DNA of 64,000 nt from contig NC_091973.1 of NCBI RefSeq assembly GCF_036711975.1, forward strand, positions 2,728,001 to 2,792,000. Direction: 5' to 3'. Made by a program: the position numbers and the translations under genes. Source of the stretch: Onthophagus taurus (Eukaryota; Arthropoda; Insecta; Coleoptera; Scarabaeidae). The notes under the pieces are model-generated. The model did not search any database and was not told the DNA's origin. It saw only the letters and a program-made list of their open reading frames with translations. Shown here piece by piece: positions 1 to 64,000 of this stretch; the stretch's first letter is position 1, and each line of letters begins with the position of its first letter.

Positions 1-58
1 CCAATATAGTATGTATCATCACATCTTTTTTTGATACATCTTAATTTAATGTATTTAG

Positions 59-3000
59 TTTGGAAATGTTGGATAAAATTGAGCCGCCAACGATCCCCGA
101 TGGATATGGTATATCAGTAGCTTACGGTTGTTTGTTAGAAATAGTTCGTTCACTTCATATAACGATAGTTCCACAACCACTTCCTGATGAAGATAATCCA
201 CCTCAACAAACTCCGAATACTGCGGATAGAGAGCTTCATACTCAATTGATTAATTCTAGTTGGTGCGGGCTTTTGGCTGCGTTAAGTCCATTAATTGAAG
301 CGAGTACTGATGAAGCGGTTACTGAAAGTATTTTAAAATGTGTGCAAACTTACGCCTCGCTTTGCGGGTTATTAGAACTTCCTACAGCTAGAGATGCATT
401 TATTACCGCGATTTGTAAGGCATCGCTTCCGCCACATTATGCCTTGACCATTTTGAACACTATAACACCGAATATTAATTTGAGGCAACGATCCGATAGC
501 GATGTGTCCGGTCAATTTACAACGTCTTATGGGGAAGTTGATTATCGGCAACAAGTTGTTGCTGTTGGAACTCCATTACCTACTTCAGCAGTACCTGCAG
601 GTAATTAAAAAAAATATTTTTAAAACAATTTAATTCAAATAATTGTTTTAGGTGCTTCTCAAGGACCTGTAATGTTAACGGCAAAAAATTTACAAGCGAT
701 GAGAGCTTTGTTAAGTCTAGCTCATTGCCATGGGAGTATTTTAGGTTCATCTTGGCACTTGGTGTTGACCACATTGCAACATTTAGTGTGGATACTCGGT
801 TTAAAACCGTCCACAGGTGGGAGTTTAAAAGCAGCAAAGAATTTGATAGAGCCAAGCGCGGTTATAAGTTCTGTAATGGCGGATCTTCCGGTTTTATCAG
901 CCATGTTAAGTAGATTGTTCGAATCGAGTCAATACCTAGACGATGTCGCTCTGCATCATTTAATAAACGCGTTGTGTAAATTATCTCAAGAAGCTATGGA
1001 ATTAGCGTCAACAAATAGAGAACCATCTTTATTTGCTGTCGCTAAATTATTAGAGACGGGTTTAGTAAACATGAAAAGAATCGAGGTCCTTTGGTGTCCA
1101 TTAACTAATCATCTGTTGGAAGTTTGTCACCATCCCCACATTCGAATGCGCGAATGGGGAGTCGAAGCCATCACATACTTGGTTAAAGCGGCGTTACATT
1201 TCAAACACTCCGTTCCGTTGCGTGATAATCAAAAGCTTCAAACGCTTCTCTTGGGACCGTTGGCTGAACTTTCCAACATACGACAAGCAGATGTTCGTCA
1301 AAGACAACTCGAATGTGTGTTGCAAATTTTACATGGAGCCGGCGAAACTTTGTCGCACGGATGGTCCTTAGTTTTAGGAATTATTGGTGCCGTTTCAGAT
1401 CATCAAGGGTGTGTATCGTCATCTTTATATGCATAATCTCTCAACATAGTTTTGATTTGATCACTAAGATTATGTTGGGAAATTAATGCATTTAAAGAAA
1501 TTATAATATAGCGTGACCTCGATAATCCGAACTAATTAAAACCGCAGTGATCTGGATAAGCAAAAAACTAATTAATTAATTATCGAGGTCGCACTGTAAT
1601 ATTGTATATTAAAATAATAATTTTTATACGCATAGTTTTAAGACTTTGCGTATAAAACAAATCGTTGATGTAAATATTGGAATGAGTTATTTTTGTTGGA
1701 TTTTAGGGAGAATTTAATAAAAATAGCTTTTCAATGTTTACAATTAGTAATAACGGATTTTTTACCAGTGATGCCATGGAGATATTTGCCACTTTGTGTA
1801 AATACTGTTGCTAAGTTTGGATCGCAAACGCAGGAATTAAATATATCGTTAACTGCAGTCGGATTAATGGTAACCCTATAATTCTCTTTATCATTTTAAC
1901 GACTAATGTTTCTTTATAGTGGAATATTTCCGATTATTTTCATCAAAATCAAGCAAAGTTGAGTCAAACGTTAACTGAAGATACGACAGTTTTGCCTGAA
2001 TTTCCGGGTACGATTAATATGCCTAGTTTTGATAAGTTATGGATGTGTTTGTACGCGAGGCTTGGTGAATTATGCGTGGACCCCAGGCCTGCCGTAAGAA
2101 AATCTGCGGGTCAAACGCTATTTTCGACGATAAGCGCGCATGGAAATTTGTTAAAACAAGGAACATGGCAAGCGGTTGTTTGGCAAGTACTTTTCCCATT
2201 ACTTGAAAAGGTAAAAACATTATCAACAACGGCCAGTTCCGAAAAAGTAGACGCTGGTGGTAACATATTGATTCATCACACCAGAAATACAGCACAAAAA
2301 CAATGGGCGGAAACACAAGTGTTAACACTATCGGGTGTTGCGCGTGTTTTTAATACAAAAAGGCAATTGTTGCAAGCTTTAGGCGATTTTCCTAGGGCTT
2401 GGTCGATTTTATTAGAATTTATAGAGAACGCTGCGCTAAGTAAGAACAACGAAGTCTCATTTGCGGCGTTAAAATCGTTTCAAGAAGTTTTATACGGTAA
2501 TAAATCGCAAACTAAAGAAAATAAATCGAATGGGAACGATGATATTTGGACGGTCGGATGGAAAGTTTGGTTAAAAATAGGAACTGAAATATACATACCG
2601 TCTGAAAAAGAAATAAACGACGATGTTTATATTCCAAATCAAGCATATTTAACGGCTTTAGTTCAAATATTTCCTAATATATTTCAGTGTATTAAAACTA
2701 ATTTTAACATAGATGATTTACGTCAACTTTGTAAGGTTTTAAATAACATTGTTAATGTACCAATGTACAGTGACAATTCGCAGTATTTATTAGCCAACAC
2801 ATCGGAATTTAGTTTGTCAATTTTACACGATGGCGTTTTACACGCCGTCGATCTAATACAAAAAGAAGCTCTCGCAAGGAACAACTACAAAATGATAGCG
2901 GACATTTTAAAGCAATACCTTGCTTTTAGCAAATTCATATGCAACCCGCCTTCACACAAAATCGAATCAAAACATGTAAAAATTTCCCCCGAATGGATCG

Positions 3001-4080
3001 TGATGAATTACATACCATTTGGTGAAAAAGCACTGACAATGGCGGTGAAATTGTATGAAAAAACAGCCGATAATGTTGATATAATCGACAACAATATTCT
3101 TCACGAAATGATACTCGCCTTACACGTTCCTTTATCAATGAAATACAATTGTATATCGAACAGTAGTTGGAAATTGGCCACTAATAGTTTGATAACTGTA
3201 TTAAAAGTTGGATTACCAGTTGCTAGATGTAACGGTAATAGGTTTCACTCGATGTGGAAACAATTAGCTGAAACACTCAACGAATTTTTATTTCCAAAAA
3301 CGTAAATTTACTTCAATTTTTAATTAACCAAAATAGATTTAACATTTTTTTTTATAGTTGTCCTCCAAGCGATCGTGGTTTAGATGAATTTGTATCAGAT
3401 GAAACGTCCGATTGTCAGCTAATCGAATTATTATGTACACAAGTTCTTCCATATTCATCAAGCATTCCGAAAGATTTCATATTGAAAGTGGTTGTATTAT
3501 TAAATAAAGGTTCCATACATTCAGCGACGAATAGTAACATTGATTCCGAGACTGAGTTAACTCTTCGCGAAGAATTTGCTAAGACTTGTTTTGAAACGCT
3601 TTTACAATTCTCGCTGATTGATGACGATAGTCAAGCTTTAGTAATGACTGCTGATGAAAATAGTACGGGAGTCGCCGGGAGATTAGCCGTAACAGCATTG
3701 CTACATCGTTTTCAAGAGGTTTTGAAAAAATTCGTTGACGATGAAAAACACAGCGGAAAATGTCCTTTACCTCGATATCGCTTATCCGAGGTTTCTTTTG
3801 TATTAAAAGCCGTCACTACGTTGATTATTTCAATGAAGAAAGCTTCAATAGGAAAAGGTATAAATAAAAAATTTTTTTCTTTGTATATAATTTTTTTTTT
3901 CTAGAAGATATGGCATCTTGGGAACAATTAATAAACATCTATCCGTATTTAGTGGAATGTACTACTACTACGTCACCTCAAGTATCCAGGCCTTTACGCG
4001 AGGCTCTTTTACAATTCTGTGATTTATTACAACCCCCCAGTAAAGTTGTGTCAAACGGGGTTAAAGACTCCGTTACGTAA
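59..4080 (+). CDS. mon2: MON2 homologue, C-terminal part (5' end outside window)
   Basis: Six exons are visible: join(59..600, 652..1409 minus one base i.e. 652..1408, 1707..1869, 1920..3301, 3358..3857, 3905..4080), giving about 1,172 residues up to a TAA stop. MON2 is a large HEAT-repeat protein related to the Sec7 Arf-GEFs (BIG/GBF type). It acts at the trans-Golgi and endosomes, where it scaffolds Dopey and the flippase Neo1/ATP9A. Conserved blocks recognised by eye include [17 protein letters not shown] near the start, the stretch [19 protein letters not shown] spanning exon 3, and the end segment around [19 protein letters not shown]. Each splice join keeps the frame and restores family sequence, for example [16 protein letters not shown] at exons 2/3. 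Full-length relatives are about 1,700 residues, so roughly 500 N-terminal residues lie upstream of the window. No frameshift or stop is seen. The gene is convergent with SZT2. Confidence 0.9.
1509..1598. mobile_element. Miniature pogo/Tigger-like inverted-repeat element in MON2 intron
   Basis: About 85 bases between MON2 exons 2 and 3 are bounded by GCGTGACCTCGATAA and its near-complement TTATCGAGGTCGCAC. The motif CAGTGCGACCTCGATAAT resembles termini of pogo/Tigger-type Tc1/mariner elements (from memory of the family). There is no coding capacity, so it would be a non-autonomous copy. Confidence 0.5.
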
Positions 4081-4119
4081 CGTACACGTGTCATTGTTTT
4101 CTTTTAATATTCGCACGTA

Positions 4120-4125
4120 AATAAA
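4120..4125 (+). terminator. Candidate MON2 poly(A) signal AATAAA
   Basis: AATAAA lies about 40 bases after the MON2 stop codon. A second AATAAA near 4246 falls in the segment that is then duplicated downstream, so alternative 3' ends are possible. Confidence 0.45.
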
Positions 4126-4161
4126 CGTTATCGTATCAGATTTAAACTAGATTGCTGCCAG

Positions 4162-6070
4162 GTGTAGTGCGATCTATTAATTATTATTATTATTACTCAC
4201 GTTTATGCATTATTTCATTGTACTTTCCATGTGATTTGTTTTTAATTAATAAATTTTACAGTTACTATATCTTTTTATATTGTTTTATTCATATTTACAA
4301 AACAAAGCAAATAAAGGAATGAAATTATCTCGGCCGACCCAAGTATTATTCGTGATATAGGAGGTATCACAAGATACTTGGGATGCTTTCTATATCACAA
4401 GATATTTGGGGCGGCCGACGTCTTCGAAGTCGGCCGAGATTATTTCTTCCACAAATTTCAAGCAGGTAAAGAAAAACAACCTCGGCCGACTTCGAAGACG
4501 TCGGCCGCCCCAAATATCATAAACAATACAATAAGTCTACCTTGTTTGAAATTTATGGTCTTCGATCTCTAATATAACTCATTTAAAACGACCAAAATTA
4601 ATCATTTTTTCATGATAAGTGTAGTGCGATCTATTAATTATTATTATTATTACTCACGTTTATGCATTATTTCATTGTACTTTCCATGTGATTTGTTTTT
4701 AATTAATAAATTTTACAGTTACTATATCTTTTTATATTGTTTTATTCATATTTACAAAACAAAGCAAATAAAGGAATGAAATTATCTCGGCCGACCCAAG
4801 TATTATTCGTGATATAGGAGGTATCACAAGATGAGACTTGGGATGCTTTCTATATCACAAGATATTTGGGGCGGCCGACGTCTTCGAAGTCGGCCGAGGT
4901 TACTTCCTATATCACAAGCAATATTTGGGGCGGCCGACGTCTTCGAAGTCGGCCGAGATTATTTCTTCCACAAATTTCAAGCAGGTTAAGAAAAACAACC
5001 TCGGCCGACTTCGAAGACGTCGGCCGCCCCAAATATCATAAACAATACAATAAGTCTACCTTGTTTGAAATTTATGGACTTCGATCTCTAATATAACTCA
5101 TTTAAAACGACCAAAATTAATCATTTTTTCATGATAAGTGTAGTGCGATCTATTAATTATTATTATTATTACTCACGTTTATGCATTATTTCATTGTACT
5201 TTCCATGTGATTTGTTTTTAATTAATAAATTTTACAGTTACTATATCTTTTTATATTGTTTTATTCATATTTACAAAACAAAGCAAATAAAGGAATGAAA
5301 TTATCTCGGCCGACCCAAGTATTATTCGTGATATAGGAGGTATCACAAGATGAGACTTGGGATGCTTTCTATATCACAAGATATTTGGGGCGGCCGACGT
5401 CTTCGAAGTCGGCCGAGGTTACTTCCTACATCACAAGCAATATTTGGGGCGGCCGACGTCTTCGAAGTCGGCCGAGATTATTTCTTCCACAAATTTCAAG
5501 CAGGTTAAGGAAAACAACCTCGGCCGACTTCGAAGACGTCGGCCGCCCCAAATATCATAAACAATACAATAAGTCTACCTTGATTGAAATTTATGGAAGT
5601 TTATGGACTTCGATCTCTAATATAACTCATTTAAAACGACCAAAATTAATCATTTTTTCATGATAAGTGTAGTGCGATCTATTAATTATTATTATTATTA
5701 CTCACGTTTATGCATTATTTCATTGTACTTTCCATGTGATTTGTTTTTAATTAATAAATTTTACAGTTACTATATCTTTTTATATTGTTTTATTCATATT
5801 TACAAAACAAAGCAAATAAAGGAATGAAATTATCTTGGCCGACTTCGAAGATGTACTATTATTCATGATATAGGAAGTATCACAAGATACTTGGGATACT
5901 TTCTATATCACAAGATACTTGGGGCGGCCGACGTCTTCGAAGTCGGCCGAGGTTACTTCCTATATCACAAGCAATATTTGGGGCGACCGACGTCTTCGAA
6001 GTCGGCCGAGATTATTTCTTCTACAAATTTCAAGCAGGTTAAGGAAAACAACCTCGGCCGACTTCGAAGA
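4162..6070. repeat. Tandem ~460-530 bp duplications with hairpin repeats (MON2 3' flank)
   Basis: A segment beginning GTGTAGTGCGATC recurs at 4162, 4619, 5138 and 5667, giving periods of 457, 519 and 529 bases. Each unit has an AT-rich half containing TTTATGCATTATTTCATTG and a GC-rich half with two to four copies of the palindromic core (arms GGCCGAC and GTCGGCC around TTCGAA). Units two and three are nearly identical. The fourth has changes and ends inside a core copy at about 6070, where SZT2 3' UTR sequence begins. Short open frames in each unit are translations of the repeat and are not annotated as genes. The units differ mainly by gain or loss of one core-plus-spacer module. Confidence 0.9.
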
Positions 6071-6112
6071 ACAATTCGTTAGAAATGAAAGAGACATTTT
6101 ATATCAAAAAAC

Positions 6113-6118
6113 TTTATT
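6113..6118 (-). terminator. Candidate SZT2 poly(A) signal
   Basis: TTTATT on the plus strand reads AATAAA on the minus strand, about 210 bases downstream of the SZT2 stop. It lies only about 40 bases from the edge of the hairpin-repeat array, so the array abuts the transcript end. Confidence 0.45.
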
Positions 6119-6327
6119 GAACTTTTTCGTCAACATTAAATCTAATCCTAAGTTTTATCACAACGATCATTTCGAAACGTAACATTTTCTCTTAATATTG
6201 CACGTGTTTTATTTTGATAAAAATATGGCACTTTGTAGTTTATAAAAAAATATTATAAAACTCTCCTTAGACTTAAAACAGTATTAAAAAAAACACAATT
6301 CTTTTACATTTTAAACTTAACATGATG

Positions 6328-9300
6328 CTATATCATGTTCATCCACAGGTAGAAACAAACACAATTTATAAAACCGTTTATCAAGGCGTTACGGTCTCTA
6401 ACGCACATGTGGGATTCTTCTACATCATCAGCCGGTCTATTTACAATGTATATATTCTTAAAATAAAATTAACAATTAGATAATAATAAAAATTTAATAT
6501 TATCGCTTACCCCTCTTGAAATATCCAAATCCAAAGATAACATCATAAAAGCTCCCGAATACCTTGGATGTAAAATTACATAATGCCAAATAGACTCGTC
6601 GGGTGACACAAAGACTCGATAATGTTCGGAGTATTTCATAACAAGAAGTTTTGCAAAATCTTGGTACCATTGTATGGGTTCTTTTAATAACGTTTCCAAA
6701 TTCGGGTGAGCTTCCGCTAAATTTTCTTGTTTAGCCAACGATTTTAATTCGGAAAATTCTTCAAACGTTAATTTATTTGATTCTTGCGTCGATAACAATT
6801 TATTCCAAAGCATGTGTGTGCGACAATGTATTGTTCCTAAATAATTAAACACATAAATAAAAAACCTTGTTATAAAAATAAATAAATACCTTGTGAAGCC
6901 ATTTCACGAAGTCTCGTTTCCGTGGAATTCGCGCAATCCAAAATAAGTTGTTGCATTAATTGTTCGTGCGAAGAATAATAACCTAAATAATTAACAGATT
7001 CTTGTTTAATTTCGACGCGTTGCCGCGGTTTAGTTTTGTCTTTGGGTTTTTGATTTTCGATCTCATCGGAATCGTCGGTTTCGCGTTCCGACGAAAAGCT
7101 GCGATTATCGTATTTTGAATCTTCTAAAGACGATTCAAGCGAAGCCCCATCGATCGGCGATAACAAATCGGTTTCGTTGGTATCGATCTCTAATTCGTTT
7201 AAGATAACTTCGTCTTTGGGTTTTTCGATTTCGCTTTTAAGTGAAATAACTGTCCGGAATTTTCCGAGTTTCTTTTCGTTATCGAATTTCGGGTACATTT
7301 CTCTTCGGGATGTTAATATCAAATAATATTTCATGTGGAGGCAGTAATCTTTTCCGTTGTCGTAAGGACTTACGTCCGTTACGATCGATGTTACATCAAA
7401 ATCGTCGGTGTGTTGTCTATCTTGCGAGTCTTTATAAGATAATTGAGGTGTGTTTGTGGTTTGTACTAATATGTATTCGACTTCATCGGAAACTTTGTTA
7501 TCTCTCATAATGATATGTTTAAATTGGTACTGTTTAATATGAGCTAATAAGAAGTTGTATAATTGTTTTCCGTCCGTTAATAAATTTGATATTTTTACGG
7601 TATCGGTGTAAACCAAATTTCTCGCGTAATTTGGCGCTTTGCTGTAATATTTCATAAAGTCGTTTAAAAAACTTGTTATATAATAACCGTCTTTTAATTT
7701 GCTGTTGTTGTTTTCAGAGACATAATTACATACGCAGCGTAGATGAAAATCGTATGTAAACGAATGCAAATGCATAAAAAATTTGACCTTATCACATTCG
7801 TCGAGAAAGCTTTGCATAAACTGATTTATTGCCGCTTTTGTGTTATTATTGTGTAACCGATTGTATTCAATCGCGTGGAGTTTCGTTATCAGGAAAGGTT
7901 CTTTTAATTCAATCGTAAATATTAAAATTCCCCCTAACAAAGCTTTTTGCATAAAATGGATGTTTTCGAATAAAAAATTCGACGATTTTTTGTCATTCTT
8001 TTCAACTTGTAATGTCATAAAACCCAACGTTTGCAAATAATGTTTATATTCGGAAATAAAGTACGTGCACAATTCTTGATGCCACGATTCGTCTTGTTCG
8101 TCCATTTGCAAATCGAAACTTGTATCGCCCGTCGGTACAATTGTATGATCTCGAGTTCTCGCCGCCTTTACTCGCCATCTCGATAAAAATAATAACGGCG
8201 TGTGACAATAGTGAATATTTCTTGAATTTTGCATCAAAATATGTATTTGGGAATGCGTTGCAGTGCTACTTCGCGATTGATACATCGAGTGCAAAGCTTT
8301 TAAATCATCACGGTGTCGTTTATTCGACTGTTTTATCTCGCACATTTCCAACATATTCGTTACTACAGAATCCATATAAGGCGATACGATTCGATAAGTG
8401 TCTTTAAAGGACTCTATGAATGTTGGGATTGCGTTTACGCTTGCTTGAGACCTTCTTGTTCGATCCCTTGGAAATTTCGACATCAAATCTACGTCGCACA
8501 TACTATTTATATATGGGTTGTTTGGGCCAACGAAAGGCGATCTACTTATAATTTGATCGTGAAACATTCCGAGTTTTTGTGCTGTAATCGAAGATAATAG
8601 ACATCCTCTCATACATAACCAATGACTTAAATTAGTCGTTTGATCTATTAATTTATCCATCGCATCTTTCGACCAGTTATAAACGTATAAAGTAACCTCG
8701 GTGTTGGTTATTTTAGCCCATAAAATTCTTTGTCGGGGTATAAAGCGATTATTTATCGATGTTGGGGGGTATTTAAAAATTTGTTTTAATGATGTATCGT
8801 TAGCTAAGTTTGCATCACCATTTTGACATATTTTCCAATGATTAAAACTTCTCGCAATCAAAATGTATTCGTTTGAGTATGAAGTGGAGATGTAAGGACG
8901 ATAAGTATCGGAATGGCTATCGTAAATGAAGACTCTAACGGCATCTGATGATATATTTCCGATAAGTCCTTGTAGTTCTTTAACTACCGTATGTAAGGAA
9001 TGTTGGCTGCATAGATTTAAAATTGTTTTTCTTACTGAAGGCACGCCGAGGATATCAGAAAATTTAAACCACATGGGTAAAATAACGCGGTATGTTTCAG
9101 AAAGTTGGCCTTCCTCGCCTAATTCATAAGGATCCATTTTAACCATTGGTTTAGGGATAGAATTTTTTGATAAATCCTTAACGAATAAATCTCTCGTAAG
9201 TAATTTTTGGACCGATAAATTCTCCGTTAACCGTTTCTTATACGTCTGAGAAGGCAATTTATCAAATTTTAACTCATAATTTATAATTCTCGATTTCATA

Positions 9301-12300
9301 TTGCTGGGTTCTATCGTAGCGTCGAGAATAACTTGTTTGCGTTGCTCAACACCGTCGTTTTGTAACGAATCAATTTTTATGTTTGTGTTATTTTCGATTT
9401 TTTCGACACATAGTTGTTTTTTAAGCATGTGGTATTCGATTATTATATCCCAATTAGCGTGGCTAGCGCTTGTGTATAACTTTTGAAACAAATTATCCAT
9501 ATTAACACGTCCTTGGTTCCATAATCGGAACTCTAAATACGTACTAGGAAGTATATCTTCCGTTTCGATTACGCCGCATTCGACGATGTCGTCTTCTTTG
9601 CGTTTTAAAAGTTCTTGGAAATCAACTTCCCCTCGTGGTTGATCTCTGGTGTGGTCCATAACCGCCAAAGCGATGCAAGAAATGCCTTTATTTCCGGTCA
9701 TTGATGTTTGATTGTAAATAAATATGTTATCCTCCGTTATAATATTGGCTTGATCGCATTCTGAGTAATCTTTAAATTGGTAATGAGGTTTGCAATCGCC
9801 CGTATATTTCGGGATGTTTAAGAATTGAAGTAAATTTTGGCGCAAATAATACGTAAACGCGTCGAGTAATTTAATTGAATATTCTTGGATAAAAAATCGT
9901 ATGACGTATTCGGGGGGTTTAAATGGTTTTTGAAGAAATCGAACGTCATCCGCCGTTAATGGGCACATCGAGTTTCTTGCTAAAGTCAATGAAAGGTTGT
10001 CTAAAACAGCATCATCGAGTCTGTTTTGTAAAACTTGAACTAATTCGCATCTGACGTCTTGCCCCGTTTCGGTTATACCATGTACTCTTAATATGATTGT
10101 ATCTTCATGCGGATCTTCTTTCGTTTCTTTCTCGCCAAACGAACGCACTCTCGGACGAACATCGGCGATCGCGCAAGAAACAACCGTTCCATCAACAGGT
10201 AAAGTACTTTTTTGATGCCCCAACGGTAAAGATGTGACGGAAGGGCTCCGCGAAACGTTTTCAAATTCGTTCAATTTTGATTGAGAATTTTTATTATAAT
10301 AATTATAATTTTCGTGTAAACGCAAATAAAAAACGTTCATTTTATTGTCTTGATACACAAACATGTTGCAACGGTTTGTAACGGAAAATTTATCTAAAAC
10401 TGTTTTTAAAGTTGATATTCCCGCGGACAACCCCGCTTTACCCGGGCCGGTTTTAAATCGTGGGTGTAAAACGAAATGTGTCTCCCAAACAACGGGACAA
10501 CTAAAATAACCGGCTTTAAATTTTAACGAAGCTTCCGTTAGTGTTGCCGAATATAATTCGCATTCATCGTTACTTTCTTCCATACATTTTAACCGCGAAA
10601 ATGATTTAGCCCCGGAATTAGTAGCGGTGTCGTTTTTCCATTCTGATAAAGAATCATCGGGTTCTAAAAGAACGTTGCATGTTCGAGTATCGTGTAACGA
10701 TTGCAATAATAAATATTGATTCACTTGTTTGCATAAATCTTTAATGGCGTCGTGAATATCGCGTTGGACTTTCAAATAAACACCGACATGAATAGTGGGT
10801 AATTCTAAGTATCTACAATGAAAGTATATTGTAACTGCATCGTGATGTATTTCCATGATGAGCCAAAAATTTGGCAAATTCTTTCGCTTTTTATGTAACT
10901 CTATTAACCATTGGAATTTTGAGTCTTCCTCTAAATTGTAATCGCTGTCGTAATCGGTAAAAACATCTTCTTCGTTTAATTTTGAAAGGTAATATATATC
11001 ATCAACTTGGCAGAGTTGATATTCGGGGACTGAAATTTTTCCGAACTCTTGCATAAATTTTTCGTAGCTTTGAGATGGTTTATAAACAAAATTTAATTCG
11101 ATGACGTCCATTCGACATGACTCTCGAGATCTACTTTCCGCAATATGTTTTGAGACGAATTTTAAAGTATTTTCGGTAACCGGGTTAACATCTAACAAGG
11201 AATGCGCTATTTCGTCTTTTAATAACCATTTAATTTCCTCAATTAGGTCGTGAATCGCACGTCTTTGAATATCGGGAACGTTTGATAACCCGCCCAATTC
11301 TTCTAAATTAAAACTTGAGTTACAACTACCTTCCGAGGCTGAGCCGCTAGTGCTAAGTTGAAACCCATCGGAACAAAACGACGTTGTTCTTAATCCTTTG
11401 CTTGAATAACCTGTTATTACATTCTGGACATCGCCGGGTAATGTTAAGCATAAAACGTCGAGGCTTATATACAATTTACATTTTTGTGTTATTTCGACGT
11501 CGATGACGTCGCATATTTCTTTAAGGCACGTTGGTAAAAGTTTTACGGGGATATTCTCGTGGTAATCATCGTATTGAACCGTAGCTACGTAGTGTAAAAA
11601 TAAAGGAGTCATCGGAACAAAAACGGTGCCATTTTGTTGATGAACAGTGCTGGTGTAACTATCCGATTGGAAATCGACGTTATCAGAAATAACTTCATCA
11701 TCGCTATCTGTACTTTTATCTTCCAATTTAGCGATGTTTAAATTATCACAAAAATAGAATTCTTGATTCGTCGGAATGACAGTGAAAGCTTTATTGGTGA
11801 TGGAATAAAATTTTTCTTTTATCAATGAATGTATCGGTTTTAATGCGCTATATTGTTCTAACGATATTAATGATATTTTATCACCTTCGCTATCTTTCAA
11901 ATGCCCACAAATCGTTTGTAAATATTCAGTTATATCAATTTTATAAATGGTTTCTTCGCATTGATCCATAGCAGCTTGAACATCACCACGATTAATATAC
12001 AAATTTTGATGTAAAGCTGCATAAAGCGAAGTCACAAAGCATTTACAATGCGTTAAAGCGATCGTTTTGCAATGTTGCTTCACGTTAGTTCCGTAATCAG
12101 TTTCTTCCGAATCGCCATCTTCGGGATTTAACGAAATCTCTTCCTCTAAATTAAATTTATCTTGATCCTCGATCATTTTAAAACGATGATCTTGAAACAC
12201 ATCCTTTTTATATAAATTAGCACCTTGATTTTCAACGCACGCGTCAACTAGCAAACCCAACGGGCAATCATACACGTAAATTGGTAAACACAACGTCTCC

Positions 12301-15300
12301 GAATCAACACAAGTAACGTAATTTTTTAAATCATCTATTGACGTTGGAATAAACGCTAATATAACGTGCGTTACGGAGACTCCTTTTAAAAAACAACGCC
12401 ATCGAACGTTCGGGATTTCACGCGAAACACTCGGATGTCTTGAAAATATATGTTCCGTAAATTTCATTGAATCTTCGATTTCTAATTCACGATCGTGAAG
12501 GCAAATCATATCGTTGTATAAATTTTCTAGTAATAAAAGATTCGCTTTTTCAACGTCTCCTTTTCTATCATTGTTACCTGTTTAAAAAAATTAATTATTA
12601 AATATACGGTGTTTTATTTTAGGAAGAAATAATCTCGTCCGACGTCTTCGAATTCAGCCGAGATTACTTCCTATATCACGAACATAATTTGGAACAGGAT
12701 ACTTTATTTGCAGAAAGTTGACAAAATTGATAGCAAAGACACTAAGAGATGTAAGGAGCTCGGTACAGATACAAGAAAATATTTCACAAACTTTAGAAAT
12801 AAACTACGGACTGCGACAAGGAGGCGTGTTATCGTGTTAGATAATAATATTAAGTTAACTTACCTTCTGAAAACATCGAAAATAATAATTCAGTTTGTTG
12901 ACATAATTTTAAAATAGTAATAGGATTGAAAGTAAATGGAATATGTTGTATTCGTTGTACTAATAATGGAATCCAAACGGAACCGGTTTCGTCATTTTTG
13001 CCATTATCATCCGCAGCGCATCTCGAGAGCATATGAGATCGGAAACTTGAGCTTTGCCTAGAGAGCCTGGGCGAATCAAAAATTTCATTTTGTTTTTGTT
13101 GACACATCAAACTGAGATGTTCAAGTGTTAATAAAGAGTTGACACAATTATAATCAGACCGACGTATCTTAAAAAAAATTAATTACATTAAATACTAAAC
13201 ATTTTATATGCTAAGTTACTTCGTCGCTTAATTCATAATAATATTTATTTTCCATGTATTGTACTCTAGAAGATTGATTAACTTCAACTGTGCCATATTG
13301 AGGTTCAATCCAAACTTCGGTAACAATTTGAAGTTCGGTGTCAGTTTCGCCTTCTTGTTCGTCCTCAGAGAAACTATCGGCATCGTACGCCAAAGCATCG
13401 TGAGGTGGAAATAAAACATATTGAACGATACAACTTAAAGCGGGGCTCATGGGTAATTCTAAAACCATTGTAATTATTCCGGAAGCCGAATGCGCCAAAT
13501 GAAACCCTTCTTTTAATCGAATTTTCGTAATTGTGGTTAAAATTCTTGAAATAGCTCTCATTTCTAATTTAGGATTCGCGTGATAATTTCCGCTCCAAAT
13601 CCACCGTTGGTGAAACAAATACCTAGATAGCGTTGTAAATAAAGTTCCAGCTAACGGTGAAACGGGAAGACTTTGAGAACTGTGGGGAGGCTGCGTCCCA
13701 TCCGGAAATATAACAGTATGGAACTCACTAGGGACGCGTTCGTATTTGATACAAATTTTCTCTAAAGGTTTATTTAAAAGCGTACAACATTTACTTTCTC
13801 TTTTTTTAATCGGGTTTGATAAATACGTTAAATGAGATAAATCTTTCCGTAACTCTTCGAGAACTTTAAAACGTATCCCACCGGAAGTCCCCGTCATAAA
13901 CCCAACCGTTAACGTTGTACAAGGAAACTTTAACGTTATTCGAATAATGCAAAATAACGGCGAATTATTCTCACGTTCTATCAACTTTAGATACGTATGA
14001 TTATCAATTAGGACAAACGAGGACCATTTTGAAAGGAATTCGTACAACGATGTAGCCGCGAGGCGACATTGAACTATCTAAAAAAAAATTTTAAATAACT
14101 ATAAAAAAAAAATCAATATAAAATATTATTATAATACCTCGTATCTACCAGAAGGATTCATTAAATGAACATACTTTGATAGCGGACTGTCGTGTTTCAA
14201 AATCAAAGAAATCTTGTGCACATGAAACCATTTCCTCCAATTACTGGTTTCTATTTGACAAATGGGCTGCCAAATCGACGTAAATTTCGGACATGACTTG
14301 CCGCTGAAATCCCATTAATCGTACTAAAAATTAACCACCAAACATAAACGAACGTTAAAAATTTTCTTACTTCACCGACAAAATCAGTTTGTTCGAGTCG
14401 TACGTTTGCGACTCATTCGCCGTAAATAACGGCACGCCATTTTTAACGCTTTCGGGTAACGTATACCAAACATTGGATGTTTGAAACGAGCTTAATTGAA
14501 CGACTATATCATTCGTTGCTAATTGTATCAAATGGAGCCAAAATTTTTCAAATACCGCCTGACGGTATGACGATTTCGTTTCTTTTTTCATAAGGCACGT
14601 TATGTCATGTAAAAAATCATATGGAGCTTTAACAAAAAATTATTTCAAAACCGGTGTTAATTTATTTCAAAAACGAACACTTTCTTACCTGTCACGTGTA
14701 TTTCATAATGCGTCACATTCTTGAAAACGGGCCAAGATGATGTTAAGATATATTGAATATAAATATAAGCTTTCCAATGCCTGCTCAATCGGACTTCTAG
14801 TATACCGTTATTTAAACTAACTTTCTAAAAAACAATAAAATAATTAATTATGTGGATATTAGGTTTAGGTAGATTTTTTTCCAATCAACTTACACCGACT
14901 GTGTAACCTTCCCTCATCCGCCTATAAAGTAGAAGTAAAAGAGGCACTTTAACGTCATTTTCAGCTTGTTTTTTGGTAAGTAATGGTGGGACACCATAAC
15001 AAAATGTATTTGGACGCCTCAAAAAAAATTAATTATTAAAAATTAATGAAACAAATAAAAAATAAATCTCTCTTACGATGGTAACTCTTTTTGTACTGTT
15101 GATTGACTAATTTGTACTTTGCTATTAAATGACCAAAATAAATAAAGTTGTTGGAAGGTGTTCATATTTTTTGATGAATTAGGTGGAGGTAAACTTTCTA
15201 AACAAATTCCAAGTGTTGAACAAGATAAAAAATGAAGTAAATCGGAATACGCGACGCATCCCGCGCTTAAATGCGGCGTGAAAGCAGATCCGACTTTAAT

Positions 15301-17683
15301 AAAAGAGAGCGATATGCTATCGTAATGCAATTGGAAGATAATTGATTCCATTATATTCGAATCGGGCATCGCTACAACTCCATCGGTTATAATGATAATA
15401 TCTAAAAAAAATTAAAATTATTTTTTGATTTATTAAAAATAATTGATTTAGTACGGCTAAGACTAATTTCCGGTAAAAGGGACAATGCAAGCATAGAATA
15501 TCGCAACATGTTGACAAAATTTGCATCGGAAGGTACCAACGGTATGTTTGAACTATATTGAGCTTCTTGACTAATAAAATCTTCATTGTCCGACTAGAGT
15601 GGGCATGAAGTGAAATTAGGCTGAAATATTTTCACATTAAAGTCATTTAATCTTACCGCTAACCTTTCGATTTCATCGTAGGCCAACGCAGACATGTGCG
15701 CTATTCGACCTTCTATATAATGAAACTGCGTCCGAACAGAATAAACAATTTCAGCTACATTCTGACTAGATACCTGAACCCCTTTCACTAGCACCTGTTG
15801 AGCTGGACTTATGAAGAACGGAGTGTTGACTATCACAGTTAGATAAATGCACGGTTGAAAAACCTGTGCGTTACCTGGAATGGTGAACTAAACACAAAAC
15901 TGTATATAGAAAACAATAAATATTAAAACAACATTTTTTTCATCTTACCCGTTTACACAGACCCAAAAGACTCGTCTCAAAACTATTTATAATTTCATCG
16001 AAGAGTATTTCATTTAAATGAAGATCTACGGAAGCCTGCGAAGGGCTCATATCGAGACAATACACAAATCTATACGAATGAGCAAGAAATTCTAATTGCG
16101 TATTGCTCGTTATTAGATAATGATTATTGCCTAACGACGGGTTTCCATCCATCGGAATCGCTGATATTATTTCTAATTCATCGTTAGAAAACTAATAAAA
16201 ACACATCAAATCAATATATTTAACTTAATACATTTACATTATCACTTGCCATCTGGGTTGAGGATGGAATTAAAACGATAGTATTTAAATGTTCTATCAA
16301 CCATTGTAAACGTGCCGTTCTTGATACCGGCACATTGTATGGCATTAATAAATATACTTTTGATGCTTCTATAGCGGGAATATGTTTCGTTCTTTTGTAC
16401 AAATCGTAAGTCCCTAAAAAAATTTTTTTTGTTAATTATTTGTTATTATAGGGTGTTGCAGAAAGTAAAAGTATTCTTGAAACGAATTGGCACAATGACC
16501 TAACTAATTTACAATGAGTTTAACTAAAACCAAAGACTCCTAGAACTACTTTGATGAGATTCTGATAAAGGAATCTTTCTCGGAGAAAGTCTCATTTTGC
16601 CGCCATGATCCTTTTTCAGTCTGCCACTGTAAAAGCGAAGGGTGGATACTTCGAAGTTTGATTGCCAAATTTTATGTTTTATCAACAGAAATCCTTAGTT
16701 CTTACAATTTTGTCAATTTTTGTAAGAAATAACAAATTTTGTTTCAAAAATACACTTTCTGCCACACCCTATTTGTTTTATAAAACGAAAGAGTTAGTTT
16801 AAAAAAGTATGAGTGTGAAAATTAATAATGTAATAGAACCTTGGAAACTGTAAAGTATTTTTCTGAATAATTTTATTATTAAACATCCAATATGGAGGAC
16901 AAATGCCGCATTCAACAAAAACATTTTCTCAAAAATTTAAAAATAGCCGCTAATATTTCTGTATTAATAAATTAAATTTGGCTTTTATCCAATATTCTGC
17001 GTAAAAATTTTTAATTCGTGAAATTCTAGATCCATCTTCATCGAAATAATTTTTTTATCTGAGCTGAGATATTTAAAATTCTAAATGTTATTGACCTATA
17101 ATAAAAAAACAAACTTTACAGATATAATAAATCAGCGACCGCTATAATCATAAATCGTCTTTAAATTATTTTAAATATTCATGGACCGTGCCTATATACA
17201 TTTAAATACGATCGTTATAGCGAGTAAACTATTTTAAAATTTAGATAAGGCCGTTGCACAATCATACAGAAACCGGATTGTGTAACTTTTGACAATGTTA
17301 ATAATAAAAGATAATTACGTTTACGGACGTTTGTGACGTCACGAGTTTCGGCGCGAATTTATACCTACCGTTGCCATAGTTACAAAAAAAACAAAACGCA
17401 AACATAATTTAATAATAAATAATCATAATTGGTTATTTACATAGATATACTGGATAATACTAAAAATAAATATATATGGATATTATGCATATATATGTAT
17501 ATATATGCACTTGAATTAAAGATATAAAACATATTAAAACTAATCTAGAGGTCAAATTGCCGGATCAACTGGCTTAATATAAAGTGAAACATAAACAATC
17601 TCGATTATAACAGTTAACAGTTATATTTCTGTAAAAAAAGTAAACAACTCACCCTCCATAGAGTCCTGATCTTCGATTTCCAT
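6328..17683 (-). CDS. SZT2: SZT2, KICSTOR complex scaffold (complete, 15 exons)
   Basis: Reading down from the ATG at 17683, exons are 17683..17653, 16413..16238, 16191..15949, 15887..15636, 15593..15455, 15401..15077, 15017..14894, 14824..14689, 14626..14371, 14303..14138, 14077..13220, 13167..12864, 12577..6890, 6836..6511 and 6456..6328. They total 9,153 bases, or 3,050 residues, slightly shorter than vertebrate SZT2 (about 3,400). SZT2 bridges KICSTOR to GATOR1 on lysosomes and restrains TORC1 when amino acids are scarce. Family landmarks are the N-terminal block KVYLLMPYNVPVSRTARLQW, the segment YRFVYCLDMSPSQ, and IIIITDGVVAMPDS in exon 6. The last exon encodes a conserved-looking tail ending FINCVCFYLWMNMI. 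Exon 13 alone is 5.7 kb and includes acidic, low-complexity stretches. No disruption is seen. The exon 1 start is short (11 codons) and rests on frame and splice sites only. Confidence 0.93.
12619..12700. repeat. Isolated copy of the hairpin repeat in an SZT2 intron
   Basis: One diverged module lies in the intron between SZT2 exons 12 and 13. It has ATCTCGTCCGACGTCTTCG then a broken right arm, followed by the spacer ATTACTTCCTATATCACGAAC also seen in the arrays. It is the only single copy in the window. Bases 12701-12863 of the intron show nothing recognisable. Confidence 0.75.
16414..17652 (-). other. SZT2 intron 1 (1.24 kb)
   Basis: The first SZT2 intron. It holds the 319 bp inverted-repeat element at 16451-16769. 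The rest is AT-rich; nothing else is recognised. Confidence 0.8.
16451..16769. mobile_element. 319 bp TIR element with TA target duplication (MITE)
   Basis: The left end GGGTGTTGCAGAAAGT and the right end ACTTTCTGCCACACCC are inverted copies with one mismatch; weaker similarity continues inward. TA flanks both ends (16449-16450 and 16770-16771 region). TA duplication and the terminus fit a non-autonomous Tc1/mariner-type element. No transposase frame is present. Confidence 0.7.
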
Positions 17684-17950
17684 GTTTTAATTTCCAAAAA
17701 TATCCCATTTAAACTAAACACACTTTTTTATTAATAACTAATAATCCCCCTGTCATTTATGAAGTGGTGACTTAGATCATAATTAATCACTTCTAGTAGC
17801 TACCAAGATGACTTGAAAACATAACCTAAAACGTGCAACACCTGTCCACACACATAATACACATCTGTTTTATTTGGTGGACACTAATCTACTACGCACT
17901 ACTACATGTATGCTGTTTGAACACTTGTAGGCCCGCGTTTCTTTTATCAG

Positions 17951-18284
17951 TTACCGTTTGTGCATGTATTCTCCGTTGTGTGTCCTTTCAATTAAAAAGA
18001 AAAGTGTTAACCAGCTGATTTCTGATGCGCCGTTTTTGATACACTTAACGGGTTCCGCTTTAATTCGGTGCACTACGTAGATATTTTTGAATTGCTGATA
18101 AAAACTATCCGCTTTCTCGCTTCCCAATTTGTATAAAGTCCAACCGGCTGAATGTCTCTAAAGAATTTAATCAGTTAAAACCTATGCAAATACATACAAT
18201 TTGCATTACATTTACAACGATTACTAACCGATTTATGTTATTGTTAAAACGTTGTGTTTTCAACGCTTCCAAGAAACATTCCAT
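17951..18284 (-). CDS. Possible small two-exon gene, unrecognised product
   Basis: An ATG at 18284 opens an exon (18284..18229) ending in a GTTAGT donor. A second exon, using the acceptor just before 18155, stays open to a TAA at 17951. The join is in frame and gives 86 residues, beginning MECFLEALKTQRFNNN and containing GWTLYKLGSEKADSFYQQFK. An acceptor two bases earlier would give a shorter 45-odd residue product. A minus-strand AATAAA (17869-17874) lies about 80 bases past the stop. I do not recognise the family. It lies head-to-tail just upstream of SZT2 exon 1. It could be a real small protein gene, a leader region of SZT2, or chance. Confidence 0.3.
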
Positions 18285-18384
18285 TGTCCCCTTTCTTTAA
18301 TTAATTTTAACTTGTTTTCTTTAGTTAATGACTTTGATTAGTTCTGCAGATATATTAATTGTATTTTTATTATTTTATATATTG

Positions 18385-19235
18385 AACTGTTTTTATGACA
18401 GGAAACGCCATCTATGATACACTTCACACATTTTTACTTCTACGATAGAGCCATCTTTCTTAAATAGTTTTAAACCTTATTTGCTTAAAATTTAAATTTA
18501 TCAAATCAATATATTATAAGTGTGAATATCGATTGTATACGGCTAGAAAGTTGAGACAGGGATGCCCATTAAAGTCCAAGATGGTTTTCCGAGTATATAA
18601 AGGATCAGGAAGAAAGACAAAAAAATGTGTACAAAGTGCAGGACTGGAAATAAACGCAAAGAAAAGTGAAATAATGAAGATTAGCAAACAAATCGGCAAC
18701 GAAGATGAAGGACATAAACATCAGATGTGGACGGAATAACTTGGAAGTAGCAAAATGATGAGCAATGATGAGACAATATATTAGAAAATAAGAAACAGAA
18801 CGTCCAAAATGTGCCAACATTAATATATGGGACTAAAACTCTTCCCAATGCAGGATAAGCACAAAGCAAAGTAACAACTGCAGAAATGAAGTATCTAAGG
18901 CGAATAATAGGCATGATCAGAAGAGATAGAGTCAGAAATACAACCACAAAATAGACCCAGAATGAAATAGCTGGACAGCATCAAGACTGTGTGTGATTCA
19001 GGAACATTGAGGAAATAAAGATTATAAAAAGTTCTCTTAGTATTAATTAATATATTTATATTTTTTTATAAACCACTATGTATAAAAGATATGTTTATAC
19101 TATAACATTTGATTGAAAACACATTTATAAACTGAAGGCTACTGTGAGGCACTTAAAATTCGTACAACTTCAACATATATTGCACATAAATACTCTAACT
19201 TTTGTCATATTTACTAAGAAAAGATTTAAACGAAA
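18385..19235. other. Spacer between possible small gene and Hook
   Basis: Contains the decayed reverse-transcriptase remnant (annotated separately). From about 19020 to 19235 the sequence is AT-rich Hook 3' flank with no other feature recognised. Confidence 0.6.
18530..19000 (+). pseudogene. Decayed non-LTR retrotransposon reverse-transcriptase remnant
   Basis: Conceptual translation across several frames and stops gives RT-like pieces in the correct order. RKLRQGCPLKSKMVF resembles the LRQGCPLSP block of LINE reverse transcriptases. SAGLEINAKKSEIMKIS resembles the GLxINxxKTE block. Later, LIYGTKT and AEMKYLRRIIGMIRRDRVRN resemble the downstream LLYGSETW and MKYLRRIxGxTRRDRxRN region. Stops and frame changes separate the pieces, and the catalytic YADD region between the first two blocks is missing. 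It is a dead fragment; the plus-strand orientation is set by these blocks. Confidence 0.8.
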
Positions 19236-21074
19236 TTACTTAGATTTAAATGGATTTGTAGCTTTTCGGGGCATAGGTTGTCTTTGCCTGGAAAGAAAAG
19301 ACTGTCCTTGTACGCCACTTAAGAGGGCAACGCGTTCATCTACAGCTTCGCGTTGACAAACAGAACTCAATTTATAAAAAGCGCTTGCTATTAATTTCTC
19401 TTCCATCGGTTTTATGCCCCCCATTCCTAACGGTTCCAAACTCCCGTTTGTTTTCATATCTAAAAACGCAGCAACTTCTTTAGCCTTCTCAACACTCCTA
19501 GCATATTTCGCTTGGAGTGTTTGTACTTCAGCTTCTTTCGCAGCTAAAGCTTCTTGGAGTTGGACGATTTTTTCCGGTTTTTGATCTTCAAGTTGCGACT
19601 CCAACTCAAGAATCCTTTGATTTGAAGCTCGATTACTTTCGGTTAATTTCTTAACCCGCGTTAAAGCATCGTCTAAAAGGGCTTGTTTTGCTAGTGCTTC
19701 TTGACTGGAAGGTCGTAGAGTTGCGTTTTCTTTTTCGAGGAATTTAAGACGCTGCTCGAGTTCTGTGGGGACGAGTTCTTGCGACATAGCCGCTAATTTT
19801 TCGGGTTTAATATGACCCAATTTGATTTCTTCAATTTCTTCGCGGAGAATATCGCGCTCTTTCATTAATCGATCTTTTTCCGAAACAACCGAAGCAAATT
19901 TCGAATCTAAATTTTTGTTTATGTGTGTTACTTTATCTAATTTTTCGATTTGTTCGTCTAATTTTTGTTCAAGCTCGATAACTTTGTTTTTATACATATC
20001 TGATTGTCCTTTCCAAACGTTTTGTTTTTTCATTTCTTCTTCGTATTTTAAGTTTTGTTGGATATATTCGTAATTTTTGTCTTCTAAAACTTTGCATTGC
20101 TTTTTTAAGTCGGTGTAACCTTCGAGTTTCTTTTTATACGATGTTAGGGTCGTTTCCATTTCTTGTACTTTGTTGGCGGTTTCGGAGAGCGCATCAACTT
20201 CGTCTTTTAATCGATTCGAATCTTCCACGGCTAATTGTAATTTTGCGATTTCTTCTTGAAGCGAATGTATTTGTTTGTCTTGATCGACGATTTTCGCCGC
20301 GTAATCGTCGCGGATTGTTTCGACTTTGAAAAGTTCTTCTTTTAATAATTCCATTTGTTTTCTTGTGTCTGGTGGTCGAATTGGGCCGGCCATTTGATTT
20401 TCTTCAATTTGAGCAAGTAAATTATGATTTTCGGCTATTAATGATGCCTTTTCTTCTGAGAGTGCGTTTATTTGGCGCTCCAATTTTGATATACGTTGGT
20501 TCAATATTTCTTTTGCTTCATTAGCTGATTCTAATTCGTTTACTAGGCGAGCAACTCGCGAATCTGTGTCCATGCTGAGGAGGCAATATGGAATTGATCT
20601 GCCAGGACCTCCGGTTATTTCTTCAAGTTGTTGGATGGCCATCATTATGCATTGTTGTAGCGATTCTTCGAGCGCCATAATTTGGGTGATATATTCTTGT
20701 TTGCGGTCGCAATTTACGGCGCAACCTAAGATTAATCTCAACATTTTTCCAATTTGGATGATGTCGTTGGTTTCTCCCAATTTCACAACATCCGGTCTTC
20801 CTGCTTCTAATACTTGTAAGTTGAGTACATCTTGATAGTACTCGATGATGCTTTCATTAATTTTCTTTAAATTGCTCACCTTTAACCGCCAATTTGATCC
20901 AACATCTAGTTTAATTTTTGAAATAAGTTTGTTAAAATGTTCGGGCGATATTTGGATAAGAACATTGTACATTGCCACTCCATCACTGATTTCTGCAATT
21001 GATTTGGATCTTTCTGATGTTAAGCTATGCAGCCATTTAATTAAGTTTTTGCACATTTCCGATGAGAGATCCAT
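19236..21074 (-). CDS. hook: Hook microtubule-cargo adaptor (single exon)
   Basis: An uninterrupted 612-residue frame starts MDLSSEMCKNLIKWLHSL. Hook proteins link endosomal cargo to dynein/dynactin and act in endocytic trafficking. Residues about 1-160 match the N-terminal Hook domain, a calponin-homology-like fold that binds dynein light intermediate chain. The stretch CLLSMDTDSRVARLVNELE at about 165-185 is typical of the family just before the coiled coil. Residues about 180-530 are heptad-rich coiled coil, and about 545-600 match the conserved C-terminal cargo region (AAFLDMKTNGSLEPLGMGG). Length is a little below the fly protein (about 680). No intron is seen, although Hook genes are generally multi-exon; the frame is intact. 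Its start lies 356 bases from the Roc2 start on the opposite strand. Confidence 0.93.
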   Translation of the reverse strand: MDLSSEMCKNLIKWLHSLTSERSKSIAEISDGVAMYNVLIQISPEHFNKLISKIKLDVGSNWRLKVSNLKKINESIIEYYQDVLNLQVLEAGRPDVVKLGETNDIIQIGKMLRLILGCAVNCDRKQEYITQIMALEESLQQCIMMAIQQLEEITGGPGRSIPYCLLSMDTDSRVARLVNELESANEAKEILNQRISKLERQINALSEEKASLIAENHNLLAQIEENQMAGPIRPPDTRKQMELLKEELFKVETIRDDYAAKIVDQDKQIHSLQEEIAKLQLAVEDSNRLKDEVDALSETANKVQEMETTLTSYKKKLEGYTDLKKQCKVLEDKNYEYIQQNLKYEEEMKKQNVWKGQSDMYKNKVIELEQKLDEQIEKLDKVTHINKNLDSKFASVVSEKDRLMKERDILREEIEEIKLGHIKPEKLAAMSQELVPTELEQRLKFLEKENATLRPSSQEALAKQALLDDALTRVKKLTESNRASNQRILELESQLEDQKPEKIVQLQEALAAKEAEVQTLQAKYARSVEKAKEVAAFLDMKTNGSLEPLGMGGIKPMEEKLIASAFYKLSSVCQREAVDERVALLSGVQGQSFLSRQRQPMPRKATNPFKSK

Positions 21075-21430
21075 GGTTTGATTTATTTTATTTCTAAATT
21101 ACAAATATACACTTTTCTAAAGAAATAAATATGTTATCTGGGACGTTTACCTGGTATCTATACCAAATGAAAACGGGGTTTTAATGAGATAAAATCGTTG
21201 GTAGATTATCGATTCATTCCAAGTTATTACCGCTCAATTCTATATATAAAACTGGACAATCAGTCCTTTATTAAAAAAAAGACCTAAAATTTTGACAGGA
21301 ATTAGAATGAGGTTAGGGTTCCTTTAATTTTTTTTTTTGACAGAAAAAGCACCATCTATTGGCAACTTTCTTGCAACATCGATTAACCGCATCGATCCAA
21401 CAGATGGCGCCTCATTAACATTTGACACAA
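21075..21430. promoter_or_regulatory. Divergent Hook/Roc2 promoter with CTCF-like site
   Basis: This 356 bp interval separates the start codons of Hook (-) and Roc2 (+) and must hold both 5' ends. At 21397-21411 it reads CCAACAGATGGCGCC, close to the animal CTCF core (CCASYAGRKGGCRS, one mismatch at the S position; from memory of the motif). A second related string, CACCATCTATTGGC, is near 21350. No TATA box is obvious. Confidence 0.5.
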
Positions 21431-24400
21431 ATGAAAGTTTTGACAGATGCAAATAATTGTTGTGATTTGAATGTGATGTACCAAGAAAAGGAAACAATGG
21501 ATAAAATTGATGGAGAAGGGCAGAAATCTGAAAAGATGTTTACGTTAAAGAAATGGAATGCTGTCGCGATGTGGAGTTGGGATGTGGAGTGCGATACTTG
21601 TGCTATTTGTCGCGTACAAGTAATGGGTAAGTATATTTTTAGGTTATATTTACACCAATTTTTTTTTTAATTTTCAATTTTTTTTTAATTTTGAAGTGTA
21701 TTTTTCGTTTTATAAGAAGGAGAAAGTAACTTTGGAGGTATGTAGATGATAAAATTGAAATTTCCTGTGGAATATATATATACACATACATATATGTACA
21801 AATACAAGGTGTGTATATTTCAATGTTTAGTATGGTTGGAAATTAGAGAAGATTATGTAAAAGTATCCCATAGAAACATCATTCTTACGCATTTTAGCAT
21901 CTCTTTTTCAAACATGTCAGCTAGAACCTTGGCTATTTTGCGGGAACTAATATACAGGCTGTATCTGAATGACTGCAACAAACTTCAAGGCGCGATTCTT
22001 TAGTGAATTTTAAGGGTATTTTGAAAAATGAACCATGGGCGACTTCGGCTCCCCTAAGGAGCTACACCCCTCCAAAAATGGCGGAAAATTTTGGTTTAAT
22101 TTTTTTTTTTCAAAAACCATAAGGAACCCTACTTGTAATTTATGGAAGAAATAATCGCCCTAAGTATTGTTCATGATATTTGGGGCGGCCGAGATTACGT
22201 CTTATATCATGAACCTAACTTGTGGCGGCCGAGATTATTCCATTAACAACTTTGTGGTGGAAATAATCTCGGCTGACTTCGAAGACGTCGGCCGCCTCAA
22301 GTACCATGAACAATACTTAGGGCGGCTGACGCCTTCGAAGTCGCCCGAGATTATTTCTACCATAAAATTGTTAATGGAATAATCTCTGCCGACTTCGAAG
22401 ACGTCGGCCGCCTTAAGTATTGTTCATCGCACTTGGGGCGGCCGACGTCTTCGAAGTCGGCCGAGATTACGTCTTATATCATGAACCTAACTTGGGGCGG
22501 CCGAGATTATTTCTACCATAAACTTGTTAATGGAATAATTAATGGATTACGTCTTATATCATGAACCTAACTTGGGGCGGCCGACGTCTTCGAAGTCGGC
22601 CGAGATTATTTCCACCATAAAGTTGTTAATGGAATAATCTCGGCCGACTTCGAAGACGTCGGCCGCCCTAAGTATTATTCATGATATTTGGAGCGGCCGA
22701 GATTACGTCTTATATCATGAACCTAACTTGTGGCGGCCGAGATTATTCCATTAACAACTTTGTGGTGGAAATAATCTTGGCCGACTTCGAAGACATCGGC
22801 CACCTCAAGTACCATGAACAATACTTAGGGCGGCCGACGTCTTCGAAGTCGCCCGAGATTATTTCTACCATAAAATTGTTAATGGAATAATCTCTGCCGA
22901 CTTCGAAGACGTCGGCCGCCTTAAGTATTGTTCATGGCACTTGGGGCGGACGACGTCTTCGAAGTCGGCCGAGATTACGTCTTATATCATGAACCTAACT
23001 TGGGGCGGCCGAGATTATTTCCACCATAAACTTGTTAATGGAATAATTAATGGATTACGTCTTATATCATGAACCTAACTTGGGGCGGCCGACGTCTTCG
23101 AAGTCGGCCGAGACTATTTCCACCATAAAGTTGTTAATGGAATAATCTCGGCCGACTTCGAAGACGTCGGCCGCCCTAAGTATTATTCATGATATTTGGG
23201 GCGGCCGAGATTACGTCTTATATCATGAACCTAACTTATGGCGGCCGAGATTATTCCATTAACAACTTTGTGGTGGAAATAATCTTGGCCGACTTCGAAG
23301 ACGTCGGCCACCTCAAGTACTATGAACAATACTTAGGGCGGCCGACGTCTTCGAAGTCGCCCGAGATTATTTCTACCATAAAATTGTTAATGGAATAATC
23401 TCTGCCGACTTCGAAGACGTCGGCCGCCTTAAGTATTGTTCATGGCACTTGGGGCGGCCGACGTCTTCGAAGTCGGCCGAGATTACGTCTTCTATCATCA
23501 ACCTAACTTGGGGCGGCCGAGATTATTTCTACCATAAACTTGTTAATGGAATAATTAATGGATTACGTCTTATATCATGAACCTAACTTGGGGCGGCCGA
23601 CGTCTTCGAAGTCGGCCGAGATTATTTCCACCATAAAATTGTTAATGGAATAATCTCGGCCGACTTCGAAGACGTCGGCCGCCCTAAGTATTATTCATGA
23701 TATTTGGGGCGGCCGAGATTACGTCTTATATCATGAACCTAACTTGGGGCGGCCGAGATTATTTCTACCATAAACTTGTTAATGGAATAATTAATGGATT
23801 ATGTCTTATATCATGAACCTAACTTGGGGCGGCCGACGTCTTCGAAGTCGGCCGAGATTAGTTCTACCATAAATTTTAGTAGTACTTGGGGCGGCCGAGA
23901 TTACGTCTTATATCATGAACCTAACTTGGGGCGGCCGAGATTATTTCTACCATAAACTTGTTAATGGAATAATTAATGGATTATGTCTTATATCATGAAC
24001 CTAACTTGGGGCGGCCGACGTCTTCGAAGTCGGCCGAGATTAGTTCTACCATAAATTTTAGTAGTACTTGGGGCGGCCGAGATTACGTCTTATATCATGA
24101 ACCTAATTTGAGGCGGCCGACGTCTTCAAAGTCGGCCGAGATTATTTCTACCATAAAATTGTTAATGGAATAATCTCGGCCGCCCTAAATAATGTTCATG
24201 GCACTTGGGGCGGCCGACATCTTCGAAATCGGCCGAGATTTTTTTTTATATCACGATATATAAGAAATATACACCTCCGGCATGAAATCTACACTACACA
24301 GTCACTTTTTGCGGTTATAAGGGAGTCTCTTAAAGCATTAAAAAGCAAGCTTAAGATGATTTTTCGATGAGAATTTTCTTTAAACCTTACCAAAACCCAA

Positions 24401-27400
24401 TTTGGGAAGTTTTGGTGCTTCAAATGATTAAGTACGGTTCAATTCTTGAGTTATTTGACCTTTTTGATTGATAAAGATTTTCGTTAGAAAATAGAAACTC
24501 TCATTTGGGCAATAATTCAAAAATTAATACCGTAAATAAAAGAATTTTCTAATTTGCTAATTTTCAAATTCATTATACTAAACATTGAAAAAAATTCACC
24601 TATATATATGTATAGTAAAGTTTTATCTTATAAAAACAATCCCGAATTTTATTAATTTCTTTTAATGTCGCACCACAAACGAAACTCCTTCTTGAAGACA
24701 TTTCATTAATAGCGCAACACACTTTGCGGTCAACCGTAGTTAATTATAAATTGTGTTGTACTTTAATGTCGCGATTATTGCACTTGTAATGGGTTACGAA
24801 GTATGAAATTTAATTGTTAAAGTAAACACGATTCTTATTAAATTAGACTTGCAATATATATAAGTTCAAATACATACTTGATCCTAAAATGATTTTATTT
24901 TTGTCTGTGGGAATCTTTTAGCGTAACGAGTTTTGGATTCATCTTCTCTTGTCTCTATTTTTCAAGGTAAAGGTCCTGTTGTTTCAGACATAATAGGCGT
25001 ATTTTAGTTATTTTAGGTAATGTTTATAAAAAAAAATAAAAGCCTTAAACACACTGGTTTTTATTTAGTGTAAAAAAAAGTGTTTATAAATTTTTTTCTT
25101 ACATATAAAGGTATATATTTACAAAATACTTTCTAATTTATCTAATAAAAAAACTATGAAAAATATAAATATCATAAATATAATAACAATTAAAATATAA
25201 ATTGTCGAGATTCGAGTCACGAACTTGAGATTCGGAATAGAACCCATTAAAAGGCGGCGAGTTTTGTCTTAATAGTCTTGATCTGAGCTAGTTATTAATT
25301 AATTTATACTACGGAAGGAGGTGTTTTTATGGTGGATGGTCGGCGGGCAAGTTTTCTTTCGATCGCTTCTAAACTTTTTCCTCTCGTTTCCGGAACGTAT
25401 CGATAAATAAATATTAGGGATACTAAGCATACAACGCCGAATATCCAAAACGTTAGTGATTCCCCAAGAACGTTTAAAGCATCTTGGAATGTTTTGGTTA
25501 CAATAAATGTGCAAGCCCAATTAAAAGCGGTTGCAATTGACGCTGCAGAACCTCGAACCTTAGCGGGTAAAATTTCACCTAACATTAACCAAGGTACGGG
25601 TCCGAAACCTAACGAGAACCCGAGAACGTATAAAACTAAACAAGTTAGGGGTAACCAACCAATTGATTCTACTAATTCATCGTAATTCTTTAATAAATAG
25701 AAATAAATTCCTAAAATAATTATAGTTAAAGTCATCACAGATCCAGATATATATAACAATACTTTGCGACCAACTTTATCTATTAATATAGTAGCTATGA
25801 ATGTTGCGATAAAATTAACTACACCTACAATAATAGTACAAATATGAGATGGAATCGATGATCCAGCTAATTCAAAAATTTGTGTCGTATAAAAAATAAT
25901 TGCGTTAATCCCACTTAATTGTTGGAAAAACATTAAACCTAACGCTATAACCAAAGGTTTTAAATTAGCTTTTTTAAATATATCGGAAAGATGCGAATGG
26001 GACGACAATTTAACGCTTTCTTGATGAGAATTTTCGATGTCATCTAACTCTTTTTGTACATCAGCTTCACGTCCTCGTAAATATTGCAACGCTTTTCTTG
26101 CATCTTCAACTTTATCTTTGGATACATACCATCTTGGCGTTTCCGGAATAAAAAACATCAATATTAAAAATGGCACTGGAAGTGCGATTCCTAAATAACC
26201 AAGTTGGTACCAAGTTAAATAACTCCCAGCCGTGAAACATAAAACGATTCCCATATTGCCGAAAGCAGTCGGCAATAAACCTAATATTCCACGGACTTCC
26301 GGTTGTATCGTCTCACCCAAATACACCGGAAGAGTTAACGATGCTATTCCCACGCTTAAACCAACGATGGCTCTCGCGATGTACATGTAGTAAACATTTG
26401 TGGCTAAAGCCGTTAGTATCCATGATATTACAAACATTACAGCTGTTGCTACTATTGTCCATTTTCTTCCGATAAATTCGATTAATTGACCTCCAATTAA
26501 TGCTCCTACAAGAGCTGCTAATGGCATAAATCCAGATAACCACGAGTACTATAAAAAAAAATTAAATCAAATGAACTCTTTTAAAACACAAGCAAATATA
26601 GGTGATTAATGTTAATTTGAAAACTAAATATAACGGACAACAGGAATAAATTTTCCGTTTTTAGTTAAACAAAGTAGGTGATTTTCTAAATTTATTATAT
26701 AACATTTCATAAACACGGACATTCTTCGGTTTCAATTGATTAAGATAACAAAATTCTAATTGTTTTTGAAAGAGAAGTAATTCAAGTTGTTTGTAAACAG
26801 TTTTAAAATAACACAAGATCCAATAACATACCAAATATTTAGTTTCATTTTTTTTTGATTGTTAACAATTAAAACTAGATCTAACAAGTTATGATCAGTT
26901 GCCCAAGCTATGTTCGTGATATAAGAAATAGTCTTGGCCGACTTCGAAGATGTCCACTCCAAGTACCATGAATTTTTTTTTATTATTTCTACCATAAAGT
27001 TGTTAATGGAATAATCTCGGCCGACTTCGAAGACGTCGGCCGCTCTAAGTATTGTTCATGGTACTTGAAGCGGCCGACGTCTTCGAAATCGGCCGAGATT
27101 ACTTTTTATATGGCGAACCTAAGTCAAGGCGGCCGACGTCTTTGAAGTCGGCCGAGATTACTTCTTATATCACGAATCTAACTTGGGGCGGCCGACGTCT
27201 CCGAAGTCGGCCGAGATTATTTCTTCCATAAAGTTGTTAATGGTATCCCTTAGGATTCGGAGATCACTTCCAGGACGTCGGCCGCCCCAAGTTATGTCCG
27301 TGATATAAGAAATAATCTCGGCCGACTTCGAAGACGTCGGCCGCCCCAAGTTAGGTTCGTGATATAAGAAGTAATCTAGGCTGACTTCGAAGACGTCTTC

Positions 27401-30400
27401 GAAGTCGGCCGAGATTATCTCTTTCAAAAAGTTGTTAATGGTATCTCTTAGGATTCGGAGATCACTTCGAGGATATCGGCCGCCCCAAGTTATGTCCGTG
27501 ATATAAGATGTAATCTCGGCCGACTTCGAAGACGTCGGCCGCCCTACGTATTGTTCATGATGCTTAGGGCGGCCGATGTCTTCGAAATCGGCCGATATTA
27601 CTTTTTTTATCGCGAACCCAACTCAGGGCGGCCGCGGTCTTCGAAGTCGGCCGAGATTATTTCTTCCATAAAGTTGTTAATGGTATCCCTTAGGATTCTG
27701 AGATCACTTCCAGGACGTCGGCCGCCCCAAGTTATGTCCGTGATATAAGAAATAATCTCGGCCGACTTCGAAGACGTCGGCCGCCCTGAGTTAGGTTCGT
27801 GATAGAAGAAGTAATCTCGGCCGACGTCTTCGAAGTCGGCCGCCCTACGTATTGTTCATGATGCTTAGGGCGGCCGATGTCTTCGAAATCGGCCGATATT
27901 ACTTTTTTTATCGCGAACCCAACTCAGGGCGGCCGCGGTCTTCGAAGTCGGCCGAGATTATTTCTTCCATAAAGTTGTTAATGGTATCCCTTAGGATTCT
28001 GAGATCACTTCCAGGACGTCGGCCGCCCCAAGTTATGTCCGTGATATAAGAAATAATCTCGGCCGACTTCGAAGACGTCGGCCGCCCTGAGTTAGGTTCG
28101 TGATATAAGAAGTAATCTAGGCTGACTTCGAAGACGTCGGCCGCCCTGAGTTAGGTTCGTGATATAAGAAGTAATCTAGGCTGACTTCGAAGACGTCGGC
28201 CGCCCTAAGTATTGTTCATGATGCTTAGGGCGGCCGATGTCTTCGAAATCGGCCGATATTACTTTTTTTTATCGCGAACCCAACTCAGGGCGGCCGACGT
28301 CTTCGAAGTCGGCCGAGATTATTTCTTCTATAAAGTTGTTAATGGTATCCCTTAGGATTCTGAGATCACTTCCAGGACGTCGGCCGCCCCAAGTTATGTC
28401 CGTGATATAAGAAATAATCTCGGCCGACTTCGAAGACGTCGGCCGCCCTGAGTTAGGTTCGTGATAGAAGAAGTAATCTCGGCCGACTTCGAAGACGTCT
28501 GCCGCCCTAAGCATCATGAACAATACTTAGGGCGGCCGACGTCTTCGAAGTCGGCCGAGATTACTTTTTCTATCGCGAACCCAACTCAGGGCGGCCGACG
28601 TCTTCGAAGTCGGCCGAGATTATTTCTTCCATAAAGTTGTTAATGGTATTCCTTAGGATTCGGAGATCATTTCGAGGATATCGGCCGTCCCAAGTTATGT
28701 CCGTAATATAAGAAATAATCTCGGCCGACTTCGAAGACGTCGGCCGCCCTGAGTTAGGTTCGTGATATAAGAAGTAATCTCGGCCGACTTCGAAGACGTC
28801 GGCCGCCCTAAGTATTGTTCATGATGCTTAGGGCGGCCGATGTCTTCGAAATCGGCCGATATTACTTTTTTTATCGCGAACCCAACTCAGGGCGGCCGAC
28901 GTCTTCGAAGTCGGCCGAGATTATTTCTTCTATAAAGTTGTTAATGGTATCCCTTAGGATTCTGAGATCACTTCCAGGACGTCGGCCGCCCCAAGTTATG
29001 TCCGTGATATAAGAAATAATCTCGGCCGACTTCGAAGACGTCGGCCGCCCTGAGTTAGGTTCGTGATATAAGAAGTAATCTCGGCCGACTTCGAAGACGT
29101 TGGCCGCCCTAAGTATTGTTCATGATGCTTAGGGCGGCCGATGTCTTCGAAATCGGCCGATATTACTTTTTTTATCGCGAACCCAACTCAGGGCGGCCGA
29201 CGTCTTCGAAGTCGGCCGAGATTATTTCTTCTATAAAGTTGTTAATGGTATCCCTTAGGATTCTGAGATCACTTCCAGGACGTCGGCCGCCCCAAGTTAT
29301 GTCCGTGATATAAGAAATAATCTCGGCCGACTTCGAAGACGTCGGCCGCCCTGAGTTAGGTTCGTGATAGAAGAAGTAATCTCGGCCGACTTCGAAGACG
29401 TCTGCCGCCCTAAGCATCATGAACAATACTTAGGGCGGCCGACGTCTTCGAAGTCGGCCGAGATTACTTTTTCTATCGCGAACCCAACTCAGGGCGGCCG
29501 ACGTCTTCGAAGTCGGCCGAGATTATTTCTTCCATAAAGTTGTTAATGGTATTCCTTAGGATTCGGAGATCATTTCGAGGATATCGGCCGTCCCAAGTTA
29601 TGTCCGTAATATAAGAAATAATCTCGGCCGACTTCGAAGACGTCGGCCGCCCTGAGTTAGGTTCGTGATATAAGAAGTAATCTCGGCCGACTTCGAAGAC
29701 GTCGGCCGCCCTAAGTATTGTTCATGATGCTTAGGGCGGCCGATGTCTTCGAAATCGGCCGATATTACTTTTTTTATCGCGAACCCAACTCAGGGCGGCC
29801 GACGTCTTCGAAGTCGGCCAAGATTATCTCTTTCAAAAAGTTGTTAATGGTATTCCTTAGGATTCGGAGATCACTTCGAGGATATCGGCCGCCCCAAGTT
29901 ATATCCGTGATATAAGAAATAATCTCGGCCGACTTCGAAGACGTCGGCCGCCCTGAGTTAAGTTCGTGATATAAGAAGTAATCTCGGCCGACTTCGCAGA
30001 CGTCGGCCGCCCTAAGTATTGTTCATGGTACTTGGGGCGGCCGACGTCTTCGAAGTCGGCCGAGATTATTTCTACCATAAAGTTGTTAATGGTATCCCTT
30101 AGGATTCGGCGATCACTTCGAGGAAGTCGGTCGTCCTAATTATTGTTCATAATACTTGCGGTTTAATCAAGTCTAAACCGGTGGAATAAAAATAAAACTT
30201 ATTTTAAAATATTACTAACATCTCCAAACCAAAATTTAAATATATTTTATTTATCTCAATTGAAATAAAATTCTTTTCAAGATAAAGAAATTTTGAAATA
30301 AAAAAACAAAAACATATTTACACAGAATAAATTTTTAACGGAAAATTTAATTTGATTAACGTTAAATCTAATTAGTAGATAACCCAAAAAGAAAAAAAGA

Positions 30401-33400
30401 ACGGTTCTATTTAAAATAAAAAATGTAATTTGATCTACTTTGATAAGGTCTAAACTAAGTAATAAGTACAAAGTTGGTCAAAACGTTGAATGAAAAAAAG
30501 TTTTACCTCGTAATTGGTGATTCCTAAGTCCTCTTCTAGACCTTTCTGGGCTGGTGCTGTGTATGCAGTGACGAATCCAATGACGAAGGAAACGATGGAA
30601 ACCGATACGGCAGTGAGGATCTACAATAGAAAGGAAACTGTTAACCGGTTCTATAGTGATTGATCGTATGCACTTAAGGTGCATTTGGGTTTTGGCTCGA
30701 ACTCTTTGAACGTGACATGGATTACGCAGGCCGAACGGCTTCATTTTCGCGTTCTAAATAACGAATGTTTTACGTGAAAGCCAAAAGAGTTAAACGAGCC
30801 TAGATAAACAAATAGGTAGATCAAGGAAAAAAAAATAGTATTTTTTTTAAGTAACCATGACATTATGTTATACTTAGAGAGTTTAAAAATAATTAGTTTA
30901 ATTATAAATCGACCTTAACGTGGCGGAATTTGATCAAAGTTTTTTTTACTTACTTGAGAATAAGTTACTTTTCGCCCTTTCATCTTTTGAGTCGTTGTTT
31001 CGTTATAAACTTGGTCGTCGTCTTCAGCTTTTTTCTTCAATGGCTCAATTTCCGGTTGAAAATTTCTTAAATTCTCTCCTAATCGTTTATTTGAACCGAA
31101 CTGTTGTAATGTATCCATTGATGATAAGTTAGTAGTGGTAGTTGAAGCTGATATTGTTGGCGTGTTTGGACAGTTCGCCAGCAACTGATGCTGTGCCGTC
31201 TGAAAATAAAAGATGCTCATTTAACGGGAGCTTATTTTTTTATTCGGAATCGCGCGATAATCCCTCCTCACTAAGTAGTCTTCGTTATTTTAAATAGATA
31301 AGATATTCTTTCTAAAACGACAAAGAGAAGTTTTCTTCAACGATGAAACCTTGAATCCGAGTGTACCTTAATGGTAATAATTACAAGTTTTTTTATATTG
31401 TTCTTCTTTATATCTCGCATGCAGGAAGTAGGAAGTTAGGATCTTTAAGGACGGACAGGAAAGTTTCCTTCATAATAGGAAAAAAACCAATTGATCGCTA
31501 ATTAATGAATCAATTTATCGCCAATTTTAGTTTTTTGTTGCTTTTTAGAAAGCTGTTAATTTCTTTTTAAGGTTGTTCGTGAAATCCTATTAGTAAACGT
31601 GTTTTGCGTAAACTTTAAGAAGCCTGTGTGTTTTACTAAGTGCTTAGTTAGAAGTTAGAATCGTTTTTATTTATTTATTATTCTCTGCCATACCGGATTA
31701 TAAATAGTCGATATTGTGATATATTCATCCCCGATTTTGATGGTACCGTCAGCGTTCTGTAACAATTTAACAACATCAACCATTTTTTTATTGAAGAGAG
31801 AAAGATAGAGCCACAAAGATGAAGTTAGAAATAGATTCAAATTCGTTTCTTCAAGAATACTATTTACACATTAATTCCTTATAAAATTAATTAATTTATT
31901 TATTCCGTTTTTTTCTTACGTAAAGGTCAATATCAATTATACGGTGAAAGATACGTGAATAAACAAAGAATACTATTTTGTTACTAATTTATTGTTACTA
32001 ATTGTTTTGTTTAAGGAATAATCTAAGATCGAATACATTAAATCCGATAAAACTCTCACTTTGTTTTTTATATATATATAAAAGTGATGAATTTAAACTC
32101 GTTGGTTGATTTTTGAAAGTAAGTTCGAGGAAGTATTCGAAGAATCGAAAGCGAACCTAAGAAAGTATTATTAGTCCCTCGAAAGTATCTTGAAGAGTGA
32201 AATTGTCAAATTTTACGAGACACCTTATTTTATATTATTACATAAAAGTAAAAGAGAAGAAAAATTTACATATATATAGAGAAGAGAAATAGAGAAAAGG
32301 AAAGATAGATGTTTGAATACGTTTTCATACCATATAGTTATCTATCGGCAGCACTGTATTGCGTTTGCATGCGCTACTCTGAAATGCGAAAAGTCTCTTA
32401 AATGAAACAGTTGGGTCAAAATGATTTTTTTGACAATGCCCACTTGGTTTATTACTTATGTAATGTTTGCATAATTTTGTAGTAGGATTTCAAAACATGA
32501 CCGGATTCGGTTTTTATACGAAGATGAAACTCACCGATGGATTATTACGAAGGATTGAATCCGGGCAAATCACCCACCATTTGCGTTGTTGACCGGGATC
32601 ACCTCCACCAGACATATTGATGTCGAAAATAAACAAAACTCAAGAAACGAACTCAAAAGCAATTTTCTGTATACGTGAAAATGACTCGTTACCACATTAC
32701 CTTTCATACTGACGTTTACCCATGGTCATTTATACTTTATACTATACCCAACCCCACCAACGGCTTTAGGCGCCGACGATTTAACTCAACGTTACCACAA
32801 GAACAGGTTCGTACCGATCATCCGAATTAAAAGAACTCCGGAATCATTAAATATCACTTCACCATATATTACATGACTTCCGATGTTGAAAAATTACGGA
32901 ATTTGAAAAGGCAAAAAAAACGTTCAAACGGTATTTTCTTTCGTACGAAGGTAGATGAAATAGAACGGATGTAATTGGTCGGCCACCGACCGGACTGGAG
33001 GTGTTGTCAACAAGCCGTTCTCTCATTGGTTAGTTTCGAGGGGTATGGCCTTACGTACTAAGCGCACTCCGAGTATGACCTTGACTAACTGAGGACACTT
33101 GTAACCAAACTACCAGACTCCAAGATGAAAATATGTCCAGTTTAACTTTCTATCACATTTTAATTTTTTTCTTTGATACTTACCAAATGATTTTGCGAAA
33201 TGCTTTTTCGAAACCATTTCCACTTCTTGGTATTACCAATTTTCTCCATTCTTGATAATCAAAATTTGGAACGTTCTACAATCTTCTCTATACGGTTTTA
33301 TTCCACTACTTATTGCTTAACCAGTGACAATTGGTTAACAGACCGGCGGAATCTTACAGACTACCGTTCCTCCGAGGGTTCTCCCACCGTTATATACCCG

Positions 33401-36400
33401 TTGTTTTCTCTTATCAGATAATAATTAAGATGGAGGTGTGTGCTTTGGCTACGTCATAGGGACACACCTTTTCTATATCATTAAGATCATAAATTCTTTA
33501 AAAATTTATTTCAAATTTAAGTTATTCTCATTATTATCTTATATTAACAAGTTGAAAGGTGTGCCGCTTCCAGCACACCTACCAACATAAAAACAACACT
33601 TCGAACGTTATGACGCAATAATATGGCAATAATACGAAAATCATGTTAAACTATTACTTAGTATTTTTCCATAGAGGTACTTTAATTAATTCAGCTTTCA
33701 TACCAGTTCTTTTGCATACCGGATTAAAAAAAACTACCGCTTTTTTTCTGTTGTTGTTTATCGATTCTATACCCACTTCTAATTTCGTACATATCTTTCC
33801 TTATTTAGACAACTAAATTTTTTCTCATTTTACTATTTTTTTTTTTTCTCCAAACAACCACGTATACGCAATTCATTCCTCTAATTAAACAGAAAATACG
33901 TGCTACGTAGCATGTTTATCCACTTAAGAATTCAATTAATGAAACGTTACGCTCTATTCTGACCTTTAAAGCTTCAGTGCTTAAGGGTCATGTGACAACC
34001 AGACACGTTTATTTTAATTTCAATCAGAATTTATCAGTCTATTAAATTTTATTATTAGAAATTTATCTAAAATTAAAAACTGGATTTTAAAAACATTACA
34101 AAAAAATGACCGAAATAATCATTATACAGGTTTATTAATACCAACTCATTATCCTTTATTTTTGCATCATCCTTTTATGTAAATTTTTATTTCAGCAATA
34201 AAATTTAATTTATTGAATGAATTTTTTTTAACCTCTCAGGTAAAACTTTCGGTTGAAGTGTATTTTTTAACATAACATATTGGCCAATACTACCAACCTA
34301 AATATTTGACTCAGAGAATCTCTCCATCTCATTCTATGTCTTTCTATGTTTTGCTCGCAAATACTTTTCTGCTTTCGCTCAATCGTTAGAAGGGACACAT
34401 CCATCTTATTCTTTGAGCTTTAGCAAACCTAATAATGTTTTTTCCTTCAACAAGATTGTTTAATTTCAGAGTTATCGTTTTCATCGTAATACAACCAAAA
34501 TGAGTTGAGACCATGGTTTGATAGACAATTTTTGTTAATCTATTGGTGCTTTTAAAAATGTAAAAAAAAATGAGTGATGGAAAATTCGAACAAGGAAGTT
34601 ACCAAAGTCTCAGTGTTACCATTGTTCATTATCTTGAATCAAGGTCGCGTCTATAAACTACATCCTATCGTTCGGCATAACTCTATGTTTGTTGATGTAT
34701 AGCAACCGTAATTAGTTACGCATTTTATGGCAAGGTCTTTTTGTCTGAGAGAGTAGTAAAATTTACAAAGGCCCAGTTGTAAACGTATTGTGAGGGACAG
34801 GTAGCTCGTCCGAACAAAAACGTGACCCTGTTCTGCTCGTGAAAATTCCAGCTAAAAACAATGTTGTATCAAAATAGTATAAATTTATATATATTTTTTA
34901 TTGCGCTTCTTCGAAGTTGAAGTTATGTTTAGATAGAATCGAACATTCCTTGAATTTCGAAAATATTGCACAATACGATTTAATTTTCGAGGAAATTTTT
35001 TATATTATTCCCCAATATTCTGGAATAAACGAAACACACATATTAATCAGATAAAGTGAGTTAAGAAAACGATTTTGATCATATTAAATAATAATAATAA
35101 ATAAAAATTTAGTAATTTTCTAATCGTGATTCATTTTGGAACGATCGGGTTGATTTGATTAGATGAAGCCTAGCATTTTTTCACGTTTTACTCTCGTACT
35201 TTGAACTGCGTAGGCTTGGCGTCGCGATACGTCGATTTAAGCGATAAGCGAAGGTGTGTACTGACGTAGAACGAACTTGAATTACAATTAATACTTTTCA
35301 AAGTACGTATCAGTCTGTAATCTTTACTTTAGAAATGTATTAAACGTTATCTTTGTGTTAAAAATAGAATTAATCTAAGAATTTGTTAAACATTCATAGA
35401 GTTTTATAGAATAATTTTTTGTATAGGTCTCTTAAAAACTTTCCGTTGCAATTTTTCAATTTGCTTTCAAGGTACAGGAAGCGTAGAAGTGATTATGTCG
35501 ATTAACAGTTCGTGAGAACTATGAAAATAGATCGGTTAGAATATAAATTTGTTGTTCGAATTTTCTAATAATCTTATTAATCTACTGGATTACGTAAGGA
35601 TAAGTCTCGTGATGTACTTTTGACATTTGAGTAAACAGCATCTCTTTTTTATAAACCGCTTCGTTCATTAACTCTTAACGATAAAAAAATACATTTATTG
35701 GAAAATCAAGGTCTTTTCTGTAGAAAAAAGAATCGCGCTTCGTAATTGTATGGTAATATTTTTTTCCAGCATAACAATTGCTTGTCTGACTGCTTCCTAT
35801 TGGCTTGTGTTGAAAGGTTTGTTGCTCAATTCGTTTAGTTTGCGAGAGCTCAAAGTTCGCGTTGCTTACGTCGAAGCGGAGGATTTTTTTCCTAGTATTT
35901 TGGCGACCACTTTTATTGAGTTGCAAAAAATCATACGGTGTCGCTAAATGGCGAAACGGTTACATCCATCCGGGCTTCCTGACCTATTTCTTTCTACCAT
36001 ACACACACATCGTGTGTTACATCCATCGTCATTCATCGCTTTCATTTGCTTTTGTATTGACGTCGTGTGATTACTCTTACGTAATATCTTTCTTAATACA
36101 ATTTTCTTCGTGTTTCCCAGTCGACCAGTAGAAATCATCTTCGGAGGATATTCACTTTGACTAGAGAGGGTCACTAAACTTAAAGCGATTCGACAAAAAA
36201 AAATAATAGAAATATCGCAACCGGTTTTATCATATAATTTTCCCATTTTACCGGTAGATTCGATCGTTTTGATTTTTTGCGCGTGATTCCGAATGAACAA
36301 ACAAATATTACGTAATATCGTCCAATCTTCTTTCTTGGAACGATGATGTAGTTACTAACTGGCCGTGACATCATTGCGCTTTTATTCCCAAAATTACCTG

Positions 36401-37076
36401 TCATATATATGATGAAATTACTGAAATATTCCATTCGAATAAAAAAAAATAATTGACTCGAAAACAACATTTACAGAATACGACAAAAGTTTCCAGACCC
36501 AAAAAATATTTCTAAATCCTAATCGACAGTGACGTTTATATTTTTTTATTGATCATTTTGTTATTTTAGACTTTGTACCAAAACGGTACAACGCGCTCCC
36601 GTTGATTGAATCTCGCGACTTGATTGCTATCGCATACGAACGATCGTGACGTACTATTTCTGTCTCTCTCCACGCAACTCTTAAGCACAATTTACAAATC
36701 AGACCTTGCTTCGGTCACGTGAACCCTTAGGCGATTATTCTGAACATTCCGCTTGGCATTTACCCGAAAATTAAACGTCATTATTAAAACAGAAAGGTAG
36801 GCGGAGTCGATTGACCATATAAAGTCAACGGATTTAAACAAGTCATTTGATCAGGAAACTTCCATTAAAATTGATTTCCTTTTCGTCCTTTCAGATGCTT
36901 GTCTCCGATGCCAAGCCGAGAGCAAGAAGGACTACTCCGGAAAACAAGACTGCGTCGTGGTTTGGGGTGAATGTAACCACTCATTCCACAATTGCTGTAT
37001 GTCCCTTTGGGTGAAACAAAACAACAGATGTCCGTTGTGTCAACAAGAATGGTCTATACAGAGAATGGGAATTTAA
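21431..37076 (+). CDS. Roc2: Roc2 / RBX2 (RNF7/SAG) RING-H2 protein, two exons
   Basis: Exons 21431..21626 and 36895..37076 join in frame to 125 residues. Exon 1 ends in [20 protein letters not shown] plus [10 protein letters not shown]. Exon 2 continues [10 protein letters not shown], then the RING-H2 core [20 protein letters not shown] and [11 protein letters not shown]. The Cys/His ligands of RBX2 are all present. RBX2 is the catalytic RING subunit of cullin-5 ubiquitin ligases. In-frame ATGs at about 21479 and 21500 would give 109 or 102 residues; relatives are about 113, so the start is not settled. The single intron is about 15.3 kb, contains the whole Tret1 gene on the other strand and two hairpin-repeat arrays. 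A candidate poly(A) signal is at 37146-37151. Confidence 0.92.
21936..22115. mobile_element. One-ended fragment of a TIR element
   Basis: The sequence from ATACAGGCTGTATCTGAATG through CAAGGCGCGATTC and GAACCATGGGCGACTTCGG has the look of one end of a high-copy mariner-related MITE (ACAGGSTGT-type terminus). No matching inverted end is found before the hairpin array begins at about 22140, so it appears truncated by it. Confidence 0.4.
22140..24245. repeat. Hairpin-repeat array, 508 bp higher-order units (Roc2 intron)
   Basis: The landmark ATGATATTTGG recurs near 22173, 22681, 23189 and 23697, an exact 508 base spacing each time. Every unit contains several copies of the palindromic core in both orientations, separated by short AT-rich spacers such as TTATATCATGAACCTAACTT and ACCATAAACTTGTTAATGG. 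After the fourth start the pattern changes to a roughly 178 base period (landmarks near 23811 and 23989), then decays at 24245. It lies in the Roc2 intron downstream of the Tret1 3' end. Small open frames here are repeat translations. Confidence 0.92.
24246..25303. other. Roc2 intron between array and Tret1 3' end
   Basis: AT-rich, with no coding or structured element recognised. It includes the Tret1 3' UTR on the minus strand, with a candidate minus-strand poly(A) signal at 25060-25065. Confidence 0.6.
25304..32615 (-). CDS. Tret1: Tret1, facilitated trehalose transporter (long isoform), nested in Roc2 intron
   Basis: Exons from the ATG at 32615: 32615..32535, 31199..30954, 30620..30507 and 26548..25304, giving 561 residues. 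It is a 12-helix MFS sugar porter that moves trehalose between fat body, haemolymph and tissues. Family signatures include IGRKWTI after helix 2, [67 protein letters not shown] and the [12 protein letters not shown] tail. Splice joins are all phase 0; [20 protein letters not shown] and [18 protein letters not shown] restore the expected first helix and loop. The long cytosolic N-terminus (about 109 residues) parallels, but is shorter than, fly Tret1-1. The last intron holds a 3.2 kb hairpin-repeat array. It could instead be a close Tret1 paralogue. Confidence 0.9.
26549..30506 (-). other. Tret1 last intron (about 4 kb), mostly repeat array
   Basis: AT-rich ends flank the array annotated at 26925-30150. 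From 30151 to 30506 no feature is recognised. Confidence 0.7.
26925..30150. repeat. Hairpin-repeat array, ~301 bp units and ~903 bp higher-order repeat
   Basis: Landmarks TTGTTCATGATGCTTAGGG at 27551, 27852, 28212, 28815, 29116 and 29718 are spaced by 301, 360, 603, 301 and 602 bases. Blocks about 903 bases apart (28212 to 29116, 28815 to 29718) are almost identical, so a three-unit block was duplicated recently. Each unit alternates core palindromes with two spacer types: GTTAGGTTCGTGATATAAG and AAAGTTGTTAATGGTATCCC followed by CTTAGGATTCGGAGATCAC. The array is inside a Tret1 intron on the minus strand and the Roc2 intron on the plus strand, so both strands should be transcribed. Confidence 0.92.
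31694..31783 (-). CDS. Tret1: Alternative first coding exon of Tret1 (short isoform)
   Basis: An ATG at 31783 opens exactly 30 codons ([20 protein letters not shown], then [10 protein letters not shown]) ending at a CCG|GTATGG donor in phase 0. Joined to the 30620 exon it reads [12 protein letters not shown] and gives a 482 residue transporter without the long N-terminus. It also has an internal acceptor-like TTACAG, so it could instead be an internal exon. Insect Tret1 genes often have isoforms that differ at the N-terminus. Confidence 0.6.
32616..36894. other. Tret1 5' flank and distal Roc2 intron (4.3 kb)
   Basis: This holds the presumed Tret1 long-isoform promoter (about 32616-33400). 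The rest is AT-rich intron of Roc2 up to the acceptor at 36894. Short open frames near 33200, 35675, 35862 and 36180 are unconserved to my eye and overlap one another, so none is annotated. No repeat family or RNA gene is recognised. Confidence 0.55.
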
Positions 37077-37145
37077 TAAGTGCGAGCGAAATAACATATT
37101 GATGTTTTCACGATTCTCAAATTAATTAATTTGATAAATACAATT

Positions 37146-37151
37146 AATAAA
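37146..37151 (+). terminator. Candidate Roc2 poly(A) signal
   Basis: AATAAA occurs 70 bases after the Roc2 stop codon, a plausible distance for its 3' end. Confidence 0.4.
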
Positions 37152-37525
37152 AAATATTCTTTCCATTTTTAATCCTCAAAACCATATGCATCCTCTCTTA
37201 AAATAGAACGGTACTCAATAATATTTACAAGTTGATAATGTCCAAGACGTAATGAACTATGTCTATCATGCGGACCAATAATGCTCGCACAATCTACTCC
37301 AGGAACCGGAAACAAGGCCAAGGCGAGTTGTTTTAATCAATTCTTATTAAAAATAAATTCAAGTTCTCACGCCATCTATTTGTAGCGGACCAAACATTTT
37401 ATTATTCAACTCTTACAAAGCAATCTATATGATGATTATTTTATAAAAAAATATATAAAAGGTAAAATACTTTGATTTTATTGTGTGAAATATGGATTGA
37501 TTTTTTTATCATTTTAAATTTACAG

Positions 37526-37762
37526 AGGATTGGGAAGTAAATCTTAACGTAGCCCAATTATCAAAAGCAGAAGGCTACACTACAGCTCGGCACAACATAC
37601 AGAAGTTTTTTCATTTTCGTCATTTATATCTTATTAAAGGTATGACGATAGCCAAGGACTATTTAAGAATGTTACCAGATTTGCGCCAAAGCGCAATAAA
37701 ACTTTTCTTATATCACGAACAATACTATTTGTGGCACTCCACCACAAAAAAAATTTTATTTT
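37526..37762 (+). other. Unassigned open frame with exon-like borders
   Basis: A frame open for about 79 codons begins at an AAATTTACAG acceptor (exon from 37526) and has an AAAG|GTATGA donor at 37639, giving a 114-base phase-symmetric exon. The peptide contains WEVNLNVAQLSKAEGYT and ARHNIQKFFHFRHLYL. Reading through the donor, it stays open until just before the hairpin repeats near 37765. I do not recognise it and see no partner exon or start codon. It may be a fragment of a gene broken by repeat insertion, or chance. Confidence 0.3.
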
Positions 37763-37764
37763 AA

Positions 37765-38112
37765 TAATCTCGGACGACTTCGAGCGGCCGACAACATGAA
37801 TATAATGAACAATACTTAGGGCGGCCGACGTTTTCGAAGTCGGCCGAGATTATTTCTTCCATAAAGTTGTTAACGGTATCCCTTAGAATTCGGAGATCAC
37901 TTCGAGGACGTCGGCCGCCCCAAGTTATGTCCGTTATATAAGAAATAATCTCGGCCGACTTCGAAGACGTCGGCCGCCTCAAGTTAGGTTCGTGATATAA
38001 GAAGTATCATTTATTTTTTATTTCAATACTTGGAGCGGCCATGGGATGCCATAAATAATTTCTTGTTGTAACAATTTCGGCCCAAATCATCACGAACAAT
38101 ACTTGAGGCGGT
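37765..38112. repeat. Hairpin-repeat cluster (diverged)
   Basis: About four core copies lie between 37770 and 37985, with the spacers AAAGTTGTTAACGGTATCCC and GTTATGTCCGTTATATAAG. Decayed pieces (CGGCCATGGGATGCC, GGCGGTCGAAG) follow to 38112. The flank at 38146-38190 is related to the flank at 4571-4617 of the first array. Confidence 0.85.
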
Positions 38113-38520
38113 CGAAGCAAACAAAGGTAAGAAACTAAGATCCGAATATATCATTTAAAACGATCAAAATTAATTAATTTTTCATGATAAAACACTCGGA
38201 ATTTGGAGCATACTACAAAAAAACTTTTGGAAATAAAGTTGTAGCAAATTTTATTCTTAACAATATTGCTCTCTATCACTTTTACTCTCAGATGCATAAA
38301 TACTGAGAAAAATACGAAAATTGCTGAATGCAGTATTACAGTATGACCCATAAAAAATTAAAACAGTAGAAAAAAAAGTTAAGTTTTTATATTTATTTCG
38401 AACAGTTTTACAAATATTACAACGGACAATTGCTCGCATTTTATAAAAATATGTATCGAATGAGTAACAGAAATGAAGAAACACGATTTTTATAAAAAAA
38501 AAAAGAGACTATCTAAGAAA

Positions 38521-40406
38521 TCAGCTTTTGGCCGAATGGATTACAAGATGATTGGGCGCGTCTGCAAACATAACTTTGAGTCGATAGGCTTCGGCGACGA
38601 GTAAGCTGATGTGTGAGCCGGTCCATGTTTGCGTTGGTAAATTTTGTAATAAAATCATTAAACCTTGGAAGTCGTTTTCGGTTAAAAGTTGTTCGCGCCA
38701 ATGCAAAAGGAACGCAACGCAAACGTATAATTGAAAGGAAGCGAACGAATCGCTTTCCGCCAAATAGGTGTCCCAAAGTCGTATTGTACACCGCAGTGGC
38801 AATTCCCTAGTTAATAAATTGTTTAACCATCGAAACGAAAATTGAAGATAATCTACGTTGTGCTGTATTAAATGTTTATGCAATGTATGATCTACCCTTT
38901 GTATAAGTTCTTTTAATTGATTTACTTTACGTTGTATCCCAAGTTGTGCAAATACGTAATTGTCTTGGATACCGTCTAAGAACTTTGATAGACACCAAAA
39001 GGAATCCGCTTCGATGATACCTCTTTGATCTTCCGTCAATTTATCAACGTTACACGTTTCAAACGTTTCCCCATCAGGTAAAATTTCTTGTAAAAAAACT
39101 ACATAAAACGGCGTAACCAAATCATTTATTCCTTGTACGTAACCCGACGCTGGATGTCGAATCGCCCAAATAAACAAAATCCTTTCAAACATTTTCTGTA
39201 CAGTATCTTGTTGAAACAATGGTATACTCGGATTCATCCTTGGCACATCAATATGTATTTGGTGATAAGTATCTTGGTATGACTCGTCCCGTTCCGTATC
39301 ATAATACTGCTTTACAAAACTCCAATAATCCTTCCTTTTACGATCTAAAACATCTTGACGTCGCTCCAAATTCACTGGTAAATATCCCGATAATAATCTC
39401 CACGTTATCGCCCTAACTTTCAACGGAATCCCCGACCAACTTAATTGACATAATTCGCTTAAACTCGGCGATCCCGCCAACAATACTTCAAAACGTTCTA
39501 ATTTCGATTCGCAATCTTCGTGACTATTTACACCCGATCCTTTTAAAGGTTGTGGCCGGCCAGGAAATTTTTGTTTAAAATGGTCATTTTCTGTTAAATC
39601 AATCGTATAATCTCCGCTTTGATTACTTGTTGTTGGTAATATATTTTCTAATCTACGATGACGATTTAAAACATTTAATGCAGCTGCCTCGGATACTTTT
39701 TTTGATATCTTCATATCTACGCATATACAATTTTTGTTATATTCATTTATTTTTAACAATACCTTCTGATTGCAGAGGTATGTATTGATAATCAGAATGT
39801 TACAATTTTAGATTTTGATTAAATTCTTTGTGGCAACTATTTTTGTACAAAGGAAATTATTATCTTGTGAAGTAAGATAGCTAGCAAAAAATGATTTGGT
39901 ACAATAAAGACTAATTAAGTATCCAGGGTCAGTTAAAAAGTAATGATAAAACAAAGTTGCGTTTTTTTTTGACACCCTGTATATAATTAATTTGTCTTTA
40001 TTGTACTAAATTGCTTGTATCTTAACATTTTTCACTTACTTCAGGAGATAACAATATGATATTCAATATGATTGATGTGATTAAATTAAATTTAATTTTA
40101 GAAAATTTATAATCACTAGATATATTTATATACATACTTTCTGTGCCTGATATAATACAAAATTCATCATCGTCCATATCCCAAGCATCACTAACTGATG
40201 CTTGGAAATCTTGGAAAGACGTAGACCCGGCGCTCCTCATTTTATGGGTATTTTTAACATCCTTTTTTGGGCTGGGCCTAAAGATCAACTAATTATTAAA
40301 ACAATTGGTCAAAGGTGATATATATAGTTAAATACCTGCCAGGGACGGTTTTGCTATTCTTCTTCCAAAAGGAGCTTCTATCCTCCGGGTGTCTTCCACC
40401 GTCCAT
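38521..40406 (-). CDS. TBC1D22: TBC1D22 Rab GTPase-activating protein
   Basis: Exons 40406..40336, 40277..40138 and 39716..38521 join to 468 residues. TBC proteins speed GTP hydrolysis by Rabs; TBC1D22 is Golgi-associated in vertebrates. The N-terminus, MDGGRHPEDRSSFWKKNSK, matches the family FWKKSNSK motif, and SFQDFQASVSDAWDMDDDE matches the FQEFESNTSDAWD block. The TBC domain spans about residues 164-400. It has both catalytic fingers: Arg in IHIDVPRM (about residue 230) and Gln in GYVQGINDL (about 265). The end, LVAEAYRLKVMFADAPNH, is family-typical. An ATG at 39759 within the last intron would extend exon 3 upstream but lacks the conserved N-terminus, so the three-exon model is preferred. 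The frame is intact. Confidence 0.92.
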
Positions 40407-42974
40407 TCTTTTATAATGATTTCGAGTTTCTTTTTCCCATTTTTTTAAACTGCCGATTTTTTCGACGTGAGGTTATGTTTAGCAATTGTTGACGTATCGA
40501 AATGTACGCTCCGACACTTGCTGTCGTTTATAATGTATAGAACGAAGTTAGCCAACAACCAATACACAATTTAAAATACCTTAAAAAATAATTTTAGATA
40601 AGTAACTAATTTTAAGGGATTTATTGGGGAAAATGATTAGGATTAAGATAATAATTATTTCTTGTTTATATTAAATAATAAATTACTTGGGTTGCCTAAC
40701 TTTTCAGAAATCTACAGTGTGTTAATTAATTATCGTCATCATTGCAAGTACGCAACCAATATCACAGTATTTTTATTGCAATACGCGATTTGTGTATGAT
40801 GTGTATTGCACTGTGATATTGGTTGCATACTTGCAATGATGACGTCGGGTACGATTTTGTATTTAAAAATTCTTTTTGTAATGCATATTAAAATATTAAT
40901 TTAATATTGAGTAATATATATAAATATATATTCAATAATAAATACATTTCCATTTGTAATACAAAGATTATTTAAATTAATTTATTGATATTAATTTGAA
41001 AGAGGTTACATACAATGAATAAATAAATTTTAATATATCGTTATGGATGTTGATAAATTCTTCTCAAACGACGTTATCGTTCCCAGTACTTTTCCCGTGT
41101 GTCCGTTTATTGTTTATCATCCAAAATAAGAACAATATGTGCATGTATCACGTTACGACGACACGGGATGAATATTAAAAAGCCCCCCAACACCCTTATT
41201 AGGCGTTTCCTTTTGTTTGTTGTCGCTTATTTGGTCTCGCACAGGGTTATACCTATCGATCATTTCGTTTCCCGATGAACGTCGCCGGCCCATTAAGATC
41301 ACTTCCCATTATTAGATCGACGCGAACGAAATTAATTTGGCCCATCAATTGACTCGTACGGCAACGTTGTTGTGTTTTTTATACAACTTGTTATAATCGA
41401 CAGGTTATAAGAGTTTTAACAACTACAATTCAGAAAGCTCAAATACTTGAGTTTGAACAAACAATTTCAGTTTATTTTGCGTTGATTGATGAGTTGAATG
41501 AACGTGTTATCCGATTTATTTAACAACTCATTTTTTTTAACATCGAGGAAATTTATGTGTATACTTCTAATTAACCAATAAATTATTTCTTGGCTAAGAT
41601 GAGAAATGAATATGTTGATTTATAGCTTTATACTTATATACAGCGTGTTTGATTTTAGTTATCACAGCAGATATTATTATTCATGATAGTTGGAAATTTT
41701 CATATTTTTCACAATATTTCCGCATTTCTTTAAATAAAGAACATTTATGATTCATTGTTTTGTCTTTTCGGCTCTTTTCGACGAAAATGAATTATTTCAC
41801 TCGTTTGCAATCAATCATCAAAATCTAAAATAGAACTGTTTTATTTTTGTTATTTCCATTTTTACTCTTTAATTAACATTTTTACCTTCTCGCATGCACG
41901 AAGTATATTAAAGAAAACGTATTTTAATCGCGCAAAAATTCGATCTAAACTATGATGACATTAATTTAATTAATTTTAATCGATATTAACAACTGTAAGT
42001 TTCAATCAATAAAGAATTTTTCAACAAGAAACATAAATATATTTATACTTTTTAATATCATTTTTTAATTCTTGAGTGTTTCTCCTTTTCTCTGCATGTC
42101 GCAGTTTGATGACCAGGTTGCTGTAACTTTGCACAAGTTTGTAGATTTCTGCTTTTTAAAGTCTTGTAGATTCTGGCATGTTTCTAGGGCTTCTTCTTTT
42201 TTACTTATTCAATGCATTGGTTTCATTCTGGGTTTCTTGCTAGTTTCCAGTTGCTTTCCTTTTGGCCTGAGTCAAGTTTGGTATGTTTGGCTTCTTCACA
42301 TCGTCTTTTTTTCTTCCGACTTTCTTGCATATTCAATATTCAGAGATTTTTTGTCATTAAGTCTCTGACTCTTTCTCTTAATCCTTATGACATTCTGTTT
42401 AGCATTAATATCTGGAACAATGTCCTATTATTTTCTGTACTTAAACATTATATGTCTCGATTTATGGGGCTCCAATTTTTGGTTAAAAATTTCCGGCTAA
42501 CTTCACATCAATATTAAATTTTAATTTTTTTCTTGTCCCAATAAAAAAAAAATAGGATTAACGTGCTATTTTTATTTATTAAATAATAATTCTTTTATAT
42601 TTTATTAATACATGTGATGTGGTAAAATGTTAATTATTTTCGAGTTATAAAAAAAGAAAAAATAAATTAGTGTCTCCGATAAGATAATTTGAAAAATAGA
42701 ATTTATCAAGAAATTCTTATCAGAACAATTAAGTTACAGCTTAAATAGTAGGAATATGAAATGAAGGAAGACATTGTCGTTTAACATAACAAACCCACTG
42801 GCTTCAAGGGGGAAGCTAGATTTGGATGGTCGTGGAGGCAAAAAAAATTCTAGCAGTGCAGTTGAGCCTGAGGTACGGTGGTATACAGACCGTTGTAATC
42901 AGTAGCCTCAGTTGAACCTTTTTTTTCTTCTCTAACGGCCGTCGAGATAACACGAGGCAGTCGCTCTTTAGAAT
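40407..42974. other. Intergenic region TBC1D22 to GPCR (2.6 kb)
   Basis: Divergent promoters of TBC1D22 and the GPCR must lie here. It holds the long palindrome at 40734-40844. Open frames at 42072-42517 overlap in two frames, are low-complexity and match nothing I know. Otherwise AT-rich. Confidence 0.6.
40734..40844. repeat. 111 bp palindrome (35 bp arms)
   Basis: Arm 40734-40768 (CGTCATCATTGCAAG then TACGCAACCAATATCACAGT) is repeated inverted at 40810-40844 with a single mismatch. A second inner pair, TTGCAATAC / GTATTGCA, extends the stem toward a small loop. It could be a fold-back element or a duplicated regulatory site. Confidence 0.85.
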
Positions 42975-43025
42975 GTGTTAGTGGCGTTAAAGTTTGTGCT
43001 TTTTTTGAATATTTTATTTAAAAAA

Positions 43026-46000
43026 ATGAAGGACGATAGTACGGTTGTGGTTTTGCTGGCGGTAGTCGGTATCGTAGGTCATATCACGGCCTTGTGGATT
43101 TTACAAAAATCTACAAAACAACGCAACCCCAAGCATGTGTTTCTTTTACGGTGCTTAGCCGCAAATGACATGGTGGCCCAAATTGGAATGCTTTCGTTAA
43201 TAATTTTGCTTCCTCATTTTAAAAACAGGTGGATGTGCGCTGGTTTCGTTTTAGTAAGAGCTTTTGGTTTAGGTTCTGGATGCGTTGCGTTTGTTATGGC
43301 AGTCGAAAGATATTTAGCGTTAACGAAACCGTTTTTTTATCAACAAGTACGTTCTTATTTTATTCTGTTTTTAATAGAACCTAAGAATCCCATAAATAAG
43401 GAAATACGTTCAACTTGCACCGAGATAAGAAATTATCAATTTAAGTCCAATGTTTTGTTTGAAAAGAATTTTAGAAAGTTAAACGCATTGAAACGTTTTT
43501 TTTTTATTGCGCCGGAACCAGAAATGTATTCAAAAAATAACGTATTAAATCACGTTTCGTCGGATTATAGTTTAAAATATCAATTTAAATTTAAAACCGT
43601 ATCGACATTTTAAAAAGGGTAAACATCTCGGGAAATATGCGGCACACGTTCGCCAGTCTATAAATTCGCAATTACATTGACGTTAATGTTACCAAAAACA
43701 GCGACGAAATAAAACACTTAAGATAAAATAACTACTTCCATTCCTAGCATATTTCTTTTTCATTTAACTTATTTTTATTTTCAAAAAGTTGCTGCGAAAA
43801 TAACACGTTTATATATATTATATAGAGAGCTATTCCTGAGAACAAATGACTAATAATAAAAATTGTTTCTCATAAGTGACAGATCATTCATACATTGTTA
43901 ATAATTTCATTGTAATATAAGATTCAAAACTAAGCTTAATATATATAACAACCATAGGCGTTTATTTCTGCCTAATGACATGAACGGGATAATTAACACA
44001 ATAATTATGTTAAAGTTATGGTGTTAAGACATAAAATGTAAACAAAACTTAATTTAGCTTAAGGGGGCGGTTCAAAGCGTCGATGTTTATATACGCCGGG
44101 AGAGCTTACGTAGATGTACATTCACGACTTAATGCTACATATTTATAAAAAAGTAAATACGTAGGCTTGAAGTACATATATTACTCTACGGAATGACATA
44201 TTTAGTATTCTAAAATAATCATGACGCTGACAGAAATAAATTACGAAAGTTAGTCATAATAAGGGCTTAATACAAATCGTTCTCTAGAAGAGATTAGGGA
44301 CTTAAACGAGGTGGCAAATATGTCATCTAATGCTTATGTATCTTAGGAACAGATTCCGTATTCGTAAAAGTGCAATAGCTGTGTGATTATTTCATGAATG
44401 TGTTTTTTCTGAAGATATGCGATTTTGTCACAATTTTTAGTCATTACGAAAAGGTGTAAAATGGGTTGCCTAAAATCGACAAAACAGTACTAAGTAAACC
44501 TTTGGCAATTACTTTGTAGATGGCTTTAGGTACTAATTAAAAATTTAAAAAAAAATAAATATAAAAGATAATTAATTGCCAATAAAATGTTATAATACGT
44601 ATTATAAATTGGTTACTAATCTTGAGTTGGTAATAACATTTGTTCATGGCCAATTTCTCTTTTAACTACAGAGTAAATAAATATACCTATATAACAGATA
44701 GAAGATTTGTAGGCAATTATGAATGAGTTGCTGATCACAGTCCTTCCGCCCTAATTTTTAGTGATTATATTAACACTGAGAAAGTAAGAAATAACACAGC
44801 AAATTGTTATCAAGATATAAGAACATAAATAATCTAAAGTAAAGTAATAATAATTTGTAATAGACATAGATAACAATAATACTATTTATTCACAAAAAAA
44901 AACGGTTCTACATTATAAAAAATAATAAAAATCAATAACAACTTTAATTTTATTTTACAATAAAAAAACCATCTTAGAATAACAATTTTTACAAAACTAT
45001 TTCACAATAAAAAACCATCATATACAGGGTGTTTCGGTAACTCGGGGAACAAATGTAACCACATATACTAGAGTGAGAATGATGACGATTCATGTAAAAA
45101 AAATTAGTAAAAGTCCTCAAATTGCAAAGATACAGGCCATCAAAGTTATGAAATTTTAACACATTTTTCTAAATATCTTAAACACTATTTATGGTAAAGG
45201 GTTGAAATTTGGTACAGCGTAAACTAACATCACGTAAAATCATCAGGCAATTTTTGAGTTGGATCGCTACGCGGGAACAATGCTATACAGGCTGTTCATA
45301 AAGTTTGTTTGCTCAGAACTGTTTTATCCTATCATTACCCTACATTTATTTTTGCATTTTCTAATAGTAAATTTAGTTTAGAAACTTTTATCACTCTTAG
45401 AGAATATTGATAAAAACCACCGTTTCCGTATTAAATGCAAAAATGTTAGGCTCCGAATTCAATAACATTAAAAAAAATAAATAAATAAATAATTTGAATT
45501 AGCAATGACAAGTGAAAATCGAACTGAGCTGTCATAACTATTATGTATGCAACGTGTCCAAGTGTAGATTTAGCTAAATCACATTTTTAATTTGTTTTAG
45601 TTGGTTTAATAAAAGAACTCAAAAACAATAAATTGAAAATCAACACTAACAGGAATAATAAAAAAAGTACATAAAATAACAAGACAAGTAATAAAAAATA
45701 CTAAACGATGTTCAAAAACTTAGATTTCTTTTTTTTTGGTAATAGCACTATTGAAATCGGAATCCAACATTTTTGGATTTAACACGAAAACGGTGATTTT
45801 TATGAATATTATCTAAGAGTAATAAAAGTTTCTAAACTAAATTTACTATTAGAAACTGCAAAAATAAATGTAGGGTTATGAAAGAATAAAAAAGTTCTGA
45901 GCAAACAAACTTTAGGAACAGCCGGTAAGCATTGTTCCCGCGGACCGATCCAACTCATAAATTGCCTAACAATTTTACACGACATTGATTTATACTGTAC

Positions 46001-48313
46001 CAAATTTCAGCGCTTTACTGTAAATAGTGTTTAAGATATTTGGAAAAATGTGTTAAAATTTCCTAACTTTGATGGCCTGTATCTTTGAAATTTGAAGACT
46101 TTTACTATTTTTTTTTACATGAATCGTCATCATTTTCACTCTAGTATATGTTGTTAAATTTATTTCCCGAGTCACCGAAACACCTGTATACAATATAATC
46201 AAGTGACGAATTCAGTAATGTTGTAAAATTAAATGCATGAATATTGTTGAAATATTAATCATTGACTGACGAAATTAAACCGATTTTTTTATCAATTTTA
46301 TGAACCCAAGAGGTTCGAATCGCCACCTTAAAGAAAATACTAAAGAGACAAAAAAGTACCACTAAAGTATGTGCTTATAACCCATATTTTTTATGTTAAT
46401 ATTACATAGCGTTAAAAAGTTCTTATAAAATAAATCAAGGGGATGGTGAATTGCATCCCCTTAGAGGGTGCTAGGGAAGGTTAAGGTATGGTTGAAAATA
46501 AGGTATCAGCCAGTAGTACATACATACAAAAATTCAAATTCTATGGTTTACTTATACTCGAAATAAAAGATAAAATGTAAATTTTTGGCTCAACTTTGAC
46601 AGCTCATAGCTCGAAAACAAAAGAGTTGGGACCCTATGTTTATATAAAAAACTTGTGTTATTTTGGCAAGTACTACATCCTAGCAAAGCTTCCCGATTAA
46701 AAACTGATCCACCCTGTATAGGCCAAAAATCTGATTCCTGTGAAATTGGGTCGAAAATGTTTAATATTGTTGTAATCCATTGTTAATGTTGAGAAATTTG
46801 TGTTAACCAACATTTAGGTAATAGAAATATTTGAATAAATAATTGAAAATAAAAATTAATTATTTAAAAGTAAAAATGTTAAGTTATGAAAATAACACCA
46901 ACTATAACAATATTAACATTTCGCAAAAAAAAAAAAAAGAACTCCAAATAATATCGAGAATAGGCATCGCGTAAGGCGTAATATATTCCTCAATGAATAA
47001 AATATTTCAACGGTAGGATGACTAATTGTAAGCTGATATAAAAAAGCGTCGCTATGAATAACTGAATTGCACTCTCGACGACCTCTTTTAACCAACAGCG
47101 GAACTATACAAATTTTTTTTGCACTTTTGCGAACATCACGTGATTGAACCGCGACCTTAATGTGTGAAAAGTTCAAAATAACTACAAACATTGTGATTTT
47201 CTACAAAAACAATCGAGATGTAATAACTTCCGGTTTCTGGTTTCCAGCTTTCGCTATAAGATGTCGTTTTTAATTCAAAAATTTTTATTTATTTTATTAT
47301 TTAATATTTTTTTATTACAGTGTGTAACATTTAGAGTGCTTCAAATAGCAATAGCATCAATTTGGAGTTTTGGTTTATTCCTAACTTATTTGCCATTGGC
47401 GGGTTTTGGAGTTTATTATTCGCCTAATAATGAAACAAATTCGTCAAGACCAGTGTGCAGAAGATACAAAGATGCGAAAGAATTTAAAGATGTTACTTAC
47501 TCTTATGTATATTTTGTTGTGGGTACGTTTAAAAATTAATACTTAATAATTATATTAATAATAATCGATTAAATAAATGTTTTAGGTGTAACTCTATGTA
47601 CTTGTATCGCTTATTGTAATACAAAAGTATTCATGGCACTATCAAGAATGGGAAATCAACGAAAAGTGTTAATTCGAAGAATTAGCAGATCGACTATGAA
47701 CAATCGAGTTGAACGTTGCAGACAAAATGCGACAACTGAAGAATTAGCCTTTGCTAAAGTGATGGCTGTTTTGTGTATTACTTTTATCATTTGTTGGTTA
47801 CCGCAAATGGTAAAGTATATTTTGATTTATTTTGTATTTATTTTTCTTTTGGCTAAGTCTATAAGATTTATTGGGCGCTTGCCAAAAAAATATCTCAATT
47901 TAAACGTAGTTTAATCTAAAATCACATCCTCGTAACCTCTGTGTTGTGTTAATTTATTTGTTTATTTGCGCTACAAATGGCCCTATTTCAAAGAAAATAG
48001 GCGTGATAGTCGTCATTCGTGGTCCGAATAAACATGCGATTACGATTTTCTTTTATAGATCATGATCCCGATCATGCATCTGGACAAGGATAATAAACTG
48101 ACAGTCGGCCTGAATAAGATAGCGGATAGTTTGATTATGTTTTATTTTGCCTTCGATCCCTACATTTATGTCGTACAAAAATATTTTGATAAACGACGGC
48201 AAGCTTATCGAGCCAAAAGGTCAAATTCAAATACGGCGCATAGTTCAACTTCCGTTGGAGCTGGAACTCCTACAGCGGTTTTAATACAACATCCAGAAAA
48301 AGAAGTACTTTGA
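43026..48313 (+). CDS. Rhodopsin-family GPCR, probably prostanoid-receptor-like
   Basis: Exons 43026..43346, 47321..47522, 47586..47809 and 48059..48313 give 333 residues; an in-frame ATG at 42975 would add 17. Seven hydrophobic segments are present. Helix 3 ends with AVERYLALTKPFFYQQ, which closely resembles the ERYLAI-x-PFFY motif of prostanoid receptors. Helix 6 has CWLP and helix 7 has FAFDPYIYVV (DPxxY variant of NPxxY). Cys residues in helix 3 (RWMCAGF) and loop 2 (RPVCRRY) can form the usual disulphide. The nearest family I can suggest is the insect EP4-like prostaglandin receptor. The helix 7 Arg that binds the prostanoid carboxylate in vertebrates is not evident, so the ligand is uncertain. 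Intron 1 is about 4 kb. Confidence 0.75.
43347..47320 (+). other. GPCR intron 1 (4.0 kb)
   Basis: Contains the long inverted-repeat element at 45023-46188 and a one-ended fragment near 46460-46725 ending CCACCCTGTATA, an ACAGGGTG-type mariner terminus. The rest is AT-rich with no feature recognised. Confidence 0.65.
45023..46188. mobile_element. 1.17 kb element with long (~470 bp) terminal inverted repeats
   Basis: Left end TACAGGGTGTTTCGGTAAC and right end GTCACCGAAACACCTGTA are inverted copies, and similarity continues inward along most of each half (for example the ATATACTAGAGTGA and GATGACGATTCATG blocks). About 240 bases of centre (45480-45720) are unpaired. TA flanks both sides. There is no transposase, so it is a large non-autonomous Tc1/mariner-type or fold-back element. 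Confidence 0.8.
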
Positions 48314-49154
48314 AAATACTTTATATTTTTTAAATGTTTAATGTACTATTAACTCATAAAGTTATTTGTCATACGTTATGAGTTAAATGTATTATTGTTA
48401 TGTAGTGCATGCACCCTGCTAGCGACCAAAGGATTATTTTCTATTGGTACTTATGATTTTCTTAAAAAATCATTTTAACTTTTTCATATTGCACGAAAAA
48501 GGTTAAAAACTGTAATCTAGTCAACGTCGTTTGCAAATTTATAAATAAATATAATAATTTTTGTTTCTATTACATGTTTTTTACTAAAGCCTAGGCATCA
48601 AAATTTGATTTTAGTGCCTACGAAAGTCGGAAAAATTGAAAAAAAATTGATTGTATGCACCTTTCCAGATAGAAAAAAACCTTTCACACTGATCTCGTTA
48701 CTGTTTTATTAATTGATTAACCCGTCATCAAAGACGGCAATCATTATTTATTTTAATAACGTTGTAACCACTTAACCTTTTCTTATTGTATGTTAGGCAA
48801 CCACCATGCTGATATTGCACATTAGTTGTATTCGTAATTCTACAATACGCATCGTTTTATGCATATTATTTATTATTGTGATAATTGCGCAAATGCATTT
48901 ATTCATTATTTGTTATTATTTTGTAAATAAAGGATTTTTGTAACCGATTTATGTATTTTATTAACTTCTCCACGACCTTCTTCAAAGCATCTTTGAAAAC
49001 ATCCTGTTTCTCATAAAGTTTTATTCTTTTGGTTGTGTCATTTTGGCAATCTACAAGTGATCACAGATACGTAAAATCCTCCACTACTTCTATTAATCCA
49101 CCATCAATATTTATATTTCCCTTTGATCACTGTGAAGTATTTTTCATGATACTT

Positions 49155-50170
49155 GGAGATTACTTCTTATATCACGAAACGACGTCTTCGAAGTCGGCCG
49201 AGATATTTCTTCCATACAGTTGTTAATATTATCACTCGGGATAAAAGTAGGGCAGAATAAACTTTAAGCAGCGTAGACTTGATTTCACCCAACCCAACCT
49301 ACGTCTTCGAAGTCGGCCGAGATTATTTCTTGTATCACGGGCATAACTTGGGGCGGCCGACGTCCTCGAAGTAATCTCCGAATCCTAAGGGATTAACAAC
49401 TTTATGGAAGAAATAATCTCGACCGACTTCGAAGATGTCGGCCGCCCCAAGTATCATGAACAATACTTAGGGCGGCCGACGTCTTCGAAGTCGGCCGAGA
49501 TTACTTCTTATATCACAAACCAAGATGGGGCGGCCGACGTCTTCGAAGTCGGCCGAGATTACTTCTTATATGACAAACCAAGATGGGGCGGCCGACGTCT
49601 TCGAAGTCGGCCGAGATTATTTCTTATATCACGGACATAAGTTGGGGCGGCCGACGTCCTCGAAGTGATCTCAGAATCCTAAGGGATACCATTAACAACT
49701 TTATGGAAGAAATAATCTCGGCTGACTTCGAAGACGTCGGCCGCCCTAAGTTAGGTTCGCGATATAAAAAGTAATCTCGGCCGACTTCGAAGACGTCGGC
49801 CGCCCTGAGTTAGGTTCGCGATATAAAAAGTAATCTCGGCCGACTTCGAAGACGTCGGCCGCCCTGAGTTAGGTTCGCGCCCTAAGCATCGGCCGCTCTA
49901 AGCATCATGAACAATACTTAGGGCGGCCGACGTCTTCGAAGTCGGCCGAGATTATTTCTTGTATCACGGACATAACTTAGGGTGGCCGATATCCTCGAAG
50001 TGATCTCCGAATCCTAAGGAATACCATTAACAACTTTATGGAAGAAATAATCTCGGCCGACTTCGAAGACGTCGGCCGCCCCAAGTTAGTTTCATGATAT
50101 AAGAAGTAATCTCGGCCGACTTCGAAGACGTCGGCCGCCCCAAGTATCATCTTCGAAGTCGGCCGAGATT
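49155..50170. repeat. Hairpin-repeat array (intergenic)
   Basis: About a kilobase of core palindromes in both orientations, with the same spacer types as the Tret1-intron array (GATCTCCGAATCCTAAG, TTAACAACTTTATGGAAG, GTTAGGTTCGCGATATAAA). A 66-base unit is directly repeated at 49500-49620 and 49740-49870. The array begins and ends inside a core copy. Confidence 0.9.
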
Positions 50171-50176
50171 ATTTCT

Positions 50177-50455
50177 TCACTTTTACCACCTCTTGATAAA
50201 TTTATCCGATAGATAAAACCAGCTCTTAGGTCCATTACTACCATCTTTTAGTTAAATTTATCTTATAGATAAACCCATCTACTAGCCAATCAGAGCGCGT
50301 GAAATAGCCGTATCCATAGTAATAATCCCATAGATAGCTTAACCAGAAGATGGTAGTAACGAGCCTTAGCCAATGAGAGCGCTTAAAACCGCCGTAACCA
50401 TGGCAACTATCCTCTAGATAGTTTATCAGGAGGATGGTAAAAGTGGGCCTAAGAA
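50177..50455. mobile_element. TIR element (MITE) next to hairpin array
   Basis: Left end CACTTTTACCACCTCTTGAT and right end ATCAGGAGGATGGTAAAAGTG are inverted copies. Inside, CCAATCAGAGCGCG and CCAATGAGAGCGC with TACTACCATCTT / AGATGGTAGTA repeat again, so the element is itself built of two similar halves. No coding capacity. Confidence 0.65.
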
Positions 50456-51058
50456 AATCAATTACGCTTTGTTTAATAAGTGCCGATGGTAAACTTCCAG
50501 ATCCAGGAAATTTATGACTTGCCAGAAGATTCATTCTCAGGTAGCTTTATGTTGTCATCAGTTATCACTGGCGGGGTTGGGTTGGGTTGGGTTTTAAATC
50601 TGTTTAATTTCAGTTTTATTTTGAATTTACCGTGCATTTTTAAAATTTAATTTAAGTTTTTCTATATCTTTTAATGGTCAAATTGGGTTAAATTATCTTT
50701 AAAAACAAATATAAAGTTTTAAAATTACAATGCGATAAAGTTCTAAAGTTAAACAATTAAAATTGTTGGAGTCAATCGAATACTCCTATTTAACAAGTGT
50801 TTGGTTTTGGGTGTAAATCGAACCAAACTTACAAAATTGTTAATAAATAATGAATTTGTTTTTGGATAATGGTTATAATAATAGTTTAAAAATAAATAAA
50901 TTCTTTAAGGATGTATTTTAATAAATAAATCGAGTAAATAAGATGTTTTGAAAATTGCCGGTTGATGGGTGACATCGTTGTCGGTAAGTGTGATACCGAA
51001 CATGCGCAGTGGGTTTCGCCGTGTTCTCTATGGCTCTAAGTATGTAACTGGTGTAAAT

Positions 51059-54000
51059 ATGGAGTTTCGTGTAGGAGATAATATCGTAGGGTGTGTTGAA
51101 TTAAACGGATATGCGGGCGAAGGAATCGCCGATAAACTATACAAGGTGATTTGCTTAACCATCCCGTATTAGTGAAATTGCGTTTTATAGTCTTATCTGC
51201 ATGATTGCCGAAAGAGAGGTGCTCGTGTACGATTGTTTTGGAATGGTCGCCATGTTGAAAATATATGATTATAAAAAGTGGCCGTTGTAACGTTATTTGC
51301 AGTTTGGTGCGGTTTCGTATTGTGCGGGTGGAGCTGTGATAGTTTTTAGGAATTTGTGTTTTATATTACGCGAACGGGTTTTGGACAAATAACAAAACGC
51401 ATGTATCGCCGTTGTTTACGTAGAGAAGAAGATGAACCCACAAAGTCCAACGAAAACTGTACTCAGGATTTTAGAACGGGCGAATCCTTTCTACCACTTG
51501 TTCGATGCACGTATCACTTTAGCTATACTTTTTATTCAATCTCCTGTAGATTTCGACTCCTAAGTTTTCAAAACATTACAGTTACAGGTTTAGTTAACTT
51601 GTATCCGTTTTGTTTTCATGCTTATGCACTGACTAGTTCAAAAATCTAAATCAAACTTATCTTTACAGTATTACAATGAAGCTTTGAATAGTGACTCCAC
51701 TACCTATGAAGATAAGTGTAAAATAATCATCGAAATATGGAAAGCCGTTGGATTAACATACAAACAACACAATTTACAAGATATTATTCGTGTTATGGAA
51801 TGGGGAAAACATCACACATTCGATATTGTTTTAGATGGCCAGTGGGATACTCATAAAAGTAAGAAACTTTAAACTATTTGATTACCTAACACTACAATTT
51901 ATTTGTTTTAGCCTATTACGAACAAGTTTTTATATTGTTTCTAAAAGAATGTGAAGAAAATTTAGTTAAAGTTAATAAACAATTTCATTATCATTTTCAA
52001 AGGTTAATCAAACTCATTCAACAACCATGGGATAACAAAGTATTACGAGCCATTATACAGAGTAATGAAAAATCTGAACTCACAGAAAAAGGTATATATA
52101 ACATTTAGTATTTTAATCCTAACTATTATAAATGTACAAGACAACATTCTTTTTATAAATTTGTTAATTTTTGATTTGGTGATGAGTCACTTGTAGTTTA
52201 TTCATATCAGGAATGTTGAGTTGGCAGAAATTTTAGGAGGTTTGAGATTCTTTAGCACATTTTCCAGAACCTCTGAGACAAACAAAAAGCTCGAGGTATC
52301 AAAAAGCCTTATCAAAAAATTTTACCAAGCCCTTATAAATTGAAACTTTGCCTTTTTTTGCTGAAATACGCGAACACCGATTTGGTGGGCGAATAATGCT
52401 GTTCAATAATATTATTGTATGCACATTGTGAGTCAATGCGCTGTAGACAAAACAAAAATAATCTTACAAGGTCCCTTAATACTTTATTCATAAAAACCGG
52501 ATTAAGAAAATGATGTCAAATGTCAAAACTTTGATATCTATCTCTTTCTAACACACATTCGCAACGCCGCTTTTATTTTCATTAACTATTGGCTGTCCCT
52601 ATCTAGTCGCGCAGTACGCGGTAAAGATACAAAATCTGCTCAAACAAACTATTTCTTTTGCTATTTTTGGTAAAAATATCGGAAAAAGATTATTTGCGGT
52701 TCATCTGTTAAAGATATTCATAAAAAAATATACAGTGTGTCTCAGAATAGACGTTACAATAGGTATAATGACCTAAAAATTTTTGAATTTTATTTTTATG
52801 GTAAAGAATTAAGCTCTGCTTGGTCTGGAGAGAATTTTAAGTATATTTTCATATTTTCAAAATCAACTCGGCCTTGACAGTGTTCAGGTAAAGTAAGCTT
52901 TTTAAAAAAATTTCATTAAGAAAAGTTGTCCAGAATGAGAAATTATGGCACTATGCTAAATTTCAGAAAGATACGCATTTTTACATTGATTAAACCACCA
53001 TATTTAATGAAAAAAAAATGACTTAAGTATAGTCTCCAATTTTTCTGGTGGTTTTTATGACTTAATTGCAGTCATATAACGAACAAAGACGGGGTTGTAA
53101 ACAGGTAGTTGACGAACCCCAAACTCCGGTGTGAGTTGTTCAGGTTCGCATTAACGGAAATTACAAAAACATAATATTTAAAAACAATATTAATATAATT
53201 CGTGAGCAATGTAATAATATTTCATCCGAATTGTGGTCGTAGTGCGTAAAATGCGTGAAAGATGTCGAAGATTTGTATGTGTCGCCACATGTACAGCGTT
53301 TTATTATTAGTGCTGATGATTCTTCTGATGACCACAGCTTAGAATGCGCGGAAAGTGACAACTGTTATTATGACACTGATGAAGAATCTTGAATTAACGA
53401 CAATCGCCGGTTAGAAATGTTAAATAGTTCATATTGAAATAAAATAAAAAAAGTAGTGCGTCCCTGGACTTAATTCGCTAGGAGGGCCTATCATAAATCA
53501 CGATCAGGTACTTTTTCGGGGTGATAATTACCGTTGCTACTGTTTCTGAGGGTCATAAAAACCACCAGAAAAATCGGAGACTATAGTCGCAAATATTGAC
53601 AAATAAATTGTATTATTCCGCAGTTTTAGTTCACATTAACAACTCACATCACAAATTATACAATATTTATGTTATTTAGACTAAAATGTTTAATTTTTAA
53701 AGTTCAACCAAAGTAGATAGATCCATAATTTCTCATTTTGAACAACTTTTCTTAATAACATTTTACTTAAAATTCTCTTCACACCAAGCAGGGCTTAATT
53801 CCTCAGCCTTAAAATAAAATTAAAAAATTTTCCAGTCTTTATACTTCTTCCTAAAACATTAACATCTATCCTGGGACATACTGTATACTAAACAAATTCG
53901 GTAATAAAAAGTTGATGAATTAATACTACACGAAGTAATAACCTTGTTCACTGGGGTTGGTCTATCAAATAAAACTCGCCTACGTTTGGGGGATGATTTG

Positions 54001-57000
54001 ATGATGCTTGATCAGTCTGGTGAAAGTAAAGGATTTTACCAAAAAGTTATTTGTTTATTGTTGGAAGTACTACTAAGTCGAGGACGAAACTTCTACCTTC
54101 ACAATATACCTTCACTTATTATGTGATGTAGTTTTCTTTGACCAATTTATTGTCAATAAGGTGTGGCAGTATTTTATCAGTTCCAATTTTAGTGGTTTTC
54201 CTTTATAAAAGGGGTAGTTGTGGATAAAAAAATCGATGACACAAGACAAAACAGTGTCAATATATTGAGTTGTTTTTCATATTTCAGTTTGATCTTGTAT
54301 TTTACTTGATTTTTAATAAACATACAAAAAACACAAAGTTTTTATTTCTATTCCTAATTTATACATACATTTTCGGTCTGATTAAGTTAATAAAGTATTT
54401 TTATTTTACAGAAATAGACTACTTTACAAATGAAAGTGGTTACACAATATCCATGCGAATCAAAAAATTAATCGACGCCCAATGTGAAGATTTAGCGATG
54501 AATTTGTGCTCGTCCTACTTGAAATGCCTGAAATTGGCCGAAGAGGGTAAAGTGACGCTGGCTGTCACTGAAGATCATAAAAGATACGCTTTCGATGTTT
54601 ACATCGCTTTATTGTATAGCTCCACCCGAATGGATAAAATCATTAGTTTGGTAAGTTATTTTTAGAACTCTAAACACATTCAAAACTGAATTTGTCCTTT
54701 TTGTTACAGTTAAAAGATTTAAATGATAAAGAAGCAAAAGAATTAGTGGGACGTTTTGCATCTAAGGATTCAGTAAATTGTAAAGTATGGAGGTCAAGTT
54801 ACAAATTGACGTTTATTTCGGCGATGCTTTTCTTGAAAAGGCACGCTCAGTTAGAATCGTTTGAAGATCAACAGACTGTGCTTCATATCATGAAGGGATG
54901 GCTAAAATCCATTGAGAATGGTTACAGTGTTTCGGACGCTGTAATTGGTTTGAAACGATTACTAACGCAGGAGACTACATCAATTTTTATCTACACGCTT
55001 ATTGAAAGCTTAAATTCTATCGATGTTAGTATATAATTAAATCAAAATTATTATGTGAAGTATCATTAAGAATTTTATAAATATTTGTTAGCCAGATCAG
55101 TCCCTAAAACTTAAGGTATATTCAAGCTTGGCACATAAGATTAGGGTTCTGAATAAAAAAAGGGTCCAACAATAATCAAGATATTTTCCGTGATAAACTT
55201 CGTTTTTCATTTCCTTGTTGCAGGTAAAACAAACTAGGATTGAATTATATATTCGTGCGTTAAATAAAGATTTGAACCGTTTGGAAACATCGAAAGTGGT
55301 TAAAGAAGATAAATTGGCGACGTCAATATCGCAAGCGTTAGCGGAGGGTTTATTAAAATTAGCTGCGGAGTTAGACGATCATTTAACTGTTGCTCGAGAG
55401 TGCGTATTAACGGCGTTTAGTTTAAATCCAACAAGGACTATATTTGATTTAATCGAAAAAATGGCGAATAGATGCGGATTGAATGTTTTAGATACCGGAC
55501 AGTGGAAGTGTAAATTTCATGCTATGACTGAAACTGGTGATACAACTAATATTTGTGAAGCATGTAATGAACCGATGGAACCGATAAGTTTGCGTGCTTT
55601 TAACACAAATACGATATTGAGTGAAGCGTTGACTGTCGAAAATGTTGGCCTTCCTCAAGAACTCTGTGACGATTTAGTAATAATATTGTGTTCACCGCGA
55701 TATCAACTATTAAGTTGGTTACAAGAGTGGAGTGATCTTCATCGTTTTTGCATCATGTACTTAGATAATCCACATAAAACTAAAAATTATATAACGGAAC
55801 TTAAATTTATCGAAATAGATTATTCTTTATTCCAAAAAGCGAGGCAGCAACTACAAATTGAGCCGGTTGATATCTGTTTTGGTTACGATAAAGTTTTAGA
55901 AGAATCAGACGCTGAAGATGAGGCGAGCGTCGCAGCAATAATGTCAGATTCCAGCGACGAAATCATAGATTATCACGCGAGGCGGAAAAATAAAATGAAG
56001 AAGCAGGTTATCAGAGATACTTCAGATGAGGAAGAGGAGGAACCTTCGAATATCCAAGAACCCAACAATTTAACTTCAGAACTTATAGAAAAATCATATT
56101 ACCCGCAATCCGATCCTGAAGTATTAAAATCGTTACGTTCGTTTAGGAAACGTAAAACGGAAGAGGAATTACGGGAGATTCCCTCAAAAATTACTTTGGT
56201 GGAAACGAGCATGTCTTCATGTTCATCACCATTTGCACAAATATTAGATTGGACTTCTCCTTTAAAACAGTCACTCGATAATATCCATAACCAGCTGAAT
56301 GAACCACAAGATCTACCACAACATCAAGAGTCTCGAGTTCCTCCACAACCTCAACAGTTTCAAGATTTACAACAGCCCCATCAAAAAGCACTACAACTGC
56401 AAAAGTTACTAGATCCACAAAAACCACTGGGTGTACAAAAGGATCTAGACCTACAACAACCATTAGATCTACAAAAGCCAGAAACAAGAATGCAAGAATC
56501 CCCAAAACCACAACAATACCAAGAGCCAAAACAGCCCCAAAAGCCAGAACAATCCCAAGAACCACAATCATTACACACTTCATCACTGTCTACTGAAGAA
56601 TCATTAAATCCTCTATTTTCAAATTATATCGCTGATGAAGCGATGGACTTATCAAAAAGTAAAAATCAAACAATTGGTGTAATCGAAGATTTCGATCCGT
56701 TTCAAGAAATCGATCGGATATTGGAAAATCCGGGAAATACCGAACCCGTTGCTGATGTTATTATAGAAGAAGAAATTGAAAAATTTTTAGATGTATCAAT
56801 AGAAACAAAAGAAAAGTCCGAGTCTTCCCTTGTTAACGTAATCGAAAATGTTGAATTAAATGATAAAGAATTAAAAGAAAAACAAGAAAAGGAAGAACAA
56901 CTAAATGAGGTATTAACTAGCGAACAATTAGATGATAAAAAATTAAATGGTGATCAATCAGATGGGGAATCATTAATTAGTGAGCAATTAGATGATAAAA

Positions 57001-60000
57001 AATTAAACGGTGAACTATTAAATAACGAATCAATTAATATTAGTCAATTGGGAGGGGCATATCCGCCTATTTCAATTGAAAATATTATTCGTAAAGATAT
57101 AATAGTACGTGCTTTAGCATCAAAAGTTGTCCTTCAAAGATTAAATCATAACCAAATGAGTGTAGCAACGGTACATTCTCCAACAAAACTGAGAGCGGAC
57201 ATAAATAACGAAGATGATGTTCTCGTACCGTGCTGTTCACCATCATCAACGATTGAGTTTAGTTCGAACGTTTCATCAAATTGTAACGAAACAGATATCG
57301 ACGAAAAAATGGAAAATCCGAAAAAAATAATTTTGGAAGATGTTACTCAAATTAACGATAACATCGATATAAGTATTATTGAAGAAGTTGTTGGGCAAAA
57401 AGTGATAAAGAAATCACAGCAGATGTCGGGAAGACGCAAAAATGATCCGTACTTAGATTTAGTATTAAATCAACCTAGATATAGGCGATCTCATAAGCAT
57501 CCGGCGAAGTTCGAAGATTACTTGTACGATTATCCTGATTGCCGCCGAAAGAAGCATAGTAAACAAGTCGATACGAACAAAAATGAAGTTGCGCAAGATT
57601 CTAACGACGTTGAGGATGATAAACGAAATGAAACGTCACCTAACGTTTTAAAAAGTGATAATTATTCCGGACAGAAATATTCACACCAAGATCCGGATGT
57701 TAAAGAACAAACGAATCAGGACAAGAGTTTATTTCGTGAAAAAGGTACTGAGGGAATTTTTACTGAAGAGACGGGGAAAATTGTAAAGAAACCTCACCGA
57801 GAATTTAATGAGAACAAAGAAAACTCGGTTTATATTTCGAAACGCACCATCAAAGGTAAGATAAAAAAGAAACCAAAGAAAACCCGTCGATTATCAAAAT
57901 CCGATGAAAAAGAAATTGAATCCGACCGAGAAATTGATGGCATTCAGGTCGGTAATGAAATTTATTCACGGTTACTTAAAGATGTTAAAGTAGTGATCGA
58001 TAGGATTTATTTACCAGATGGCAAAAAGAAGTTCTCCCTCAGTACCGATTCAAAAGTTTTTAAAATGTGCGAACGACTAAATCGTAAGCTTCCGCGAAAA
58101 CCTTTCGCAGAAACCAACAAGAACCAAAGAGTTTTAGAAGACTGGAGGTGTAAAAACCCTGAATTTAGTAACGCTTTATTAGAACCGCGAGTTTTTCTCG
58201 AACGCATGAACGTCAATGGGCGATTTCATAGCCCTAACAATCGAAAAAACGGGGAGAAAAAGTCTCATCGCAAATATAATACCGGTAACGTCCGTTCAAA
58301 CAATGCAAAAAACGTTTTGGCTAATGTGCCAGGCATGAAAGATACTGGTTTAATACAACCACCGCCCGTTGCGAACGTTGTTCAAGTCGTGCAAATGACC
58401 GGGAGATCAACAAACGCATCTACGGGATCTCAAACTAGCACGCAAGTTTCTCCGCATATACAAAGAATTGGTCAACCTCGACAAGATAAACCGGAAACTT
58501 CCGAAGATGCCGCCGCGGCGACGACATCAAAAGCTAGCTCTAATTCGAAACCGGCTACCACACAACCGTCGTCTTTGATCAACATTTTGTCGCATCCCGT
58601 TATTCGTACGTCAGCAGGTACTGCTGCTTCCGGTCGAACGCCGCCCGTCATTAATATTCTTTCGAATCAAATCATTCGACCTGCGAGTGCAACTCGCGTT
58701 ACTCGTTCCGCATCCACGGCTACAGCGACGATGCCTTGCCAGGTACGTAGTTTCACGTGTGATTTGGATAACTTTGAGCGGTTTTATTTGGAAATCTATA
58801 GCTTGTGACATGACTTAAGTTATGAATGTGATAACTTTTTTTAAATTATTTTTTTGTATTACGGGTTTAACATGTTTTCTTTTATATCGCTCATTGATGT
58901 AGTTTATCCGAGCATGCTTAATAAATTTTATTTTTATTTTGTACGCACGTTTTCATTATTTTCATTTTCATTATTCAATTTCGCGTGTAAAGCTTTTATT
59001 AATATCAATATTTTTTTAAGCTTTAGGTTTTCTTTCAATATATATTTTACTGTAAATATTGGCGGTGTGGGTTTGTCTAAGATTTCAAAAAAAGAATGAA
59101 ACGTTTTATTTTTCCAAGTAATTAAATTTATAATTAAATATATAAAGAATTATTTGGTGAGTATTAATGCATGTTACAAATGTTTTTATTAAATACGGGG
59201 TGCGGCACAGGAAACTGACGTTTTGGGAATGGTTTGTGTAATCTGATGTGGTAAAATGATTAAGGCGTACAATCCATTTAAAAAACATCCGTTTTCTATA
59301 TCATACCTTGTATTTTGACTGATTTTATAACACAAATATATTTTCAGTCAAATAACAATACGATTCGATCATCTGGTGAATCTCAATTAATCAATCAACT
59401 GACGAATCCCTCGAGATCAACGACAACGTCAAGCTCAACGATAAAAGTAGCGACATCATCGTGTGGTGAACCAGGTCGAATAGTTCAGTTTATATGTCAG
59501 TCTTCGGATGGGAAATTAATTCCGGTGTCGTCGTTCGCTCAGAATTGCGTAGTGAAAGTAGCCTCATCTCAAAGCGTATCTCCAACGAGCCCTGGTTACG
59601 AAGACGGTGGTTTCCCGAAGGCGGGAAAAAATAAATCGTCTTCAGATGGCGGCGGCGTCGACTCGGAATGTTCAGACACGTTGCCAAAATTTCAACAAGC
59701 ATTCGGTAAGTCCGTTTATCAGACCAAACCGACCGGGACTAACTCGACTAATGTAACTAACAACGTCGTCAATCATGAAGTTGAGAAACAGCCGAAATTG
59801 CCGGCGTCGACAACGACTACTGCCGTTGCTAAACCGGCGACAATTCCCGGCGGAGTTATTTATACGAGACAGGTTCAAAGCGGACAAACGATAAATTTGA
59901 TACCTCAAAGTCGAGGTCAAGTGTTTCGAATCGCCGCCACTTCGAATTCGGATCAAATTTCTGTCGTAAAAGACACGTTAATTCAAAATAAAATGAACGC

Positions 60001-63000
60001 GCTTTTAGCGGCCGCGTTAAGCAAAAAAGATAGCGATGATTCGGAATCCGATAAAAGGGATGATTCAACCCCCGCGAGTACGGCGACAACCACAACGACT
60101 CGCGTCGCAATTGCCACTCGCCCCGGATTCGTTCAAAACGCGAGAATCGTTAAACCCGTTTTACAAATACCCAGTAACGTTATAAGAAACGCCCCGCAAA
60201 ACATGAGTTCAACAACATTAGAACAATTGAGAGAATTTGACATGGTTTATAAACAAGTTAAAGAAAGAAGTAGCACAACACCAGTTAGCGAAACTTCAAC
60301 GAATTCTGAAGTTTCAGAATCGCAGTGTATAAGCGTAACATATCTGAATCAAGGACAAAAAATTAATTGCGCTCCCATAGTCGTAGTAAGTAGTTACAAC
60401 GCGATTCAGCCGGTGTCTTCGTCGACGCTGAACGTTGTTTCGCAAGGAAATACAAGTCCTAGAGTTACTCCGTCTCCATCTCAAACTGCCTCCTCGGTAA
60501 TTCCAAAAGTGACTCCAAAACCCTCGAAAGGAAAAACAGTAAAAACACCAGCCATTCAAACCGCTTCGAAAGCATCTCCGGTTCCAAAACCTCAACAAAA
60601 ACCACAAGAAGACGAACATACCACGCAAAGGATATTTGATATTTTGGCGGAGTACGCGGAACAGTTGAGAAATTCGCCTGATTTAAATAATAAACCAGCA
60701 CCTAGGAGGCGTTCGAACCCGCCAACGAATCCTAGTCAAAATTCTAAACGAAAAAAGAGTTCTAGTTCAAAAAAGCCGTCGCAGAGTAATTCGACGTTAC
60801 CCGCGGAACCGGATACCGAAGATCCCCGTACGTTAGGAAGCGAAGATTCTTCTTGCGGCGTGATGCAATTGTCCGTACCAGATGATGAACAGCCGGTTGC
60901 ATTGGCGAGTACGTCCGAGTCTAATGATTCGACTTCTACCCCTAGACAACAGCTTATACTAACCGATTCATCTAATCAACCCCGTAACCTAATAATAGCC
61001 GAGTCTAGCGTAGGCGAAGCTTTGAAAATGCCCAACACAGCCGTTCTAGTTCCCGGAAATTATATAATGCCCGTATCGATGGTGAAGGGTGGTCAACAGA
61101 TCGCCGTGGTGTCGGGTGGTAGTAAAATATTAGCAACCGTTCCCGCACGTTCTGGTCCTAACATGCTCTTATTCCAAAGTTTCCTAAATCAAAATAGAAA
61201 AAGTTCCGTTTCGACAGTCAAATATTCCGCCATTCAACCAATATCAGGAATTTCCTCTCAAAGCTTAGCTGGCGTCACGGCTCAACCTCCCGTCATTTTA
61301 CCCCCATTATCGCACAGCATAAGTACCGTGACGTTAGGACAACCCATAACTGTTAAAAAATTGGATAACGCTGGTCAAGTCAATACTGAACTATTGCTGA
61401 CGATTTCCCAATCTAGAGAAAATGATTCTCCAGAGGATGCTCCGCAACCAGATAGTAGTACGAACGTAGTGTCTACGAATCTTGAAACGGTGGAGCTTGA
61501 CGAAGCTGCAACGCTTTCCGACAATTGTTCCGAGAAAAGTTACACCCCGTACCAAAAACCGCTTATCGCATCACCCATTGCGACCCCTGTGATTGCACAA
61601 ACCAGCGTTGCCAACGCCGTCATGGCCAGTAACTCCACCGTTTCCGCACCTCCACCCACGGAAGACAACATCTCTGAAAGATCTTCATCTGCGGCCCAAA
61701 CGGTTATGACCCTAAATGTTTCTCCAATTGAACAAAAAGGTACGTATTACAACGAATTAATCATTACAGTAAAACCTTATACAACGTATCATGAACAATT
61801 TGATTTCTTGTTTAGGTGAACTGCGCAAAAATGAAGAACGAATTCAAACCGTACTAGTTACTGCCAGTGGTTCCAACGGGTCTATGATCGCTCAAGCTCG
61901 ACCTAACTTCAAAGATTCTACGCGTACCGTCAATAAAACACAATCGAATAAAGATGACTTTTTAAGAAATAACGATAAGGTAAGAAAAAGTGTTTGTTGT
62001 AATAAATGTTCTAAATAAGTGATTTTTACTTATAGAGAAATAGTGATTCAAAAAATACGCAAAGTAATAATGCGTATCCAGCACAAGGAAAGGTGAAGAA
62101 AGTTCAAGTGGCGACGCAGCGTTTAGATAGAGAGTTGCAACAATTGTGTCTGCAAAGGAAACAAGCGGCTTTAGAGCGCGAATTGCGACTGCAAAAGTCT
62201 CTGTCTGAAGAGTGTGAAGATTTGGGTGTGGATGAGCCGAGCACAAGCGACCTGTTTCCGGAGGCGGAATTGTTGTTCGATTCAAACCATTCGCCGTCGT
62301 TCGAACAGACATCGGACGTGACTAAACGAATCGTCGTTCAGCAGGAAGGAGGTAAGGAAGAGGCTAAGTTGACGTTGTTCAGCGATGACGATTTTTTATT
62401 TGAGGCCGGTGAGTACCAGAAAGGTGAAGGTACGGCCGAATACGATGGGAGGACCAACGGACAGAGCAACGACGCGGCGTCGCCTTGCGAAGACGCGACG
62501 CTGCTCAGGACTTGTACCTCCATGTCGGATGTAACACTCAATTCGCCAATTTCGCCGGACACTTTCCGTCCGACGACTCCTCCCCCGTTACACAAATATG
62601 TACATAAGTATAGCAATAGGAAAAAGAGTGATAAGACTACAAAGCAAACGGATAATTGGACGGGTGAAGTGTCCAGTTCCGAGGATACGACCGGAAGTAA
62701 TGAAATAAAAGGCGGTAGTCCGGAGGTTTGTTCGAGCAAAGGAATGACGATCGACGAAGACGGTCATCACTTTACTGACGGTAATTCGCATTCATTTAAA
62801 GTGGTGCGTGTCGCCGTTGCTAAACAGGAATGTGGCGATTGTTCGGAAGATGGCGACTGTTCGTTAAGCGGCAGAGGTGCACGGCGTAGTGTTAAGAAAT
62901 TGTGTTCCTGTTGCAACGGCGCATCATCGCAGGACTCGCGAAAGCGACCCGCTCAGCCGCACCAACACGTACCCGTGCCGCAGAAGAAGGTTTTCCCCAT

Positions 63001-63013
63001 GAAAAAAAGATAG
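51059..63013 (+). CDS. Very large protein with RLF/ZNF292-like N-terminal helical repeats
   Basis: Nine exons: 51059..51145, 51669..51858, 51912..52091, 54412..54650, 54710..55024, 55224..58742, 59348..61739, 61816..61979 and 62036..63013. They total 8,064 bases (2,687 residues); an upstream in-frame ATG at 51002 would add 19. Residues about 30-480 are helical and resemble the TPR-like N-terminal region of RLF/ZNF292/ZNF654 (block ISMRIKKLIDAQCEDLA). A short Cys/His cluster, WKCKFHAM ... ICEACNEP, follows at about 430-460 and could bind zinc. Then come an acidic region, a Q/P-rich stretch (around 56300-56580), a degenerate LDDKKLNG repeat, basic blocks, a Ser/Thr-rich region, a coiled-coil-like segment (RLDRELQQLCLQRKQAAL) and a basic tail ending FPMKKR. 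No C2H2 fingers are visible, unlike vertebrate relatives. Nuclear location is inferred. The exact family is uncertain. Confidence 0.7.
51146..51668 (+). other. Intron 1 of the Rlf-like gene
   Basis: 523 bases, with a 97-codon open frame (51356-51649) that does not join either exon in frame with splice sites I would accept. Nothing else is recognised. Confidence 0.5.
52731..53885. mobile_element. Outer TIR element with long arms (TA-flanked)
   Basis: Left end TACAGTGTGTCTCAGAATAG and right end CTATCCTGGGACATACTGTA are inverted copies. Similarity continues inward for about 200 bases (AATTAAGCTCTGCTTGG vs its complement CCAAGCAGGGCTTAATT; AGAAAAGTTGTCCAGAATG vs its complement). TA borders both sides. 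It is interrupted by a second element at 53032-53581. Confidence 0.8.
53032..53581. mobile_element. Inner 550 bp TIR element nested in the outer one
   Basis: GTCTCCAATTTTTCTGGTGG at the left is matched inverted by CCACCAGAAAAATCGGAGAC at the right, and the arms extend to about 30 bases (GTTTTTATGAC). TA lies on both sides. Inside, a frame reads SADDSSDDHSLECAESDN, an acidic run like those near the start of some cut-and-paste transposases, but no catalytic domain is seen. Confidence 0.75.
58743..59347 (+). other. Intron 6 of the Rlf-like gene
   Basis: 605 bases, T-rich, GTACGT donor and ATATTTTCAG acceptor. No other feature recognised. Confidence 0.7.
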
Positions 63014-64000
63014 TGTGTGCGAACATGTGTCGTTAGTTTATTCGGCGCCTGTAGGCAGGCTTTCAAGTGATTGCACTTTAGTACAAAATACGAAATACTT
63101 CAAAACTACGTATCATTCATTTCTTTCCGGTCTGCCTGGCGGAAATGAACATAAACAAAAAAGGTAAATAATAATAAACGATTTTAAATAACGTAAATGA
63201 ACAAAAGATTATCTCTTGTAAATTTCTTCTTATTGTAAAATAATGTATGTGCAGTTCTTCATTGATGTAAATAAAATATATCTTTCCATTTAATAGCGCA
63301 ATAATATGTATTATTAAGGACAGTTTTCACATTCTGTTTACATCATTTCTCTATAACACATTTTTGAATAATTATTCTTATCTTTTAGTGGCGATAGAAG
63401 GTAAATATTGAAATACTGTTTCAAGGGAAACCATAAAAATTTATTATTACTATATATTACCTGATAACAAAAGTATTATTTTAATAGGTACAAAAGAAAA
63501 GTTGCTGTAAAAATTGGAAACGACAATGTGCTTCTATTGCAGGTAATATGATGGAAATGTTTATGTTGCCACAAAAACAATTTACGTATATGCCATCTAT
63601 CATATCTAAAAAATAGGAAACGGGATAAAGACGATAATTTTTTTGTTATTCGCAGAATGGAGAGCTGATCCGTAAAGTTCTCGATTATTTTCATCATCTA
63701 AAAGTATGCTCAGAAATTAAAAAAAAATGATAAGAAAAAAATACTTTTTAGAGAAGCCTTGTTAATATTGTAATGATATTTCGTACTTAGATATAGAAAG
63801 GATCCTACCCTCTTTTCTGTTTTCGTACGTACATTTCGTATGCACTCAGTTTCTTTGAAACCGCGTCCAGTTATTTTAGCAATAGTTAAGTATTCTGTTG
63901 AACGATTCAAAAAAGGAAACTAGAGCAATAAAAGTGCGGTATATATAAAAAAGAAACGGGTTCTACATTATTTTGGTAAATTTAGTTTATTTCATTTCCT
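63014..64000 (+). other. 3' UTR and flank of the Rlf-like gene
   Basis: A candidate poly(A) signal AATAAA is at 63270-63275, about 260 bases past the stop. Beyond that the sequence is AT-rich and I see no gene. Confidence 0.5.

Follow-up and report, generated by a model that had tools for sequence, protein, structure and literature searches.

How a cell singles out one of its chromosomes is an unsettled question. In Drosophila, the X-linked 1.688 (359-bp) satellite and other satellites of the X and dot chromosomes form short dispersed arrays that are concentrated on one chromosome (PMC4079201, PMC7072490). Coverage by these satellites on the X and the dot reaches 52 and 44 times, respectively, that found elsewhere, and they have been proposed to lend these two chromosomes a structural identity (PMC4079201). 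In beetles, across which the ancestral X is reported to be retained (PMC11753715), a satellite of Omophoita octoguttata, OocSat48, has been mapped solely to the X (PMC11846391), and the excerpts available of two papers on beetle dosage compensation name no DNA target for that process (PMC11856597, PMC11753715). Satellites with inverted subunits and hairpin potential have been described as well, among them TmSat1/2 of the beetle Tribolium madens (PMC13081366) and phBglII400 of a clam (PMC5139131).

The family described here was found in a window of 64 kb, by which we mean the whole stretch of DNA analysed (C8:2,728,001-2,792,000, in an assembly of 33 contigs, C1-C33). Its core has the arms GGCCGAC and GTCGGCC around GTC and TTCGAA (GGCCGACGTCTTCGAAGTCGGCC, 23 bp). 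Allowing up to three mismatches, 89 copies of the core were detected in the window and none in 100 dinucleotide shuffles of it. All 89 fall at the six places where the first-pass annotation had put an interrupted-palindrome family (10, 1, 22, 42, 2 and 12 copies, in order of position), which is thus confirmed. The features are as follows.

4162..4330, no strand given: 169-bp stretch to the left of and into the start of cluster 1, with unchanged copies at 4619-4787, 5138-5306 and 5667-5835
4325..6070, no strand given: cluster 1, ten cores at 4413-6007 in a tandem array with a unit of about 519 bp
12619..12700, forward strand: cluster 2, one degenerate core at 12637-12659 with three mismatches
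22140..24245, no strand given: cluster 3, 22 cores at 22271-24234 in mixed orientation, with units of 508, 236 and 182 bp
26925..30150, no strand given: cluster 4, 42 cores at 26936-30061 in mixed orientation, mainly in 301-bp units
28468..28572, no strand given: foldback formed by two inverted boxes, with 45 base pairs and an 8-nt loop
28522..28569, forward strand: example of the 48-bp directional box, with its core at 28534-28556
37765..38112, no strand given: cluster 5, two inverted cores within 37823-37975
49155..50170, no strand given: cluster 6, 12 cores at 49177-50136 in mixed orientation

The cores had been described as having GC-rich edges in an AT-rich genome, and in 2-kb bins GC rises to 39-49% at the dense clusters (44% at 22001-24000, 41% at 26001-28000, 49% at 28001-30000 and 39% at 48001-50000) against 28-37% in the remaining bins up to 56 kb. 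The arrays are short and lie among genes, with six clusters in 64 kb near frames for Mon2, HOOK, a sugar transporter and TBC, and no cluster overlaps these four Pfam-supported frames. A frame inside cluster 4 (27173-27622), the one in-cluster frame examined, had no Pfam match. The earlier statement that cores lie in no exon is thus borne out in part, by comparison with open frames and not with exon borders. The window also contains an 84-bp repeat with AGCCAATCAGAGCGC at 50283-50439, which has about 190 sites in the genome and served as a control repeat, and coding tandem repeats (18, 30, 36 and 60 bp) at 56377-57038 within an open frame of 1,203 aa that had no match in Pfam.

In the whole 291-Mb assembly the exact 23-bp core was counted 694 + 678 = 1,372 times, and cores with up to two mismatches 1,123 + 1,102 times; such genome-wide repeat counts are lower bounds. 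The core pattern read backwards, used as a control, gave no matches in the assembly. The first-pass annotation had removed the GTC to leave a palindrome of 20 bp without mismatches, but this palindrome occurs at one site in the assembly versus 1,372 exact interrupted cores; it was rejected as the underlying form, and the GTC is part of what is conserved. What the copies share is a directional box, about 48 bp long, that consists of AATACTTGGGGC, the core GGCCGACGTCTTCGAAGTCGGCC and GAGATTATTTCTT and is no symmetric palindrome. Dissimilar flanks were found at 67 of 225 sites from the fetched loci and the window. Across these 67 contexts the right side GAGATTATTTCT, which lay outside the search pattern used for the 225 sites, was kept at 64–97% per position; conservation was lower, at 45–91%, on the left side ACTTGGGGC. 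Agreement between copies drops beyond about -12 and +35, and outside the unit of about 48 bp spacers vary widely from cluster to cluster.

A full-text search with GGCCGACTTCGAAG, a 14-base piece of the core, returned no paper; this search covered the literature and not Repbase or Dfam. In the CENP-B box, a motif of 17 bp, TTCG, A and CGGG stand at fixed distances from one another; the core was rejected as such a box by inspection, since its TTCG and CGGC lie four bases apart and not seven. A possible parallel with palindromes of the PSR B chromosome of Nasonia was dropped, a full-text search for all of its terms together having found no paper.

The family is close to chromosome-specific, a property that is invisible from the window alone. 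Of the 1,372 exact cores, C1-C7 carry 48, and the remaining 1,324 fall from C8 onwards; among the first 100 listed, 52 are on C8. Two rarer forms of the element, for which all sites were listed, have 20/21 and 29/32 sites on C8 (49/53), with the four remaining sites on C1, C6 and C7 and none of the 53 on C9-C33. For a 42-bp form with 120 sites, the first 100 listed comprise 95 at C8:1.78-5.41 Mb and five on C1-C7. C8 spans 21 Mb, and C1-C3 together with C5-C7 at least 190 Mb. If the 1,324 cores are distributed as the sites of the two full lists, their number per Mb would by estimate be more than 200 times higher on C8 than on C1-C7. Of the 190 sites of the control repeat, which also comes from this window, the first 100 listed were found on C1 (36), C2 (22), C3 (22), C5 (3), C6 (14) and C7 (3), so that this unrelated dispersed repeat is spread over six of C1-C7 and does not share the confinement to C8. 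On C8 itself at least 48 clusters (gap above 5 kb) were distinguished among 156 listed sites of several forms, and among the matches listed the sites crowd in C8:1-5.4 Mb rather than along the whole contig.

Some copies outside C8 have features of their own. At two loci on C1 (L001 and L002, at 3.36 and 3.98 Mb) the box lies within another repeat and has quite different spacers, with box copies about 300 bp apart in L001. At two loci on C3 (L012 and L013, at 25.73 and 26.70 Mb) a diverged core, GGCCGATGTCTTCGAAAACGGCC, is followed by GTGTT and recurs with its own flanks; this form could represent an older sister of the family, located off C8.

Judging from its gene content, C8 is probably the ancestral X. 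CAPS (2.82 Mb) and both plexins (1.01 and 4.19 Mb) are on C8, inside the box-rich stretch, and unc-13 is on C10, so that three of four marker genes of Drosophila chromosome 4 are on C8. Of seven TGF-beta genes only two are on C8; L049 has a resemblance to maverick, an identity that we do not claim. CAPS and unc-13 were separated by reading their translations. Drosophila chromosome 4 carries PlexA, PlexB, unc-13 and three genes of the TGF-beta family (PMC10847715) as well as Caps (PMC3447959), and this chromosome, Muller element F, is an ancient insect X (PMC10715201). It is the presence of CAPS and both plexins, whose relatives lie on that chromosome, that makes C8 probably the X. No statement that the beetle X corresponds to element F was found in the excerpts available of the beetle X literature. 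As to the insect itself, an EcR fragment scored highest against the structure chain 2nxx_E (219 bits, ahead of 209 for 4ozt, 188 for 1z5x and 167 for 1r20) and a USP fragment against 2nxx_A (196 bits, ahead of 180 for 1xiu and 175 for 1z5x). The structure 2nxx is from Tribolium, and these matches indicate no more than a beetle or something close to one. A search of the whole genome for telomere arrays (TTAGG/TCAGG) gave two overlapping internal hits on C3, and its reversed control gave 10; such arrays are thus almost absent and do not help to place the insect in an order.

A search with the complete 48-bp box yielded 299 sites, of which 263 had both flanks recognisable and showed a mean divergence of 20.9% on the left, 3.6% in the core and 13.7% on the right, the flank values reflecting in part the exchange of whole modules rather than point changes. 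Counting the window as one locus, the core diverged less than the flank on its left in all 34 loci and less than the one on its right in 28 of them, with four ties. Most loci were retrieved through an exact core, which biases them toward conserved cores; the window was not so chosen, and its 83 sites alone gave 2.5% for the core, 24% for the left and 11% for the right flank. When sites were picked by the right flank only, the core was recognisable in 172/261, with 6.0% divergence against 30% on the left; when they were picked by the left flank only, it was recognisable in 135/221, with 6.3% against 23.5% on the right. The claim of the first-pass annotation that the core is steadier than its surroundings thus holds across loci (3.6% against 21% and 14%), and the picture within single arrays is mixed. 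The core differed at 4.3% against 8.9% for the spacer in the 301-bp array, and in the array at 4.1–6.1 kb at 0/161 positions against 6 or 8/1,110. In the array at 22–24 kb, one way of cutting the units gave 0/276 changes in the core against 57/968 in the spacer and another gave 2.4% against 2.6%. In most loci the flanks are kept less strictly than the core's three CpGs and its central bases.

The explanation that we favour, tentatively and from sequence, is a chromosome-specific euchromatic satellite network in which the 48-bp box is a candidate recognition site. Copies would have spread chiefly inside C8 through local duplication and reinsertion, assisted by hairpins, and a sequence-specific protein would bind the box and mark the chromosome, for which reason the box would be kept. 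Such marking is modelled on the proposals for the Drosophila X and dot satellites. Counted against this explanation are the position of unc-13 on C10, the two of seven TGF-beta genes on C8, the array-internal values of 2.4% and 2.6%, the retrieval bias toward exact cores, the commoner one-sided changes in the arms (see below) and the crowding at C8:1-5.4 Mb. A compact conserved box that is found almost only on the contig with ancient-X genes is a concrete candidate for a chromosome label. A bolder version, which we consider rather unlikely, would make the box a DNA address label of the ancient insect X that is read by a protein. The arrays would then be entry sites near genes, from which dosage compensation or another chromosome-wide system would spread, and new arrays would arise by the copying of local DNA around a seed box.

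Protein recognition of the box is favoured only narrowly over a selfish satellite without host function, whose probability is almost as high. In such a satellite the hairpin box would stall replication, provoke tandem duplication and reinsertion and so drive its own copying, and the family would stay on C8 either because new copies insert close to where they came from or because they are tolerated there. The construction of the arrays argues for this. The 169-bp edge stretch recurs in the units of cluster 1, at 4.1–6.1 kb, and had no match in 29 other loci compared, its recurrence indicating that adjoining DNA was copied together with the box. The modules occur in several different arrangements, and long foldbacks are present. 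Moreover, in L027 and L026 copies of the same cluster differ solely in whether they contain the core (23 or 25 bp), and a junction in L018 is similar to these core-less junctions. As three sister units in L026 retain the core, its loss is a simpler account than its insertion, and hopping of the 23-bp core alone was rejected on account of these three units and because flanks move with the core. The occurrence of core-less copies next to core-bearing ones points to the hairpin as a site of change, in line with the preference of clam satellite junctions for a palindrome (13 of 16 phBglII400 junctions lie in the longer one; PMC5139131). Alone, however, a selfish satellite leaves unexplained why the CpGs and central bases are so strictly conserved relative to the flanks, and why the asymmetric form is commoner than the perfect palindrome, which is the better hairpin. 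If the family is selfish, it offers a clear example of a hairpin box that has outlasted its replaced spacers.

That inverted cores could fold into long hairpins had been anticipated by the first-pass annotation, and foldback arms in the window indeed reach 224 nt with 94% complementarity, but no inverted pair of at least 70 nt was found at 4300-6100. Among close neighbours (<400 bp apart; window and fetched loci), 78 were tandem, most often at 59 bp (28 cases), and 73 and 69 were in the two inverted orders. Changes in both arms that compensate each other were seen seven times against a mean of 2.8 in shuffles, a number reached in 1.6% of 2000 shuffles by a test that takes copies as unrelated and leaves their kinship uncontrolled. 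The proposed selection on the palindrome is consistent with this modest excess, but one-sided arm changes outnumber the compensated ones. Strict upkeep of arm pairing was rejected as weakly supported by seven compensated doubles, whose excess could have its source in hairpin-templated repair or in selection. One locus on C1 (L006, at 39.97 Mb) has two box units between a 9-bp inverted repeat, GTTTTTAGT ... ACTAAAAAC, identified by eye, which may mark an insertion point within a hairpin loop. An origin from a now decayed transposon of the foldback or MITE type, with inverted boxes as its ends and the arrays as decayed tandem amplifications, would account for the head-to-head boxes that fold into long hairpins and lie at a fixed spacing of 53 bp in 26 of the 69 close pairs of that order. 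Such an origin is nevertheless improbable, as the contexts have nothing in common beyond the box and no shared ends, boxes are single or tandem at many loci, and inspection of L006 by eye, in this one case, found no direct target-site duplication. Functional small or hairpin RNAs from inverted arrays are very improbable in spite of the very stable predicted foldbacks (z of -6.7 to -16.6 in three window pieces), given that many boxes are single or tandem, that no Rfam family reached its gathering score in the window and that compensated changes are few.

Returning to the chromosome-specific network with its candidate recognition site, the closest described systems differ from the C8 family in several respects. 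The 1.688 satellite repeats as whole monomers, with an excess of X over autosome coverage of 7- to 52-fold (PMC4079201, PMC7072490), whereas the C8 family has only about 48 bp common to very different spacers and an excess per Mb estimated at more than 200-fold; it does not repeat as a whole monomer of about 359 bp, as judged by its many spacings (58–66, 301, 317, 399, 508, 519 and 582), with differing spacers, and not by sequence. OocSat48, compared by its description, is a monomer family mapped by FISH, and no box shared among unrelated spacers is described for it in the excerpts available (PMC11846391). TmSat1/2 form multi-megabase regions on all chromosomes (PMC13081366), whereas the arrays of the C8 family are of a few kb or less, lie among genes and are nearly all on one contig. 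If the address-label version were true, the box would act as the MSL recognition element does in Drosophila, but that element is a GA-rich 21-bp motif (PMC11856597), and by inspection the C8 core is a GC-rich palindrome and not GA-rich. The C8 family resembles the chromosome-specific satellites already described but differs from them in that its copies have no more in common than an asymmetric box, about 48 bp long, while the spacers change.
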